Positions 1-54,040 of a stretch of 54,040 nt of DNA are shown one piece after another. The DNA lies in the IMG/VR virus record IMGVR_UViG_3300042869_000287, positions 1-54,040 of that record; one strand, written 5' to 3'. Both the position numbers and the translations under genes were made by a program. Numbering within the stretch: the first letter of the stretch is position 1; the number at the start of each line of letters is the position of its first letter. Source of the stretch: a virus. The notes beneath the pieces are model-generated. The model had not been told where the DNA came from, searched no databases, and saw only the letters and a program-made list of their open reading frames with translations.

Positions 1-60
1 GCGGTTTTCCGTGAAAAGTCCCTCCCAAGGGAAAAGTTGGTTAAACTCCATAAAACCGCT
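1..60 (+). other. structured element at window edge
   Basis: GCGGTTTT at 1-8 is complementary to AAAACCGC at 52-59, and TCCCT (19-23) pairs with AGGGA (28-32) inside. This is a closed, branched fold just before a terminator, so it is probably the 3' end of a transcript entering from the left. It lacks a T-loop or other tRNA signature. It may be cut by the window edge. Confidence 0.35.
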
Positions 61-66
61 CCAATT

Positions 67-100
67 AGAGGTGTTGTAGAAATACAACATCTCTTTTTTT
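67..100 (+). terminator. Rho-independent terminator
   Basis: A 12-bp stem (67-78 with 83-94, one G-U pair) is closed by a GAAA tetraloop and followed by a run of T to position 100. It ends the transcript entering from the left and isolates the CobT/CobS-like operon. Confidence 0.9.
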
Positions 101-104
101 ATGC

Positions 105-132
105 TTGCCATTTACCGTGGATACAGTATAAT
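105..132 (+). promoter_or_regulatory. sigma70-like promoter P1
   Basis: TTGCCA at 105-110 and TATAAT at 127-132 are 16 bp apart, directly after the terminator. The leader it would make contains only a 21-codon reading frame (152-217) without a Shine-Dalgarno site. Confidence 0.65.
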
Positions 133-200
133 TAAACCTTTACAGACGAACATGGACAACGGTTCCATAAGTAATACTAAAGTACTCATTTTTAAAGGGC

Positions 201-228
201 TTGCCAAATGCCCCTAATCTGTTATAAT
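201..228 (+). promoter_or_regulatory. sigma70-like promoter P2 with extended -10
   Basis: TTGCCA at 201-206 and TATAAT at 223-228 are 16 bp apart, and TG at 220-221 makes an extended -10. Transcription would start near 234-236. The ATG at 231 would then lie outside or at the very tip of the transcript, which argues that the next gene starts at the ATG at 252. Confidence 0.75.
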
Positions 229-251
229 TAATGCATACATCGGGAAACAAT

Positions 252-2540
252 ATGCAATATTCAGTAGAATCCAAATCTCAATTAGCCAAGTTGCTGGCTT
301 CAGAGAATCTTACAGTTGAACACAAAAAAGTTCAAACTGCTTCGTTCAATCTTAAAGACCGTGTTTTGACTTGTCCAATCTGGAAAGATATGACAGGCGA
401 AATGTATGACCTTATGCTTGGCCATGAGGTTGGTCATGCATTAGAAACCCCTGAAGAAGGTTGGCATGATGCTGTCAGTACAGGCAAATCACAATTCAGT
501 AAAAACTTCAAACACTTTTTGAATGTGATTGAAGATGCCCGTATCGAAAAGAAAATCAAACGTAAATTTCCAGGTATTAAACCTTCATTCATTAAAGCTT
601 ATGGTCAATTACTTGACCGTGATTTTTTCGGTATTAAAAATGAAGATGTAAATGCTTTGCCATTTATTGACCGATTAAATTTGTTTACTAAAGGTGGTTA
701 TAATCTTGGTATTAAATTTAATACTGAAGAAGAACCATTATTGCGTGAGGTAGAATCTTGCGAAACATGGGAAGATGTTGTTCGAGTTACTGGTGCAATC
801 TTTGATTACTCTAAAAAAGAACAGCAAGATATTAATAAAATCCAACAAGATATTGAATTCGGTAATTATAGAGAATCAGATAATGGTGATTATGATTATA
901 GTGATGATGAATATGAGTATGAAGAATCTGATGGAGAATCTGATGGTACCGAAAGTGTAAAAGGAAATGATGAAACAGATTCTGATGATGAAGATGATTA
1001 TGTAAACGAAATTAATCGTAATAAAGAAACATCCAATTCTGATGGTTATTATGATAACTTTGAACCAACATGCGAAACTGATGAAACGTTCCGTGATAAT
1101 GAAGCTCTGTTATTAGATGCAAAAAGCAAAGAATTTGTTTATGTTAATATCCCAAAATTCTACCCACAACATTCAATTACATCATACAAACGTGTACATG
1201 AATTAATGGAGAATCACTGGACAAAATATTATGAAAATACTATTCCTGAGCACAGAAGTTTTCAAGATTCATTATTGAAAGAATTTAAAAATCGTAATGA
1301 CCGTTATGTGTCTTTACTTGCCAAAGAATTTGAAATGCGTAAAGCTGCCTCCAAGTTCTCTAAACAAAAGATATCGGAGACTGGTGATATTGATATCTCC
1401 CGCATTTACAAATATCAAGTTGATGATAATATCTTCCGTAAAATGATGCGTATACCAAAAGGCAAGTCACACGGATTGGTTTTGTTACTTGACCGTTCTG
1501 GTTCTATGGACGGCAATATGCAAAGTTCAATTGAACAGATTTTGATTCTAACCATGTTCTGCCGCAAAGTGAATATTCCTTTTGTTGTTTATGGTTTTGG
1601 CAATTGCACTTTCTCTAGAGGTATGGATTTAGGTGATAGCGTTGTTCAGAAACCATCCTTCTCAAGAGGTGAGAAAGATTTGTATTTGTCTGATGTTTAT
1701 ATGCGTGAGTATATGAATTCACGTATGGGTAATGCTGAGTTTAATCGTTGCCTTCGTAATATGATTTCATTAATGCATTCTTATATGCCACGTTTTTCAC
1801 GTAAGATTGACAGACCATTATCAGAAACATTATCTAATACACCAATGGTTGAAGCTATGATTGCTTCTCGGTATATTACTAATGAATTCCGCAAAGTGAA
1901 TAATCTTGATATTGTTAACATGATATTAATTCATGATGGCGATGCTGATAGTATTTCTGGTTATTTTACTGGCGAAAATAATGATTATGGTTCACCAAGA
2001 TTTGATTATTTTAATGTTAAAACACAATCAGTAGTTATTCGTGATACCGAATCTAAATTCGAAACACTTTTGGTAAATGAAGAACAATCTAAAGATGATG
2101 ATCCAATGCGTACAGGAATTTTTAATTGGTATCGCCACGTTACTGGTGCAAAGATTGTTGGTTTCTTTTTGATTGGTACAGGTGTTGGTGCAAGAGCTGC
2201 TATTCAACGCAAGTATATTTCTGGTAATGAAACACCAGAAACTAAAGAAGAAAAATATGATTATAACAGGTCACACAATCGTTGGTTGCGTGAGAAAGAA
2301 GAAGCACGTGAAATGCTCAAAGTGATTAAAGCAGCCAAGTTTTTGGAATCCAAAAATAAAGGTTACAATAAGTTCTTTTTGATTCCTGGTGGAAGTGATT
2401 TAGATGTTGAAGATGATGAATTGTCCGTTGAAGGCAATGTCACTGCTGCTAAATTGCGTACCGCATTTATCAAAATGAATAAGAAAAAACAGGTAAGCCG
2501 TGTCTTGGTTAACCGTTTCATTGGTGAAATCGCAATGTAA
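252..2540 (+). CDS. CobT-like VWA protein with metalloprotease motif
   Basis: The 762-residue product has three visible parts. Residues 58-62 read HEVGH, a zincin HExxH motif, followed near residue 94 by NVIEDARIE, whose Glu could be the third zinc ligand. Residues about 215-280 are a very acidic Asp/Glu/Ser/Tyr linker. Near residue 414, DRSGSMDG is a MIDAS DxSxS motif that opens a VWA domain. This architecture resembles CobT, the VWA partner of the CobS AAA+ ATPase in aerobic cobaltochelatase, and MoxR-associated VWA proteins. The CobS-like partner is the next gene, with its own promoter. No CobN is present, so cobalt chelation is unlikely; a role in remodelling or cleaving a protein complex is inferred. 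I chose ATG 252 over ATG 231 because promoter P2 would start transcription near 234-236. Confidence 0.85.
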   Translation: MQYSVESKSQLAKLLASENLTVEHKKVQTASFNLKDRVLTCPIWKDMTGEMYDLMLGHEVGHALETPEEGWHDAVSTGKSQFSKNFKHFLNVIEDARIEKKIKRKFPGIKPSFIKAYGQLLDRDFFGIKNEDVNALPFIDRLNLFTKGGYNLGIKFNTEEEPLLREVESCETWEDVVRVTGAIFDYSKKEQQDINKIQQDIEFGNYRESDNGDYDYSDDEYEYEESDGESDGTESVKGNDETDSDDEDDYVNEINRNKETSNSDGYYDNFEPTCETDETFRDNEALLLDAKSKEFVYVNIPKFYPQHSITSYKRVHELMENHWTKYYENTIPEHRSFQDSLLKEFKNRNDRYVSLLAKEFEMRKAASKFSKQKISETGDIDISRIYKYQVDDNIFRKMMRIPKGKSHGLVLLLDRSGSMDGNMQSSIEQILILTMFCRKVNIPFVVYGFGNCTFSRGMDLGDSVVQKPSFSRGEKDLYLSDVYMREYMNSRMGNAEFNRCLRNMISLMHSYMPRFSRKIDRPLSETLSNTPMVEAMIASRYITNEFRKVNNLDIVNMILIHDGDADSISGYFTGENNDYGSPRFDYFNVKTQSVVIRDTESKFETLLVNEEQSKDDDPMRTGIFNWYRHVTGAKIVGFFLIGTGVGARAAIQRKYISGNETPETKEEKYDYNRSHNRWLREKEEAREMLKVIKAAKFLESKNKGYNKFFLIPGGSDLDVEDDELSVEGNVTAAKLRTAFIKMNKKKQVSRVLVNRFIGEIAM

Positions 2541-2549
2541 TACTAAAGT

Positions 2550-2577
2550 AGTACTGTTGTTTTTATGCAACAGTACT
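2550..2577 (+). terminator. stem-loop after the CobT-like gene
   Basis: A perfect 10-bp stem (2550-2559 with 2568-2577) has a T-rich 8-nt loop. No T-run follows, so termination may be weak. The next promoter starts 2 nt later. Confidence 0.5.
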
Positions 2578-2578
2578 A

Positions 2579-2606
2579 TTGACAAATGCTGTGGTTTTGA
2601 TATAAT
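2579..2606 (+). promoter_or_regulatory. sigma70 promoter of the CobS-like gene
   Basis: TTGACA at 2579-2584 and TATAAT at 2601-2606 are 16 bp apart, with TG at 2598-2599 as an extended -10. The start would be near 2613, about 28 nt before the ATG at 2641. Confidence 0.85.
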
Positions 2607-2640
2607 TGGTATATTGAATTGATTGATGGAGTTATTCGTA

Positions 2641-3825
2641 ATGCGTGGTATTCAAACTGACAAACGTGAGAAGTTTATTTCTATTGCCTCTGCTACAGGC
2701 AAAAGTATTTTTACACTACAGGACATTAAAGACCTTTGTGTAGAAAATGATATTAAGTTACCCCAGTGGTATTTGAAAGATATGGACTTCCGTGCAGGTC
2801 GTGGTCTATATAAAGTTCCCTCTAATAATGCCAGTGTAGTTAACATGGCAGCTGCACAAGTTTTGCAAATGAAAAAATCTGAACCTGTTGTTTCCAGTGG
2901 CAATCGTATTGCAAATATTGTTACTGACCTTGAAACTGAAAATCTAGTTCCAAAAACATATAGCAATTATGTTCCCTTTGGTAACTTTGATGATTTGCTT
3001 TCCGTTGTACAAAGCAAATTGTTTTTCCCAATTTTTATTACTGGTCAATCTGGCAACGGCAAAACAATGTCAGTTGAACAAGCTTGCGCTAAAGCAAAAC
3101 GTAAATTTGTTTGCGTATCAATGACACCTGATACCGATGAAAGTGATTTGCTTGGCAATTATGTTTTGATTAATGGTCAAATGGAATGGCGTGATGGTCC
3201 AGTTACCGTTGCGGCTCGACAAGGCGCTGTGCTGTGTATTGATGAAATTGATTATGGTGCTCAGAATCTGTCCTGCCTGCAACGTGTTTTAGAAGGCAGA
3301 CCTTTCTTGCTTAAAAAGAAGAATGAAATGGTTGCACCTGCTGAAGGTTTTACAATTGTGGCTACTGCCAATACAAAAGGTAAAGGCTCAGAAGATGGTC
3401 GTTACATGTTCACCAATGTTTTGAATGAGGCTTTCCTCGAACGTTTCTTGAATACATATGAGCAAGAGTTTCCTCCAATCAACATTGAGAAGAAAATCAT
3501 TAAGAAAGAATTGGCTTCATTGAACCGTTCTGATGATGAGTTTGCCGAAAAGTTGGTAACATGGGCTGATGTAATCCGTAAAACGTTTGCTGAAGGTGGT
3601 GTTGATGAAATTATTTCTACCCGCCGTCTGGTTCACATTTGCAAAACGTACTCTGTGCATGGCGACCGCATGAAAGCAATTGCTCTCTGCTTGAACCGTT
3701 TTGATACCGATACCAAGTTATCGTTTATTGACCTGTACGCCAAGTTAGATGCTGGTGCCAATACCAGTAACCAACAAGTGAACGTAGAAGCAGTCTCGGC
3801 AAACAGTGATGAAGTACCATTCTAA
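2641..3825 (+). CDS. cobS: CobS-like MoxR-type AAA+ ATPase
   Basis: The 394-residue AAA+ ATPase has a Walker A motif GQSGNGKT near residues 135-142 and a Walker B CIDEID near 199-204, followed by an ATANTKG stretch typical of sensor 1 in the MoxR/CobS group. CobS-like genes are common in aquatic T4-like phages. Lying next to the CobT-like VWA gene, it should form the ATPase ring of a MoxR-VWA pair whose target is unknown. The start at 2641 is set by GGAG at 2628-2631, 9 nt upstream; in-frame TTG 2623 and ATG 2626 lack a good site. The C-terminus reads SDEVPF, like the tail of bacterial SSB (DDDIPF). The true cobaltochelatase function is doubtful in a phage without CobN. Confidence 0.88.
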   Translation: MRGIQTDKREKFISIASATGKSIFTLQDIKDLCVENDIKLPQWYLKDMDFRAGRGLYKVPSNNASVVNMAAAQVLQMKKSEPVVSSGNRIANIVTDLETENLVPKTYSNYVPFGNFDDLLSVVQSKLFFPIFITGQSGNGKTMSVEQACAKAKRKFVCVSMTPDTDESDLLGNYVLINGQMEWRDGPVTVAARQGAVLCIDEIDYGAQNLSCLQRVLEGRPFLLKKKNEMVAPAEGFTIVATANTKGKGSEDGRYMFTNVLNEAFLERFLNTYEQEFPPINIEKKIIKKELASLNRSDDEFAEKLVTWADVIRKTFAEGGVDEIISTRRLVHICKTYSVHGDRMKAIALCLNRFDTDTKLSFIDLYAKLDAGANTSNQQVNVEAVSANSDEVPF

Positions 3826-3839
3826 TTGCCTAAAAACTG

Positions 3840-3868
3840 TTGACAAGTGTTAATAGTTTTGTTATAAT
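3840..3868 (+). promoter_or_regulatory. consensus sigma70 promoter
   Basis: TTGACA at 3840-3845 and TATAAT at 3863-3868 have the ideal 17-bp spacer, and TG at 3860-3861 adds an extended -10. All elements match consensus, so this is likely one of the strongest promoters in the window. Confidence 0.93.
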
Positions 3869-3873
3869 AGAAT

Positions 3874-3901
3874 TTCTGAGAGAATGAACCACCTCTCAGA
3901 A
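3874..3901 (+). promoter_or_regulatory. 5' leader stem-loop
   Basis: A perfect 9-bp stem (3874-3882 with 3893-3901) with a 10-nt loop begins at the predicted transcription start of the upstream promoter. A hairpin at the very 5' end often protects an mRNA from decay. No ligand-binding motif is visible. Confidence 0.55.
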
Positions 3902-3948
3902 TTATTTGAAGTGTGGTTCGTTTTTATTATTTAAATTTTGGAGTTATT

Positions 3949-4221
3949 ATGTCCGCTAAAGCAAAAATCTTGTCCTACTTGAGCAAATCTGATGGTTACA
4001 ACACGTTGACCGTTAATCAAGCTCGTGCTCGTTTCAACGTTCAGAACGTTGCTGCTCGCATTAATGAATTGCGTGAAGAAGGTCATGCTATTTACTTGAA
4101 CACCCGTATCAAGTCTGATGGCGAGAAAGTTTCTTTCTATCGTTTAGGCACACCAACTAAGCGCCAAGTTGCTGCTGGCTTGCAAGCACTTCGCACTGCA
4201 GGAATGTCAACATTCGCCTAA
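3949..4221 (+). CDS. small winged-helix/HTH protein
   Basis: The 90-residue basic protein carries a predicted helix-turn-helix: residues about 17-45 contain TVNQARARF and VAARINELREEG, the pattern of small HTH proteins common in T4-like phages, followed by a likely beta wing with HAIYLNTRI. It may bind DNA as a regulator; the target is unknown. Start 3949 follows GGAG at 3940-3943; an in-frame upstream ATG at 3913 lacks a ribosome site and follows the leader hairpin. It is a one-gene transcription unit, with a consensus promoter in front and a strong terminator behind, which implies high independent expression. Confidence 0.8.
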   Translation: MSAKAKILSYLSKSDGYNTLTVNQARARFNVQNVAARINELREEGHAIYLNTRIKSDGEKVSFYRLGTPTKRQVAAGLQALRTAGMSTFA

Positions 4222-4238
4222 AAGAGTAGTCTCTTTGT

Positions 4239-4280
4239 AAGAGGAGTAGGATATATAAGTATATCCCTCCTCTTTTTTTT
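4239..4280 (+). terminator. strong Rho-independent terminator
   Basis: AAGAGGAG (4239-4246) pairs with CTCCTCTT (4267-4274), continued inside by GGATATA (4249-4255) with TATATCC (4260-4266). A run of T reaches 4280. It ends the HTH gene; the next gene starts 13 nt later without a visible promoter, so that gene depends on read-through or a promoter I cannot recognise. Confidence 0.92.
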
Positions 4281-4292
4281 ATGGAATAAATT

Positions 4293-5108
4293 ATGGAAAT
4301 ACAAGTCAAAGTTGAAGATTTGAAAAAGAATAAACTCTTTGTGGCTACACCAATGTATGGTGGCATGGCACACGGGTTATACCTGAAGTCTTGTTTAGAC
4401 CTTCAAGGTATTATGTCACGTTATGGTGTTGATGTTAAGTTCTCTTTCCTATTTAATGAATCACTTATTACACGTGCAAGAAACTACCTCGTAGATGAAT
4501 TCTTGCGCTCAGATTGCACACACTTATTGTTTTTGGATTCCGATATTCATTACAACCCACAAGATGTTGTAGCATTATTGGCATTAGACAAAGATGTTAT
4601 TGGTGGTCCTTACCCCAAGAAATCAATCAATTGGAATAACATTGCACATGCCGCACGTAATCATCCAGATTTGGAACCACGTGAATTGGAAACATTGGTT
4701 GGTGAATATGTCTTCAACGTTGTTAAAGGCACATCACAATTCTCAGTTACCGAACCACTTGAAGTATTGGAAATTGGTACTGGTTTTATGTTGGTTAAAC
4801 GTGAAGTCTTTGATAAGATGGCTGTCGAGTATCCAAACATTCGTTACAAACCAGACCACGTTGGTCAGGCGCACTTTGATGGTTCACGTTACATTCATGC
4901 TTACTTTGATACTGTAATTGACACCAAAGAGTCCATTACAGGCGGTGGTTCAGAACGTTATCTAAGTGAAGATTACATGTTCTGCCAGATGTGGCGTAAG
5001 ATGGGTGGAGATATCTTCTTGTGCCCATGGATGAAGACACAACACATTGGTACATATGCCTTCTCAGGCAATATGCCAAAAGTAGCAGAGTTAACTGGTA
5101 GGTTATAA
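4293..5108 (+). CDS. GT-A type glycosyltransferase
   Basis: The 271-residue protein has a GT-A fold pattern: an N-terminal strand LFVATPMYGG, then FLDSDIHYN near residues 80-88 with the DxD-type metal/nucleotide-sugar site, and CTHLLFLDSD typical of family 2-like transferases. It probably transfers a sugar from a nucleotide-sugar to an unknown acceptor, perhaps phage DNA, a virion protein or host surface sugar. It sits among replication genes, not in the sugar island at 37-43 kb, which makes DNA or an early host target conceivable; this is inference. It overlaps the next gene by one base (TAATG). Confidence 0.8.
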   Translation: MEIQVKVEDLKKNKLFVATPMYGGMAHGLYLKSCLDLQGIMSRYGVDVKFSFLFNESLITRARNYLVDEFLRSDCTHLLFLDSDIHYNPQDVVALLALDKDVIGGPYPKKSINWNNIAHAARNHPDLEPRELETLVGEYVFNVVKGTSQFSVTEPLEVLEIGTGFMLVKREVFDKMAVEYPNIRYKPDHVGQAHFDGSRYIHAYFDTVIDTKESITGGGSERYLSEDYMFCQMWRKMGGDIFLCPWMKTQHIGTYAFSGNMPKVAELTGRL

Positions 5109-5410
5109 TGGCTACTGGTCGTAAGTTTGATGGTGGCAAACTAGAATATGGTTTGTTGCCACCTCTTGCGCTAGAGGAGACGGTTAAAGTTCTCACCTTT
5201 GGTGCTCAAAAGTATGAACGTGATAATTGGCAAAAGGTACCTGAATCTAAACGCAGGTATTTTGATGCATTACAACGGCATCTTTGGGCATGGAAACAAG
5301 GTGAGCAACTTGACCCCGAATCTGGCATACATCACTTGGCTCATGCAATGTGTTGTCTCATGTTTTTATATGAGCATGACATTAAATATTCGCTTGACAA
5401 AGACAAGTAA
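5108..5410 (+). CDS. dATP/dGTP diphosphohydrolase-like protein
   Basis: The 100-residue protein matches the small phage family called dATP/dGTP diphosphohydrolase N-terminal domain: GRKFDGGKLEYGLLPP at the start, VLTFGAQKYERDNW, the helix RRYFDALQRHLWAWKQGE and DPESGIHHLAHAMCC. Family members are all-alpha, metal-dependent and related to MazG-type hydrolases; the acidic and His residues around 74-79 would bind metal. It may adjust purine dNTP pools during replication. In some phages related enzymes remove dATP so that 2-aminoadenine can replace adenine, but I see no PurZ here. The promoter of gp45 lies inside its last codons. Confidence 0.8.
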   Translation: MATGRKFDGGKLEYGLLPPLALEETVKVLTFGAQKYERDNWQKVPESKRRYFDALQRHLWAWKQGEQLDPESGIHHLAHAMCCLMFLYEHDIKYSLDKDK

Positions 5411-5422
5411 ACCATATATAAT
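5394..5422 (+). promoter_or_regulatory. sigma70 promoter of gp45
   Basis: TTGACA at 5394-5399 and TATAAT at 5417-5422 have a 17-bp spacer. The -35 box lies inside the 3' end of the preceding gene. Confidence 0.88.
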
Positions 5423-5441
5423 TAATTTTTTGGAGTATATT

Positions 5442-6125
5442 ATGAAACTATCGAATGACACACTGAACGTACTGAAAAACTTCGGTGCAATTAACCAAGG
5501 TATTTACTTTCGCAAAGGTAATACATTGAAGACCATGTCTTCACACAAAAACATCCTAGCACAGGTCAACATCACTGAAGATGTTCCTGCTGACTTTGGT
5601 GTCTATGACCTTAACAATTTCTTATCTGTTGTATCGTTGCACAAAGACGATACCACGTTTGAGTTTGATGACAAACATGTTGTGATTGTTGGCAACAAAG
5701 GTCGTTCTAAAATTAAGTATCGTTTCTGTGACCCTACTATGATTGTTACAGCACCAGAGAAAGAATTGCAGGTACCAAACCCTGAGATTACTTTCACCTT
5801 GACTGCTGAAGATTTGGATTGGGTACTACGTGCAGCTAACGTATTGTCGTCACCGCAAATTGCCGTTGAATCTGATGGTACCAAAATCAATTTGATTACA
5901 CTAGATACAACCAATGATGCAGCGCATACTGATTGCCTTGAACTTGGTGAAGGCAATGGTACGAAATACAAAATGATTTTCCGTACAGAAAACATTAGTA
6001 AGGTTATGCCTGGAACTTATGATGTGAATATTTCTTCTAAAGGTATTTCACACCTACGTAATAAGGGCAAAGATTTGCAATATTGGATTACTACCGAAGC
6101 CGGTTCAAAGTTTTCTAAAGAATAA
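5442..6125 (+). CDS. 45: DNA polymerase sliding clamp (gp45-like)
   Basis: The 227-residue product is almost exactly the length of T4 gp45 (228) and has its pattern: MKLSNDTLNVLKNFGAIN at the start, two clamp repeats and a C-terminal strand set ending KGISHLRNKGKDLQYWI. Three copies form a ring that tethers polymerase gp43 to DNA; in T4 it also activates late transcription through gp33/gp55. It is loaded by gp44/gp62, encoded 1-3 kb downstream. ATG 5442 is chosen for its GGAG site 8 nt upstream and the length match; the frame is open much further upstream. Its own consensus promoter suggests strong, separate expression. Confidence 0.93.
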   Translation: MKLSNDTLNVLKNFGAINQGIYFRKGNTLKTMSSHKNILAQVNITEDVPADFGVYDLNNFLSVVSLHKDDTTFEFDDKHVVIVGNKGRSKIKYRFCDPTMIVTAPEKELQVPNPEITFTLTAEDLDWVLRAANVLSSPQIAVESDGTKINLITLDTTNDAAHTDCLELGEGNGTKYKMIFRTENISKVMPGTYDVNISSKGISHLRNKGKDLQYWITTEAGSKFSKE

Positions 6126-6159
6126 GCATATATAAATGTGAGGACCTTCCCTCGTAACC

Positions 6160-6203
6160 AAAACTTGGTAGTTTGTTAGAAGATTTTTCTACCTACCAGT
6201 TTT
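6160..6203 (+). promoter_or_regulatory. stem-loop between gp45 and ParB-like gene
   Basis: AAAACTTGGTAG (6160-6171) pairs with CTACCAGTTTT (6193-6203) with one bulged base and a T-rich loop. It could be a weak terminator or part of the next gene's leader. No convincing promoter is visible in this 97-nt gap. Confidence 0.45.
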
Positions 6204-6222
6204 AAATTTATGGAGAAAACAT

Positions 6223-7245
6223 ATGACAAACCCAAACTTTAACTATAAAAATATTGATCCTGAGCTTTGCACTTTTGGAAAAATTAATTCACCCGGAACT
6301 AAATTCGTAAATCGAATCAAAATTAAACTTTCTGAAATCTATGTTGCACCAATTAAGAGTGACAATTCTGTCCGCTCTAAAGGTAAAAACGTAATGCACA
6401 TTCAAAGATTGGAACAATCCTTCAAACAAGGCATTGATTATTCACAGATGCCACTTACGGTTCGCATCAAATCAAGAAATGAGAATGGTGAAATTACCAA
6501 GTATGAATTGGTAACTGGTAATCACAGATTTGAGGCCTTGCGTAATTTAGGATTTGATGAATGGATTTTCGATGTATATGAAATTCCATTTGGTTCTTCT
6601 TATGGTTATGAAGATGCAATTCGCACCTTTCAATTAAAAGAAAACAACTTTGCACCTAATTTAGCTTCAACAGAAGATGATGTAGTCAATGTTATTGTTC
6701 GTTTGATTGAACACAAATCAAAATTGGTTCTTCCAGAAGAACAGAGTATTGTTGATTATGTGAATGAAGTATGCACTTATATGCATGGCCAAACCAAATC
6801 TAAAATCGTTAGAGATGTTGTTCGCAAATTAAAAAATACTGGATGTGCTGTTGCTCAAGATGTGGTAACTTATACTGCAACTGATGTAAATGATTTCATT
6901 TCAAAGACAACCAAATATGTTGTTTCTGGCAACTATGACCACAATTTACAAATGAATGGTTGGTCTGTATTGGAAGGATATGAATATGAGATGATGATGA
7001 ACGCCATTAAGAAATTTGGTGAATCAGGCAACGAATCGTATTTTACTTTACACACAAAATCACCTACTGAAAAGTATGGTGTAGTTGAACGCCGTAATAA
7101 GATGATTGAAACATTCCAAAACCTGGAAGATTCTCTACTTAAGGTGTTTGATTATTATGAAAAGAATGGTAAATTCCCATGGCACATTGAAGGTTTCTTA
7201 CCGCAAGATGTGAAAAGTGGTGAATCGGAATATATACCATTCTAA
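6223..7245 (+). CDS. ParB/sulfiredoxin-fold protein with SSB-like tail
   Basis: The 340-residue protein has a ParB-like N-terminal domain: KIKLSEIYVAPIK, then LRNLG preceded by VTGNHRFEA near residues 96-110, the ParB box that in ParB proteins binds CTP or, in nuclease relatives, acts on DNA. The rest is not recognisable. It lies between the clamp and clamp-loader genes, so a job at the replication fork is likely. The C-terminus ends GESEYIPF, close to the SSB tail pattern, as does the CobS-like protein. Start 6223 has GGAG 8 nt upstream. I cannot tell a nuclease from a DNA-binding regulator. Confidence 0.75.
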   Translation: MTNPNFNYKNIDPELCTFGKINSPGTKFVNRIKIKLSEIYVAPIKSDNSVRSKGKNVMHIQRLEQSFKQGIDYSQMPLTVRIKSRNENGEITKYELVTGNHRFEALRNLGFDEWIFDVYEIPFGSSYGYEDAIRTFQLKENNFAPNLASTEDDVVNVIVRLIEHKSKLVLPEEQSIVDYVNEVCTYMHGQTKSKIVRDVVRKLKNTGCAVAQDVVTYTATDVNDFISKTTKYVVSGNYDHNLQMNGWSVLEGYEYEMMMNAIKKFGESGNESYFTLHTKSPTEKYGVVERRNKMIETFQNLEDSLLKVFDYYEKNGKFPWHIEGFLPQDVKSGESEYIPF

Positions 7246-7251
7246 TTTGAC

Positions 7252-7280
7252 TTGACACGGCCTTCGGGTCGTGTTATAAT
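7252..7280 (+). promoter_or_regulatory. consensus sigma70 promoter of clamp loader
   Basis: TTGACA (7252-7257), 17-bp spacer, TATAAT (7275-7280), with TG at 7272-7273 as extended -10. The spacer contains a UUCG hairpin listed separately. Confidence 0.93.
7254..7275 (+). terminator. UUCG stem-loop inside the promoter spacer
   Basis: Bases 7255-7262 pair with 7267-7274 (eight pairs, one G-U) around a TTCG tetraloop; 7254/7275 add a G-U pair. A T-rich stretch follows. The hairpin would end the ParB-like transcript, and the same bases are the -35 to -10 spacer of the next promoter. Confidence 0.65.
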
Positions 7281-7309
7281 TTATTTTTATATTATGAAAG
7301 TTGTGAATC

Positions 7310-8242
7310 ATGGATCATTTATTATGGACAGAGAAGTATCGTCCTAAAACTATTGAAGAATGTATTTTACCTGAACGGTTGAAAACACCGTTTCAGGAAT
7401 ACGTAAATCAAAAAAACATTCCCAACTTGTTATTGAGTGGCGGCGCAGGTGTCGGTAAGACAACTGTTGCCAAAGCCATGTGTAATGAGATTGGTTGTGA
7501 CTATATTGTCATTAACGGTTCTGATGAATCTGGTATCGATGTGTTTCGTACCAAGATTAAGAACTATGCTTCTTCTATGTCTCTATCAGGTGGCCGCAAG
7601 GTTATCATTATCGATGAGGCAGATTATCTAAATCCAAATTCTACACAGCCTGCTCTTCGTAATGCGATTGAAGAGTTTGCAGGTAACTGTTCGTTCATTT
7701 TTACTTGTAACTTTAAGAACCGCATCATTGAACCATTGCACTCTCGTTGTGCCGTGATTGAGTTTGGTCTGAAGAATGGTGAGAAGGCCAAGATGGCTGG
7801 TTCATTCTTTAAGAGAATCCAGTCGGTTTTACAAAGTGAAAAAGTTGAGTATGAAGACGCTGTTATTGCTGAATTAGTTAAGAAACACTTTCCAGATTTC
7901 CGCCGTATCATTAATGAGATGCAGAGGTATTCCCAGTTTGGTAAGATTGATTCTGGCATTCTTGTGCAGATGGGTGACGTTGAGATTTCAAACATCGTTA
8001 AGTATATCAAAGAGAAAGACTTTGGTTCAATTCGTAAATGGGTTGCAACCACTGAGATTGATGCTGCAACATTGTATCGTAAGTTGTATGATGGTTTATA
8101 TGAGGTTCTGAAACCACAAAGTATTCCTCAAGCAGTAATTATCATTGCTGACTATCAGTACAAGCAGGCATTCGTTGCTGACCCTGAGATTAATACTGTG
8201 GCCTGTTTAACAGAATTAATGGTAAGTGTGGAGTTTAAATGA
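7310..8242 (+). CDS. 44: clamp loader ATPase subunit (gp44-like)
   Basis: The 310-residue AAA+ protein matches T4 gp44 (319): WTEKYRPKTIEEC at residues 5-17, Walker A GGAGVGKTT near 44-52, Walker B IIIDEAD near 99-105 and an SRC motif (HSRCAVIEF) near 145-153 that carries the arginine finger. Four gp44 with one gp62 open the gp45 ring and place it on primed DNA. It overlaps the next gene by ATGA. It is the first gene of a run gp44, two small genes, gp62 and regA. A canonical Shine-Dalgarno site is weak (GAAAG), which would suit control by RegA at the start codon, as in T4; that is inference. Confidence 0.94.
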   Translation: MDHLLWTEKYRPKTIEECILPERLKTPFQEYVNQKNIPNLLLSGGAGVGKTTVAKAMCNEIGCDYIVINGSDESGIDVFRTKIKNYASSMSLSGGRKVIIIDEADYLNPNSTQPALRNAIEEFAGNCSFIFTCNFKNRIIEPLHSRCAVIEFGLKNGEKAKMAGSFFKRIQSVLQSEKVEYEDAVIAELVKKHFPDFRRIINEMQRYSQFGKIDSGILVQMGDVEISNIVKYIKEKDFGSIRKWVATTEIDAATLYRKLYDGLYEVLKPQSIPQAVIIIADYQYKQAFVADPEINTVACLTELMVSVEFK

Positions 8243-8427
8243 GTAAAGATTTTGAAGTACATCCTATTGGCACAACTGAAGAGATTAGATTGTCTCGTCA
8301 ACTTAGTTCTGCAATCGAACAAATTACACATCAGTATGGTGACGGCATCGTTCCTAATTCCGTGTTCAAAGCATACAAAGAATTGACTGACTATTATGCC
8401 GTGCAGATTGAGAGAGAAAATGAATGA
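8239..8427 (+). CDS. small conserved protein of the clamp-loader operon
   Basis: The 62-residue product starts MSKDFEVHPIGTTEEIRLS and continues with a predicted helix and HQYGDGIVPNSV. It resembles small unnamed proteins of aquatic T4-like phages. It couples to gp44 by an ATGA overlap and to the next gene by an 8-nt overlap. No function is recognisable; its place between gp44 and gp62 suggests co-expression with the replisome. Confidence 0.7.
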   Translation: MSKDFEVHPIGTTEEIRLSRQLSSAIEQITHQYGDGIVPNSVFKAYKELTDYYAVQIERENE

Positions 8428-8707
8428 CCTCTTCAAACCAACATTTGACTGGATCAAAGAAGATTACAAAAGTAATAGAGTTCGTTTTTGTCTTGAGGTC
8501 CTTGCTTGGGCTCTTAGTATTGGGTGTGCTATCACTATGGCTATCACCGTTCCAACACCACCTCTCTTGGTTTTATACCCAATCTGGATTATTGGTTGTT
8601 CTATATACGCTTGGTGCGCTTACAACAGGCGTTCCTTTGGTATGTTGGCTAATTACCTCTTACTTACCACAATCGACACAATCGGATTAATAAGGATGGT
8701 AATATGA
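8420..8707 (+). CDS. small membrane protein
   Basis: The 95-residue product has two to three hydrophobic segments, about residues 24-44, 47-66 and 74-92, so it is probably an integral membrane protein. The start at 8420 has GAGAGA upstream and overlaps the previous gene by 8 nt; an upstream in-frame ATG at 8396 is poorer. It overlaps gp62 by ATGA. A membrane protein inside the clamp-loader operon is unusual. The function is unknown. Confidence 0.65.
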   Translation: MNDLFKPTFDWIKEDYKSNRVRFCLEVLAWALSIGCAITMAITVPTPPLLVLYPIWIIGCSIYAWCAYNRRSFGMLANYLLLTTIDTIGLIRMVI

Positions 8708-9087
8708 GTCCGTTTGATTATGTTAACCAAATCCTACAAGGAAAGAAACAGTTAATTGTTGATGATGTGACCGAATCGGAATACGTTCCGTTTCTGGTAA
8801 ATCGTTCGTTATCTTACCATATTGATTGTGTATCATATGCGAATGAGATGAACCGCAGGTCATTCATTGACAAGAAACTGCAGAATGATTTTTTACTAAA
8901 TACCATAAGGTCTAAGAAAAGACCGTTCGTAAAGTGGGCTAAGTCTGATAAAAGTGAAGATATACAATGCATTAAAACCGTCTATGGTTTTTCTGATACG
9001 AAAGCACTTGAAGCACTCCGCCTATTGACTGATGAACAAATCCAAAAATTAAAAGAAAAAACCGGCATCGGTGGATTGAGGAAATAA
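8704..9087 (+). CDS. 62: clamp loader small subunit (gp62-like)
   Basis: The 127-residue product resembles the short gp62 of cyanophage-type T4-like phages: MSPFDYVNQI at the start, FLVNRSLSYHIDC, ANEMNRRSF and KKLQNDFLLNTIRSKKRPF. T4 gp62 is longer (187). It is the non-ATPase subunit of the clamp loader, which works with gp44 on gp45. It lies just upstream of regA, as in T4 (62-regA-43 neighbourhood). The short form lacks the C-terminal part of the T4 protein. Confidence 0.87.
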   Translation: MSPFDYVNQILQGKKQLIVDDVTESEYVPFLVNRSLSYHIDCVSYANEMNRRSFIDKKLQNDFLLNTIRSKKRPFVKWAKSDKSEDIQCIKTVYGFSDTKALEALRLLTDEQIQKLKEKTGIGGLRK

Positions 9088-9088
9088 T

Positions 9089-9493
9089 ATGGTAGATTTA
9101 AAAAACTTTGTTGAAGTTAAGTTAAAGCAAGAGGATGATTTTTTAAAAGTACGTGAAACATTAACCAGAATCGGTGTTTCTTCACGTAAAGATAAGATTT
9201 TGTATCAGTCGTGTCACATACTCCACAAACAAGGTAAATATTATATTGTACACTTCAAAGAATTATTCCAGTTGGATGGTAAACCAACCGACATTACAGA
9301 GAATGATATTCAAAGAAGAAATGCAATTGCAAGACTATTGGAAGAATGGGGTTTGGTGAAAGTTTCTAATCCAGAATTAATGGGTGATAACATTGCACCA
9401 TTACACCAAATCAAAATCATCTCCCACAAGGAGAAAGATGAATGGAATTTGGTACCAAAGTACAATATTGGTAAGAAGATTACACCACAATAA
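9089..9493 (+). CDS. regA: RegA-like translational repressor
   Basis: The 134-residue product matches T4 RegA (122): VDLKNFVEVKL at the start and the signature YQSCHILHKQGKYYIVHFK near residues 37-55. RegA binds the start region of early phage mRNAs, including clamp and clamp-loader messages, and blocks ribosome entry. It lies after gp62, the same neighbourhood as in T4. Likely targets here are gp44 and gp43, which have weak Shine-Dalgarno sites. It starts one base after the gp62 stop codon. Confidence 0.93.
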   Translation: MVDLKNFVEVKLKQEDDFLKVRETLTRIGVSSRKDKILYQSCHILHKQGKYYIVHFKELFQLDGKPTDITENDIQRRNAIARLLEEWGLVKVSNPELMGDNIAPLHQIKIISHKEKDEWNLVPKYNIGKKITPQ

Positions 9494-9504
9494 GTAGATA
9501 TATT

Positions 9505-9690
9505 ATGAAACAAGTGAAAGAAAAAGTTGATAAGTTGAAAAACATTTATACTGGTGAGGTGGTGTACACCAGTAATTTGTTTGAAAAAAGACAAGACAGT
9601 ACAATGACATTTATCCAGGTATACAAACCAGAAAATCCACAAAGAAAATACTTTGTGAATGGTGAAGCTTTTGTAAAATTGGATAAATAA
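9505..9690 (+). CDS. small hypothetical protein
   Basis: The 61-residue product, rich in Lys, Val and aromatic residues, looks like one small beta domain (YTGEVVYTSNLFEKRQ, FIQVYKPENPQRKYF). No family is recognised. It starts 11 nt after regA and ends where the structured RNA at 9691-9845 begins. GATAAATA, a late-promoter-like string, overlaps its last codons (9682-9689). Confidence 0.6.
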   Translation: MKQVKEKVDKLKNIYTGEVVYTSNLFEKRQDSTMTFIQVYKPENPQRKYFVNGEAFVKLDK

Positions 9691-9845
9691 AAATACTCCC
9701 ATCGGGATGGGAACGTAAAGACTCTACTACCTTAGGAGCGTCTAAAGCCGGTACAACGATAAGGTACCCCAGTAGTCGGTAAGCTGGATTAATGATATGC
9801 CTTCGGGGTATCTATTTTTAAACTTGCTTATTAAAGGAGAAAACT
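9691..9845 (+). ncRNA. structured leader RNA before hsp20 (riboswitch-like candidate)
   Basis: This 155-nt gap is full of paired segments. TCCCAT (9697-9702) and ATGGGA (9707-9712) form a hairpin with a CGGG loop. CTAC plus TACCTTA (9724-9734) pair with TAAGGTA (9760-9766) and GTAG (9772-9775) across a CCCCA bulge. AGAC (9719-9722) can reach into that loop to GTCT (9740-9743), a pseudoknot. GGTAC (9750-9754) can instead pair with GTACC (9764-9768), which would break the long helix. A UUCG terminator-like hairpin (9794-9812) with a T-run follows, then the AAAGGAG of hsp20. Competing folds plus a terminator are what a regulatory leader looks like. I do not recognise a known class. Confidence 0.5.
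9794..9819 (+). terminator. UUCG terminator or attenuator before hsp20
   Basis: GATATGCC (9794-9801) pairs with GGGTATC (9806-9812) around TTCG with one bulge, followed by TATTTTTA. It lies 27 nt before the hsp20 start and could be an attenuator. Confidence 0.6.
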
Positions 9846-10298
9846 ATGACAAGTATTTCAGCATTGTATCCATCATACGTTGGATTTGACCAATTGTTTA
9901 CTGAGTTGGAGAAACTCGTTGGCAAAGGTCAAACAGTCCAAACATCTTTCCCTCCACACAACATCATCAAAGTAGAAGACAACAAGTATGTCGTTGAAAT
10001 GGCTGTTGCTGGATTTTCAAAAGATGAAATTGACATTCAACTTGATGAGGGTAATCTAGTGATTCGTGGTGAGAAGAACACCAAAGATGACGCAAATTAT
10101 GTTTATCGTGGTATTGCTGCTCGTTCTTTCACTAAGACTATTAGGTTGACTGACACTATGGAAGTGCGTGGTGCCGAATTCAAAGACGGCATTTTGAAGA
10201 TTGGTTTGGAAAATGTAATTCCCGACCATAAAAAACCAAGGAAGATTGAGATTGGTGAGCAACTTGCGTTCTCAAAACCAACTCTATTGACTGAGTAA
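9846..10298 (+). CDS. hsp20: small heat shock protein Hsp20
   Basis: The 150-residue product has an alpha-crystallin domain over about residues 35-135: NIIKVEDNKYVVEMAVAGF, SKDEIDIQLDEGNLVIRGEK, and FKDGILKIGLENVIP near the end of the domain. Hsp20 holdases keep unfolding proteins soluble without ATP, and are common in aquatic T4-like phages, where they may help virion assembly. It has a strong AAAGGAG site. The upstream structured RNA and the hairpin after it make it an isolated expression unit. Confidence 0.93.
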   Translation: MTSISALYPSYVGFDQLFTELEKLVGKGQTVQTSFPPHNIIKVEDNKYVVEMAVAGFSKDEIDIQLDEGNLVIRGEKNTKDDANYVYRGIAARSFTKTIRLTDTMEVRGAEFKDGILKIGLENVIPDHKKPRKIEIGEQLAFSKPTLLTE

Positions 10299-10302
10299 AA
10301 CT

Positions 10303-10320
10303 GTGGGGCGAAAGCCCCAC
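10303..10320 (+). terminator. GNRA stem-loop after hsp20
   Basis: A perfect 7-bp GC-rich stem (10303-10309 with 10314-10320) has a GAAA loop. The following sequence is only partly T-rich, so it may stabilise the 3' end more than terminate. The next gene starts 10 nt later. Confidence 0.65.
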
Positions 10321-10330
10321 TTACTATATT

Positions 10331-10792
10331 ATGAAAAAGAAATTTATCGATGCACACATGAAGACTGCTGAAGTCTATGCTGAATTGTCTTCAGCAAAAA
10401 GACTGCACGTTGGTTGTGTTGTTGTAAAAGATAATACAATCATTGGCATCGGTTATAACGGCATGCCTTCTGGTTGGAACAATGAATGTGAGGTAAGAGA
10501 TTATTTTTCACCAGGTCGTTTTAAATGCACAGATGGAAATGGTGCAACATACATTCTTAAAACCAAACCAGAAGTACTACATGCAGAGACTAATGCACTC
10601 GCAAAGATTGCACGTAGTACCAACTCAAGTGATGGTGCAACATTGTTTGTAACTCATGCACCTTGTCTAGATTGTGCCAAACTAATATATCAGTCTGGTA
10701 TTGATAGTGTTTATTACCGAAATAGTTATCGCAACGATGACGGTATTAATTTTCTAAAGAAGTGTAATGTAGCTGTTCAACAGCATATATAA
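10331..10792 (+). CDS. dCMP deaminase-like zinc enzyme
   Basis: The 153-residue product has the zinc deaminase motifs HAE at residues 84-86 and PCLDC at 111-115, with SAKRLHVGCVVV and IGIGYNGMPSGWNNECE typical of deoxycytidylate deaminases. It converts dCMP to dUMP, feeding dTMP synthesis; T4 cd does this in its nucleotide complex. No thymidylate synthase is in the window. No clear consensus promoter precedes it. Confidence 0.9.
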   Translation: MKKKFIDAHMKTAEVYAELSSAKRLHVGCVVVKDNTIIGIGYNGMPSGWNNECEVRDYFSPGRFKCTDGNGATYILKTKPEVLHAETNALAKIARSTNSSDGATLFVTHAPCLDCAKLIYQSGIDSVYYRNSYRNDDGINFLKKCNVAVQQHI

Positions 10793-10808
10793 TTTAAAGG
10801 AGTTTATT

Positions 10809-11267
10809 ATGTTAGTAGTGCCAGATGATATGGCAGGCAGACCAATTGGTTTCACCTGCTCAACTTTTGATTTACTTCATGCAGGACATATTCTTATGCT
10901 TGCTGAAGCCAAGTCTGTATGTGACCACTTGATTGTTGGTTTACAAAATGATCCGACTGCCGATAGACCTGGTAAGAACAAACCAGTTCAATCTATTGTA
11001 GAACGATTCGTACAACTTTCTGCGGTAAAATTTGTAGATGAGATTGTTGTCTATAGTACCGAAAAAGACCTTGAAGACTTATTGATGTTTCTTCCAATTT
11101 CTGTTAGAATCATTGGTGAAGAATATAAAGATAAACAATATACAGGTAAACAAATCTGTATTGACCGCAATATCAATATGTACTTTAACTCCCGCAATCA
11201 CCGTTTCAGTTCAACTGAATTGAGACAACGTGCATATCAATCCGAATTGAGTCGCCAAAATGTATAA
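10809..11267 (+). CDS. cytidylyltransferase-like nucleotidyltransferase
   Basis: The 152-residue protein has the HxGH motif DLLHAGH at residues 21-27 and the RxSST-type motif RFSSTELR near 136-143, the two signatures of the cytidylyltransferase-like superfamily (for example glycerol-3-phosphate cytidylyltransferase). It would join a CTP- or ATP-derived nucleotide to a phosphorylated acceptor; the acceptor cannot be read from the sequence. It has an AAAGGAG site and overlaps the next gene by 8 nt. Its neighbours act on nucleotides, so a role in nucleotide or cofactor metabolism is as likely as one in sugar or lipid synthesis. Confidence 0.82.
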   Translation: MLVVPDDMAGRPIGFTCSTFDLLHAGHILMLAEAKSVCDHLIVGLQNDPTADRPGKNKPVQSIVERFVQLSAVKFVDEIVVYSTEKDLEDLLMFLPISVRIIGEEYKDKQYTGKQICIDRNINMYFNSRNHRFSSTELRQRAYQSELSRQNV

Positions 11268-11604
11268 TGATGTTTGTAAATTCATAGATGCTTGTGACCA
11301 AGAAGCATCCGCAAAAAATGTTAAGTTATACAAAACCTTAATTGATGAAGAAGTTGGTGAGTTTCGTTCAGCTTACTACGCATGTGATGAGGTAGAACAA
11401 CTTGATGCCTGTATGGATATGATTTGGGTTATCTTAGGGTTCTGTAAAATGAAGGGGTATGATGTTGATGCCGCATGGGCAGAAGTTGCTCGTTCTAACT
11501 TGGCAAAGATTGACCCAGCAACAGGCAAAGTAATTAAAAGACCAGACGGTAAAGTTTTAAAACCAGAAGGATGGACGCCTCCTGCGCTTGACAAGTTCGT
11601 TTAA
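11260..11604 (+). CDS. MazG-like nucleotide pyrophosphohydrolase
   Basis: The 114-residue all-alpha protein has the metal-binding pattern of the MazG/phosphoribosyl-ATP pyrophosphohydrolase superfamily: E30-E31-x-x-E34 and E46-x-x-D49 with D53 following. The C-terminal RPDGKVLKPEGWTPP recurs in phage members. It would cleave NTPs or dNTPs to monophosphates, or lower the alarmone pool as proposed for phage MazG. It overlaps the previous gene and contains the -35 box of the next promoter in its last codons. Confidence 0.8.
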   Translation: MYNDVCKFIDACDQEASAKNVKLYKTLIDEEVGEFRSAYYACDEVEQLDACMDMIWVILGFCKMKGYDVDAAWAEVARSNLAKIDPATGKVIKRPDGKVLKPEGWTPPALDKFV

Positions 11605-11616
11605 ATAGATTATAAT
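11588..11616 (+). promoter_or_regulatory. consensus sigma70 promoter
   Basis: TTGACA (11588-11593) and TATAAT (11611-11616) with a 17-bp spacer; start near 11623, 18 nt before the ATG at 11641. It could serve the genes through gp43 and uvsX. Confidence 0.9.
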
Positions 11617-11640
11617 TGATTATTAACTTTCGGAGATATT

Positions 11641-11859
11641 ATGGAAACATACAGAATCGCAAAACAATTCGCTGAGGCTAATCGCCTTCCCCGTGCCTAT
11701 AAGTACGATTTCTTTTTGCGAGAATTCGATGATATGGTAGAGGTCGTAGGTCTTATTGAAGACCCAACACTCAACATGACCGAGTTTAATGGTCGTGAAA
11801 TGCTTTACCCAAAACGTTGGGTAACTTTGGCCGTAGTGCCAGCTTCAACAAGGATTTGA
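11641..11859 (+). CDS. small hypothetical protein
   Basis: The 72-residue product starts METYRIAKQFAEANRLP and has an acidic middle (REFDDMVEVVG) and a basic end. No family is recognised. A consensus promoter and a GGAG site directly in front suggest high expression. It stands two bases before the next gene and shares its transcript. Confidence 0.65.
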   Translation: METYRIAKQFAEANRLPRAYKYDFFLREFDDMVEVVGLIEDPTLNMTEFNGREMLYPKRWVTLAVVPASTRI

Positions 11860-11860
11860 A

Positions 11861-12160
11861 ATGGCAGTAAAGTTAATTTCTTTTAAAACAAATCAGACAA
11901 TCATTGCCAGTGTTGTCTATGAGAATGATGAAAGAATTACAGTGAAAGAAACTGTACAAGTAATTGTTCAACCATCGAAAGATGGTCCAATGATGGGATT
12001 CTCTCCTTTCTTGGAGTATGCACAAGAGTTTAAAACAGGCATCACATTTGATATGTCTGACATTCTTTGCGTTACAACTCCAATGGTAGAATTGGAAAAT
12101 GAGTATAATAAGTTATTTGGTTCTGGCATTCAAATTGCCTCAAGTATTCCAAAATTCTGA
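11861..12160 (+). CDS. conserved small beta protein upstream of polymerase
   Basis: The 99-residue product begins MAVKLISFKTNQTIIASVVY and has a beta-rich pattern with KETVQVIVQPSKDG and a PFLEYAQEF segment. Similar proteins starting AVKLISLKTGE occur in aquatic T4-like phages; they look like one small barrel, perhaps Sm-like, though I cannot confirm that. It ends 12 nt before gp43 and its last bases hold the TG of an extended -10 element. Confidence 0.68.
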   Translation: MAVKLISFKTNQTIIASVVYENDERITVKETVQVIVQPSKDGPMMGFSPFLEYAQEFKTGITFDMSDILCVTTPMVELENEYNKLFGSGIQIASSIPKF

Positions 12161-12166
12161 TATAAT
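12158..12166 (+). promoter_or_regulatory. extended -10 element just before gp43
   Basis: TG at 12158-12159, one base, then TATAAT at 12161-12166. No good -35 box lies 16-18 bp upstream. Transcription would start at about 12173, the A of the gp43 start codon. Confidence 0.5.
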
Positions 12167-12172
12167 GTATGA

Positions 12173-14710
12173 ATGAATAAAAAATATTACACAAATGTTG
12201 CCTCTATTGGCAACAACATTTTCTACAGAGGTGTAAACAACGGCCGGCGTGTTAAGATGAAAATTGCTTACACGCCGACTTTGTTTTTGAAGTCTAATAA
12301 ACCAACTAAGTTTAAAAACTTAAATGGTGAAGCACTTGAACCTATGAAGTTCGAATCTATCCGTGAAGCACGTGATTTTGTTAAGATGTACAATGAAGTA
12401 CAAAACTTTGAAATCTATGGTCAAACCAGATTCGAATATGCATTTATTGCTGATGAACATCCAGAGATGACCGATTGGGACTTTGAAGATGTTGCAATTG
12501 ATGTTATCGATATTGAGGTTGGTTCTGAAAATGGATTCCCTGATCCATATCAGGCCAATGAACCAATCACTGCCATTTGTATTACACGTGTCGGTGGTAA
12601 AACAATCGTGATGGGTTGTGGTGAATATATTAATAATGATGATAACGTTACATACATTAAATGCCGTGATGAGTATGACCTTTGCAAAACATTTATCAAC
12701 CACTGGTCAAATAATTGTCCAGATGTTATAAGTGGTTGGAATATTAAGTTCTTTGATATTCCATATTTGGTCAATCGTCTATCCCGTATCCTTGGTGAAG
12801 ATGACACAAAGAAGTTGTCACCATGGAATATGATTTCTGAACGCAAGGTCATGGCCATGGGTCGTGAAAACATTGCATATGAATTGTTGGGTGTTGCGAC
12901 ACTTGACTATATTGAATTGTACAGATGGTATGCGCCAGGTGGTAAATCACAAGAGTCATATCGTTTGGATAATATTGCGAACGTTGAGATTGGTGAGAGT
13001 AAGATTTCATATGATGAGTATGACAACTTGCACCAGTTGTATCGTTTGAATTACCAAAAGTTCATTGAGTATAATATTAAAGACGTAGCATTGATTCTAA
13101 AACTAGACGACAAGTTGAAGTTGTTAGAATTGGCACTTACTCTTGCCTATGATACGAAGTGTAACTATGATGATGTATTTGCACAAACTAGAATGTGGGA
13201 TGCAATGACATATGGTTACTTGTTGAACCGTAATATCATCGTGCCACCAAAGGTTATGAAGGACAAAGATGCTGCTTTCGAGGGTGCTTATGTTAAAGAC
13301 CCACAAAAAGGTATGCATAAATGTGTTGCTTCATTTGACTTGAACAGTTTGTACCCACACTTGATGATGCAATACAACATCTCACCTGAGACATTGATTG
13401 AGCCTGAAGACTACACACAAGATATGCGTGACATTATTATGCGTGGTGTAAGCGTTGATAAACTGCTGACTAAATCAGTTGACCTATCAAAGATGAGTGG
13501 TTATACTATCACACCGAATGGCCAGTTCTTCAGTACGACCAAACAAGGTTTCTTACCAAAGATGTTGGAAGAAATGTATATTGATCGTTCGAAGTTTAAA
13601 AAGATGATGATTCAGGCGAAGAAAGATTATGAAGTTGAAACTGATGAGACAAAGAAGAATGAATTAGATAAACGAATTGCTAGGTATAATAACCTACAAC
13701 TAGCAAAGAAGGTGTCTCTGAATTCGGCATACGGTGCCTTAGGTTCCAAGTATTTCCGATTCTATGATTTACGACAAGCTCTTGGTGTTACCTCTGCAGG
13801 TCAACTTAGTATTAAGTGGATTGAGAATAAAATCAATTCTTACATGAACAAACTATTAAAGACCGAAAAAGATTATGTTATCGCCTCAGACACAGATTCG
13901 ATTTATCTCCGTCTTGGTGAGCTTGTTGATAAGGTGCATCCGAAAGAATCAAACGTACAACAGATTATCCAATTCATGGATAAAGTATGTGAGCAGAAGA
14001 TACAACCATTTATTGATGAGAGTTACCAGGAGCTTGCTACGTATGTTAATGCGTATGCCCAAAAGATGCAAATGAAACGTGAGGGTTTGTCCGACAAAGG
14101 TATTTGGACTGCCAAGAAACGTTACATTCTTAATGTATATAACAATGAGGGTGTTCAGTACAACGAACCACATATGAAGGTGATGGGACTTGAGATGATT
14201 AAGTCTTCTACACCGGCTGCGATTCGTGAGAAGATGAATACCTTAATTAAAATGGTGATGCTTGGTACAGAAGAAGAGGTACAAGACTTCATCCAAACCT
14301 TTAGAGAAGAATTTAAATCTTTACCTGCTGAAGATATTTCTTTTCCAAGAGGACTTAATGGCTTGAAAACTTATTCTGATTCTGTTACAATGTACAAGAA
14401 GGGTACTCCGATTCATGTTCGTGGTGCCATCGTGTACAATCATTTCCTGAAGCAGTATAAATTGGATAAGAAGTATCCATTGATTCAAGAAGGTGAGAAA
14501 CTCAAGTTCACATACTTGAAAGTTCCAAACCATTTCAAAGAGTCAGTCGTATCTTTTCCAGGTCGATTGCCAAAAGAATTCAATCTACAAGAGTATATTG
14601 ATTATGACACACAGTTTGATAAGTCTTTCCTCGAACCAATCAAAGTGATTTTAGATTGTATTGATTGGAAAACAGAGAAGACTAATTCATTGGATAGTTT
14701 TTTTAACTAA
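12173..14710 (+). CDS. 43: family B DNA polymerase (gp43-like)
   Basis: The 845-residue product (T4 gp43 is 898) carries all signature motifs: Exo I IDVIDIEVGSE near residues 108-118, Exo II around WNIKFFDIPYL, polymerase motif A FDLNSLYPHL near 388-397, motif B KKVSLNSAYGALGSK near 511-525 and motif C ASDTDSIYL near 571-579. So both proofreading and polymerase sites look intact. It replicates the phage genome with gp45, gp44/62 and gp41. No Shine-Dalgarno site precedes ATG 12173, which suits RegA control or a leaderless message. It is not split by an intron or intein. Confidence 0.97.
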   Translation: MNKKYYTNVASIGNNIFYRGVNNGRRVKMKIAYTPTLFLKSNKPTKFKNLNGEALEPMKFESIREARDFVKMYNEVQNFEIYGQTRFEYAFIADEHPEMTDWDFEDVAIDVIDIEVGSENGFPDPYQANEPITAICITRVGGKTIVMGCGEYINNDDNVTYIKCRDEYDLCKTFINHWSNNCPDVISGWNIKFFDIPYLVNRLSRILGEDDTKKLSPWNMISERKVMAMGRENIAYELLGVATLDYIELYRWYAPGGKSQESYRLDNIANVEIGESKISYDEYDNLHQLYRLNYQKFIEYNIKDVALILKLDDKLKLLELALTLAYDTKCNYDDVFAQTRMWDAMTYGYLLNRNIIVPPKVMKDKDAAFEGAYVKDPQKGMHKCVASFDLNSLYPHLMMQYNISPETLIEPEDYTQDMRDIIMRGVSVDKLLTKSVDLSKMSGYTITPNGQFFSTTKQGFLPKMLEEMYIDRSKFKKMMIQAKKDYEVETDETKKNELDKRIARYNNLQLAKKVSLNSAYGALGSKYFRFYDLRQALGVTSAGQLSIKWIENKINSYMNKLLKTEKDYVIASDTDSIYLRLGELVDKVHPKESNVQQIIQFMDKVCEQKIQPFIDESYQELATYVNAYAQKMQMKREGLSDKGIWTAKKRYILNVYNNEGVQYNEPHMKVMGLEMIKSSTPAAIREKMNTLIKMVMLGTEEEVQDFIQTFREEFKSLPAEDISFPRGLNGLKTYSDSVTMYKKGTPIHVRGAIVYNHFLKQYKLDKKYPLIQEGEKLKFTYLKVPNHFKESVVSFPGRLPKEFNLQEYIDYDTQFDKSFLEPIKVILDCIDWKTEKTNSLDSFFN

Positions 14711-14719
14711 AGGAATATT

Positions 14720-15778
14720 ATGAGTTTATTAGATAAAATTAAAAAGAACAGTACGATTAAAGACAGTGCTGTGCTCGCAACATCAAAGTTCTTTACCAAA
14801 AAGGATATGATTTCAACATCTATCCCAATGATAAACGTGGCGTTGTCGGGTCGTTTAGATGGTGGTCTAACCCCAGGTCTTACAATGTGGGCAGGTCCTT
14901 CTAAACACTTCAAGACTGCTTTCAGTTTGCTGATGGCCAAGTCTTACATGGACAAGTACCAAGATTCAGTAATGTTGTTTTATGATTCTGAGTTTGGTAC
15001 TCCACAGTCCTACTTTGATACATTTGGTATTGATACTGAACGTGTCTTACACACACCATTGACTGACATTGAGCAGTTGAAGTTTGACATTATGAAACAA
15101 CTTGAGGGGTTTGAACGTGGTGAGCATATTATTATTGTTATTGATTCTATTGGTAATCTTGCGTCTAAAAAGGAAGTAGATGATGCATTAGAAGGCAAGT
15201 CAGTTGCTGATATGTCACGTGCAAAACAAGTGAAGAGTTTGTTCCGTATGGTCACACCACACTTGTCACTCAAAGATATTCCAATGGTAGTTGTTAATCA
15301 CACCTACAAAGAAATTGGAATGTTCCCTAAAGACATTGTTGGTGGTGGCACAGGTAGTTACTATTCTGCCGACAACATCTTTATTCTTGGTCGCCAGCAA
15401 GAGAAGGATGGAACTGAATTAACTGGTTATAATTTTATTATCAATGTGGAGAAATCACGATATGTTAGGGAAAAATCCAAAATTCCTGTTTCTGTATCTT
15501 TTGATGGTGGCATTAGCAAGTGGTCTGGCTTACTTGATGTTGCTCTTGAATCTGGCCACGTAGTCAAACCATCCAATGGTTGGTATTCACGTGTCAACAA
15601 AGAAACTGGTGAAATTGAAGACAAGAAGTTCCGTGAAAAGGATACTAATACCGAAGAATTCTGGTCTAGTATGCTCGTCAATGAATCATTTAAAGAATCT
15701 GTAAGGAAGAAATATGAAATCGCTTTTGGCAACATTATGGGAGAAGATTTCAATACGGCAGAAGCAGAAGAAGCTTGA
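14720..15778 (+). CDS. uvsX: UvsX-like recombinase
   Basis: The 352-residue RecA-family protein has the UvsX-type Walker A GPSKHFKT near residues 59-66, a Walker B IIIVIDSIGNL near 134-144 and the L2-type region IVGGGTGSYYSADN. UvsX coats single strands and pairs them with homologous duplex, which drives recombination-dependent replication in T4. T4 UvsX is 391 residues. A strong AAAGGA site precedes the ATG. The acidic C-terminus is typical. The next gene starts 65 nt inside its 3' end. Confidence 0.95.
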   Translation: MSLLDKIKKNSTIKDSAVLATSKFFTKKDMISTSIPMINVALSGRLDGGLTPGLTMWAGPSKHFKTAFSLLMAKSYMDKYQDSVMLFYDSEFGTPQSYFDTFGIDTERVLHTPLTDIEQLKFDIMKQLEGFERGEHIIIVIDSIGNLASKKEVDDALEGKSVADMSRAKQVKSLFRMVTPHLSLKDIPMVVVNHTYKEIGMFPKDIVGGGTGSYYSADNIFILGRQQEKDGTELTGYNFIINVEKSRYVREKSKIPVSVSFDGGISKWSGLLDVALESGHVVKPSNGWYSRVNKETGEIEDKKFREKDTNTEEFWSSMLVNESFKESVRKKYEIAFGNIMGEDFNTAEAEEA

Positions 15779-16073
15779 GTACAAGTTTCTGAACTTACCT
15801 GAAGAAGACTCCACGATGGTAGAAATTACCGGTGGTAAGTATTCAGGTGTAGTATTCTCGTATGGTCATGTTAGATTTGAAGAAGGCGAATTAGGTCAAC
15901 TACAGTTTACCTATAACGTAAACAATCCAGGTCAACATGGCCATGCAAGCTTGCTAACTGACCAAGAATATCATACAATGATGGGAGAAATTCTCACAGA
16001 TATTATTATTAATCAAGAAAGCCATAATGAACAGACTAGAACACTCGATTCTAAAGAACCTGATTTACAATGA
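15714..16073 (+). CDS. conserved protein between uvsX and gp41
   Basis: The 119-residue product has a beta-rich core with EITGGKYSGVVFSYGHVRF and LQFTYNVNNPG, then a helix MGEILTDIIINQE. Similar genes lie between uvsX and gene 41 in aquatic T4-like phages; the T4 position is held by gene 40, but I see no clear gp40 similarity. It overlaps uvsX by 65 nt and gp41 by 47 nt. Start 15714 is supported by AAGGAAG just upstream; an internal ATG at 15815 is possible. Confidence 0.65.
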   Translation: MKSLLATLWEKISIRQKQKKLEYKFLNLPEEDSTMVEITGGKYSGVVFSYGHVRFEEGELGQLQFTYNVNNPGQHGHASLLTDQEYHTMMGEILTDIIINQESHNEQTRTLDSKEPDLQ

Positions 16074-17418
16074 AACGTTTGCTCGTAAAGTTTTGCCGTT
16101 TCTCCGTAACGATTATTTCTCTGACAATACCGAGAAAGTAGTTTACAAAGAAGTTGATGAGTTTATCAACAAGTACAATAGTCTACCGACACACGAAGCA
16201 CTCATCATTAATCTTACCGAGAGTAAGAAGTTAACTGAACAAGAAGTTCGTAATTCTATTGAGTTGTTACACAATATCAATCAGCATAAAGATGAACCAA
16301 CCGAAATGAAATGGTTGGTTGAACAGACTGAGAAGTTCTGTCAAGACAAAGCAATCTACAATGCCATCATGGAATCTGTATCGATTCTGGACGACAAAGG
16401 TGATAAGAAAGCCAAAGGCGAGATTCCAAAGATTCTTAGTGATGCCTTGGGTGTATCATTTGACCCTAATGTTGGTCACGATTACATTGATGACTTTTCA
16501 AATCGTTATGACCTGTATCACAAAGTTGAATCACGTGTTAAGTTTGACCTTGATATCTTCAATAAGATTACCAAAGGTGGTCTGCCAATTAAAACATTGA
16601 ATGTTGCACTTGCAGGCACTGGTGTTGGTAAGTCTTTGTTCATGTGTCACGTTGCTGCAAGTTGTTTATCTAATGCACAGAATGTTTTGTACATCACCAT
16701 GGAAATGGCTGAAGAAAAGATTGCTGAACGTATCGATGCCAACTTGTTGAATGTGACAATGGATGAACTACACGTAATGTCTAAGGATGATTATGTACGT
16801 AAGTTTGGTGTACTAAAGAACAAGACACAAGGCAAGTTAATCATCAAAGAGTATCCAACTGCCGCAGCCAATGCACTCCACTTCCGTGCTTTGTTGCAAG
16901 AGTTACAGTTGAAGAAAAGTTTTAAACCTGATATTATCTTTATCGACTATCTAAATATTTGTTCGTCTTCACGTATCAAACCTGGTGGTTCTGTTAACTC
17001 ATATACGTATATTAAATCGATTGCTGAAGAATTGCGTGGTCTTGCCGTTGAAGCAGGTCTGCCAATTGTAACTGCGACACAAACAACTAGGTCTGGTTTC
17101 ACCAACACCGATGTTGACTTGACGGACACAAGTGAATCGTTTGGTTTGCCTGCGACTGCCGACTTTATGTTTGCGTTGATTAGTACGGAAGAACTGCAAC
17201 AATTGAACCAGATTATGGTGAAACAATTGAAGAATCGTTATTCGGATCCTAGTGTATTCAAACGTTTCATTGTTGGTATTGATCGATCAAAGATGCGACT
17301 ATATGATACTGAACAATCTGCACAGACCGATATCTCCGATTCTGGTCAACCAGATAAACCACTAAGTACATTTGGTAATAGAGAACGTAGAAATAAATTT
17401 GACGGAATTAAAGTATGA
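16027..17418 (+). CDS. 41: replicative DnaB-type helicase (gp41-like)
   Basis: The 463-residue product (T4 gp41 is 475) has an N-terminal helical domain and a RecA-fold core with Walker A AGTGVGKSL near residues 196-204, YITMEMAEEKIAER after it, and Walker B IIFIDYLNI near 305-313. It unwinds the fork ahead of gp43 as a hexamer. The primase gp61 is not in this window. It overlaps the previous gene by 47 nt and the next by ATGA, so it is translationally coupled. Confidence 0.95.
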   Translation: MNRLEHSILKNLIYNETFARKVLPFLRNDYFSDNTEKVVYKEVDEFINKYNSLPTHEALIINLTESKKLTEQEVRNSIELLHNINQHKDEPTEMKWLVEQTEKFCQDKAIYNAIMESVSILDDKGDKKAKGEIPKILSDALGVSFDPNVGHDYIDDFSNRYDLYHKVESRVKFDLDIFNKITKGGLPIKTLNVALAGTGVGKSLFMCHVAASCLSNAQNVLYITMEMAEEKIAERIDANLLNVTMDELHVMSKDDYVRKFGVLKNKTQGKLIIKEYPTAAANALHFRALLQELQLKKSFKPDIIFIDYLNICSSSRIKPGGSVNSYTYIKSIAEELRGLAVEAGLPIVTATQTTRSGFTNTDVDLTDTSESFGLPATADFMFALISTEELQQLNQIMVKQLKNRYSDPSVFKRFIVGIDRSKMRLYDTEQSAQTDISDSGQPDKPLSTFGNRERRNKFDGIKV

Positions 17419-18530
17419 GTTTAACAGTAGAACAAGGTGCTTATGTTGCCAATGTATTCTCGGAGTATTTCGATAAGTTTGGCCGCATAGATGAATATAT
17501 GCGTGAACAGAAACTGGCAGCAATGTCAGAAAGACCATTCACGTTACCTGGATGTGGACCAGAAGAAGACTTGTTCTCCGACTTTACAATGTCACCGGCA
17601 GATATGCAATTTGAGGTTGTTGACTTGCCTCAAGATCGATGGGACATTTACCTTGATATGATATCGTCACATTCAAACATGACAAGTATACCCGGTCGTT
17701 GTCTACGATTGGCAATCTTAGAGAAGAAGTCTGGAAAGTGGTGTGGTTTCATTCGTCTTGGTTCTCCAGTCATCAACTGCAAGCCACGAAATCAAATGCT
17801 TGGACAAGTGTTTACGCAAGTCCAAGGCGGTGCTCAGAGGTTCAATCAATGTGCTGCGATGGGTTTTGTCATTGTACCTGCACAACCATTCGGGTATAAT
17901 TACCTTGGTGGCAAACTGTTGGCTGCGATTTGTACCTCACATGAAGTTCGTGAGATGCTGAACCAGAAATACAAGATGACAACCTGTTTGTTTGAGACTA
18001 CTAGTTTGTATGGTTCTTCTAAGGCAGTATCACAGTATGACGGCATGAAACCATTGATTCGTTTCAAAGGTCTTACTGATTCAGATTTCTTACCGATGTT
18101 ACATGGCCAAACTTATACCGACTTGAAGAACTATGTTGAAACAATCATTGGTGAACCTCTTGCACCAGAAGATGCATCATCACGTAAGTTAAAAATCTCT
18201 AATCATATCATATCATTAACTAAAGTGGCACTCAAAGGTACACCAGAAGGTGCCAAGTTTGCACAGACGATTGAGAATGCCAAGAATCTGAATGAACAGA
18301 AACGATACTTTATCTCCGATTATGGTTACAAGAACATGGTTGATTTTGTGAATGGTAAGACCGACAAGTTATTACCTGGTGAAAACTATGAGAAGTTTCA
18401 TTTAAACAACATCATTGAATGGTGGCGTAAGAAAGCCATCAATCGATTCGAGACATTGAAGACTGAAAATCGTATCAGGACTGAACAAGAAGTTTGGACC
18501 GGTGATAAAGTGCTTGACATTATTCGGTAA
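17415..18530 (+). CDS. conserved T4-like phage protein, possibly DUF4338/DruA-like
   Basis: The 371-residue product has a central block GRCLRLAILEKKSGKWCGF, then LGSPVIN, MGFVIVPAQPFG, NYLGGKLLAA and FETTSLYGSSKA. The order and spacing (GRxLRxAI, gW.Gx..lGSP, fxIvP...p.nlaS/GgklL, lETt...g) resemble DUF4338, the domain of DruA in the Druantia defence system; this is a judgement by eye. Close relatives are common in aquatic T4-like phages next to replication genes. It is coupled to gp41 by an ATGA overlap, which suggests a role in replication or repair, not defence. No catalytic residue is certain. Confidence 0.6.
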   Translation: MSLTVEQGAYVANVFSEYFDKFGRIDEYMREQKLAAMSERPFTLPGCGPEEDLFSDFTMSPADMQFEVVDLPQDRWDIYLDMISSHSNMTSIPGRCLRLAILEKKSGKWCGFIRLGSPVINCKPRNQMLGQVFTQVQGGAQRFNQCAAMGFVIVPAQPFGYNYLGGKLLAAICTSHEVREMLNQKYKMTTCLFETTSLYGSSKAVSQYDGMKPLIRFKGLTDSDFLPMLHGQTYTDLKNYVETIIGEPLAPEDASSRKLKISNHIISLTKVALKGTPEGAKFAQTIENAKNLNEQKRYFISDYGYKNMVDFVNGKTDKLLPGENYEKFHLNNIIEWWRKKAINRFETLKTENRIRTEQEVWTGDKVLDIIR

Positions 18531-18538
18531 CCTGGTAG

Positions 18539-18546
18539 GATAAATA
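18539..18546 (+). promoter_or_regulatory. late-promoter-like GATAAATA
   Basis: GATAAATA followed by CT matches seven of eight bases of the T4 late -10 sequence TATAAATA. It lies 23 nt before the next start codon, at the junction from replication to structural genes. Confidence 0.5.
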
Positions 18547-18567
18547 CTCCAAAAACACAGGAGTATT
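18543..18567 (+). promoter_or_regulatory. hairpin hiding the Shine-Dalgarno site of the next gene
   Basis: AATACTCC (18543-18550) pairs perfectly with GGAGTATT (18560-18567). The GGAG at 18560-18563 is the ribosome site for ATG 18569. A long read-through transcript would fold and hide it; a transcript starting within the 5' arm, from the late-like promoter that overlaps it, would not. Confidence 0.6.
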
Positions 18568-18568
18568 A

Positions 18569-19900
18569 ATGACACCAGCGGATTTGAAGAAAGATGCCGG
18601 CAAAGGACCATACAAAGGAATGCCACGTAGTCAGGTTATGAAAAGAAAAATTGTTGATGGTAAAGATTTTACTCTCAACAGTGGTGCTAAGGTTAAAGCT
18701 ACAAACTGGGACGAAAGTACACTAACATTATTTGTAGGTACCCGTAAAATTTCACTGAAAGAAATTAAAAAAGATCCTGATTTTGGTGGAGGTGGATCTG
18801 GTGCCGGTGCTGATGTTACTGCAATTGTGGAATGTGGCCAAGCATTGGTTTGTTCATTAGTATACAATGTATTGAAACGACCAATTGAATGGGAAGATTT
18901 AAAATTAGATTTGCTTGAAAAAGCAATGAGCTTTTGTGATTTGTCTGATAGTTTGGATGCTATCATTGAGAAATCACCACCTGAATGGGTGCAGTCATAT
19001 GTTAAGTCAGCAAACATTCTTTATAAGAATTACAAGATGAGTGGTTCGCCTGTGTACTTTCACCGAGGTTCAAAGTTTATGAATGAAGTGTATAGTAGCA
19101 AGAAAATTGTTTATGATAATGATAAAAAATCAAAAAATCCACAAGCTCCAGGTTCTTTTTCCGATGACAAATGGAACCCAGGTGATATTTGGATGACAAC
19201 ATTAAGAATTGTTCCTAAAATTAATAGTGAATCTTGGGCAGCATTGAACAAAGATATTTATGACTTAGCACGTGCTAAGAAGTTGGTTGGTGTATCTTTG
19301 AAAAAAGTCGGTTCTTCCGCACATATTGAAGAATACAATGCATTAAGTGTCAAACAAACCAAAGATTATAATTATGGAGGTTTTCGTGTAACATCTGCAT
19401 CTGAACGTGGTGCATTGCCACCATTTTTTAATTCAATTGACTTATACATGACTGTTGGTGATAAAGAGATTCAATTCCGTGCCACATCAGGCGAAGCAAG
19501 CTGGCAAGGTGAGATTAAAGGTGCAACTGCTGCAGGTGGTAAAATCGGCGGCGGTAACGTAAATTTCTATTTGAAAAAGTATACTGGTAAAGGCGTATTT
19601 GATAGGGAAGAAAAAGAAGTAATTAATTTTACAAAGTCGAAAGATTTTTTTCCAGAATTTTATAAGTTATATGAAAAACATTTTACTGGCAAAGTTTTAT
19701 CCTATGAGGATTTTGTTATTAATGCAAAACTGAAACAAAAAGAATCAGCTGGTTATTTGTTTTCTAAATATATTAATATGAAATTTATTGACATATTTTT
19801 AAGTGCTAATGCTGCGACAAGAAATAAAATTGCGACCGACTTTTTAAGATATGCAGCATCCAATACCGACCAAAGTTCATTTTTCGTAAAGATATCCTAA
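18569..19900 (+). CDS. large hypothetical phage protein
   Basis: The 443-residue product begins MTPADLKKDAGKGPYKGM and has a Gly-rich turn GGGGSGAGADV near residue 75, then mixed alpha/beta sequence with YFHRGSKFMNEVY, PGDIWMTTLRI and a Gly-rich loop GGKIGGGNVNF near 330. I recognise no family with certainty; related proteins appear in aquatic T4-like phages. It overlaps the next gene by TAATG. Its ribosome site lies in a hairpin and a late-like promoter precedes it, so late expression is likely. Confidence 0.65.
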   Translation: MTPADLKKDAGKGPYKGMPRSQVMKRKIVDGKDFTLNSGAKVKATNWDESTLTLFVGTRKISLKEIKKDPDFGGGGSGAGADVTAIVECGQALVCSLVYNVLKRPIEWEDLKLDLLEKAMSFCDLSDSLDAIIEKSPPEWVQSYVKSANILYKNYKMSGSPVYFHRGSKFMNEVYSSKKIVYDNDKKSKNPQAPGSFSDDKWNPGDIWMTTLRIVPKINSESWAALNKDIYDLARAKKLVGVSLKKVGSSAHIEEYNALSVKQTKDYNYGGFRVTSASERGALPPFFNSIDLYMTVGDKEIQFRATSGEASWQGEIKGATAAGGKIGGGNVNFYLKKYTGKGVFDREEKEVINFTKSKDFFPEFYKLYEKHFTGKVLSYEDFVINAKLKQKESAGYLFSKYINMKFIDIFLSANAATRNKIATDFLRYAASNTDQSSFFVKIS

Positions 19901-21132
19901 TGAAATTTTCAGAATTTATAACCGAATCAAAAAAAGAAGGTGCCAATCTTCACCTCGAGCACATTGAGGATGAGGTGTTGAATCGTGGTGTTGCCGGCAC
20001 ACGTGATGCAATTAACTTTCTGCAATCGTTACGTGATATGTTGGCAGGCAATTCGTCATCTAAAGTGAACGTCACAACAAAATGGGATGGTGCACCTGCA
20101 GTTTTCTGTGGTATCAATCCAGACAATGGCAAGTTCTTTGTTGGTACTAAAGGTGTCTTCAATGCAAACCCTAAGTTAAACTACACTGATGATGATATTG
20201 ATGTAAACCATCCAAGTGGTGGTTTGAATGCTAAACTTAAAGTTGCACTACGTTACCTGCCAAAACTAGGCATCAAAGGCGTTTTGCAAGGCGACATGAT
20301 GTTCTCTAAAGGTGATATCAATACACAAACGATTGATGGTGAAGAATACATTACGTTTCAACCGAATACGATTGTATATGCTGTACCATCAGATTCAAAA
20401 TTGGCCAGAGCAATGACTTCTGCACAGCTGGGTATTGTCTTTCACACTTCATACACAGGCAAAACATTCTCTGACATGAAGGCATCATTCAATATCGATA
20501 TCAATCACTTGACTTCAACTAAAGATGTTTGGTTCCGTGATGCATACTTTGTTGACGCATCTGGCACAGTCACATTCACAGAGCAAGAAACAAAGGTATT
20601 GACTTCACACCTGTCACTTGCAGGTGCAACATTCCAATCCATCAATGCACTAACACTTAATAGAATTGCCTCAAGTGAAGTAGTACTCACTTACATTAAG
20701 ACATTCAACAATACCAAAGTGCGTGAAGGTAAAGAGATTAGAGATACTACTGCACACACAAACGAATTGATCCGTTGGGTTGAGGCCAAGTTAAACAAAG
20801 ATATCTCTGATGCCAAGAAAGAAGAAACTAAACAGAAACGGATCAAAGAGAAGACTGAGATTATGCGTTTCTTCCGTGGTTCGGCAAGAGATTTAAAAAG
20901 TATTTTTGATTTGATGAACCATTTGGTGGCATCCAAGAATATGATTGTTAGTAAGTTACAACAAATGAAACAAGTAACAAATACATTCCTACGTACAGAT
21001 GATGGTTTCAAAGTCACTAATCCTGAGGGGTTTGTGGCCGTGGATAAATTGAAGGGTAATGCAGTTAAATTAATTGACCGATTAGAATTTGCTCATGCGA
21101 ACTTCAATGCCGCAAAGGCGTGGACTAAATAA
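19900..21132 (+). CDS. ligase-like KWDG protein with capsid-targeting-like N-terminus
   Basis: The 410-residue product starts MKFSEFITES, close to the capsid-targeting sequence of T4 internal protein III. Residues 61-64 are KWDG in VTTKWDGAPAVF, the KxDG motif that is adenylated in DNA/RNA ligases and capping enzymes; GVLQGDMMF near residue 128 could be the acidic motif that follows. A nucleotidyltransferase fold is therefore plausible but not proven, and later ligase motifs are hard to place. Related large proteins exist in aquatic T4-like phages with no known function. The C-terminal third is Lys-rich and helical. It overlaps the previous gene by one base. Confidence 0.65.
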   Translation: MKFSEFITESKKEGANLHLEHIEDEVLNRGVAGTRDAINFLQSLRDMLAGNSSSKVNVTTKWDGAPAVFCGINPDNGKFFVGTKGVFNANPKLNYTDDDIDVNHPSGGLNAKLKVALRYLPKLGIKGVLQGDMMFSKGDINTQTIDGEEYITFQPNTIVYAVPSDSKLARAMTSAQLGIVFHTSYTGKTFSDMKASFNIDINHLTSTKDVWFRDAYFVDASGTVTFTEQETKVLTSHLSLAGATFQSINALTLNRIASSEVVLTYIKTFNNTKVREGKEIRDTTAHTNELIRWVEAKLNKDISDAKKEETKQKRIKEKTEIMRFFRGSARDLKSIFDLMNHLVASKNMIVSKLQQMKQVTNTFLRTDDGFKVTNPEGFVAVDKLKGNAVKLIDRLEFAHANFNAAKAWTK

Positions 21133-21135
21133 GAT

Positions 21136-21708
21136 ATGACCACAAAAATAACACTAACTAATATCGATTCGACTGGTGACTATTCGGAACTGGTGGATGC
21201 AGCTTATAATACGGCCAATGCAGCTAGTTCTTATGCTAATTCGGCCTTTGCAGCTGCTAATAATTCCACAGACACTTGGGTTAGAAGTGCGGCCAATTCA
21301 GCTAGTTCATATGCCAACTCCGCTTACACTCAAGCGAACACCGGAACAACTAATGCTGCAACAGCAGACCAACGAGCAGTAACTTCTGGTGACTATGCTA
21401 ACTCAGCATACTCAACCGCAAATTCTGCTGGTGTATATGCCAATGCTGCATTTGCCAAGGCTAATACCGGTTCATCATCTGCTGGTATTACTTTTACTGC
21501 CAACTCTGGTGTTCCAACCACAGCCAACGTTGGTGACCAGTGGTGGTCAACTAATGATGACATACTTTACGAATATATAAATGATGGTACTTCAAACGTT
21601 TGGCTGGACATTTCATCTTCTGCCATAACAAGTACAGCTGTTGCATCTTCTTCATCTTCAACAAATAATGCAAGGTCTATGATTAATTCATATGTCTTTG
21701 GTTCTTAA
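21136..21708 (+). CDS. tail fibre protein with YANSAY repeats (cassette 1)
   Basis: The 190-residue product is built from short repeats of the form SYANSAY-x-x-ANT/AFAAAN, low in charge and rich in Ala, Asn, Ser and Thr, followed by VGDQWWSTNDDILYEY, a common end of phage fibre modules. Such repeats form trimeric beta or coiled shafts in phage fibres. It is the first gene of a three-gene cassette (with 21718 and 22073) that recurs at 23081-25300. The start lacks a clear Shine-Dalgarno site. Confidence 0.78.
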   Translation: MTTKITLTNIDSTGDYSELVDAAYNTANAASSYANSAFAAANNSTDTWVRSAANSASSYANSAYTQANTGTTNAATADQRAVTSGDYANSAYSTANSAGVYANAAFAKANTGSSSAGITFTANSGVPTTANVGDQWWSTNDDILYEYINDGTSNVWLDISSSAITSTAVASSSSSTNNARSMINSYVFGS

Positions 21709-21717
21709 GGAATAAAC

Positions 21718-22071
21718 ATGGCATTAAACCTAGCCAATACAGTAACGATAACTGCCAAGACGGCATTAGTCAACGTTACAACTGTTTCTGCAAACGTACT
21801 GAGTAACGCAACAAGCAGTGAACAGATTTACAAGATTAACACTATTATGTTTAATAACTATAGTTCTTCGGCTGCAAGTGCAAATGTGACAATCAATCGT
21901 AGTGCTGGTGATTTTTATGTTGCTAGACTTATAACGGTTCCTGCCAATTCAATACTAACAGTTATTGCCAAAGATAATGCAATTTACTTGGAAGAAGGTG
22001 ATACTCTGCAGGCTTATGTTTCTGCAAATTCAGCATTGCACTTAATTTCTGGTTACGAATTACTGAGTTAA
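21718..22071 (+). CDS. small beta structural protein (cassette 1)
   Basis: The 117-residue, Ser/Ala/Asn-rich protein looks all-beta and contains VPANSILTVIAKDN and YLEEGDTLQAY. The paralogue at 23715 has VPANSTLNVIDK and YLEEDQSLGA at the same places, and the protein at 25937 has the same general plan. They are likely virion proteins linking fibre shaft and adhesin, which is inference from position. Confidence 0.72.
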   Translation: MALNLANTVTITAKTALVNVTTVSANVLSNATSSEQIYKINTIMFNNYSSSAASANVTINRSAGDFYVARLITVPANSILTVIAKDNAIYLEEGDTLQAYVSANSALHLISGYELLS

Positions 22072-22072
22072 T

Positions 22073-23071
22073 ATGAGAACAAGATCAAATTACGGTGTAA
22101 CTGGGACTGCAATAACATTGTCTGTAGCTAGTACTGGTGGTTTTTTTAATTCAGAAGATTTGCGTTTAGGTAAATTAAATGGTGTTTGGCCACTATTAGC
22201 TACACCTACAATAGAATATCTTGTGGTTGCCGGTGGCGGTGGCGGTGGCGGTGGTGGAGCCGGCAATAGCTACGCCGGTGCTGGTGGTGGCGCAGGTGGT
22301 TATAGAACCGCAACTGGACTTTCAGTATCGGCCGGTTCTCCTATAACAGTGACAGTAGGTGCAGGAGGCAACGGAGGCGCCGCAGCTGCAGGTGCAACAG
22401 GTATAGGTAGCAACGGCAGCAATTCAGTATTTGGTTCTATTACTTCTACAGGTGGCGGCGGCGGTGGTGGCGGCGCATCCTACGCTGCGAGTTATCCTGC
22501 AGGTCCAGGTAGTAATGGAGGTAGCGGTGGTGGTTCCACTAATAGTACAAGTTATGGTCTAGGAAATACACCATCAACTAGTCCATCACAAGGCAATAAC
22601 GGAGGAGCAGGTAGTCCTAATTTTGGTCCAGCGGCAGGAGGAGGTGGTGCTGGGGCAGTTGCTGTGAATGTTATTGCTAACGGACCAGGTACAGCAGGTG
22701 GAGCCGGTGTTCAAAATGGTATAAGTGGATCAAATACATATTATGCCGGCGGAGGTGGTGGTGGCGCATACTCTAGCGGTAGCGGAGGCGCCGGCGGAAT
22801 TGGCGGTGGTGGAAGTGGTGGCAGCATTGTTGCTGGAACTAATAATCCTGGCAACGCTGCCACAGTAAATACAGGAGGCGGCGGTGGAGGTTCTTCAGGT
22901 GATGGCGGTGGTGTTGCGGCCATTGGTGGTTCTGGTGGTTCCGGTATCGTAATCATTCGTTACTTAGATTCATATCCAGCTGCCTTATTCACAACTGGAT
23001 CACCAACATATACAGTCGCCGGTGGTTACAGAGTATACAAATGGACCAGTTCAGGTTCAATAACTTTCTAA
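22073..23071 (+). CDS. glycine-rich tail adhesin (cassette 1)
   Basis: The 332-residue product has YLVVAGGGGGGGGG near residue 44 and a long body of Gly-rich stretches separated by short Asn/Ser/Thr segments, then a C-terminal GSPTYTVAGGYRVYKW and SSGSITF. Gly-rich sandwich domains form the receptor-binding tips of some T4-like phages (gp38-type adhesins), and variation between the Gly blocks changes host range. The shared C-terminus with the 24086 gene shows common origin. It starts one base after the previous stop. Confidence 0.75.
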   Translation: MRTRSNYGVTGTAITLSVASTGGFFNSEDLRLGKLNGVWPLLATPTIEYLVVAGGGGGGGGGAGNSYAGAGGGAGGYRTATGLSVSAGSPITVTVGAGGNGGAAAAGATGIGSNGSNSVFGSITSTGGGGGGGGASYAASYPAGPGSNGGSGGGSTNSTSYGLGNTPSTSPSQGNNGGAGSPNFGPAAGGGGAGAVAVNVIANGPGTAGGAGVQNGISGSNTYYAGGGGGGAYSSGSGGAGGIGGGGSGGSIVAGTNNPGNAATVNTGGGGGGSSGDGGGVAAIGGSGGSGIVIIRYLDSYPAALFTTGSPTYTVAGGYRVYKWTSSGSITF

Positions 23072-23080
23072 GAATAACAT

Positions 23081-23713
23081 ATGACTTTTCCAACAACACC
23101 AACAAACGGACAAACACTTTCTGTTAATGGTATTCTATACCAATACAGTACAACAAAGACTGCATGGACTGTTGTACCAAATACAGCATTCGCAATGACA
23201 ACAACTGGCGTTACTGTTGGAAGTTACACAAACACCAACATAACTGTTGATGCTCAAGGTCGTATTACAGTGGCAGCTAATGGTTCCAGTGGTGATCCTG
23301 CTGCTGGTTCATATGCTAACTCGGCTTACACTCAAGCAAATACCGCAACAACCAATGCTGCCACAGCCGATCAAAGAGCAGTAACTTCTGGTTCATATGC
23401 CAATGCAGCATACTCAACCGCAAACTCAGCTGGTGTATATGCCAATGCAGCCTTTGCAGCTGCCAATACCGGTGGTATTGATGCTTGGGTAAGAGATGCT
23501 GCCAATTCAGCTAGTTCATATGCCAATGCAGCATTTGCCACAGCTAACACTGGTGGTCCACCAACTGGTGTTACTGCTGGTTCTTACACATCAACAAATA
23601 TAACCGTAGATACTTATGGTAGAATAACTGCAGCTGCCAACGGATCATCCGGTGGTGGCGGTGGTGCTTCATCTGCTGCTTCTGTCGGTTACTCATTAAT
23701 ATTCGGAGGATAA
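23081..23713 (+). CDS. tail fibre protein with YANSAY repeats (cassette 2)
   Basis: The 210-residue product starts MTFPTTPTNGQTLSVNG and YQYSTTKTAWT, a common virion-attachment start in aquatic phages, then two copies of GVTxGSYTxTNITVDxxGRI flank a run of YANSAY/YANAAF repeats. It parallels the 21136 gene. The two flanking GRI blocks resemble the beta modules of trimeric fibres. Confidence 0.76.
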   Translation: MTFPTTPTNGQTLSVNGILYQYSTTKTAWTVVPNTAFAMTTTGVTVGSYTNTNITVDAQGRITVAANGSSGDPAAGSYANSAYTQANTATTNAATADQRAVTSGSYANAAYSTANSAGVYANAAFAAANTGGIDAWVRDAANSASSYANAAFATANTGGPPTGVTAGSYTSTNITVDTYGRITAAANGSSGGGGGASSAASVGYSLIFGG

Positions 23714-23714
23714 T

Positions 23715-24086
23715 ATGGCAGCACCAAATTTAATCGGCGCAACAACAATCAATGGTAAAACAACGGGAGTGGACTTAACAACCACAAACGCAACAGTAAT
23801 ATTAAGCAATCCAGCAAGTTCAGGTAAGTGTCTCAAAATAAATACTTTGAATGTATCAAATTACACTGCAACAGCCACACTTATAACAATAGGATTCTAT
23901 TCTGCAGCTGCGCTTGGTGGAACACAATTTCGTATAGTAGGTAGTGTGACCGTTCCGGCAAATAGTACACTTAATGTAATTGATAAAACTAGTCAATATT
24001 ATTTAGAAGAAGATCAAAGTTTAGGTGCTACCGCCGGTACTGCTAATAGATTCAACATAACATGTAGTTATGAGGACATAAGTTAA
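23715..24086 (+). CDS. small beta structural protein (cassette 2)
   Basis: The 123-residue product has KCLKINTLNVSNYTATATL, VPANSTLNVIDK and YLEEDQSLGA, aligned in place with the 21718 protein. It is probably a minor virion protein of the fibre network. It overlaps the next gene by TAATG. Confidence 0.7.
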   Translation: MAAPNLIGATTINGKTTGVDLTTTNATVILSNPASSGKCLKINTLNVSNYTATATLITIGFYSAAALGGTQFRIVGSVTVPANSTLNVIDKTSQYYLEEDQSLGATAGTANRFNITCSYEDIS

Positions 24087-25300
24087 TGGTTAAACGATAT
24101 TTTGGTGGAATAATTTCCGCTACACAAAATTTAGCAACTGATCCATCTTCAGTTTCTGGATTTTTTAACGCAACAGAACAGGCTCAAACTGTACAGGCTG
24201 GACGGTGGCCATTAGGTGGTCTACCTCCTATTGATTATATTTTAATCGCCGGTGGCGGCGGTGGCGGTAGTCGAACAGGAGCTCTATATCTTGCCGGTGG
24301 CGGTGGTGGTGCAGGTGGGTATATTACTCAAACCAATCAGACCGTAGTTTCAGGCACCACTTATACTATAACCATAGGTGGTGGTGGCGCCAGCAGCAGA
24401 GCACGAGGTACCGATTCCTCTTTCTTTGGCCAATTAGCGTATGGTGGCGGTGGCGGCGGTAACGGTCATCCCAACAACGGCACTCAATCAGGACTCTCTG
24501 GAGGCTCCGGTGGCGGCAGCGGCACTAATATAAACACCCAAACTTTTTCTGCTGGCACTGCGAACAATGCCGGTGCTCAGGGCTTTGCCGGCGGCACTGG
24601 TCAACCCAGCGCTGGATCAACCGCTGGTACTGCAGGCGGCGGTGGAGGTGCTGGAGCAGTAGGTAATGATGGCTCCGCCGGTGACGGCACCAACGGTCCA
24701 GCTGGTGGCCAAGGTGAATCCACGATCATTTGCGGCGATTTTGGAGGAACTTGTTCCACAACTGCTAGTAGTAATACAATTACTATATCTGCAGTTACCA
24801 AAGGCAGGTTATTTGTGGGATCTCACGTGAGTGGATCATTTGGGTCTGGTATTATTCAAAGCTTTGGCACAGCCTCGGGCGGCACCGGAACATATGTTCT
24901 CACTGCTCCGGTAGCATCAAGTACTGCAGGCATCGCTGTAACTTCAACATATCGATATTTCTCAGGTGGTGGCGGTGCCGGCGGCAAACGAGCAGGTACA
25001 GGCCTTCGTGGCGGCGGTCCTGGAGGTATTGGAGGAGGAGGCAGGGGTGCGTATGGGTTTGGAGCCACTGCTGGTTCTGCTAGAACCGGAGGTGGCGGTG
25101 GTGGAGCAGATGCACCCTCCAGCGCATCGTCAGACTCGGTTTCTGGCGGCAACGGCGGATCAGGTATTCTATATATTCGACACCCAATATCTTATGGACA
25201 GGCAACGGTAACAGGATCTCCAGAGATGTATATTGTGGATAATTACCGAATATATGAATTCAGAAGCTCTGGTAGTATACAGTTTATCAACAACGCTTAA
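24086..25300 (+). CDS. glycine-rich tail adhesin (cassette 2)
   Basis: The 404-residue product has YILIAGGGGGG near residue 53, several Gly-rich blocks, and a C-terminal GSPEMYIVDNYRIYEF with SSGSIQF, clearly paralogous to the 22073 protein. It carries an insertion between Gly blocks (about residues 210-290, with ICGDFGGTC and two Cys) that the first copy lacks. That segment could be a separate receptor-contact loop. The GC-rich Gly codons make this stretch compositionally distinct, which follows from the protein sequence. Confidence 0.75.
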   Translation: MVKRYFGGIISATQNLATDPSSVSGFFNATEQAQTVQAGRWPLGGLPPIDYILIAGGGGGGSRTGALYLAGGGGGAGGYITQTNQTVVSGTTYTITIGGGGASSRARGTDSSFFGQLAYGGGGGGNGHPNNGTQSGLSGGSGGGSGTNINTQTFSAGTANNAGAQGFAGGTGQPSAGSTAGTAGGGGGAGAVGNDGSAGDGTNGPAGGQGESTIICGDFGGTCSTTASSNTITISAVTKGRLFVGSHVSGSFGSGIIQSFGTASGGTGTYVLTAPVASSTAGIAVTSTYRYFSGGGGAGGKRAGTGLRGGGPGGIGGGGRGAYGFGATAGSARTGGGGGGADAPSSASSDSVSGGNGGSGILYIRHPISYGQATVTGSPEMYIVDNYRIYEFRSSGSIQFINNA

Positions 25301-25333
25301 TAATTTTGAATAACATTTTAAGGAAAATTAACT

Positions 25334-25696
25334 ATGAGTCATTTCGCACAAATTGATGAAAACAACAATGTCACTCAAGTACTAGTTATTGAACAAGACG
25401 TAATCGATACTGGTCTATTTGGTGATCCAGCATCTTGGATTCAAACAAGTTACAATACACATGGTGGTGTTCACACTTTAGGTGGTACACCATTACGCAA
25501 AAACTATGCAGGTATCGGATACAAGTATGATGCTGGTCGTGATGCATTTTATGAACCAAAACCCTATGCATCATGGATTCTAAATGAAGACACTTGCTGG
25601 TGGGAAGCACCTACACCAATGCCAATGGAAGAAGGTAAGATTTTTGTGTGGGATGAAGATACAACATCTTGGGTTGAGTTTACACCACCAGCCTAA
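25334..25696 (+). CDS. conserved virion-associated protein
   Basis: The 120-residue product starts MSHFAQIDENNNVTQVLVIEQD and has DPASWIQTSYNT, GGTPLRKNYAGIGYKYD and WILNEDTCWWEAPTP. This pattern is common in marine and freshwater phages next to fibre genes. It resembles small tail-fibre accessory or decoration proteins; the exact role is unknown. An AAGGA site precedes the ATG. Confidence 0.75.
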   Translation: MSHFAQIDENNNVTQVLVIEQDVIDTGLFGDPASWIQTSYNTHGGVHTLGGTPLRKNYAGIGYKYDAGRDAFYEPKPYASWILNEDTCWWEAPTPMPMEEGKIFVWDEDTTSWVEFTPPA

Positions 25697-25719
25697 ATAT
25701 AACAATAAAGAGAATATAG

Positions 25720-25935
25720 ATGCCTTTAACGAATATTAAACTGCCAAAGAAGACCAACACGCAAACCAATTCTTACACTGGTGCGTCTGGTGAAGTCACT
25801 ATTGATACCGACAAAAAAGTAATTGTCGTACATGATGGTTCGACTGCTGGTGGAATTCCATTGGCTCGTGAGTCTCAAGCAAACACAGCAATCTCGGATT
25901 TTAATCCTCTAGTATTTCTAACATCAGGAATGTAA
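25720..25935 (+). CDS. small fibre-attachment protein, Mtd-N-like
   Basis: The 71-residue product has TGASGEVTIDTDKKVIVVHD followed by GSTAGGIPLA. This GEl.iDt..k.i.vgDG.t.gG.pL pattern is that of the N-terminal domain shared by phage tropism proteins and fibre starts. Alone, without a fibre shaft, it may be a short adaptor. An AAAGAG site precedes the ATG by several bases. Confidence 0.65.
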   Translation: MPLTNIKLPKKTNTQTNSYTGASGEVTIDTDKKVIVVHDGSTAGGIPLARESQANTAISDFNPLVFLTSGM

Positions 25936-25936
25936 A

Positions 25937-26266
25937 ATGGCAACCACATTAAAAGTTTTGGGACAAGTTAATCCCGCATCGGCAACTGACACAACATTGT
26001 ACACGGTACCTTCTTCAACATCTGCCGTCATTAGCACAATCAACATTTGCAATCAAAGTGCCAATGGTGCTAACTTTAGAATTGCTGTTAGACCTGCCGG
26101 TGAAACAATTAACACCAAACATTATATTGCCTTCAACACAGAAGTTGCTTCAAACGATGCCATTAGTTTAACAATTGGTATGACTTTGGCTCAGACTGAT
26201 GTTATCACAGTTTATGCTAACACAGCGTCACTAAGTTTTAACGCATTTGGATCAGAAATTACATGA
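25937..26266 (+). CDS. small beta structural protein (third paralogue type)
   Basis: The 109-residue product, with STINICNQSANGANFRIAV, NTKHYIAFNTEV and TIGMTLAQTDVITVYA, looks like a jelly-roll or Ig-like beta sandwich of the same plan as the 21718 and 23715 proteins. It overlaps the 1629-residue fibre gene by ATGA and is likely assembled with it. Confidence 0.68.
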   Translation: MATTLKVLGQVNPASATDTTLYTVPSSTSAVISTINICNQSANGANFRIAVRPAGETINTKHYIAFNTEVASNDAISLTIGMTLAQTDVITVYANTASLSFNAFGSEIT

Positions 26267-29200
26267 GTTTAAAATCACTAAAAAACCAGACACTCAGAAA
26301 TAAATCAACAATCAATAGCGTTAACTTAACTGGTGGTGCTTCTACCGGTCCAGTTATCACATCGATTGTTGTTACTGATTCCAATTATAATAACTTAGAT
26401 GACACGGCACTACTACCGGCAGGTGGTTATGCAAAACTAATTGGTTCTGGTTTTGCAAGTGGTTGTTCTGCATACTTCAATGGTACATCTGTAACAACAA
26501 CATTCGTTAGTGCAACAGAAGTTCGTGTTGTTATTCCTGCGACCTCTGTTGGTACTTACAATGTGATGTTGTTTAACCCAAGTACTGCAGGTGCTATTTA
26601 TTTGAATCTTGGTATTTCTTCCGCACCAACATTTACAACAACTGCTGGTTCTTTAGGTACATCATACGAAACAACGGCAGTCAGTACATCTATTGCCGCA
26701 ACTGGTGATACTCCAATTACTTATGCCTTATACTCTGGTTCACTGCCAACGGGTGTGACACTGGCCTCAAACGGAACACTATCTGGAACATCTCCAGTAG
26801 AAGCATCAAGCACAACATACTCATTCATTGTGCAAGCAACCGATGCACAGTTACAAGACACCACACGTTCATTCAGCTTGACAATCAGTACTGACGTTGT
26901 TACTTGGAGTACTCCAGCGGCAGACTTTGCTTATACATTGATTGGTAATGAGGCAATGGCAAACGTTAGTTTATTAGCAACATCTGCGGCTGGTTATGGT
27001 GTAACTTATGCAGCCAACACACTGCCAACTGGTGTTTCACTCAGTGGCAATACGGTCTTTGGAACACCAACAACAGAACAAACAATTTATACTGCATTGA
27101 CAGCAACAGCCAACACAACTGGTCGCACAGCAACTCGTTATGTTTCTTGGTCTGTGGTACTTGGAGATGCTTTCTGGAAATACAATACGTTATTGATACC
27201 GGGAGCCAGCACAACATTTGTAGATGATGCTAGTACAAATAACTTTGCGGTAACTATTAATGGTGATACAAGGCCAAATAATTTTAGTCCGTATACAGCT
27301 GGATATTATAGCAACTTCTTTGATGGATCAGGTGATTGGTTAACTTTCCCAAATAATGCAGGTTACGAATTTGGTTCTGGTGCGTTTACTGTAGAACTTT
27401 GGGCATACATAACAGGGTCATCTGGTACTGTAGCTAATTATTCAAACGGTCAATCAAGTAATTCAAATTTTGCATGGGAATTATATCAAGTTTCTACAAC
27501 AGTAATGCAGTTTAGTGTATTTGAGGGAGCCACACAATATATCTCGTCATCGTCTGCATTCAAAACAAATTCTTGGAATCATATCGCATGTGTAAGAAGT
27601 GGCAATACACTCACAACTTATGTAAATGGAGTTGCAGGAGGAACAACAGCAAATATAACTGGAGTATCAATATCTGTACCGGCAAGTTCAACACTCAAAT
27701 TATGTTCATATGGTAACGGGTCATCATATTTAACTGGATATATTAGTAATTTTAGAGTTGTTAAAGGAACAGCAGTCTACACGGCAGCATTTACTCCAAG
27801 TACGACACCATTAACCGCAATATCAAACACAAGTTTATTAACCTGCCAATCTAATCGTTTTATAGATAACAGTACAAACAACTTTACTATAACAGTTACA
27901 GGTAATACATTAATAAGTTCATTCGACCCATTTGTTCCAAACACTAGTTATAGTACATATGGTAGTGGATACTTTGATGGTACTGGGGATTATTTAAGTA
28001 TTCCAAGCAATGCAGCCTTGCAATTACCCACCGGTGACTTTACAATAGAAGCATGGATTTATTTAACCGGTGCTTTGGGTAGTTATTATTTTATTTTTAC
28101 CCAAACCGGTTCTACCAACGCCACCTCTAATTGGGATTTCACAGTTAACGGAAATGCTTCTGGGCAGTTGCGATTTGAAGCGTTTTCAGGAGGTACACAA
28201 ATAATTAATTTAATTGGAACATCATCTGTTCCTGTTAATGCATGGACGCACGTTGCAGTTACACGTTCAGGAAGTACATATACTATATGGATGAACGGTA
28301 TTAGTCAAGGTACTGCCTCATCTGCTAGCACTGTAAACACAAATGCGCTTACAACATACATTGGACAAAATTTTAATAATACTTATTATTTTCCCGGCTA
28401 CATAACTGATGCTCGTTTAGTTAAAGGTACCGCAGTTTACACCACAACATTCACTCCACCATCAGCACCATTAACCGCAATAGCAAATACAAGTTTATTA
28501 ACATTACAAAACAATCAACCAGTAAACAATAATATATTCTTAGATAATAGCACAAACAACTCTCTAATAACTCGCAGCGGTAATACTACTCAAGGTACAT
28601 TTAGTCCTTATGGTGATAATTGGAGTAACTACTTTACTGGTGCGTCTACTTCTTATATACAAACACCTGCAGGTTCAACTACTGCTATATTAGGTACCGC
28701 TGGTGGTGGTATAACACCTACAGCTACTTTTACAATTGAATGCTGGATTTATCAAATACAAAGACAGACAGCACTGACTACCCCTGTTTTAATAGGTGAT
28801 CAAGGTGTTAACGGTAGTTTATATTGGACGTTTGGTCCAGATAGCTCAGGTAAATTAGCTTTTTATCACTATACTGGTTCACAAGTATTGGCAACAGGTA
28901 ATGATACTATTCCATTAAATACTTGGACACATATTGCTATGTCTATAAATTCAGGTGCAATTAAATTGTTTGTTAATGGCACTCTACAAACAATTACAGG
29001 AGCAACTACTACAGGAACGCAATCTGGTACATTTGGATATTTGTTAACAGGTGGATTTTATAATTTTACTAGCACACACGCATACATCGGTAATCTTAGT
29101 AATTTAAGAATAGTTAAATCTGCACTCTATTCTACAACATTTACTCCTTCGACAACACCATTAACACCAATTACTAATACTGGATTGTTAATGTGCCAAT

Positions 29201-31152
29201 CATCTAGATTCATAGATAATTCACCAAATGCATTTGCACTTACAACTGGTAGTACACTATCAGTACAGCGTTTCTCACCATTCAATCCGTTATCAGTAAC
29301 CCCAACAAGTTATAGTGGTTATTTTGATGGTAGTGGGGATTATTTAAGCGTCCCTACAACTAGTGGAAACTTAAATCAAACCGGAGACTTTACATATGAG
29401 ATGTGGATCTACTGGAAATCTATGCCTACTACGGGTTATCAAAATATTGCAGGGCAAGGTGAAGCTGGACAAAGTAGTTATGGATTGCTGGCTGGAAATG
29501 CTGCATCAAATACTTGGTCTGCACCTTATGTATTCAAGTTAAATGTTGCAAACTCGGGTGATGTATTGAATGGTAATACAGCATTAGTTGCAGGACAATG
29601 GTATCACTTAGCACACACTAGAACAAGTGGCGTTAATAGATTGTTTGTTGATGGAGTAGTGCAAACTAATACATACACTGATAATACAAGTCGTACATTT
29701 GCTGGTAATCCGTATCTAATTGGAAATAATAGTAACGGCTATATTAGTAATTTTAGATTTATTCAAGGTACTTCTTTATATACAACTACATTTACCCCTC
29801 CAACAAGTCCATTGACTGCGGTATCTGGTACACAACTACTAACACTACAATCACCGACATTTATTGATAACAGTACAAATAACCTTACAATTACTGCTGT
29901 CGGTAATAGTCAGCCAACAATACAAAACTCATTCGGATTTACCAGTGCATTAACAAATGGATATACACCAAGTACAATAGGTGGTTCTGGTTACTTTGAT
30001 GGTACTGGAGATTATTTAACTGTGCCGTATTCAAGTAGTTTTAGTATACCGTCAAATACTGCATTTACATTTGAATGTTGGGTTTATACTACAATAAATA
30101 ATATTTTCACAGTGGCTAATAGAAATTGGAACTATGGAGGCACCGGTCCAACGTGGGCATTTTATTTAAATAATGGAACAACACCAGGTTGGGGTATTGC
30201 CGGCACAGGTTACTCGACCTATAATATGTTGAATTCATCATCTGTAAGTGGAAAGCTAGGCGCATGGAATCATTATGTATGGACTCGAGATAGTAGTAAT
30301 GTTTGTAGTATGTATGTAAATGGTATAAACGGAGGCGTGTCTAGAACAGACGGTCAAGCTATGACATCAGGTAGTGGTAATGTTTTTATTGGTGTGTCTT
30401 CTAATTTAGCATCACCCTATGCTAATGGAAATATATCAAATATGAGATTTGTATTAGGTACGGCAGTATACACCAGTAACTTTGTTCCACCGGCGTCTCC
30501 ACTACAGGCAATCACCAATACAAGTTTATTAACTAATATGACCAGTGCTGGTATCTACGATGCCGCAATGATGACCAATATGGAAACATTGGGTGATGCA
30601 AAATTAAGTACAGCAGTAAGTAAGTTTGGGGGTAGTAGTATGAGTTTTGATGGTACAGGGGATTATTTAACTGCACCGTTTAATCCAACATTTAATCTAG
30701 GTACTGGTAACTTTACAATTGAATTTTGGGTCAATACATCATCAACTGTGGCATATGCAACAGCATTACGTTTAGGTGATACTTGGACAACAGGTAGTTG
30801 GGCCTTATATTTAAATGATTCCGGTGGTAGCGGATATCCTAGTTGGTGGAATCAAACCGGCTCTTATACATTAAGTACTTCTGGTGCATTAATCAACGAC
30901 GGTTCTTGGCATCATATTGCATTGGTCAGAAATGGTGCTACTATGACAATGTATATTGATGGAACTAGTAGAGGAACATTATCAATTGGTACTAACACTG
31001 TCGGAGATACTACTACTAAACTGTGGATTGGTAGAGACTCTAGTAATGTACGTGAATGGGTAGGATATATGGATGACCTAAGAATAACAAAAGGTTATGC
31101 ACGTTATACAAGTAACTTCACACCACCAACAAGTGCATTCCAGATTAAATAA
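26263..31152 (+). CDS. giant tail fibre with IPT/TIG, putative-Ig and six LamG-like modules
   Basis: The 1629-residue product begins with a likely IPT/TIG domain (residues about 27-125, LIGSGFASGCSAYFNGT) and one or two putative-Ig modules (about 125-300, LPTGVTLASNGTLSGTSP). Six LamG/concanavalin-like modules of about 220 residues follow, each opening with a form of YFDGTGDYLS: near residues 350, 567, 788, 1016, 1239 and 1458. Each has a W-x-H strand (WNHIACVRSG, WTHVAVTRSG) and ends with a VKGTAVYTxxFTPP-type link. LamG folds bind sugars, so this is probably a receptor-binding fibre for surface polysaccharide. The module repeats invite recombination. Confidence 0.85.
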   Translation: MSLKSLKNQTLRNKSTINSVNLTGGASTGPVITSIVVTDSNYNNLDDTALLPAGGYAKLIGSGFASGCSAYFNGTSVTTTFVSATEVRVVIPATSVGTYNVMLFNPSTAGAIYLNLGISSAPTFTTTAGSLGTSYETTAVSTSIAATGDTPITYALYSGSLPTGVTLASNGTLSGTSPVEASSTTYSFIVQATDAQLQDTTRSFSLTISTDVVTWSTPAADFAYTLIGNEAMANVSLLATSAAGYGVTYAANTLPTGVSLSGNTVFGTPTTEQTIYTALTATANTTGRTATRYVSWSVVLGDAFWKYNTLLIPGASTTFVDDASTNNFAVTINGDTRPNNFSPYTAGYYSNFFDGSGDWLTFPNNAGYEFGSGAFTVELWAYITGSSGTVANYSNGQSSNSNFAWELYQVSTTVMQFSVFEGATQYISSSSAFKTNSWNHIACVRSGNTLTTYVNGVAGGTTANITGVSISVPASSTLKLCSYGNGSSYLTGYISNFRVVKGTAVYTAAFTPSTTPLTAISNTSLLTCQSNRFIDNSTNNFTITVTGNTLISSFDPFVPNTSYSTYGSGYFDGTGDYLSIPSNAALQLPTGDFTIEAWIYLTGALGSYYFIFTQTGSTNATSNWDFTVNGNASGQLRFEAFSGGTQIINLIGTSSVPVNAWTHVAVTRSGSTYTIWMNGISQGTASSASTVNTNALTTYIGQNFNNTYYFPGYITDARLVKGTAVYTTTFTPPSAPLTAIANTSLLTLQNNQPVNNNIFLDNSTNNSLITRSGNTTQGTFSPYGDNWSNYFTGASTSYIQTPAGSTTAILGTAGGGITPTATFTIECWIYQIQRQTALTTPVLIGDQGVNGSLYWTFGPDSSGKLAFYHYTGSQVLATGNDTIPLNTWTHIAMSINSGAIKLFVNGTLQTITGATTTGTQSGTFGYLLTGGFYNFTSTHAYIGNLSNLRIVKSALYSTTFTPSTTPLTPITNTGLLMCQSSRFIDNSPNAFALTTGSTLSVQRFSPFNPLSVTPTSYSGYFDGSGDYLSVPTTSGNLNQTGDFTYEMWIYWKSMPTTGYQNIAGQGEAGQSSYGLLAGNAASNTWSAPYVFKLNVANSGDVLNGNTALVAGQWYHLAHTRTSGVNRLFVDGVVQTNTYTDNTSRTFAGNPYLIGNNSNGYISNFRFIQGTSLYTTTFTPPTSPLTAVSGTQLLTLQSPTFIDNSTNNLTITAVGNSQPTIQNSFGFTSALTNGYTPSTIGGSGYFDGTGDYLTVPYSSSFSIPSNTAFTFECWVYTTINNIFTVANRNWNYGGTGPTWAFYLNNGTTPGWGIAGTGYSTYNMLNSSSVSGKLGAWNHYVWTRDSSNVCSMYVNGINGGVSRTDGQAMTSGSGNVFIGVSSNLASPYANGNISNMRFVLGTAVYTSNFVPPASPLQAITNTSLLTNMTSAGIYDAAMMTNMETLGDAKLSTAVSKFGGSSMSFDGTGDYLTAPFNPTFNLGTGNFTIEFWVNTSSTVAYATALRLGDTWTTGSWALYLNDSGGSGYPSWWNQTGSYTLSTSGALINDGSWHHIALVRNGATMTMYIDGTSRGTLSIGTNTVGDTTTKLWIGRDSSNVREWVGYMDDLRITKGYARYTSNFTPPTSAFQIK
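27313..31152 (+). repeat. six tandem LamG-module repeats
   Basis: Module starts lie near nucleotides 27313, 27964, 28627, 29311, 29980 and 30636, spaced about 650-685 nt. The DNA has diverged while the protein pattern FDGxGDYL / WTHxAxxR / TAVYTxxFTP is kept. The third module (YFTGASTSYIQ) is the most divergent. Confidence 0.8.
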
Positions 31153-31165
31153 GAATTAGAATAAA

Positions 31166-33316
31166 ATGACTACTAAAGTAAATACACCCAATTTAAATGC
31201 AACGTTCCTTGGTACGTTGGTGAAAATTAATGACACACAAACTGTCAATAATAAAACTTTTAATTCTCCAACATTGGTAACTCCAGCACTTGGTACTCCT
31301 GCGTCTGGTGATTTCAGTGCTGGTTCATTTACATGGCCTCTGTTCTACCAAGATATCAAGGCTAACGCTGCGTTCGATAAAGCAAACTCGACATTTGACC
31401 ATGCCACAAGTTCATACAATGCAGCTAATACTGCCGACCAAAAGGCAGTGTCTGCAGGTTCTTATGCCAATTCAGCTTATGCTCTGGCGAATACTGCAAG
31501 TCAAGGTGTATCATCTTCTGGTACATATGCCAACTCAGCATTTGTTGCAGCCAATACGGCAGACCAACGTGCTGTAACAAGTGGTGTATATGCTAATGCT
31601 GCTTTCTCTCAAGCGAATACTGCCACAACAAATGCGGCCACTGCTGACCAACACGCAATCACATCCGGTGATTATGCTAACTCAGCATACACTTCGGCCA
31701 ATTCAGTATCGTCTTATGCTAATGGTGCTTTTATTGCAGCCAATACTGCCGACCAACGAGCAGTAACTTCAGGTGTATATGCTAACGCTTCCTATGATGT
31801 TGCCAACTCAGCATCAAGTTATGCCAATGGTGCATTTGCTGTTGCTAACACTGGTGCAACTAATGCATTATCTGCTGGTTCGTATGCCAATGGTGCATTT
31901 ACGACTGCTAACACCAAGTTTAACTCCACTGGCGGTACAATCTCGGGTGATGTTGTTGTTACTGGTAATCTAACCATATCTGGAAATGTAACATCGATAT
32001 CAGCAACAAACCTAAGCATTGAAGATAATATGATTTATCTGAATGCCAACAATGATGTTTCTAATCCTGATATTGGCCTTGCAGCTAGTTATAACGATGG
32101 AACATATCATCACACCGGTGTATTCCGTGACGCAACAGACGGCACATGGAAGTTTTATTACAACTATGATCCAGAACCAGACGCATCACCATATATCGAC
32201 ACAGCACATGCAACGTTCAGAATTGCTAATCTAACAGCAAACCTTATTACTGATGTAGCAACTATACGTGGTTACGATCCAATCAATCATGCTAATGCTT
32301 CATATGCACATGCTAATGCCGCATATACTGCAGCTAATAACTCGGTTGACACATGGGTTCGTGATGCCGCTAACTCAGCATCATCGTATGCCAACTCTGC
32401 ATACACTACATCAAACACGGCCGCAACAAATGCGCTGTCTGCTGGTTCGTATGCCAATGGTGCTTTTTCAGCCGCTAACACTGCTGACCAAAAGGCCGTA
32501 TCTGCTGGTTCTTATGCTAACTCAGCATATGCCGCTGCCAATACTGCGGCAACTGGTGCATCCACTGCTGACCAGAAAGCAGTTACATCTGGTGATTATG
32601 CTAATTCAGCATACACTCAAGCAAATACTGCCGTCACAAATGCTGCTTCTGCTTCATCATATGCTAATTCTGCTTATACGGCAGCTAATAGTGCTGTAAC
32701 AACAACTGGTTCACAAACATTAACAAATAAACTTTTATCTGATAGTACAACTTCATTTATTGATGAAGCAGATGCAAGTAAGAGGATGCAATTTCAATTA
32801 TCTTCTGTGTCTTCTGGTGCAACTAGAATTTTAACTGTACCAAATTATAATGCAACAATTGCCACACTATCTGGTACCGAAACATTAACGTCAAAGACTT
32901 TAACAACTCCAAATATTAATGGTCCTTTAGTTGCATCACCAAAAGAAAAATTTATCACCAGTACTGCTCCAGAATCAACATTAAATTTATATATTGGTGA
33001 TACTACGATTCATTATTACACAAGTAATGCCACAAATAATTTTACACTAAACATTGCAGCATATAATGATGTGTCTTTGAATAATTGGTTGGCAACTAAT
33101 TCTTCAGTTACTTTTGTATTGATGGTAACAAATGGATCAACTGCCTATTATCCAAATGTATTTCAAATTGATGGTATCACCGTAACACCTAAGTATACTA
33201 ATGGAATTGCTATTACAGCTGGCAATGCAAGTGCAATTGATATGTACAACTTCACAATTTTCAAAACAGCTTCAGCTACATACACAGCAATTATGTCGCA
33301 AACTAAGTTAGCTTAA
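31166..33316 (+). CDS. long tail fibre with YANSAY repeats and fibre core
   Basis: The 716-residue product opens with NKTFNSPTLVTPALGTPASG, a start seen in many phage fibres, then a long run of YANSAYxxANTADQRAVTSG repeats (about residues 85-250). A core module GTISGDVVVTGNLTISGNV and IEDNMIYLNANND follows (about 255-340); this is a widespread fibre domain. A second repeat run (about 375-510) and a C-terminal TLTNKLL/TLTSKTL segment with a beta domain close it. It lies between the LamG fibre and another fibre gene. It has no clear Shine-Dalgarno site. Confidence 0.8.
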   Translation: MTTKVNTPNLNATFLGTLVKINDTQTVNNKTFNSPTLVTPALGTPASGDFSAGSFTWPLFYQDIKANAAFDKANSTFDHATSSYNAANTADQKAVSAGSYANSAYALANTASQGVSSSGTYANSAFVAANTADQRAVTSGVYANAAFSQANTATTNAATADQHAITSGDYANSAYTSANSVSSYANGAFIAANTADQRAVTSGVYANASYDVANSASSYANGAFAVANTGATNALSAGSYANGAFTTANTKFNSTGGTISGDVVVTGNLTISGNVTSISATNLSIEDNMIYLNANNDVSNPDIGLAASYNDGTYHHTGVFRDATDGTWKFYYNYDPEPDASPYIDTAHATFRIANLTANLITDVATIRGYDPINHANASYAHANAAYTAANNSVDTWVRDAANSASSYANSAYTTSNTAATNALSAGSYANGAFSAANTADQKAVSAGSYANSAYAAANTAATGASTADQKAVTSGDYANSAYTQANTAVTNAASASSYANSAYTAANSAVTTTGSQTLTNKLLSDSTTSFIDEADASKRMQFQLSSVSSGATRILTVPNYNATIATLSGTETLTSKTLTTPNINGPLVASPKEKFITSTAPESTLNLYIGDTTIHYYTSNATNNFTLNIAAYNDVSLNNWLATNSSVTFVLMVTNGSTAYYPNVFQIDGITVTPKYTNGIAITAGNASAIDMYNFTIFKTASATYTAIMSQTKLA
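31430..32700 (+). repeat. degenerate YANSAY-coding repeats
   Basis: Short units coding for SYANSAY/YANGAF followed by xxANTADQRAVTSG occur in two runs (about 31430-31910 and 32280-32700), and again at 21200-21470 and 23300-23560. Near-identical DNA over short blocks could support recombination among the three fibre genes. Confidence 0.75.
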
Positions 33317-33326
33317 GGATTATATT

Positions 33327-35792
33327 ATGCCGTTAAGAACGATGTTGACCAGTTTTGGTTTACATTATAGTGGACCAACTACACCATTAAACACTGTTGC
33401 GCCTGCAATTACAGGAACTGCAACTTCTGGATCCACATTAACTTGTAGTACTGGTACTTGGTTAGGTGTGCAACCAATAACTTTTGCATATCAATGGTAT
33501 AGAGATTCTGTATTGATAGCTGGTGAAACTAACAACACCTATACAATAATTTCAACTGATATTGGTTTCTCTTTTGTTTGTACAGTTACTGCAACAAACT
33601 CTTTAGGTTCTACTAGTGCAGATTCAAATTCAATTTTCATAAATGCAACTATTCCAGCCGGCACAATTATTATGTATGATGGTGCTGATCCTAGTATATC
33701 TGGATGGACATTATATTCAAACACAACTAATCGATACATCAGAGGCACAGGAACGCAAGGAAACATAAACACGACTTATGCTAACACAGGTAATGTTTCA
33801 GGCACAATTGCGTTTGCTCCAGCTGGCGGCCATGGATCTATTTCTGGCACATTTAAAACTTCTTGGATAGCTTACCCTGGTACTTTTGGTTCAAGTCAAG
33901 CATTAACATCGGGTACAGCAGGCGCTCATGTTCATACATCCACAATTTCAAATACACCTATTAATAATGCTCTACCTTGGACATCTGACTTTACTTTTTT
34001 AGTTGCTTCAACCGATCAAACAGTTTTTCCAGCAAACACAATACACATGAGGGATACTGCAATTTCTGGTTGGACTCAAAAACTTGCCACAAATCCAGGT
34101 TCACCAACATTCAGCACCGTTCGTAATATTCGTGGAACTCCAGGTTCCACATCACCTACTGAAACCGCTTTGGTTACTGCGCCAATAACAGGACCCATAA
34201 TTACGTCTTCTGATGGATCACACTCTCATTTTATTGCTGATACTGCATATCGCAATCCAGCAACAGGTACCAGTTTAGGTGGTGGAAGTTATCTGCCTCC
34301 ATCACCATCGTTTGTTGGTAGTAATCCTGCACCTTCACCGGACGGCCAATCACACGCACACAGTGTTACCGCAACATATTATTTGAAATCTTTACAATCT
34401 AAAGCAATGAAACTTTGGGTTGCAGCTGCACAAACCGGTGTTCTGAGTAACACTATGTGTTTATATTCTGGCACACTAAGTTCTTTGCCTTCTTATTGGA
34501 AACTTTGTGATGGGTTTGACGGAACACCAAATATGACTGGTTTTTATTTGTCACACTCATCATCATCTGGAACATCTCACGGTGCAACGATTAGTAAAAG
34601 TTCTGAGATGCAAGCTACGGCTGCACCATATTCTTGGCCACACCACCATGGATATGGAACAGGAAGTGTTTCGAGTGGTGGTTATGCAACCAAAGATTAT
34701 TGGCACACCTCTGGTTCATCATCACATAGCCACTCTTACTCATCAACGCCATCTATAACTGATACTTATACTACAGAAACAGTCGAGTTGGCGTTTATTC
34801 AATATACACCTGGATCGGGTTCATTATCTACTTATTCGATTACTCCTTCTGCCAACACCGTAGATGAAGGTAATACGATAACATTCACGGTTTCTACAAC
34901 AAATGTTGTGGATGGAAGCAGCTTGTCGTGGGTAATAGATGACATTACTGCCAACGGAACGTCCGATTTAGGTACAACAGGTAATAATGTTACGATTAAT
35001 TCTGGAACAGCAACATTCACAGTAACACCTACAGCTGATGGTTTAACAGAAGGTAATCAAACATTTACAGTTTCAGTAAAAAGAGGTGATTCAATTGTAG
35101 CCACAAGTGAAACTATCACAATCATTGATACTTTTGCTTTATCATTCACAGCAACTTCTAGAACAATGTCGGGTTATGCACCTGTATCTAGAACTGGATG
35201 GACTCTTGGAACTCTAATACCAAGTAGTTATGATGATGGTTTCGCTGGTCCATATACAAGTGTTATGCCAGCTGGAACATCTTGGTTTATGAATAACACT
35301 GCATATAATTCATACTATGTCAGTTCGAATGGATTATTAACTTTTGGTGCAGGAACAGCCAGCGGTACGTTGTCAGCATTATCTATTGCGCCTTGTCCAG
35401 GTGACCAATATTGGGGTAGAAATGGTAGTAATATTGGTAGTAGTAACCAACAAGGTATGGCATATAAATTCGGAACAACATCTACTGGGTATTATTTCTT
35501 CTCAGTAAACATGCAAGGCTGGGCGTACGGTACCAGCTACACTGATAGAAGTTGGGAGATAAATTGTTTCTGGAATGCAGATAATTCAAAACAGTATATT
35601 GAAATTATATACAGTCCAGCCTTTGGAAGTAATTATTCTGGCACCGCCGGTGTATATGGTGGTTCATCAGTCGGTTACTCTGGCACCACATATGCTACAC
35701 CTGATAAGAGCATGGCTTTCAGTAGTACGAATAAAGGTGTTAATTGGACTTTGGCTGGCCAAGGTTCTTGGACTGGAGTTGGAACATTTTAA
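33327..35792 (+). CDS. multi-domain tail fibre/collar-like protein
   Basis: The 821-residue product has an Ig-like domain at about residues 20-110 (GSTLTCSTGTWLG, YQWYRDS), then IPAGTIIMYDG and NRYIRGTG, a pattern of phage tail-collar and fibre tips, with many His (HHHGYG, HSHSYSS) that in gp12-type tips bind metal. A Calx-beta-like domain lies at about 495-600 (VDEGNTITFTVSTT, GLTEGNQTFTVSV). The C-terminus has YVSSNGLLTFG, a nidogen-type beta segment. It is probably a short fibre or receptor-binding tip. An AAGGA site precedes the ATG. Confidence 0.78.
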   Translation: MPLRTMLTSFGLHYSGPTTPLNTVAPAITGTATSGSTLTCSTGTWLGVQPITFAYQWYRDSVLIAGETNNTYTIISTDIGFSFVCTVTATNSLGSTSADSNSIFINATIPAGTIIMYDGADPSISGWTLYSNTTNRYIRGTGTQGNINTTYANTGNVSGTIAFAPAGGHGSISGTFKTSWIAYPGTFGSSQALTSGTAGAHVHTSTISNTPINNALPWTSDFTFLVASTDQTVFPANTIHMRDTAISGWTQKLATNPGSPTFSTVRNIRGTPGSTSPTETALVTAPITGPIITSSDGSHSHFIADTAYRNPATGTSLGGGSYLPPSPSFVGSNPAPSPDGQSHAHSVTATYYLKSLQSKAMKLWVAAAQTGVLSNTMCLYSGTLSSLPSYWKLCDGFDGTPNMTGFYLSHSSSSGTSHGATISKSSEMQATAAPYSWPHHHGYGTGSVSSGGYATKDYWHTSGSSSHSHSYSSTPSITDTYTTETVELAFIQYTPGSGSLSTYSITPSANTVDEGNTITFTVSTTNVVDGSSLSWVIDDITANGTSDLGTTGNNVTINSGTATFTVTPTADGLTEGNQTFTVSVKRGDSIVATSETITIIDTFALSFTATSRTMSGYAPVSRTGWTLGTLIPSSYDDGFAGPYTSVMPAGTSWFMNNTAYNSYYVSSNGLLTFGAGTASGTLSALSIAPCPGDQYWGRNGSNIGSSNQQGMAYKFGTTSTGYYFFSVNMQGWAYGTSYTDRSWEINCFWNADNSKQYIEIIYSPAFGSNYSGTAGVYGGSSVGYSGTTYATPDKSMAFSSTNKGVNWTLAGQGSWTGVGTF

Positions 35793-35817
35793 TGATGTAA
35801 ATTGATGAGAGTAAATT

Positions 35818-36378
35818 ATGGAAAAAATAAATGATTATATTAAAGTATACAAAGGTGGCATATCAAATGAATTGTGTGATAGAATACTGAATGAATATAA
35901 AAATTGTGATGGTTGGGAAGAAGCCAGAGTAGGTGGACATATTGTAGATAAATCCATACGTAATGTTAGAAACATCAACATATCACATTCAGAAATTATA
36001 CAACAAAACCACGATACTAGAAGGCAATTAGATTCCGATTTATATGAAGTGGTTGCAAAACTTTTGGCAAATTATACCGAGATTGCACCACACACAACAA
36101 TTGTGAATGATAGTGGATATATATTACTAGAATATTCTGAAGGATGTTTTTACACTCAACACACAGACCATTTTGACAGTAATCCTAGATCCATATCTTG
36201 TTCTTTAAATTTGAACGATGATTACACAGGTGGTGAGTTTACCTTTTTTGATGATAAATTGTCATATACTTTAGGTAGAGGTGATGTTATAATGTTTCCT
36301 TCAAATTTTATGTACCCACATGCTATTAAACCTGTTTTGTCAGGCACAAGATATTCAATTATAACATGGTTTAATTAA
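35818..36378 (+). CDS. 2OG-Fe(II) oxygenase (prolyl-4-hydroxylase-like)
   Basis: The 186-residue product has the iron triad H-x-D near residues 114-116 (QHTDHFD), the distal His near 168 (MYPHAIKP) and an Arg near 177 (GTRYSII) for 2-oxoglutarate. TGGEFTFFDD and GRGDVIMFPS complete the jelly-roll of the PKHD/P4H group. Such enzymes are common in T4-like phages of aquatic hosts; substrates are unknown and may be phage or host proteins. It stands between the fibre genes and the sugar island. A second oxygenase-like gene follows at once. Confidence 0.88.
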   Translation: MEKINDYIKVYKGGISNELCDRILNEYKNCDGWEEARVGGHIVDKSIRNVRNINISHSEIIQQNHDTRRQLDSDLYEVVAKLLANYTEIAPHTTIVNDSGYILLEYSEGCFYTQHTDHFDSNPRSISCSLNLNDDYTGGEFTFFDDKLSYTLGRGDVIMFPSNFMYPHAIKPVLSGTRYSIITWFN

Positions 36379-36382
36379 TAAT

Positions 36383-36919
36383 ATGAATGATGAATTGATA
36401 AAAAACAGTTATATAAAATTACCAAAGTTTATTTCAAATGAACGTGCTGATGAATTGAAAGCTGAATTTACTCAGTTTGCTAAGGTAAACAATCTTCGTG
36501 GAGATGGCCAAGCACCAAACTCAAGTGTTTCATATAACTATAAAAGTTTTTTGGAATTGTTGTGTAATAAAACTGCAGAATTGTCTAAAATTGTTGAGAG
36601 TCAATTATTACCAACTTACACTTATGCCAGAGTTTACTATGAAAAAAGTGTTTTAGAGAGACATGTTGATAGACCAGCCTGCGAGGTGAGTATCACATTG
36701 AATTTGGGTGGTGATGAAGAATGGCCTATTTACATTGAAACACCAGAAGGCAAAGAAGTTGAAATGAATTTAGAACCAGGTGATGCAATGTTATATCTCG
36801 GATGTGTTGCACCACATTGGAGAAATGAATTTTCTGGCAAAGAATATTGCCAAGCATTCATGCATTATGTACAGAGTGATGGTCCTTTCGCATGGGCTTA
36901 CTTTGACAAACAAAGATAA
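36383..36919 (+). CDS. second 2OG-Fe(II) oxygenase-like protein
   Basis: The 178-residue product keeps H94-x-D96 (LERHVDRPACEVSI) and a distal His at 145 (APHWRNEF) in a predicted jelly-roll with LEPGDAMLY. It is divergent from its neighbour at 35818, so the two are not a recent duplication. The 2-oxoglutarate-binding basic residue is less obvious. The promoter of the next gene overlaps its end. Confidence 0.75.
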   Translation: MNDELIKNSYIKLPKFISNERADELKAEFTQFAKVNNLRGDGQAPNSSVSYNYKSFLELLCNKTAELSKIVESQLLPTYTYARVYYEKSVLERHVDRPACEVSITLNLGGDEEWPIYIETPEGKEVEMNLEPGDAMLYLGCVAPHWRNEFSGKEYCQAFMHYVQSDGPFAWAYFDKQR

Positions 36920-36931
36920 ACGTAGTACAAT
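36903..36931 (+). promoter_or_regulatory. sigma70-like promoter
   Basis: TTGACA (36903-36908) and TACAAT (36926-36931) with a 17-bp spacer, partly inside the preceding gene. Start near 36938, just before the ATG at 36946. Confidence 0.75.
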
Positions 36932-36945
36932 AGAGAACTAAAAAT

Positions 36946-37227
36946 ATGGCAACTAAAAAATACGACCTAACCGCAATCATGGAAGAGTATGCTGATGATG
37001 ACTTCGGTTTCACGGCAACAGATGAAGAAGAATACAACTCCGTTATTGCCGAAAAAGATGACACGGTACAAGAATACAAAGAACGTCTGCAACAGGTAGA
37101 GAAACTAATTATGCCGTTTCTAACCAAGTTGTTGAAGACTGCCGACCAACCAATCATCAAGTGGCCTAATCGTAAAGAAACATTAGAGGCACAAATACAA
37201 AAAATACTTGCTTTAACCAGAGATTAA
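36946..37227 (+). CDS. small conserved acidic protein
   Basis: The 93-residue product starts MATKKYDLTAIMEEYADDDFG and continues as one long helix (EKDDTVQEYKERLQQVEKLI) with a second helix near the end. Similar small proteins with a TKKxDLxxIMEE start exist in aquatic T4-like phages. It may be a coiled-coil accessory protein; no function is known. It has its own promoter and is isolated from the sugar genes by a second promoter. Confidence 0.7.
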   Translation: MATKKYDLTAIMEEYADDDFGFTATDEEEYNSVIAEKDDTVQEYKERLQQVEKLIMPFLTKLLKTADQPIIKWPNRKETLEAQIQKILALTRD

Positions 37228-37236
37228 CTATATAAT
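37208..37236 (+). promoter_or_regulatory. sigma70-like promoter of the sugar island
   Basis: TTGCTT (37208-37213) and TATAAT (37231-37236) with a 17-bp spacer. It would drive the coupled genes from 37255 to 42873. Confidence 0.7.
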
Positions 37237-37254
37237 TGTACGAGGAGATATATT

Positions 37255-38091
37255 ATGAAAGATTTGATAATCGGATGTTCCACCGGATATAAATGGGACA
37301 CAATTAAGTATTGGGTCAACTCTATCAATCAGTCAGGTTTTACTGGTGATAAAGTTTTGATTATGATGAATGCTGATAAAGAGACTGTAGATAGAGTCAC
37401 TGATACAGGATTCAAAGTTATCGGATTCAAACGGGATGAACAAGGCAATCTTGTATATCAGTCCAATATTATGGTACACGTTGAGAGATTTCTACACATC
37501 TATAATTTCTTGTCACAGAATGAGTATCGTTATGTCATTACGACTGACGTTAAAGATGTTATCTTCCAAAGCAATCCATTCAAACACATTGAGAAACATA
37601 TGGGTCAACGTCAACTATTGATGTTCTCCTCTGAAAGTATGTTATACAAAGATGAACCATGGGGTAACCAAAACTTGTTGGAGACTTATGGTCAATTCAT
37701 CTATGATAGATTCAAAGATAATCCAATCTACAACGTTGGTGTATTGGCTGGTCGTGGTGATGCAATGCGTGACTTGTGCATGAATATCTTTTCATCATGT
37801 CTAAACAAACCAATTCCAATTTGTGACCAATCTACATTCAACTTCCTGATTTCACAAGAACCATACAAGTCAACTTGTCGTTATACTAAATCGGAAGATG
37901 GGTGGGCATGTCAACTTGGTACAACTGCAGACCCAAGTAAGATAGACCAGTTCAGACCATTCTTGTTGGAACCATCTCCACACATGGAGATAGATAAAGT
38001 AGTAACGTCACAGAATAAAGAGTATGTGATTGTTCACCAGTATGATAGAGTGCCTGCATGGCGAAAGATTATTGAAGCAAAATATGGCTAA
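37255..38091 (+). CDS. glycosyltransferase-like protein (GT-A)
   Basis: The 278-residue product has a GT-A-type nucleotide-sugar site TTDVKDVIF near residues 95-103 and DQSTFNFLI near 199-207, a layout like families that act on glycans with a DxxD site. The N-terminus LIIGCSTGYKWDTIKYWV has a Rossmann-like strand. It is the first gene of a seven-gene block (37255-42873) joined by overlaps. It has a GAGGAG site. The acceptor is unknown. Confidence 0.7.
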   Translation: MKDLIIGCSTGYKWDTIKYWVNSINQSGFTGDKVLIMMNADKETVDRVTDTGFKVIGFKRDEQGNLVYQSNIMVHVERFLHIYNFLSQNEYRYVITTDVKDVIFQSNPFKHIEKHMGQRQLLMFSSESMLYKDEPWGNQNLLETYGQFIYDRFKDNPIYNVGVLAGRGDAMRDLCMNIFSSCLNKPIPICDQSTFNFLISQEPYKSTCRYTKSEDGWACQLGTTADPSKIDQFRPFLLEPSPHMEIDKVVTSQNKEYVIVHQYDRVPAWRKIIEAKYG

Positions 38092-39043
38092 AATTTTATA
38101 TGTTGTCCACCGATATGCTCCATATCCCGGTGGTTCTGAAAATTATGTACGTGATATGGCAGAAGAAACATTCCGTAGAGGACATGATGTAACTGTACTT
38201 GCAGGCGAACACAAAGGTGATTTGAACGGAGTCAAAGTAACAAGTGACTTTCAAATTATGGGTTCAGAAGTCTTTGATTTGATTGTTGTGCATGGCGGTG
38301 ACGTTGGTGTACAAGATGTTGCATTGATGAACTCACAAAGAATTCCATCACCAATGTTGTTCATGTTGATTAAACCATCTGAGAGTGCCACATATCAACA
38401 TGCAATGAAACACGTTAAGTACATTGGTTGTTCAACCAAAGAAGATTGGGAATCAGCATTCAAACTTGGTCATCGTGACAAGGCAGTTCGGGTATCACAT
38501 GGCATCGATGCAGAGATTTCTTCTGGTACACCTGGATTCCGTGAGAAGTATGGAATCACAACACCATATATGTTCTTGTCGTGTGGTGGTTTCTGGCCTA
38601 ACAAAGCATTTCACGAATTGATTGCCACATTCAATGGTGTTGGTCGTGATGATGTTACACTTGTTCTGACTGGTTATGATAATCGTCACAACATCATGCC
38701 GCAAAATTCCAAACATGTGAAAGCGATGATGGTTGATGACCGCAATGATGTTATGTCTGCGATTAGAGATGCTGACCTTTATATCATGCACTCACACTCA
38801 GAAGGATTTGGATTGGTTCTACTGGAATCAATGTTAAATAGAACAGCATGGGCATCACGCAATATTGCAGGTGCCAAGGTGCTGAGTGATTTTGGATTCA
38901 CATATGATAATGATTCTGCTCTACGTGAGTACATGATTGATTTCAGAGGTGTGCCAGAGTCCAAACTTGATGATGCACATGAATACGTGATGAACGCACA
39001 TTTGATTAAAAACACAGTAAATGATATTTTGAAATTAATATGA
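38084..39043 (+). CDS. GT-B glycosyltransferase (family 4-like)
   Basis: The 319-residue product starts AKILYVVHRYAPYPGGSEN, the donor-side strand and glycine loop of GT-B enzymes, and has HSHSEGFGLVLLES near residues 233-246, the E-x7-E motif of family 4. It should transfer a sugar from a nucleotide-sugar. Start 38084 overlaps the previous gene by 8 nt; in-frame ATGs further upstream lie well inside that gene. It overlaps the next gene by ATGA. Confidence 0.85.
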   Translation: MAKILYVVHRYAPYPGGSENYVRDMAEETFRRGHDVTVLAGEHKGDLNGVKVTSDFQIMGSEVFDLIVVHGGDVGVQDVALMNSQRIPSPMLFMLIKPSESATYQHAMKHVKYIGCSTKEDWESAFKLGHRDKAVRVSHGIDAEISSGTPGFREKYGITTPYMFLSCGGFWPNKAFHELIATFNGVGRDDVTLVLTGYDNRHNIMPQNSKHVKAMMVDDRNDVMSAIRDADLYIMHSHSEGFGLVLLESMLNRTAWASRNIAGAKVLSDFGFTYDNDSALREYMIDFRGVPESKLDDAHEYVMNAHLIKNTVNDILKLI

Positions 39044-39663
39044 AAATAACTTTTGGTATAACAACAGACTACTCTAATCAACCACAAATCAACGAAGTAA
39101 TCTCCTCTATCAGATCACTACAAATACCTGAGTATGAGATTTTAATTGTTGGTGGTGAGAAGAAAGAAGATATGGTTGACGTAACGCATATCTATTTTGA
39201 TGAGACTCAACAACCTAGTTGGGTAACACGCAAGAAGAACACCATTGTTCAGGCAGCAAAGTATGATAACATCGTATTGATGCACGACTACTATGTGTTT
39301 GATAAAGATTGGTACAAGAACTTCTTGGAGTTTGGTGAAGAATGGCACATCTGTTCTAACAAACAACTACTCATTAATGACAAGAGACACTTTACAGATT
39401 GGGTGACATGGGATGATCCTGTATTCCCACGTTACACTGCACTGAGACATGATGATTGGTCACGTGCTAACTATATGTACATATCTGGTGGTTACTTTCT
39501 AGTGAAGAAACAAGTTGCACTAGATAATCCATTCAACGAAGAACTCACACACGGCCAAGCCGAAGATGTTGAGTGGTCTCTCCGTGTGCGTCATAGATAT
39601 GTGATGAAATGTAATGGTAACAGTATTGTGAAACATAATAAGTGGCATAGAGATGCAAAATAA
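39040..39663 (+). CDS. glycosyltransferase family 2-like protein
   Basis: The 207-residue product has KITFGITTDYSNQPQINEVISS, the first strand and helix of GT2 enzymes, then NIVLMHDYYVF near residues 80-90 in the position of the DxD loop (here HDY), and GQAEDVEWSLRVRH with the acidic ED base motif near 180. It lies in the coupled sugar block, with an 11-nt overlap into the next gene. The altered DxD site leaves activity uncertain. Confidence 0.72.
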   Translation: MKITFGITTDYSNQPQINEVISSIRSLQIPEYEILIVGGEKKEDMVDVTHIYFDETQQPSWVTRKKNTIVQAAKYDNIVLMHDYYVFDKDWYKNFLEFGEEWHICSNKQLLINDKRHFTDWVTWDDPVFPRYTALRHDDWSRANYMYISGGYFLVKKQVALDNPFNEELTHGQAEDVEWSLRVRHRYVMKCNGNSIVKHNKWHRDAK

Positions 39664-41023
39664 ATTAGTAATTTTTGACCTTGACGGTGTATTGATTGAA
39701 TCACGTGAACTACATTATGAAGCATTGAATGATGCTCTACGTAAAGTTGGTAGTGAGTATGTGATTACACGTGAAGAACACTTGAGTTTGTATGATGGTC
39801 TAAACACCACAAAGAAACTTGAGATGTTGTCTGAGAAGAAAGGTCTTGACCGTAAATTCTTCAATCAGATTTGGCAAGATAAACAAGTTGCCACATTCAA
39901 CCTCATCAGACAATTTCCAAAGAATAACAAACTTAGGCAGATGTTTGCCAAGTTGAGTAGTAATGGAATTAAGATTGCTATTGCAAGTAATTCTATACGT
40001 GAGACAGTTAAGTTGGCACTATTGTCTGTTGGTGTCATGGAGTATGTTGATTACTATGTCTCTAATGAGGATGTTAAGAGAACCAAACCATATCCTGAGA
40101 TGTACTGGCAATGTATGACAGCATTAGATGTACTACCTAAGAATACAGTTATCATTGAAGACAGTCATATTGGCAGACAAGGCGCACTAGATTCTGGTGC
40201 TCACTTAGTTCCAGTTAAAGATTCATATGACTTGACGATGGATAAAATTGATGAAGCAATCGATACACTTAACGGTGTAATTAAGAAAATGATACCATGG
40301 AGAGATAAAAAAATGAACGTACTAATTCCTATGGCTGGCGCTGGTAGTAGATTCGCAGCAGCTGGTTACACATTCCCTAAACCATTGATTGAGGTTAATG
40401 GTAAACCAATGATTCAAGTTGTTGCAGAAAACCTAAACGTTGATGCACACTTCATCTACATTGTACAAAAGGAACACTATGATAAATACAACCTCAAACA
40501 ATTATTAAACTTAATCTCACCTGGTTGTGATATCGTACAGGTTAATAGTTTGACAGAAGGCGCAGCATGTACAACTCTGTTGGCCAAAGAACTTATTAAC
40601 AACGATGAGCCATTACTGATGGCGAACTCAGACCAATATGTGGAGTGGAACTCAAATGAATGTCTCTATGCTTTTACTGCTGACGGCGTTGATGGTGGTA
40701 TCGTTACCTTTAGGGCAACCCATCCAAAGTGGTCATTTGCAAAACTCGGAGATGACGGTTTCGTCACAGAAGTAGCAGAGAAGAATCCAATTTCAAATAT
40801 CGCAACAGTCGGTATCTACTATTGGAAAAAAGGTTCTGATTATGTTAAGTATGCTGAACAAATGATTGAAAAGAATATCCGTACCAACGGAGAATTCTAT
40901 GTGTGTCCAGTATTCAATGAAGCCATTGGTGATGGTAAGAAGATTCGTGTCAAAGATATTCCTAAGATGTGGGGCATTGGTACTCCAGAAGATTTAAATT
41001 ACTTCTTGGAGAATCATAAATGA
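39653..41023 (+). CDS. HAD phosphatase-sugar nucleotidyltransferase fusion
   Basis: The 456-residue product joins two enzymes. Residues 1-210 are a HAD hydrolase of the beta-phosphoglucomutase type: DLDGVL at 8-13, ASNS near 113-116, a KP pair near 145 and IIEDSHIGRQGA near 165-176. Residues from 221 are a nucleotidyltransferase: MAGAGSRF at about 227-234, YTFPKPLIEVNGKPMI after it and MANSDQYVEW near 325. One chain could remove a phosphate and activate a sugar-1-phosphate. The Met at residue 221 has GGAGAG 8 nt upstream, so the second half may also be made alone. Confidence 0.85.
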   Translation: MQNKLVIFDLDGVLIESRELHYEALNDALRKVGSEYVITREEHLSLYDGLNTTKKLEMLSEKKGLDRKFFNQIWQDKQVATFNLIRQFPKNNKLRQMFAKLSSNGIKIAIASNSIRETVKLALLSVGVMEYVDYYVSNEDVKRTKPYPEMYWQCMTALDVLPKNTVIIEDSHIGRQGALDSGAHLVPVKDSYDLTMDKIDEAIDTLNGVIKKMIPWRDKKMNVLIPMAGAGSRFAAAGYTFPKPLIEVNGKPMIQVVAENLNVDAHFIYIVQKEHYDKYNLKQLLNLISPGCDIVQVNSLTEGAACTTLLAKELINNDEPLLMANSDQYVEWNSNECLYAFTADGVDGGIVTFRATHPKWSFAKLGDDGFVTEVAEKNPISNIATVGIYYWKKGSDYVKYAEQMIEKNIRTNGEFYVCPVFNEAIGDGKKIRVKDIPKMWGIGTPEDLNYFLENHK

Positions 41024-41736
41024 AAGTTGCAGTTGTATTAACAGGACACCTCCGATGTTGGAGAGAGGTGTTTCCTAATTTCAAAGAAAAGATTATTGAC
41101 CGATACAATCCCGATATCTACATACACACATGGGATGATGAGGCGTATTGGATTCCTGGTGATAAACAAAATAAAACAGGTATCTATGAAGGCGCACCAC
41201 AAATTGTTGATGATGAAATATTAGACACATACAAACCAGTACACTATGTGAAAGAGTATTGGGAAGATTTCAATAAACACTTTGAATCTTGTGGTGAATA
41301 CTTTACGAACTATGCACACAGACCAAAGAATATTCTATCGATGTTCTACAAGATGCACCAAGGTTTCTCTGCACTTGAAACACACGTTGCACGACTACAA
41401 TCATCATATGATTTGGTAATTCGTATGCGTCCTGATATGTTGATACACGATGACCTGCCTGATTTTGATCCAAATGTATTCTACACTGTTGCAGCCAGAA
41501 ACCATTTAGGTCAAGGCACCGGTGATGTAATGCAAGTTGGTAACTTTATTTCTATGATGTTCTTCACCAAAATGATTACTGTAATTGGTTCTGTCTACAA
41601 ACAAACTGATCTATTATGTCCTCATGTGATGTCAACGCAACACATTAAGAACCTTGGATTCAACTGGCAGGAGATAAATCTAAATAGAACTCTCATGCAC
41701 ACACCAAAAGGACCTTATGTTGAAATGGACAAGTAA
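41020..41736 (+). CDS. glycosyltransferase-like protein of the sugar block
   Basis: The 238-residue product starts KVAVVLTGHLRCWREVFPNF and has DIYIHTWDDEAYW and LVIRMRPDMLIHDD near residue 135, where the RPD segment sits like the DxD loop of GT-A enzymes. This pattern (VLTGHLR, hTWdd, RPDm) recurs in unnamed phage and bacterial glycan loci. I cannot assign a CAZy family. It overlaps its neighbours on both sides. Confidence 0.65.
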   Translation: MKVAVVLTGHLRCWREVFPNFKEKIIDRYNPDIYIHTWDDEAYWIPGDKQNKTGIYEGAPQIVDDEILDTYKPVHYVKEYWEDFNKHFESCGEYFTNYAHRPKNILSMFYKMHQGFSALETHVARLQSSYDLVIRMRPDMLIHDDLPDFDPNVFYTVAARNHLGQGTGDVMQVGNFISMMFFTKMITVIGSVYKQTDLLCPHVMSTQHIKNLGFNWQEINLNRTLMHTPKGPYVEMDK

Positions 41737-42412
41737 TACGTTTAAAGATATCATAGAATTAAAAGATGGACCTGTAACCTATTCCGATAACGGCAGAGGT
41801 AATCTTAAGATGAGTAATCATCTTTATCCCTACTCCATCAAAGAAGAAGAATTTAACTTTCTAAAAAATCTAATCGTAGAACATAACCTTCAACGTGGTT
41901 ATGAATGTGCAACAGCATTTGGTATCAGTTCAACAGCATTAGGTTTGGGTTTCTTGGAAACTGGTGGTAAGGTCGTAACAATGGATGCCTACATTGAAGA
42001 ATCTAAAGGTAATCCAGGTCACTACAGAGATATGCAACGTGAAGTGTATGATAAGGCCGATGGTTACAAATCAGTTAAGTATTTGATTGAACAGTTTGGT
42101 TTAGAGAACACACTCTTTCCAGAGATTGGTTGGAGTCCTGATGATACAGAGACTTGTGTACGTAGACATTTCTCTGAGCCACTAGACTTTGTATTCATTG
42201 ACGCAGGACATTTCCCTGAACAAATGATTAAAGACATTGATGCATTTTTGCCATTGCTTGGTGAAAAGTATGTGTTGGCATTCCATGATGTGTATGACCA
42301 CAGTTTCGCAGAATCAGTACATGACCACTTATTCAACAAGATTGGTAAAAAGGTTGAGATTAAACTTTATTATCCTGCAGGTGAAAATATGGGAGTTGTG
42401 ATAAACGTATGA
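41717..42412 (+). CDS. SAM-dependent methyltransferase
   Basis: The 231-residue product has a class I fold with a motif I-like CATAFGISSTALGLG near residues 57-71, VVTMDAYIE near 85-93 and FVFIDAGHFPEQMIKDID near 158-175, as in the Methyltransf_24 type. It may methylate a sugar made by the same gene block. The variant glycine loop makes the cofactor site unusual. It overlaps the previous gene by 20 nt and the next by ATGA. Confidence 0.75.
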   Translation: MLKWTSNTFKDIIELKDGPVTYSDNGRGNLKMSNHLYPYSIKEEEFNFLKNLIVEHNLQRGYECATAFGISSTALGLGFLETGGKVVTMDAYIEESKGNPGHYRDMQREVYDKADGYKSVKYLIEQFGLENTLFPEIGWSPDDTETCVRRHFSEPLDFVFIDAGHFPEQMIKDIDAFLPLLGEKYVLAFHDVYDHSFAESVHDHLFNKIGKKVEIKLYYPAGENMGVVINV

Positions 42413-42873
42413 TACTAATTGCACACCGTGGTAATACTAATGGACCGAAACCACATTTAGAAAATAGTCCAGATTATATTGATTTAGCTCTTGAAGATGG
42501 ATTTTCAGTAGAAGTGGACTTATGGTGTGTCGATGATGTTTTATATTTTGGCCACGACAATCCACAATATCTGGTGGATCCTGAGTATTTGATGGTACGT
42601 AAACAAACACTATGGATTCACTGCAAAAATAAAGAAGCATTCAGTTATTGTCTAAAAAACAAACTGCATTGCTTCTGGCACAGTGTGGATGACTACACGA
42701 TGACCAATTGGGGTTATGTTTGGGCATATCCTGGTAAAGAACCAGTGAACCAATTGACAGTATTGGTGATGCCAGAGAATGTCTGGCCAACGAAGAAAAC
42801 GATATCTCTTAATGCTTTTGGTGCATGTTCTGATTGGGTTGGTGAAATTCGTGATTACATAAATAGAATATAA
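42409..42873 (+). CDS. short GDPD-like phosphodiesterase
   Basis: The 154-residue product begins ILIAHRGNTNGP with the catalytic HRG of glycerophosphodiester phosphodiesterases, then ENSPDYIDLALEDGFSVEVDLW and FGHD, which give the metal-binding E and D and the second His. Full GDPD barrels are about 240 residues, so this is a short form, yet the active-site loops of the first half are all present. It may act on a phosphodiester-linked headgroup or glycan, given the neighbours. Confidence 0.75.
   Translation: MILIAHRGNTNGPKPHLENSPDYIDLALEDGFSVEVDLWCVDDVLYFGHDNPQYLVDPEYLMVRKQTLWIHCKNKEAFSYCLKNKLHCFWHSVDDYTMTNWGYVWAYPGKEPVNQLTVLVMPENVWPTKKTISLNAFGACSDWVGEIRDYINRI
42858..42865 (+). promoter_or_regulatory. 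late-promoter-like CATAAATA
   Basis: CATAAATA matches T4 late TATAAATA in seven of eight positions and lies 31 nt before the ATG at 42897. A TATAAT at 42869-42874 follows without a -35 box at the right distance. Confidence 0.45.
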
Positions 42874-42896
42874 TATTAACTGCTGCAGAGGCGGAG

Positions 42897-45290
42897 ATGA
42901 AATTTAGTCGGTTTATACAAGAGGCCAAAGGCCAGTCCAAGGTTATTGTCGTTTATGGCGGTGGTTTCCAACCATTTCACGCTGGTCATATGAGTAGTTA
43001 TGAACAGGCTAAACGTGCATTCTCATCTGCCGATTTCTATGTTGCAGCCAGCAACGACACCAAGAATCGACCAATCCCATTCAAAGACAAACAATTCTTA
43101 GCGCAACAAGCAGGCGTTAACGATAACTTTGTTCAGGTCTCACAACCAGTTAATCCAACTGAAATTCTATCACGTTACGATCCTAAGAAAGACATTCTGA
43201 TTCTTGTTCGTAGTGAAAGAGATCCTGTGAACTATACCAAAAAAGATGGTTCACCAGCATACTATCAACCATTCAAATCAATCAAAGAGTGTAAATCATT
43301 TGATCCAAAAGGTGGACATGGATATGTTTATGTAACGAAAAAACACATCTTCAAAGTAAATGGCCAAGAAGTTTATTCAGGCAGTCAAATACGTTCAATG
43401 TACACAAAGGCCGATGACGCTGGTCGTAAAAATATGATTAAAGATTTGTATCCAAAAGCCACAAAGCCTGCAAAATTAAAACAACTACTAGACAAATATA
43501 TCGGTGGCAATATGAAAGAATCAGCAGACGAATTATTTGAATCTTTGTTCGTTGAATCTGTTGATGATTCATTTGAGATACTACTGAGTGAAGGTGTACA
43601 TGATGCATCCATTTTCAAGGCAGTATTCTTAGCAGGTGGTCCAGGTTCTGGTAAAGATTATGTGCTTGACAATACACTTGCAGGTCATGGTTTAACAGAA
43701 ATCAATTCGGACAGAGCATTAGAGTTTATGATGGACAAACAAGGCCTTGATAAGAAGATGCCTTCTGCTGAAGAAGATAAACGTAACTTTGTTCGTGGTC
43801 GTGCAAAAACCATTACAGATTTGCGCCAACGTTTGGCATTGTTAGGTCGTAATGGTTTGATTATCAACGGCACTGGTGATGATGTTGAGAAAACTAAGAA
43901 GATTAAAGCAAGACTAGAAGAACTTGGTTATGATACCAAAATGCTTCTGGTTAATACACGTGATGAAATTTCTGCACAGAGAAACATTGAACGTGGCCAA
44001 CGTGGTGGTCGTGCCGTACCCGAAACAATACGTAAAGAGAAGTGGGATTCGGTACAGAACTCACGCACAGAATATGCCAAGTTGTTTGGTACAAACTACA
44101 TTGAGTTTGACAATTCGGAAGACTTACGTTCGGCAGACCCCGAAGTCGTAAAGCAAAAGAAAATGGAGTTGATGGATATCTTTAAGAACGTCCGTGAATT
44201 CACACAGGCGCCACCTAAGAGTGAACCTGCTGAGTTGTGGATTGCTTCTGAGATGGAACGCAAGAACAGGTTTGCAGTACCACCAAAACAGGCAGAGTTG
44301 TCCGCACATGCCGATGGCCAAGGTGCCGCAGCTGACCAAGCACACAAACTTGGTCTATCATACTATGGTTTTGGTCGTTATGGTAAACAAGGCAAAGTTA
44401 CACACCATACAGTCAATGGTAAGTTGGTTGAAGTGCCAAAAGAGAAACCAGGTGAGGTCAGTGTACCAACAACTGGTTCGTCAATGAAGAAAATCCAAGA
44501 GGCAGCATATACTGGTAATATCGGTATGATGGAAGTTATGAAGTTCCATCAGAAAGCCACACCAGAACAAAAGAAAGAGTTTAAATCGCACATGGCCAAT
44601 AACAAACACGGCGATGCATGGAAATTAATTCAAGATGTGTCTGGTGTTAAGTTGGTTGGTAAAGAATTCGAATCAAATGATAAATATGTTACTGATAAGA
44701 ATGGAAATCCTAGAATGTTTATGTTGCGCCGAAATGCAGCAAAAGAAGCACACACCAAAGATGGTGAAGTGGTGCAACAGGGTAAAGGTTATGTCGTCAA
44801 ATTAAAGGAGAATAAAAATGATGAGATTTTTCAAAGGACTATTGAGTCGCAAACAATCGGTACAAGAACCAGCTTTACTGAAGCCTTCGGTGGTAGTGGT
44901 GGAGTCAGTCGTGCCAGTGGTCGAAACACCTCCAGTGGAAGTTCCAGTGGCCGTTGTGCCACCTGTGGTAAAATCAACGAAGACTGTGGCTGCGAAACCA
45001 ATTCCACCAAAAAACTCACGCTCTCAAAAATCAGGGAACGCCAAGCCGAGAAAATCAAAGAGTCCATCGACAAAGGCATAGAACCTGGATTATCCATGGC
45101 TGCGTCTGGTGAAAGCATTGGGCGTGACATGGGTGAAAAGATTAAAAAAAGGACTGGTAAAGCATCACAGGTTGTAGAGATGCAAGGTGATGAAACCGGT
45201 GCTTCTATTGGTGCTCAAAAAGAAGATGAGTTGAAGAAAAAAGGTATTTCTTTGTTATCATTTAAATCTAACAAGGCGATTGGTGCATGA
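42897..45290 (+). CDS. fused nucleotidyltransferase-P-loop kinase with capsid-targeting-like N-terminus
   Basis: The 797-residue product starts MKFSRFIQEA, like the T4 IPIII capsid-targeting sequence. Residues about 15-200 are a cytidylyltransferase-like domain: VVYGGGFQPFHAGH at 18-31 (HxGH) and GSQIRSMY near 162-169 in place of ISSTxxR, as in NadM-type adenylyltransferases. Residues about 240-430 are a P-loop kinase with FLAGGPGSGKDYV near 243-255. A long low-complexity region follows, with CATCGKINEDCGC near 687-699, a possible zinc knuckle. Such a fusion could work on nucleotides or NAD-like cofactors. Another reading frame with a strong ribosome site lies inside (44818-45081). Confidence 0.82.
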   Translation: MKFSRFIQEAKGQSKVIVVYGGGFQPFHAGHMSSYEQAKRAFSSADFYVAASNDTKNRPIPFKDKQFLAQQAGVNDNFVQVSQPVNPTEILSRYDPKKDILILVRSERDPVNYTKKDGSPAYYQPFKSIKECKSFDPKGGHGYVYVTKKHIFKVNGQEVYSGSQIRSMYTKADDAGRKNMIKDLYPKATKPAKLKQLLDKYIGGNMKESADELFESLFVESVDDSFEILLSEGVHDASIFKAVFLAGGPGSGKDYVLDNTLAGHGLTEINSDRALEFMMDKQGLDKKMPSAEEDKRNFVRGRAKTITDLRQRLALLGRNGLIINGTGDDVEKTKKIKARLEELGYDTKMLLVNTRDEISAQRNIERGQRGGRAVPETIRKEKWDSVQNSRTEYAKLFGTNYIEFDNSEDLRSADPEVVKQKKMELMDIFKNVREFTQAPPKSEPAELWIASEMERKNRFAVPPKQAELSAHADGQGAAADQAHKLGLSYYGFGRYGKQGKVTHHTVNGKLVEVPKEKPGEVSVPTTGSSMKKIQEAAYTGNIGMMEVMKFHQKATPEQKKEFKSHMANNKHGDAWKLIQDVSGVKLVGKEFESNDKYVTDKNGNPRMFMLRRNAAKEAHTKDGEVVQQGKGYVVKLKENKNDEIFQRTIESQTIGTRTSFTEAFGGSGGVSRASGRNTSSGSSSGRCATCGKINEDCGCETNSTKKLTLSKIRERQAEKIKESIDKGIEPGLSMAASGESIGRDMGEKIKKRTGKASQVVEMQGDETGASIGAQKEDELKKKGISLLSFKSNKAIGA
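44818..45081 (+). CDS. candidate nested gene in another frame
   Basis: An 87-codon frame lies wholly inside the 797-residue gene. AAAGGAG at 44804-44810 stands 7 nt before ATG 44818, one of the best ribosome sites in the window and not needed by the host frame. The product starts MMRFFKGLLSRKQ, has a Val/Pro-rich middle (VVPVVETPPVEVPVAVVPP) and a Lys/Ser/Pro-rich basic end. It has no signal peptide or known domain. The low-complexity pattern may simply mirror the host codons, so expression must be shown. Confidence 0.4.
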   Translation: MMRFFKGLLSRKQSVQEPALLKPSVVVVESVVPVVETPPVEVPVAVVPPVVKSTKTVAAKPIPPKNSRSQKSGNAKPRKSKSPSTKA

Positions 45291-45577
45291 AAACACTTAA
45301 ACAATTTATAGAATCTGCAGCTTGGCAGAGAAAAGAAGGAAAGAATCCTGAAGGTGGTTTAAACCGCAAAGGCATTGCTTCTTATCGTGCAGAAAATCCA
45401 GGTTCTAAACTATCGATGGCAGTTACAACTCCACCATCAAAATTAAAAGCCGGTTCAAAGGCAGCAAACAGACGCAAATCATTCTGTGCAAGGATGGGTG
45501 GTGTGGATGGACCGATGAAGAAGCCAAATGGCGAACCAACACGCAAAGCATTAGCGCTACGCAAATGGAATTGTTAA
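45287..45577 (+). CDS. small DUF6321-like protein
   Basis: The 96-residue basic product has AAWQRKEGKNPEGGLNRKG, RAENPGSKL and the Cys-containing RKSFCARMGGVDG, a pattern found in many T4-like phages of aquatic hosts and likely the DUF6321 family. It starts MKTLKQFIES, like the capsid-targeting sequence of T4 IPIII. It may be a basic DNA-binding protein packed in the head; this is inference. It overlaps the previous gene by ATGA. Confidence 0.78.
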   Translation: MKTLKQFIESAAWQRKEGKNPEGGLNRKGIASYRAENPGSKLSMAVTTPPSKLKAGSKAANRRKSFCARMGGVDGPMKKPNGEPTRKALALRKWNC

Positions 45578-45601
45578 TAATAAATCAAAATAGGAACTAT
45601 C

Positions 45602-46687
45602 ATGGAATTTAAAGATAAAATTAACCAATCAGTTGCAGCAGCAGTTGCAAAAATTATGGGTGAAGCTTTGCATCCAAACCAACAAAAGTTGGATGTACAT
45701 GAGCCAGAAAAAGATAAATTGACTGCTGATGACTTCAAAAAGCTTCGTGCTAAAAAAGGAATGAAGAAAGAAGAAGTTGAACAAATTGATGAGTTGACTG
45801 GTAAAGGTCAATTACCTGCTATTAAAAAAGCTCATGCGGATGCTGCTTCGGACGCATCTAATAAAATGAACACAGTAAGAAGTTCTAATATCGTACTTCC
45901 TGTACCAAAAGAAAAAACAGCAAAAATTAATGCTCTAGATTCTGCAAAAAAATATCACGCAGCTCAATCGACACGTGCTGGAGCTTTAATGAAAAAAGCA
46001 GGCATTAAAGAAGAAGTTGAATCAATCGATGAAGTTAAGATGGCAGATTTACCATCAACTAAAGTACAAGGCCGTTCATATGGTGCATCTAAGCCTGAAG
46101 CAAGTGCCTTTGATGTACTAAAAGGACCAAAAGAAAAAGAATTAAAATCTATTGAGTCTGAAAAGAAGAAAAAACCAGTTAATGAAGAAGATTCTGAATT
46201 AACTTTGGATGATTATTTGTTGGAAGATTTGGTTGAGTTTGTTATGTCGGAAGAATTCCAACAACTTGACGAACTAAGCAAATCCACTTTAGGTTCTTAT
46301 GTTACAAAAGCATCTAAAGACATGCGTTCACACGCACAAATGGCTGGATCAAAAGATACTGCTTTGATGGCACATCAAATGGGTTACCGCCGTGGTGAAA
46401 AGTCTCCAATTAAAGGTGGCACCAAAGGTGAGAAACGTGTATCTTCAGAAATTGCTAAACATCAAACTAAAGCAAACAACAGAACTGCTGGTATTGCTGG
46501 TGCTGCTCAAAGATTAGCAAAAGAACAATTTGAAATTACTGAAGAAGATGCATACGATAAGAATGTAAAACCTTCAGATAAACCACACGATAAAGATGCA
46601 GCAAAGAAACGTGCTCAAACTTCAGCTGTTGCAGCTAGAAAAGTTATGAGTATGTCAGCATATTCAGCATCCAAGAAAAGTGAATGA
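45602..46687 (+). CDS. repeat-bearing scaffold-like or polyprotein-like protein
   Basis: The 361-residue, charged, Lys/Glu/Ala-rich product has three copies of an EEVEQIDEL motif (EEVEQIDEL, EEVESIDEV, EEFQQLDEL) spaced exactly 240 nt, i.e. 80 residues. After the third copy comes SKSTLGSYVTKASKDM, a helix repeated in varied form in the next gene. Low hydrophobicity suggests a flexible, elongated protein. Similar proteins in aquatic T4-like phages lie among head genes. The IDE/LDE triplets resemble prohead-protease sites only partly. It overlaps the next gene by ATGA. Confidence 0.65.
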   Translation: MEFKDKINQSVAAAVAKIMGEALHPNQQKLDVHEPEKDKLTADDFKKLRAKKGMKKEEVEQIDELTGKGQLPAIKKAHADAASDASNKMNTVRSSNIVLPVPKEKTAKINALDSAKKYHAAQSTRAGALMKKAGIKEEVESIDEVKMADLPSTKVQGRSYGASKPEASAFDVLKGPKEKELKSIESEKKKKPVNEEDSELTLDDYLLEDLVEFVMSEEFQQLDELSKSTLGSYVTKASKDMRSHAQMAGSKDTALMAHQMGYRRGEKSPIKGGTKGEKRVSSEIAKHQTKANNRTAGIAGAAQRLAKEQFEITEEDAYDKNVKPSDKPHDKDAAKKRAQTSAVAARKVMSMSAYSASKKSE

Positions 46688-48420
46688 TGGCTAAACCAGC
46701 ATCTAAAGTTTTTAAAGCAATTCGGCAAGAAGACAGTGGTCCTTGTTGGGATAATTATAAACGTGTACCCGGTAAAAAACCATATTCTCCAGGTTCTTGC
46801 GTAAAAGAATCTTCACCAGAAGATGAGATGAATGAAGATTTGCGTAAGTGGTTTAGTAAGACTGATCCAGAAGGTGGTTGGAAAAGAATTAACAGTAAGG
46901 GTGAAGCAATTGGTCCTTGTGCAAGAGAACCTGGTGAACCTAAACCAAAATGTATGTCTAACGAGAAGCGAGCATCTTTAACTAAAAAAGAAAGAGCATC
47001 GGCCGTTGCATCTAAAAGAAAACATGACCCTAATCCTGAGAGGAAGGGTGAACCAATTAACGTGTCCAACTTTGGAAAAGGAAAGATAAGTGAAGATATG
47101 GAAAATTTAAACGAAAAAAATGTGCCAACAAGTCCTGAGAAATGGGCGCAAGCCAAGGCACAGGCTAAATCTAAATTCGATGTTTATCCATCTGCTTATG
47201 CCAATGGCTGGGCTTCGAAGAAATATAAAGAGATGGGTGGTGGTTGGAAATCTGTCTCTGAAGCAAAAGAAAAAACTGAGTATGATTACGAAGGTGATAT
47301 GGCACGTGGCCAATTACAAAGTGTAATCAACAATGCTCAAAGAGTGCATGACATGTTAAAAGATAATGATAATCTTCCTGAGTGGGTACAATCTAAAATC
47401 ACATTAGCTGAAGATTACATTTCAACAGTTGCTAATTATATGATGAGTGAGATTGACGAAGCAAAAGAAATTGGTGATGACCCAATTGGATCTTCTGCAC
47501 AAGAAACTCTGGTAAAGAAAGGTGGCAAAACCACTGTTGCTAAACCAATCACAGAAGCATCTTCTGTTGCAGTAAGAATACAAAAAGCTTTAGACCGAAT
47601 TAAAGCAAAGCGTGAAGCATCAGAACAACGTGGCCGAGAAGTTTTACAACCAAAGAAACCTGAACCTGTTAAAGAAGAAGTTGAGATTGAAGAAGAAAGT
47701 CATCAGTCTAAAACAACAATGAAGCACATTCCAAATCCATCACCTGCGCTTAAAGATGCGGCTAAACGTATTAAGCCGGGTATTTCAGGCATTCGGGATC
47801 GCTTTGACATGCTCGATGCTGGTGGTGTTAAAAGAGAACAAGTCGAACAGTTGGATGAATTGTCGCCTAATGCATTGGGTAATTACATGAAAGCTGGTCA
47901 CAAGAAGTATGACAGTATCAGAAACAACACCGATTCAGCATCAATGGCCAAAAAGTCCAAATTGGAAACTGGAATCAAAAAGGCTGCTGCCAAAAGATAT
48001 CCTGCCAAACCATCTACACCTGAACCAAAGAAAGACCCGAACAGTCGAGGTTACGAACAAGGCCGTTACATGGGTGACAGCGTTGAACAAGACGAATCTT
48101 TAATTGAAGGCATGATGGGAGACACTGGTTGGCAAAAGTCTAAATCTAAAACAGATACAGTTACCGATAAATCTGGTGCAGTTCACACAGCACAGTCTAA
48201 GGTCAGAGATTTGGCACGTAAAGCAATGAAAGCTGCCGGTGCAAAACAAGTTAAAAGTGTAGGTACTAAGTCAATGAAAGAGTCTACATTAGTCGAATCA
48301 CGTAAGACAGATATTATTAAAGATGCGGTGAATTCTGCCAAGAAGAAGAAGTCTGCACCTGATAAATTCGAATCAGAACCAGTTTTGGATTCACAGATTC
48401 AAAAAGTTGACAACACATAA
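46684..48420 (+). CDS. modular low-complexity protein with Cys-bearing phage modules
   Basis: The 578-residue product combines several modules known from aquatic phages: GPCWDNYKRVPGKKPYSPGSC near residues 19-39, then RKWFSKTDPEGGWKRIN with PCAREPGEPKPKC (about 54-90), and PSAYANGWASKKYKEMGGGW near 168-190. A VEQLDELSPNALGNYMKAG unit near 387-405 is shared with the previous gene. The rest is Lys/Ser/Glu-rich and probably disordered. The many Cys pairs suggest small metal or DNA-binding units. It may be a head-associated polyprotein; this is inference. Its start (ATGATG) overlaps the previous stop. Confidence 0.65.
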   Translation: MMAKPASKVFKAIRQEDSGPCWDNYKRVPGKKPYSPGSCVKESSPEDEMNEDLRKWFSKTDPEGGWKRINSKGEAIGPCAREPGEPKPKCMSNEKRASLTKKERASAVASKRKHDPNPERKGEPINVSNFGKGKISEDMENLNEKNVPTSPEKWAQAKAQAKSKFDVYPSAYANGWASKKYKEMGGGWKSVSEAKEKTEYDYEGDMARGQLQSVINNAQRVHDMLKDNDNLPEWVQSKITLAEDYISTVANYMMSEIDEAKEIGDDPIGSSAQETLVKKGGKTTVAKPITEASSVAVRIQKALDRIKAKREASEQRGREVLQPKKPEPVKEEVEIEEESHQSKTTMKHIPNPSPALKDAAKRIKPGISGIRDRFDMLDAGGVKREQVEQLDELSPNALGNYMKAGHKKYDSIRNNTDSASMAKKSKLETGIKKAAAKRYPAKPSTPEPKKDPNSRGYEQGRYMGDSVEQDESLIEGMMGDTGWQKSKSKTDTVTDKSGAVHTAQSKVRDLARKAMKAAGAKQVKSVGTKSMKESTLVESRKTDIIKDAVNSAKKKKSAPDKFESEPVLDSQIQKVDNT

Positions 48421-48423
48421 ATA
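48416..48423 (+). promoter_or_regulatory. late-promoter-like CATAAATA
   Basis: CATAAATA with TAACAATAA after it, 25 nt before ATG 48448. The same TAAATATAACAATAA string stands before the virion gene at 25720, at 25694-25708. Confidence 0.5.
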
Positions 48424-48447
48424 TAACAATAATTCTAGGAGAAAAAC

Positions 48448-48786
48448 ATGCCTTTATTTTCAATGACAGACGCAAACACAGGTGCTCCAAAGTGGGCAGT
48501 TGCCGGTGGTTTGGGTGTAGCCAACAACGGCCACGACTTATATGCTAACTCAACATCCAGTGCATTTGTTACTGGTGCCGCAGTTGGAGTATTTGGTGTG
48601 TCCGATGCTGAGATTGCTCTATCTACAAACAAAGCAAACAAACCTGCTCACACAGGTTGGGTTCTAATTAAACAAGGTACTGGTAGTCGCACCGGCCGTG
48701 TACAAACTGAAGTTCTAGTTGCTGGTGGTATGAGTGCTGATGCAGCCACTGGTGCCAACGACAACATAATGTTCGCCAATACCTAA
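48448..48786 (+). CDS. conserved virion-type protein
   Basis: The 112-residue product starts MPLFSMTDANTGAPKWAVAGG and has GVFGVSDAEIAL, HTGWVLIKQGTGSRTGRVQTE and ETLVA-like VLVAGG near the end. This pattern (kP.h, GVFGVDa.E, HaGWV.r..GtGGRaGRV..EtLVA) is conserved in aquatic T4-like phages and thought to be a structural protein. A GGAG site and a late-promoter-like sequence precede it. Confidence 0.75.
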   Translation: MPLFSMTDANTGAPKWAVAGGLGVANNGHDLYANSTSSAFVTGAAVGVFGVSDAEIALSTNKANKPAHTGWVLIKQGTGSRTGRVQTEVLVAGGMSADAATGANDNIMFANT

Positions 48787-48793
48787 TATAAAC

Positions 48794-48809
48794 TGGAGTT
48801 TCGACTCCA
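48794..48809 (+). terminator. UUCG stem-loop
   Basis: TGGAGT (48794-48799) and ACTCCA (48804-48809) flank TTCG. No T-run follows, so it may mark the 3' end or protect it more than terminate. It ends 10 nt before the next start codon. Confidence 0.5.
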
Positions 48810-48818
48810 CTATTAGAT

Positions 48819-49238
48819 ATGACATTTAAATCATTCCTTAAAGAGTTCTATTCTATAGAACCTAATCAGGCCAAGGAAGCACACGAACCGACTGGTGAAT
48901 CTTCATCATCGGTTCAAAATCCTATTGTAGTATCCGAAATCAACGCTCAGTTGTATAGAGAATTGAACGTTGATGGGTTTAGAGTTGCACAAGATGGTAT
49001 ACAGAAAGTTCGTAAGGTATTAAATTCCTTTGGACTAGATATACCTGCGTTATATGAATTGGATGTTGAAGGTGACGAAATTACCTTTGACATTCATCAG
49101 TTTGACAATCCAGATAATATGGTTTATTTGTATTTGTTGTACTACCTATCAGACGCAGGTAATTACGAGTTTTATGCACAAGTAGGTGACGAAGAAACAA
49201 TTAACGCACTAGTCACCGAAGAACCAGAAGAAGATTAA
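48819..49238 (+). CDS. hypothetical protein with capsid-targeting-like start
   Basis: The 139-residue acidic product starts MTFKSFLKEF, a weaker match to the FxxFIxE pattern shared by other genes here. The body (INAQLYRELNVDGFRVAQDG, IQKVRKVLNSFGLDIPALYE) looks like one alpha/beta domain, and the C-terminus is very acidic. No family is recognised. It overlaps the next gene by TAATG. Confidence 0.6.
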   Translation: MTFKSFLKEFYSIEPNQAKEAHEPTGESSSSVQNPIVVSEINAQLYRELNVDGFRVAQDGIQKVRKVLNSFGLDIPALYELDVEGDEITFDIHQFDNPDNMVYLYLLYYLSDAGNYEFYAQVGDEETINALVTEEPEED

Positions 49239-49630
49239 TGTCCTTTGATAATTTAAATAATGATAATATAATGTTATATGCAGCGAAGTCTTATGATAAG
49301 CCTGACTGCATAATGAGTGAGTTTAAGGAGGACATGAAGAGGTTTAACTACCTCAAAAGATTATTTCAGAGGTATCGAAGGTATGATGATATGCGTGAAA
49401 GGTTGGTGTTAAACCACCTCATCGTCATATACAATGTGTTTGGAGTAGAGGTTGCAACTAGAATGTTATTCTTTAAAGTTGCCAAAGATGATTATGCTGT
49501 ATTGAAAACGTATTTGTTATTTTTAAATTACATGCCACAGGTTATACGTGGCATTAAAGGACAAGATTTATTATCTTCTGATATTGCGGTTGATATGAGA
49601 ATCGCAGAAGTATTAAGGAACATAAAATGA
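49238..49630 (+). CDS. conserved all-alpha phage protein
   Basis: The 130-residue product with NDNIMLYAAKSYDKPDC, FKEDMKRFNYLKRLFQRY and RLVLNHLIVIYNVFGVEVATR resembles a family found in most aquatic T4-like phages (probably the one listed as DUF7207). It is helical and carries no membrane segment. The function is not known. It is coupled on both sides by one- to four-base overlaps. Confidence 0.72.
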   Translation: MSFDNLNNDNIMLYAAKSYDKPDCIMSEFKEDMKRFNYLKRLFQRYRRYDDMRERLVLNHLIVIYNVFGVEVATRMLFFKVAKDDYAVLKTYLLFLNYMPQVIRGIKGQDLLSSDIAVDMRIAEVLRNIK

Positions 49631-50025
49631 TAAAGTTTAATGAGTATACAGTTTTAGAAGAAGGTCGTCCTTCTCAACGCCATCCACTAGAAGGCCACGA
49701 ATATCATAGGAAGTCTGATGAGGCATTGATACACATTGCCAAAGATGCACACGAAGCTGCAGAAGCAATGAAGTCACACAATACTACGGCAGAGAACAAG
49801 TATCGTGACCAAGCAAATGATTCTGCAACAGTAAGACACTATCGCAAGACACATGGTATGAAAGATTGGTACAAAAAGAAATATGGCCACATGAAAGAAG
49901 ATGTACCAACTAACTCTGTTGGTACTGGTGCAGAGACTTCATTGCCACCATCAGTAGAACCTGGTGTTAAGAAGAAGAAAGTACCTTCATTCATTTCATA
50001 TGTACCACGTAGGACTCCTCAGTAA
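49627..50025 (+). CDS. hypothetical protein of the head/lysis junction
   Basis: The 132-residue product starts MIKFNEYTVLEEG; its FNEYTVLEE is a loose match to the capsid-targeting pattern. His- and Lys-rich segments (RHPLEGHEYHRKSD, HYRKTHGMKDWYKKKYGH) and a Pro/Lys tail follow. It may bind nucleic acid, but no family is recognised. It overlaps both neighbours. Confidence 0.6.
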   Translation: MIKFNEYTVLEEGRPSQRHPLEGHEYHRKSDEALIHIAKDAHEAAEAMKSHNTTAENKYRDQANDSATVRHYRKTHGMKDWYKKKYGHMKEDVPTNSVGTGAETSLPPSVEPGVKKKKVPSFISYVPRRTPQ

Positions 50026-50438
50026 TGTGGTACTTGCAGTTTGTTCCTCATTGGATATTTTATGGTATACTTGGCATAGGTATATTCGGGATAATATTCA
50101 GTAGATTTGTACCTTTTTATTATAAAACTGCCATTCAGGCAGTTTCTTATATTGCCGTTGCATTTGGTTTGTTTATGACTGGTGCAGTTAAAGGCAGTGA
50201 ATCTTTATTGGCTGAGATAAAGGATTTGAAGGATAACGTATCGGTTGCTGAAGTAAAATCTGTAGAAGAAACAGTTAAGATTGAAACCAAGTATATTAAT
50301 AAAACACAAGTTATACGTGAACGTGGTGAAGATGTAATCAAGTATATTGACCGTGAAGTGGTGAAGTATGATAGTACTTGTGTTATACCAAAAGAATTTA
50401 TTGAAGCCCATAACAAGGCAGCGGAGAAATTAAAATGA
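50025..50438 (+). CDS. membrane protein with coiled coil, i-spanin-like candidate
   Basis: The 137-residue product has two hydrophobic segments (about residues 8-27 and 33-53) and then a charged helix (about 60-130) with LLAEIKDLKDNVSVAEVKS and YINKTQVIRERGEDVIKYI that could coil. The next gene is a small lipoprotein starting in an ATGA overlap, the usual layout of an inner/outer spanin pair. A typical inner spanin has one membrane segment, so the topology is odd; one segment may be re-entrant. Spanins fuse inner and outer membrane at lysis. Confidence 0.6.
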   Translation: MWYLQFVPHWIFYGILGIGIFGIIFSRFVPFYYKTAIQAVSYIAVAFGLFMTGAVKGSESLLAEIKDLKDNVSVAEVKSVEETVKIETKYINKTQVIRERGEDVIKYIDREVVKYDSTCVIPKEFIEAHNKAAEKLK

Positions 50439-50695
50439 GATTTGCTTTATTGTTAGTTACATTGTTGACTGGTTGTTCTACTGCAGTTCCTGTGGTAATG
50501 AAGTTTCCAGAACCACCAAAGTTTTCTAGAGAAGCATGTCCACGTTTGGAAATATTGAAAGATGATGCTAAATTGAGTGATGTGGCCAAGACAGTTACGG
50601 TAAACTACACAACATACTATGAGTGTGCCGTAAAAAATGATGCTTGGATCGAATGGTATGGTGTACAGAAACTTATATTTGAATCAGTAAAATAA
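50435..50695 (+). CDS. small lipoprotein, o-spanin-like candidate
   Basis: The 86-residue product starts MRFALLLVTLLTGCSTAV with lipobox LLTGC, the Cys at residue 14. The mature part has a Pro-rich start (FPEPPKF) and YYECAVKNDAWIEW. It is coupled to the coiled-coil membrane gene before it. As an outer-membrane lipoprotein it could be the outer spanin. A second lipoprotein at 52963 is the alternative. Confidence 0.65.
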   Translation: MRFALLLVTLLTGCSTAVPVVMKFPEPPKFSREACPRLEILKDDAKLSDVAKTVTVNYTTYYECAVKNDAWIEWYGVQKLIFESVK

Positions 50696-50705
50696 AGGAA
50701 TTAAA

Positions 50706-50876
50706 ATGGTAAGAAAACGGGTTACTACTAGAAGAAAAATAGTAGCACCAGCGCCAGCTTCGCCTGCAACAAAAAGTTTGCCTACGGCAACTTTAGGGCT
50801 AGGTATGATTATTCTCACCAATTACCAAGCAGAAGTAAAACAACTACTAAGCTTATTAATGAAAGCATTCACATGA
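50706..50876 (+). CDS. 56-residue basic protein
   Basis: The product reads M-V-R-K-R-V-T-T-R-R-K-I-V-A at the start, then APAPASPATK, a short hydrophobic TLGLGMIIL and a C-terminal amphipathic helix. The basic Pro/Ala tail resembles the C-terminus of the next protein. An AAAGGA site precedes the ATG and an ATGA overlap joins it to the next gene. The hydrophobic stretch is too short for a firm membrane segment. Confidence 0.6.
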   Translation: MVRKRVTTRRKIVAPAPASPATKSLPTATLGLGMIILTNYQAEVKQLLSLLMKAFT

Positions 50877-51601
50877 AAATACTAGATAAAATTTTAGAAT
50901 TCAAACGTATACCTTATTTTATTTCGGGAGTTATATTCCTTAGTAGTTTGATTGTGCTGAGTTGTTTCAAAAGTGCCGAAACTCAGTTAACCACACTGAA
51001 CGATGCAGCTTCACTTAGTCGCACCATGGCCAAGTCATCTGACGATTTGACCAACTATGCTAGATATTTTGTGACAACCAAAAACGAATACTGGAGAACA
51101 GAATTCAACAATGTGCTCAAGGTACGCAATGGTGACCTGTCGGACAATCATGGTGTCACAAAGTCATTTAAAAATAGAGTAAAAGAAGTAGCGTTTCTAC
51201 AATCTGAGTTAGACATTCTTTTACGTGCAGAAGAATTAAGCAACAATCTTGCCAAATTGGAAGTTGAAGCATTTGCCTGGGTTGATAAGGGCAAGCCTGA
51301 AATAAATTTTGACTTACAAACGCACCATTATACAGCAGCACAAATGCTTATGTTTGGTGATGATTACAAAAAATACAAGAAAGAAATTCTTGACACCACA
51401 AACAACTTCTATGTGTCTGTTGTCAATCGATTACAATCACAATATCTTTTTTACATGACAGTGGCGTGGACCATGATTATTGTTATCAATCTGAGTTTAA
51501 TTTTATTAGTTATGGTAATAAAACACAAAGAAATTGTTAGGCGCAGGCCTGCTCGGGCACCAGCCAAAACACCAGTAACAAAAAAATCAATAAGGAAATA
51601 A
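50873..51601 (+). CDS. chemoreceptor-like membrane sensor protein
   Basis: The 242-residue product has a membrane segment at about residues 15-35, a periplasmic region of 155 residues and a second segment near 193-215, then a short basic Ala/Pro tail. The periplasmic part SSDDLTNYARYFVTTKNEYW with FNNVLKVRNGD resembles the four-helix sensory half of methyl-accepting chemotaxis proteins and some sensor kinases. No HAMP, methylation or kinase domain follows. It could be a sensor half without output, a decoy for a host receptor or a holin-like scaffold; these are inferences. Confidence 0.68.
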   Translation: MKILDKILEFKRIPYFISGVIFLSSLIVLSCFKSAETQLTTLNDAASLSRTMAKSSDDLTNYARYFVTTKNEYWRTEFNNVLKVRNGDLSDNHGVTKSFKNRVKEVAFLQSELDILLRAEELSNNLAKLEVEAFAWVDKGKPEINFDLQTHHYTAAQMLMFGDDYKKYKKEILDTTNNFYVSVVNRLQSQYLFYMTVAWTMIIVINLSLILLVMVIKHKEIVRRRPARAPAKTPVTKKSIRK

Positions 51602-51602
51602 A

Positions 51603-52151
51603 ATGGCAGAAGAAAAGAAACCATTATCTCGTTCTGAACGAGAAGCACAGATTAAAGACAAAGCAGGTTGGTTAATTACTGTACTTGCTGCATTATTAGC
51701 CATCAATACATACGTTTCAAGTGGCAATAGTTCTAAAGTATTGAACAATACAATTAGTGCAAACAATACTTGGGCATTCTATCAAGCAAAATCAGTTAAA
51801 CAAACTCTTGCTGAGATGGCTAGAGATGATGCTGTTGACAGAAAACAATTTGACAAAGCCGATAAGTTAACTGCAAAAATTGACAGATATGAATCTGAAC
51901 CTGCAACAGGTGAAGGTAAAAAAGAACTAATGGCAAAAGCAAAAGGTCTTGAAGCCGAACGTGACCAGATCCGTAAGTCTGGTCCTTGGATGACATTTGC
52001 AGGTTCAGCATTTCAAATTGCAATTGTTTTGTTAACTGCAAGTATTCTAGCAGTCAGCATGTCGTTATATTGGGGTAGTATTATGGTTGGCACTTTTGCA
52101 GCACTATTGATGAGTCAGGGTCTTTGGCTTTGGTTACCAGTAGTGTTGTAA
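51603..52151 (+). CDS. DUF4337-like membrane protein
   Basis: The 182-residue product has one N-terminal membrane segment (about residues 22-38), then SANNTWAFYQAKSVKQTLAE, a helix with EAERDQIRKSG, and two hydrophobic segments near 132-150 and 155-180. The NTWAFYQAKSxKQ pattern is typical of DUF4337 proteins. Their role is unknown. In this lysis-like module it may be a holin candidate or a partner of the sensor-like protein in front. It starts two bases after the previous stop. Confidence 0.75.
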   Translation: MAEEKKPLSRSEREAQIKDKAGWLITVLAALLAINTYVSSGNSSKVLNNTISANNTWAFYQAKSVKQTLAEMARDDAVDRKQFDKADKLTAKIDRYESEPATGEGKKELMAKAKGLEAERDQIRKSGPWMTFAGSAFQIAIVLLTASILAVSMSLYWGSIMVGTFAALLMSQGLWLWLPVVL

Positions 52152-52152
52152 T

Positions 52153-52650
52153 ATGATTGATCCACTAACAGCACTAGCGGGTATTCAATCCGCCATCAGC
52201 ATGGTCAAAAAGGCATCAAAGGTTGCCAATGACTTAGGCTCTCTTGCTCCAATGATTGGCAAGATGTTCGATGCTAAGAGTACAGCAACTAAAGCATTGA
52301 TGGAGGCCAAAAACTCCAAGAAAGGTTCCAACATGGGAACCGCTCTCCAGATTGAAATGGCATTAGAACAGGCTAGAGCATTTGAAGAGGAACTAAAGAT
52401 GTTGTTTATGCAGACAGGCAAGATTGACGTATGGCAGAAGATTAAAGCTCGTCAAGCAGAAATGGATGCAGACGATGCTAATGACATAAGAATGTTCAAC
52501 GACCAAGAACGCAAACGTAAACAAAAAGAACAAGAATTAAATGAATGGGCTATGATACTTGGCGGATCTGCTTTTGTTTTATTCATACTGTTTATTGGTG
52601 GGTATGAACTGCATCAATTTTGTCAAACAGGCAATAGGTGTGGAAGATGA
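52153..52650 (+). CDS. conserved helical protein with C-terminal membrane anchor
   Basis: The 165-residue product begins MIDPLTALAGIQSAISMVKKA and is mostly helix (ALEQARAFEEELKMLFMQTG, WQKIKARQAEMDADDAND), with one hydrophobic segment near 133-150 and a short basic end. Proteins with this MIDPxTA start are widespread in aquatic T4-like phages next to lysis genes. No activity is known. It overlaps the next gene by ATGA. Confidence 0.72.
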   Translation: MIDPLTALAGIQSAISMVKKASKVANDLGSLAPMIGKMFDAKSTATKALMEAKNSKKGSNMGTALQIEMALEQARAFEEELKMLFMQTGKIDVWQKIKARQAEMDADDANDIRMFNDQERKRKQKEQELNEWAMILGGSAFVLFILFIGGYELHQFCQTGNRCGR

Positions 52651-52799
52651 ACGAATACCAAAAAACCTTTGACATGTGTTTGAAAATATTCATATATGGT
52701 TGTGTGGCACTATATTTCTTAGGTTTTCTTAAATTTCTTCCAGATGATTTGTCTGATAGAATTGTTAATGGTTTAATAAATAGATTTTTACCTGGATAA
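52647..52799 (+). CDS. 50-residue membrane protein
   Basis: The product has one hydrophobic segment, LKIFIYGCVALYFLGFLKF, near residues 12-30, then a short charged end. ATGA overlap with the previous gene and TAA at 52797-52799. One membrane span and a charged tail fit a small holin-associated or anchor protein, but nothing proves it. Confidence 0.6.
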   Translation: MNEYQKTFDMCLKIFIYGCVALYFLGFLKFLPDDLSDRIVNGLINRFLPG

Positions 52800-52813
52800 A
52801 AGGTATTATCATA

Positions 52814-52954
52814 GTGACCAGTTTGATACTTTTATTTACACTGGGTTATGTTACACCAGAATATGAGTGTGTGCGTTGGACTTGGAGTGGTGATGTATAT
52901 AACCGAAAGGTTGTGTGTCTAGAATGGCGTAAGAAAGAAAAAAAGAAGGTATAA
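52814..52954 (+). CDS. 46-residue secreted or membrane peptide with GTG start
   Basis: The product begins M-T-S-L-I-L-L-F-T-L-G-Y (GTG start) and continues EYECVRWTWSGDVYNRKVV with CLEWRKKEKKKV. Two Cys and a conserved-looking CxxW / CLEWxKK pattern recur in small phage proteins of aquatic hosts. AAAGG lies upstream. A late-promoter string overlaps its stop codon. It may be exported. Confidence 0.55.
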   Translation: MTSLILLFTLGYVTPEYECVRWTWSGDVYNRKVVCLEWRKKEKKKV

Positions 52955-52957
52955 ATA
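52950..52957 (+). promoter_or_regulatory. T4 late promoter consensus TATAAATA
   Basis: TATAAATA is an exact match to the T4 late -10 element and lies six bases before ATG 52963. A transcript from it would be almost leaderless; it may serve genes further on, including the endolysin. Confidence 0.5.
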
Positions 52958-52962
52958 TCTCT

Positions 52963-53316
52963 ATGAAAAAATTATTAGTTGTTTTAAGTTTAGTGTTATT
53001 AAGTGGTTGCACTACAATACAGAAGTATTGGCCAAAACCGCATGATCCTGTCTTGTTGAATTATTTGGTAATAACAGATAATGAATTGCGTAAAGTTGAT
53101 TGTACATCAGCAAATTGGTCTAAAGTTATATCTCAGACTGAATTGATGGTGGTTTATGTCAATTGGCGTCAAGACCCACAACAAGAGAATATTGTTGGTC
53201 TACACAACCATGCAATTAAAATGAGTCATGGTGGTAGTAAAATATTCTGTGAAATAGGTAAAAAGACTGCTGAACAAAGAATTGAAGCCGCAAAATCCGC
53301 ATGGGGAGGAAGATAA
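52963..53316 (+). CDS. lipoprotein of the lysis module
   Basis: The 117-residue product starts MKKLLVVLSLVLLSGCTT with lipobox LLSGC, the Cys at residue 16. The mature part has WPKPHDPVLLNYLVITDNEL, a conserved-looking segment of lysis-region lipoproteins, and more Cys near 47 and 98. It lies between two tiny membrane genes and the endolysin. It is a second candidate outer spanin or a lipoprotein that protects against superinfection. Confidence 0.65.
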   Translation: MKKLLVVLSLVLLSGCTTIQKYWPKPHDPVLLNYLVITDNELRKVDCTSANWSKVISQTELMVVYVNWRQDPQQENIVGLHNHAIKMSHGGSKIFCEIGKKTAEQRIEAAKSAWGGR

Positions 53317-53501
53317 TGCATCCGTTAGAACAAGAAATACAGGCCATTGTTGAACAATGCCAATTAGGTAATATCGATGAAGACGAGAGAAATTATCTCA
53401 TTAATGAGATACGTGATGTACGTGCTGCTCAGGAATGTGCAGACAACGAACAGGCATTTAGATATATCGTACAAGTGTGTAACGTAGCACTATCAATTTG
53501 A
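53316..53501 (+). CDS. small hypothetical protein upstream of endolysin
   Basis: The 61-residue acidic helical product has EQEIQAIVEQCQLGNIDEDE and RDVRAAQECADNEQAFRY. ATG 53316 overlaps the previous stop (TAATG) and has GGGGAGGA in front, so it is chosen over an in-frame ATG at 53301. No family is recognised. Confidence 0.65.
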   Translation: MHPLEQEIQAIVEQCQLGNIDEDERNYLINEIRDVRAAQECADNEQAFRYIVQVCNVALSI

Positions 53502-53509
53502 GGTAAAAA

Positions 53510-54040
53510 ATGGAACTAACTAAAGAACAACTAAAACAACTTCTACCAAAGAATCCATATCTTGATTATTGGTTCAATGCACTAGAACAATTATTACCAG
53601 AATATGAGATTAATACACCACAAAGAATTGCAGCATTTGTTGCTCAGTGTGCTCACGAATCTGGTGGTTTTATGGTACTCAAAGAGAATCTAAACTATCG
53701 TCCTGTTACATTACGTAAAATCTTTCCAAAGTATTTTACTGATGATGCCATTGCCAACCATTACTGCTCATTGCCAAACAAACAAGAAGCAATTGCAAAT
53801 CGTGTTTATGCCAATCGTATGGGCAATGGCGATGAAGCCTCTGGTGATGGTTACAGATATTGTGGCCGTGGTTTAATTCAATTGACAGGCAAACACAACT
53901 ACACAGCATTTGCTGATTCATTAGAAATTTCACCAGAAGAAGTATCTGAGTATTTGGCCACATTTGAAGGTGCCGCTCAATCTGCATGTTGGTTTTGGGA
54001 ATCAAACAACCTTAACCAGTGGGCAGACAAAGGTGATATT
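53510..54040 (+). CDS. GH19 chitinase-type endolysin (partial)
   Basis: At least 177 residues run to the window edge without a stop. Residues about 45-54 read VAQCAHESGGF, with E50 the likely catalytic acid of the GH19 lysozyme/chitinase family; YRYCGRGLIQLTGKHNYTAF near 120-140 is the family's second signature. It cuts glycan strands of peptidoglycan at lysis. It is the last gene of the membrane module. A weak GAGG site precedes the ATG. The C-terminal end is missing only because the window ends. Confidence 0.9.
   Translation, partial: MELTKEQLKQLLPKNPYLDYWFNALEQLLPEYEINTPQRIAAFVAQCAHESGGFMVLKENLNYRPVTLRKIFPKYFTDDAIANHYCSLPNKQEAIANRVYANRMGNGDEASGDGYRYCGRGLIQLTGKHNYTAFADSLEISPEEVSEYLATFEGAAQSACWFWESNNLNQWADKGDI

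Follow-up and report, generated by a model that had tools for sequence, protein, structure and literature searches.

A conserved zincin-VWA and MoxR-class ATPase gene pair beside replication and recombination genes in a T4-like phage genome

The gene pair at the left end of the window (the whole 54,040-base IMG/VR virus record analysed here, part of a T4-like phage genome) is a conserved member of a known, widespread and misnamed family, annotated as phrog_459 'peptidase' and phrog_249 'CobS'. Its domain architecture, zincin plus VWA plus MoxR, is near certain and agrees with what the preliminary description had proposed. As to function, the chances seem about even that the pair is an early-expressed, AAA+-driven zinc protease or remodeller of replication-recombination complexes, of which the proteolysis and the target are what we infer. 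Among the auxiliary metabolic genes of T4-like cyanophages, cobS ranks as core, and it is widely taken for a vitamin B12 gene. If the pair is a protease-like remodeller encoded beside replication and recombination genes, the B12-based ecology of phage cobS and cobT would need revision. To the known family the analysis adds the exclusion of the cobaltochelatase reading, a connection with CobT, and a hypothesis on replication/recombination that can be tested.

Both open reading frames were confirmed on the + strand, at positions 252-2540 (762 aa) and 2641-3825 (394 aa). The start of the zincin-VWA gene was assigned to ATG 252, downstream of a TTGCCA-16-TATAAT promoter at 201-228; a longer start at ATG 231 was rejected, since it precedes the likely transcription start. 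For the AAA+ gene, ATG 2641 is the most likely start, the mechanical ORF start being TTG 2623. A small HTH_39-like protein (3952-4221, + strand; PF14090, 24.4 bits), possibly an accessory gene, has its own perfect promoter at 3840-3868, and its gene always adjoins the pair, lying downstream of it in 17/17 loci with room. Further genes after the pair encode the sliding clamp gp45 (within 5199-6125), clamp loaders (7310-8242 and 8704-9087), RegA (9089-9493), DNA polymerase (12173-14710), UvsX (14720-15778) and a gp41-like helicase (16027-17418).

The zincin-VWA ('CobT-like') protein matched phrog_459 over its full length (residues 12-768 to profile positions 4-736 of 736; 579.9 bits, E 2e-173), and it carries the HExxH, NxxED and DxSxS motifs together with an adjoining CobS-like AAA+ gene. 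The neighbour is a MoxR-type ATPase, as had been described, with matches to phrog_249 (339 bits) and to Pfam AAA_5 (3e-21) and CbbQ_C (2e-5). The tblastn searches returned 463 phage records for the zincin-VWA protein, mainly Synechococcus and Prochlorococcus T4-like phages (best full-length rows at about 29-33% identity), and 502 for the AAA+ protein, with the same cyanophage counts. The survey of phages for linked cobS/cobT-like genes called for earlier thus found the pair in more than 450 records, mostly of cyanophages, and the suggestion that it might be unusual had to be dropped: T4-like cyanophages have it as a core gene pair, under the existing annotations 'peptidase' and 'CobS'. In S-PM2, the two genes are labelled T4-GC 146 and T4-GC 150, and cobS was listed in the cyanophage core by Sullivan et al. 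2010 (PMC3037559). NCBIfam and PDB sequence searches with the zincin-VWA protein gave nothing useful.

Conservation was evaluated in 69 aligned relatives from IMG/VR and isolate phages, with the sequences covering each site as denominators. The HEVGH motif (residues 58-62, positions 423-437, + strand), comprising two presumed zinc-ligand histidines and the catalytic glutamate, had been numbered exactly; H58 (64/64), E59 (64/64) and H62 (65/65) were invariant, so that HEVGH is no chance string, and the doubt raised beforehand that it might vary among homologues is removed. The search for a third ligand within NVIEDARIE (residues 91-99, positions 522-548, + strand) was also borne out: N91 (66/66) and D95 (66/66) were invariant, E94 was found in 65/66, and the stretch lies on helix 84-105 of the model. 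E94 is the likely ligand, with D95 beside it. HExxH and a downstream Glu on a second helix, the mark of zincins of the gluzincin type, are therefore both present by conservation and by the model helices (49-65 and 84-105). The zincin and MIDAS motif columns were still among the invariant ones in much more distant phages (ICP2 and an SSU5-like Klebsiella phage), and in a wider set that included cellular proteins, the invariant residues were H58, E59, H62, T66, N91, E94, D95, R97, I98 and G108. An acidic disordered linker (residues 203-268, positions 858-1055, + strand; pLDDT <50) follows. Our own idea that the zinc site is kept by all phage copies was refuted by the T5-like phages ANB28 and hairong, which have lost HExxH and retained the gene pair; cleavage is therefore not required everywhere.

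The AlphaFold model of the N-domain alone (pLDDT 86.5) has three strands ahead of a helix bearing HEVGH (49-65) and another bearing NVIEDARIE (84-105). With the two motifs on two helices of a zincin-like fold, the refuting outcome named beforehand was not found. Its first seven Foldseek matches were the minigluzincins abylysin, jannalysin and selecase (E 0.03-0.4), followed by M61, ArdC and IrrE. In a second structural alignment, nearly all top rows were zincins (BepA, ZMPSTE24, minigluzincins, BlaR1, ArdC, IrrE, Wss1, neprilysin and thermolysin), every Z score being 7.5 or lower; ArdC, an antirestriction zincin, reached 6.2. The model supports a putative zincin-type, minigluzincin-like N-domain (best Foldseek E 0.03, best Z 7.5) because the matches are consistent, not because of any single score. 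A remodeller without proteolysis, in which the zincin domain would bind zinc or a peptide, its cleavage would go unused, and the AAA+ ring and VWA domain would do the work, seems unlikely. In its favour, HExxH has gone while VWA and AAA+ remain in ANB28, in hairong and throughout the CobT clade of cobaltochelatase type; however, E59 is as invariant in the T4-like family (64/64) as the ligands, and this tells against it because a structural zinc site would not need E59.

The VWA domain (residues 404-762, positions 1461-2537, + strand) bears the MIDAS motif DRSGSM (residues 414-419, positions 1491-1508, + strand) that had been reported for the CobT-like protein. D414, S416 and S418 were conserved in 69/69 relatives, the numbering of D414 was exact, and T530 and D562 were also invariant in a set of aligned relatives. 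In the full-length model of the 762-aa protein (pLDDT 73), the VWA half was confident, and its best PDB matches (MDN1-MIDAS, Z 16.8; NorD VWA, Z 15.7; Rea1-MIDAS, Z 15.1) are partners of MoxR/midasin-class AAA+ proteins. The ATPase has a Walker A motif, GQSGNGKT (3043-3066, + strand; G[QH]SGNGKT in 64/71 relatives), and a Walker B motif, VLCIDEID (3229-3252, + strand; identical in 57/71), and wherever an IMG/VR locus has room, its gene and that for the VWA protein are adjacent. The pair thus has the features of a MoxR AAA+ protein with a VWA partner, namely Walker A and B motifs and a neighbouring MIDAS-bearing VWA protein. Among the relatives, MoxR rings working with VWA/MIDAS partners are established as remodellers.

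Each gene was found to have its own strong promoter, in line with the preliminary description. The site before the zincin-VWA gene (TTGCCA-16-TATAAT, 201-228, + strand) scores 11/12, and a sigma-70-type site of at least 10/12 was kept in 31/33 relatives vs 3/33 shuffles; the AAA+ gene has a perfect site (TTGACA-16-TATAAT, 2579-2606, + strand) with TG before the -10 element, and sites of at least 10/12 occurred in 40/40 relatives vs 4/40 shuffles. In total, five perfect TTGACA-16/17-TATAAT sites were detected in the window, all on the + strand within the first 12 kb (0.07 expected per 54 kb). This indicates that the two genes are probably transcribed by host sigma-70 in an early-type manner, the timing being read from the promoters. 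For the T4 late motif TATAAATA, no signal was obtained, with 1 occurrence in the window vs 4.1 expected; late expression is therefore neither supported nor excluded.

In elements unrelated to one another, the zincin-VWA/MoxR module has replication or recombination genes as neighbours, an observation new here. The T4-like order is gp47-gp46-...-pair-HTH-phrog_1574 gene-gp45-gp44, with gp46 upstream in 19 of the 22 distinct IMG/VR loci with more than 2.5 kb (the other three have less than 2.8 kb) and gp45 downstream in 17/17; the order gp46-[pair]-gp45 was also found in HTVC008M, S-PM2, OC and P-SSM7. In HTVC008M, hsp20 is a near neighbour of the pair. In DLP6, the pair follows UvsX-gp41. In SSU5, hairong and Rhizobium RHph_Y2_11 (T5-like), it has DNA ligase on its upstream side and is followed by DNA polymerase III alpha, which also comes after it in ANB28. 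In all the T4-like and T5-like loci read, the pair falls within the replication/recombination module and not among structural genes. Outside phages, the arrangements were AAA-hyp-SSB-Bet-Exo-DUF3150-zincin-VWA in the IncC plasmid pYR1, RadC-Bet-Exo-DUF3150-zincin-VWA in a Pseudoalteromonas plasmid, SSB-RecT-Exo-MoxR-DUF3150-zincin-VWA in a Citrobacter plasmid, and Bet-Exo-MoxR-DUF3150-zincin-VWA-RadC in 3/4 Allochromatium copies; SSAP/exonuclease genes are not the immediate neighbours of the copies in Azotobacter, P. veronii, Gordonia and Roseobacter. DUF3150 was present in 6/274 genomes of the one class surveyed, too few for statistics, and a literature search for it found no paper. As phage replication genes cluster anyway, this context is only suggestive. 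The earlier proposal that the pair acts on host or phage complexes is narrowed by it: the replication/recombination side gains, and host complexes generally do not.

A role as virion-assembly chaperone plus maturation protease, the MoxR-VWA part assembling and the zincin processing structural proteins, was proposed for group 2.2 jumbo phages with the same domain architecture, by analogy with Acidianus two-tailed virus (PMC7824862), and the hsp20 gene in HTVC008M would suit it. Such a role is unlikely here: the T4-like and T5-like loci put the pair away from structural genes, its promoters are of the consensus host sigma-70 type, and the plasmid and chromosomal homologues belong to elements that make no virion. 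The agreement of unrelated elements on the neighbourhood argues against virion assembly, plasmids having no virion, and also against B12. Early-type promoters, the spread of the module among phages, IncC and other conjugative plasmids, and the likeness of the N-domain to ArdC speak for an anti-host or anti-defence factor, an AAA+-protease made early that would take apart a complex of the host such as RNA polymerase, RecBCD, or a restriction or other defence system. We consider this role quite improbable, as typical anti-host genes are patchy and fast-changing, whereas the pair is core, syntenic and motif-invariant across T4-like phages of very different hosts.

To relate the pair to cobaltochelatase, profiles and family models were compared. 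Neither hmmscan nor a six-frame search of the window matched Pfam CobT (PF06213), the AAA+ protein scored 61.8 bits against the CobS equivalog TIGR01650 (cut-off 558.6), and a search of 15 phage records, several of them fragments, gave no CobN. High-scoring Pfam-CobT proteins of an alphaproteobacterial set lack HExxH at the site, where they have RGxADAxAL, and carry an AVEQARVEAIG-type sequence at the place of NVIEDARIEKK in the phage protein. One Pfam-CobT protein of this set has HExxH, in an over-long ORF. Profiles of the phage and the cellular/plasmid zincin-VWA proteins matched strongly (prob 99.6, E 4.8e-24), as did those of the latter and cobaltochelatase-type CobT (prob 99.8, E 1.6e-29); the direct match between phage and CobT was weak (prob 14.7, E 0.0018), so the cellular relatives are needed as a bridge. 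By these profile links, CobT-type proteins and the phage zincin-VWA family are homologous, a relation new here. A quick tree placed the CobT proteins that lack HExxH in one clade (SH-aLRT 100) and the T4-like group of the window in another (100), with separate HExxH losses in ANB28 and hairong. The profile links and these clades suggest that cobaltochelatase-type CobT is a branch from which the zinc site was lost, also new here, which would explain CobT as a relative of the zincin type. A literature search, limited in sources and terms, found no report of HExxH loss in CobT or of the recombination neighbourhood. Counted with PF02514, a model that might extend to the large subunit of the related Mg-chelatase, CobN was absent in 3/9 genomes with HExxH-less CobT and present in 3/8 with the zincin type; at six HExxH-less CobT loci, the AAA+ partner alone was found among the genes sought. 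That the pair teams with host CobN to boost cobalamin, the role proposed in PMC8651126 and the reading behind the cobS/cobT names, can point to distant CobT homology through cellular relatives and to the CobS-like AAA+ protein, and was rejected as highly improbable on the Pfam, NCBIfam and CobN searches, the separate HExxH-less CobT branch, and the relatives in genomes without CobN, so the earlier statement that this is no plain cobaltochelatase holds. The virion-assembly reading (PMC7824862) and the B12 reading conflict, and the present data bear on both.

In the preferred reading, a protease or remodeller of replication-recombination complexes, the pair would be made early from host sigma-70 promoters, and the AAA+ protein (2641-3825) would form an ATP-driven ring. 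As in NorQ-NorD and midasin, the VWA domain would dock on this ring and hold either it or the substrate through its MIDAS metal, and the minigluzincin-like N-domain, on its flexible acidic tether, would clip or bind the presented protein, presumably with bound zinc. The substrate would most likely be a complex of proteins on phage DNA that is undergoing replication or recombination. H58, E59, H62, D414 and the Walker B motif are the residues supplied for testing. More tentatively, and less likely than not, phages, conjugative plasmids and chromosomal islands may share one AAA+ zincin-VWA machine that strips or cleaves proteins on replication/recombination DNA intermediates, a functional analogue of SPRTN/Wss1 plus p97, with CobT as the branch minus the protease site.

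Among known systems, NorQ-NorD, CbbQ-CbbO and the midasin MIDAS likewise combine a MoxR-class AAA+ protein with a VWA/MIDAS partner and include the closest PDB VWA folds; none of them, to our knowledge, has a zincin domain. The minigluzincins abylysin, jannalysin and selecase, the best Foldseek matches of the phage N-domain, are stand-alone proteins of about 100 aa, whereas the phage zincin domain is fused to VWA. Cobaltochelatase CobT-CobS is collinear with the phage pair (N-domain, acidic linker, VWA and AAA+ partner); unlike the phage protein, CobT has RGxADAxAL in place of HExxH and AVEQARVEAIG for NVIEDARIEKK, and it needs CobN. The MoxR-DUF3150-zincin-VWA module of IncC and other conjugative plasmids shares the zincin and MIDAS motifs with the phage proteins (prob 99.6, E 4.8e-24), but has the extra DUF3150 gene and often lies with SSB-Bet/RecT-Exo recombination genes. 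The group 2.2 jumbo-phage pair, likened here by its text description alone, consists of a MoxR ATPase and a VWA protein with an N-terminal metallopeptidase, for which virion assembly was proposed (PMC7824862), unlike the replication/recombination reading given here. The cyanophage pair, T4-GC 146/phrog_459 with CobS T4-GC 150/phrog_249, shares the full-length family, the gene order and the gp46/gp45 neighbours; the window copy is 29-33% identical to the cyanophage and pelagiphage proteins and belongs to a separate IMG/VR phage cluster.

A small HTH_39-like gene lies directly 3' of the zincin-VWA/MoxR pair in all 17 relatives whose DNA extends far enough downstream; in the window it occupies positions 3952-4221 and has its own perfect sigma-70 promoter. 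Perfect TTGACA-16/17-TATAAT sites occur five times in the 54-kb window, against a chance expectation of 0.07 per 54 kb, and all of them are on the + strand within positions 1-12200, the replication module. The T4 late promoter motif TATAAATA was found once in the whole window versus 4.1 occurrences expected by chance. Elsewhere in the window, two ORFs (22073-23071 and 24086-25300) look like diverged paralogues, since both match the single family phrog_2295, of unknown function.

Phages ANB28 and hairong retain the pair, with DREVS or DSEIA at the HExxH position of their zincin-VWA genes (L120:4646-6628 and L181:5989-8067); judging from these residues, the encoded proteins are likely inactive versions.

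Among cellular counterparts, the MoxR-DUF3150-zincin-VWA module is present in four copies in Allochromatium humboldtianum (L162, L163, L164, and L165), three of which are accompanied by Bet-Exo and RadC genes. On an Anaerolineae contig (L103:3934-7389), a 622-aa AAA+ protein adjoins a short zincin-VWA protein, and this set is a distant branch, for which a DUF3150 gene was not found.

Follow-up and report, generated by a model that had tools for sequence, protein, structure and literature searches.

T4-like capsid-targeting sequences point to a probable set of head-packaged enzymes in a fragment of a T4-like phage genome

The proteins encoded at positions 19900, 42897 and 48819, and probably that at 45287, of the 54,040-nucleotide stretch of viral DNA analyzed here (the window) are very likely late internal head proteins, which would be packaged by a capsid-targeting sequence (CTS) of the T4 type, cut by the gp21 protease and injected into the host. 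Capsid targeting is well supported for the 19900, 42897 and 48819 proteins and probable for the 45287 protein, because the key residues are selectively conserved at exactly the positions mapped in T4, because close relatives encode gp21 and most of their major capsid proteins contain an [LI]xE site, and because late-promoter matches accompany these genes and relatives bearing the same tag have been detected in virions. The original prediction, which proposed five proteins of this region as head cargo, is upheld to this degree for four of them, but not for the protein at 49627. We infer that the window's own proteins would behave as the tagged relatives do, and that they would dock on the prohead core, be cleaved and be injected.

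The five N-termini were confirmed as MKFSEFITESKK (19900), MKFSRFIQEAKG (42897), MKTLKQFIESAA (45287), MTFKSFLKEFYS (48819) and MIKFNEYTVLEEGRPS (49627), and the T4 reference tag MKTYQEFIAEA was recovered from two neighboring T4 open reading frames (ORFs). Published mutational analysis of the T4 capsid-targeting sequence assigned residues 4 and 7 to targeting, and residues 8 and 10 to processing. The rule derived from this analysis was [FYLWM]xx[FYLW][ILVM]xE inside residues 2–13, that is, bulky hydrophobic residues at i and i+3, isoleucine or leucine at i+4, and glutamate at i+6. The data showed three strict matches among the window ORFs (19900, 42897 and 48819), versus 0.18 expected from shuffled N-termini and 0.22 from internal positions, and the aromatics-only version of the rule gave three matches versus 0.04 expected. 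In these three proteins the targeting positions are filled by F3 and F6, and the processing positions (I/L at 8 and E at 10 in T4) are satisfied as well. Hence, the T4-like starts predicted at 19900 and 42897 both pass the strict rule, and so does that at 48819, which had been regarded as a looser match. In the 45287 protein L4 and F7 fill the targeting positions, but the glutamate comes one residue early (E9, not E10), so that this protein fails the strict processing rule, as does the 49627 protein.

The excess found in the window (three strict matches versus 0.04–0.2) recurs in its relatives G001 (5 versus 0.33 expected), G003 (5 versus 0.5) and G006 (4 versus 0.4), as well as in Melnitz (4 versus 0.7), S-CRM01 (8 versus 1.2) and T4 itself (5 versus 1.1). 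By the same test with the strict rule no excess was found in phiM12 and S-CBWM1, and the excess was not significant in HTVC008M, S-PM2 and phiM12. A looser motif, [FYLWIM][ILVM]xE anywhere in residues 2–13, has little power (3 versus 1.9 in the window). The MazG protein of Syn9 is a false positive. One and the same tag stands before unrelated bodies, which are DUF6267, nucleotidyltransferase-kinase proteins with two different N-terminal domains, DUF6321, the 48819 family, a SAM lyase and a kinase.

The tag MKFSEFITE|S of the DUF6267 protein (19900..19926, + strand) is preserved in a selective manner. Among 55 unique relatives, F3, L/I7 and E9 are present in all 55 and F6 in 54, the P1′ residue is always S, A or G, and the residues between the key positions vary. 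The structure model shows a helix at residues 3–9 and a low-confidence stretch at residues 9–16. The whole protein (410 aa, 19900..21132, +) matches Pfam PF19782 (4e-115) and PHROG 455 (6e-108), and its ligase-type motifs K61-x-D63-G64 (KxDG, 61–64), E376-G377 and K390 are invariant across 20 and 31 relatives. The model (pLDDT 78) had no match below E 0.5 in the PDB, with ligases among the matches only at E about 2–4, and therefore the motifs are the sole basis for calling this protein ligase-like. A cyanophage DUF6267 protein does not have the tag, which indicates that not every member of this family is packaged. The 19900 gene shares an operon (18569–19900) with that of the untagged phrog_1462 protein (18569..19900, +), whose homologue S-SCSM1_90 carries a virion-protein annotation. 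A late-promoter-like site, GATAAATA (18539..18546, +), lies 22 bp upstream of ORF 18569, at the operon start, and has an orthologous site in G001 (42019).

The 42897 protein (797 aa, 42897..45290, +) begins with the tag MKFSRFIQE|A (42897..42923, +), followed by a nucleotidyltransferase domain (residues 19–107), a P-loop kinase domain (241–388), a 40-residue module and a C-terminal region. Pfam matches were CTP_transf_like and Zeta_toxin (4e-11). The middle domain is a P-loop kinase of the Zeta-toxin/polynucleotide kinase type, as judged from the Pfam match, the Walker A motif GGPGSGK and the fold, whose Foldseek matches, at about 1e-6 to 1e-5, were to adenylate kinase, polynucleotide kinase and zeta. 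The structure prediction of the nucleotidyltransferase domain was poor, and hence does not choose between NMNAT and another nucleotidyltransferase. Among relatives, MKFxxF[LI]xE is retained ahead of two different HxGH nucleotidyltransferase domains, and the tag is missing where this domain stands alone, as MATIVVYGGGFQPFH. The late-promoter-like site CATAAATA (42858..42865, +) is located 31 bp upstream of the ORF, with an equivalent site upstream of G006 83143. The 40-residue module (44331..44456, +; A..LGL.Y.GFG.Y...GKVTH...GKLV) occurs in 12 of the 3833 proteins of 19 genomes; all 12 have a tag in residues 2–30, versus 108 of the 3821 other proteins.

Downstream of this gene, the DUF6321 protein (96 aa, 45287..45577, +; Pfam PF19846, 1e-22) starts with a degenerate tag, MKTLKQFIE|SAAW. 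The predicted likeness of this start to the T4 tag holds as a near match, one residue short, while its relatives MKSFKAFITETPAW and MKSFKQFLEESAAW satisfy the rule. DUF6321 relatives are either untagged (MATAAW), tagged (MKSFKQFLEE|SAAW), or contain an internal junction, for example FLSE|SAAW. Next to it are encoded two lysine-rich mosaic proteins (ORFs 45602 and 46684; 45602..48420, +) with repeated [LI]xE sites, no clear tag, and signs of domain shuffling. In five mosaic proteins [LI]xE occurs 43 times versus 21.3±4.3 expected, with other spacings at chance; the reversed pattern E.[LI] is likewise enriched and the mosaics share homology, so this enrichment is only suggestive. The 45602 and 46684 proteins are candidate internal head proteins. 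The 48819 protein (139 aa, 48819..49238, +) carries the tag MTFKSFLKE|F, which is kept in six relatives and reads MISFSEFLKEE in L402; exceptions in the family are MIHFKEFLNID, where the glutamate is lost, and L403, which has no tag. Its operon begins at ORF 48448, 24 bp downstream of a second late-promoter-like CATAAATA (48416..48423, +) with orthologous sites in G001 (56977) and G006 (89511). The 49627 ORF (49627..50025, +), which had also been proposed as a loose match, was rejected as an N-terminally tagged protein, because its start copies an internal module of a larger relative: residues 4–95 correspond to residues 350–435 of G001_54967 with 87% identity. It is a free-standing copy of this module, ahead of which [LI]xE|GRPS stands in relatives too.

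To sum over the operons, the late-promoter-like NATAAATA is located 22–31 bp upstream of the 18569–19900 operon, of 42897 and of the 48448–48819 operon. The window contains four such matches versus 0.31 expected, which are matches by sequence only, and Melnitz contains 21 versus 1.4, located before scaffold, capsid and tagged genes. These matches predict late expression of the tagged genes. A search for a gp21 homologue, proposed together with the original prediction, found none within the window, which is a genome fragment, but gp21 is present in the close relatives G001, G003, G006 and G007, and in each of the ten complete genomes examined for it. In relatives, [LI]xE stands at about residues 50–65 of most major capsid proteins, aligned with the T4 E65 site (FLTE|A).

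Packaging is supported most strongly by published virion mass spectrometry on CsCl-purified particles, which detected nucleotidyltransferases in S-SM1, S-SCSM1, S-SZBM1 and S-CREM2. All four start with the tag. Orthologues do not count as independent observations. Other virion-detected proteins of relatives which carry the tag include a SAM lyase and kinases. When all 219 genes of the deposited S-CREM2 annotation were compared, four of the five tagged proteins were detected versus 48 of the 214 others (Fisher 0.012), and the association was also seen when known structural proteins were excluded (0.0016). The cargo set had been predicted as one not known from T4. Enzymes in cyanophage virions have already been reported, but no link between them and a capsid-targeting tag was found in the open-access literature. 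The internal junction and the module confined to tagged proteins go further than the original prediction.

The N-terminal likeness could arise by chance, since genes of AT-rich phages often open with MK and have a high content of F, I and E; the loose pattern is indeed frequent (27 matches in T4), and false positives such as MazG occur. This explanation is highly improbable and was rejected, given the excess over shuffled N-termini and internal-position controls, the preservation of none but the key residues in the 55 relatives, the tag on 12 of 12 module proteins, and its association with virion detection. It is also improbable, if somewhat less so, that the shared N-terminus binds a target other than the prohead, for example the replisome or a membrane anchor, and that presence in virions reflects contamination. 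Such a role would fit the fact that in many genomes the cargo genes neighbor gp41 and uvsX, and the S-CREM2 authors raised that abundant infection proteins could co-purify. It agrees poorly with the late promoters, with the T4-style [LI]xE at the tag end, which matches the capsid-protein site, with the experimentally proven T4 precedent, and with the fact that undetected S-CREM2 proteins are nearly all untagged.

The boundary between the nucleotidyltransferase and kinase domains of the 42897 protein contains a CTS-like junction, FEILLSE|GVHD (43572..43592, +), which is probably an internal gp21 site, as suggested by its conservation. In 25 unique sequences of the fusion family, L/I at P3, E at P1 and G at P1′ are each found in 25 of 25. 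There is a real possibility that only the N-terminal tag targets the prohead and is cut, while [LI]xE|G is an unprocessed structural feature of the kinase domain: the downstream G-V-H-D is invariant as well, and in the distant kinase of Atu_ph07, which reads VTE|GVND, the P3 residue is V. On the other hand, P3 and P1 are fixed although P2 and the residues upstream vary, the whole CTS heptad is present at 12 of 25 junctions versus 6.1% of other [LI]xE sites, and free-standing kinases begin with a tag at that very place (MKTFAELQE|GVYD, MIPFILKE|GLYD).

In the proposed mechanism of tag-directed packaging, the proteins would be made late in infection, and their first nine or so residues would fold into a short helix that would dock on the prohead core through its hydrophobic side (F3, F6 and I/L7). 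Cleavage by gp21 after E9 would then free the enzyme within the head, and it would enter the next host along with the DNA. In the fusion, the second heptad FEILLSE|G would probably be cut too, so that two enzymes could travel as a single precursor. The purpose is most likely to counter host defence, or to act on the host's metabolism of nucleotides, NAD or nucleic acids, at time zero of infection. It is an evenly balanced question whether these proteins represent a modular injected-enzyme system in many T4-like phages (Kyanoviridae and freshwater relatives), in which the ten-residue tag would load any protein into the head, gp21 junctions would split fused cargo there, the 40-residue module would aid packaging or release, and the kit (nucleotidyltransferase, kinase, ligase-like protein, SAM lyase) would act before phage gene expression. 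The tag turns scattered reports on cyanophage virion enzymes into a testable rule, by which head cargo can be predicted from the first ten residues, and allows candidate injected effectors to be listed from sequence. In the sea this group of T4-like phages is abundant, and its members may use pre-made enzymes to start reprogramming or disarming their host. At the internal junctions, the prohead protease would be seen to work as a polyprotein processor.

The arrangement resembles that of the T4 internal proteins IPI, IPII and IPIII in the N-terminal ten-residue tag with hydrophobic residues at i and i+3, I/L at i+4 and E at i+6, in the unrelated bodies behind a single tag, in the late genes, and in the presence of gp21 in the phage (here, in its relatives). 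It is different in that IPI–IPIII are small basic proteins, while the bodies here are large enzymes and enzyme fusions, with a probable internal cleavage junction and an additional 40-residue module common to cargo, and in that the tag is one residue shorter (F3/F6/E9). T4 Alt, an ADP-ribosyltransferase that is packaged and injected, is likewise a large enzyme that begins with a short [LI]xE propeptide; the enzymes differ and no homology of the cargo enzymes to Alt was found, while pelagiphage DUF6267 proteins begin with MELLNE|D, which resembles MELITE of Alt. The NMNAT-like and kinase proteins of cyanophage virions (S-SM1, S-SCSM1, S-SZBM1, S-CREM2 and S-CRM01) are homologous or analogous enzymes that share the tag and partly also the 40-residue module, and were published as virion-associated in reports whose accessible parts do not mention a capsid-targeting sequence. 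The ejection proteins of the giant phages phiKZ and SPN3US are likewise head cargo cut after xxE by a gp21-type protease, as proposed here, but their propeptides are mostly over 100 residues long with A-x-E sites, unlike the short tag of the window.

In mutants of the T4 internal protein IPIII, targeting depends on residues 4 and 7 and processing on residues 8 and 10, and a protein with D at position 10 keeps targeting and loses cutting (review, PMC9026906). A rule for the N-terminal capsid-targeting sequence (the tag), [FYLWM]xx[FYLW][ILVM]xE inside residues 2-13, was derived from this mutational work; with T4 as a positive control, it recovered the internal proteins (MKTYQEFIAEA) and gene 61.1 (MKTFKEFIKED). 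Among 65 called genes of the window the rule matched three, which were the DUF6267 protein at 19900, the nucleotidyltransferase-kinase fusion at 42897 and the 139-aa protein at 48819, compared to 0.18 matches from shuffled N-termini and 0.22 at internal positions; its aromatic version gave 3 matches versus 0.04. The original prediction had proposed that three IPIII-like starts, and two looser matches, may mark proteins, enzymes among them, that would be packed in the head, cut by gp21 protease and injected. The N-termini it gave were all present as stated, but the DUF6321 protein at 45287 is one residue short before E, and 49627 does not fit the rule. We consider capsid targeting very likely for 19900, 42897 and 48819 and probable for 45287, while 49627 is not counted as targeted; injection of the tagged proteins would follow from the T4 precedent. 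T4 gene 61.1 (667-831 of T4 stretch L404, record 18966-19130), annotated as hypothetical, is located near gp41, as is the cargo cluster in relatives, and looks like a hitherto unrecognised capsid-targeted protein of T4.

The window is a linear viral fragment of 54,040 bases from IMG/VR, with T4-type replication genes for a clamp loader (7310), DNA polymerase (12173), UvsX (14720) and a DnaB-like helicase (16027). By DUF6267 comparison its nearest isolates are Methylophilales phage Melnitz (52%), DLP6, Pelagibacter phage HTVC008M and T4-like cyanophages, and IMG/VR includes near-identical relatives and others at 75-84%. The gene run at 35818-42873 (2OG-Fe(II) oxygenase, glycosyltransferase, HAD-nucleotidyltransferase fusion, methyltransferase) is probably sugar- or surface-modifying. 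The presumed protease, gp21, was not found within this 54,040-base fragment, and is present in the IMG/VR relatives G001, G003, G006 and G007. N-termini like MKLITETIESVKYLSE/A (slash, known or putative cut site) are seen in the gp21 homologues of the relatives. In most of the relatives' major capsid proteins, [LI]xE is found near residues 50-65, the position of T4 FLTE/A, the known maturation site, after E65. The late-promoter string NATAAATA, counted 8-50 bp upstream of gene starts, occurred four times in the window versus 0.31 expected, and three of these sites precede the 18569-19900 operon, 42897 and the 48448-48819 operon. Melnitz has 21 such sites versus 1.4 expected, among them sites ahead of a free-standing kinase and the tagged 12203 operon as well as ahead of the scaffold and the capsid protein. 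The window encodes one more cytidylyltransferase-like protein, 10809, and this one lacks the N-terminal tag. A RimK-type ATP-grasp protein of Melnitz (L001 82-1131; MTQKFSQFITE, TTG start), beside DNA polymerase, is a candidate for further cargo.

In 55 unique relatives of 19900, F3, L/I7 and E9 were found in all 55 and F6 in 54, with one Y; E was always followed by S, A or G. Positions 2, 4, 5 and 10 were variable. In the pelagiphage branch of DUF6267, [LI]xE lies directly ahead of the domain in 49/49 unique proteins, often, as judged from 19 forms, in the short form MELLNE/D, similar to how T4 Alt begins (MELITE). Cyanophage versions, for example S-SZBM1_141, start at the domain itself, without the tag. 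In the 42897 family the tag is constant while the next domain swaps: 42897 and G001_50316, an ORF of relative G001, have a common sequence from residue 156 on (51%), and despite unlike nucleotidyltransferase domains (GGFQPFHAGH versus FGRMNPPTTGH) both keep tags (MKFSRFIQE and MKFREFITE). In homologues that lack the tag, the domain comes first, MATIVVYGGGFQPFH. DUF6321 is found in three contexts: without a tag (MATAAWTRKEG), with one (MKSFKQFLEE/SAAWQRKEG) and within larger proteins after junctions like FLSE/SAAW.

Tagged proteins are also found in virions of relatives. S-SM1 virions contain the putative cytidylyltransferase T4-GC190 (Sullivan et al. 2010, PMC3037559), which (SSM1_190) starts MKKFSAFLNEA, and the virion nucleotidyltransferase S-SCSM1_91 (PMC9602691) starts MKSFLQFLKEA. 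In S-CREM2 (PMC10665884) such starts belong to ORF154 (MKNFSSFLTEA), the SAM lyase ORF6 (MKDFDSFLEE), the kinase ORF14 (MKRFDAFLTEE) and ORF13 (MKDLHSFLTE), while in ORF12 the motif lies 17 residues inside the annotated start. A kinase was reported from S-CRM01 virions (as cited in PMC10665884), and we take it to be g130, an annotated serine/threonine kinase starting MISFDQFLSE. In the available text of PMC10665884 the S-CREM2 authors grant possible co-purification, and the targeting sequence is not mentioned. Among all 219 deposited S-CREM2 genes, 4/5 tagged and 48/214 other proteins were detected in virions (Fisher P 0.012), and the association gave P 0.0016 once known structural proteins were left out. 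Under the aromatic rule, 3/3 tagged proteins were detected. Among the 30 proteins found in the S-SZBM1 virion is S-SZBM1_140 (MRFRQFIIEA), but not its untagged neighbour S-SZBM1_141 (PMC9146016). No paper joining cyanophage-virion enzymes to the targeting sequence was found in searches of the open-access literature. The S-CREM2 virion protein annotated as Cas9/Csn1 (OR473000 7704-10313, L189) matches no Pfam family and is a member of phrog_3561, and this name looks unsafe; its annotated start probably lies 5' of the true one, because the tag starts near residue 18.

Of 3,833 proteins from 19 genomes, 12 contain a 40-residue module, A..LGL.Y.GFG.Y...GKVTH...GKLV, which has no Pfam match; one copy is in the window (44331-44456) and the 11 homologous copies are in relatives. 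A tag within residues 2-30 was carried by 12/12 module proteins versus 108/3,821 others, although these 12 have four unrelated body types and therefore represent about four independent cases; profiles built on one body type recover the others. Ahead of the kinase domain, the junction reads [LI]xE/G in 25/25 unique sequences, with P2 free, and the whole heptad of the tag in 12/25, versus 6.1% of 2,072 other [LI]xE sites. Stand-alone kinases carry the tag at the same place (MKTFAELQE/GVYD, MIPFILKE/GLYD). Judged from these sequences, the junction suggests that the fusion arose from two tagged genes, and the chances of its cleavage within the head appear about even. The E-G may instead have a structural role; in the distant Atu_ph07 protein the junction is VTE/G. 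The window proteins 45602 and 46684 (45602-48420) are Lys-rich mosaics whose segments are shuffled and in which [LI]xE sites are numerous. They are candidate internal head proteins, a weaker case than the junction and the module. Fast-shuffling Lys-rich mosaics, with repeated short segments and [LI]xE at twice the expected frequency, also include G001_53425, G001_54967 and G006_86485 of the relatives.

The KxDG, EG and K motifs of DUF6267 are invariant and like those of covalent nucleotidyltransferases, and the DUF6267 model (pLDDT 78) gave no significant PDB match. One profile, PHROG 455, spans DUF6267 at positions 20-341 and the cytidylyltransferase at 375-722, which are therefore fused in some phages. 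In its fold, the kinase part of 42897 is similar to adenylate kinase, polynucleotide kinase and zeta proteins. The predicted cargo may be a nucleic-acid end-repair kit, of kinase and ligase-like protein, or may serve NAD/nucleotide reprogramming. The SAM lyase of S-CREM2, which carries the same tag, would fit an anti-restriction role like that of T4 IPI.
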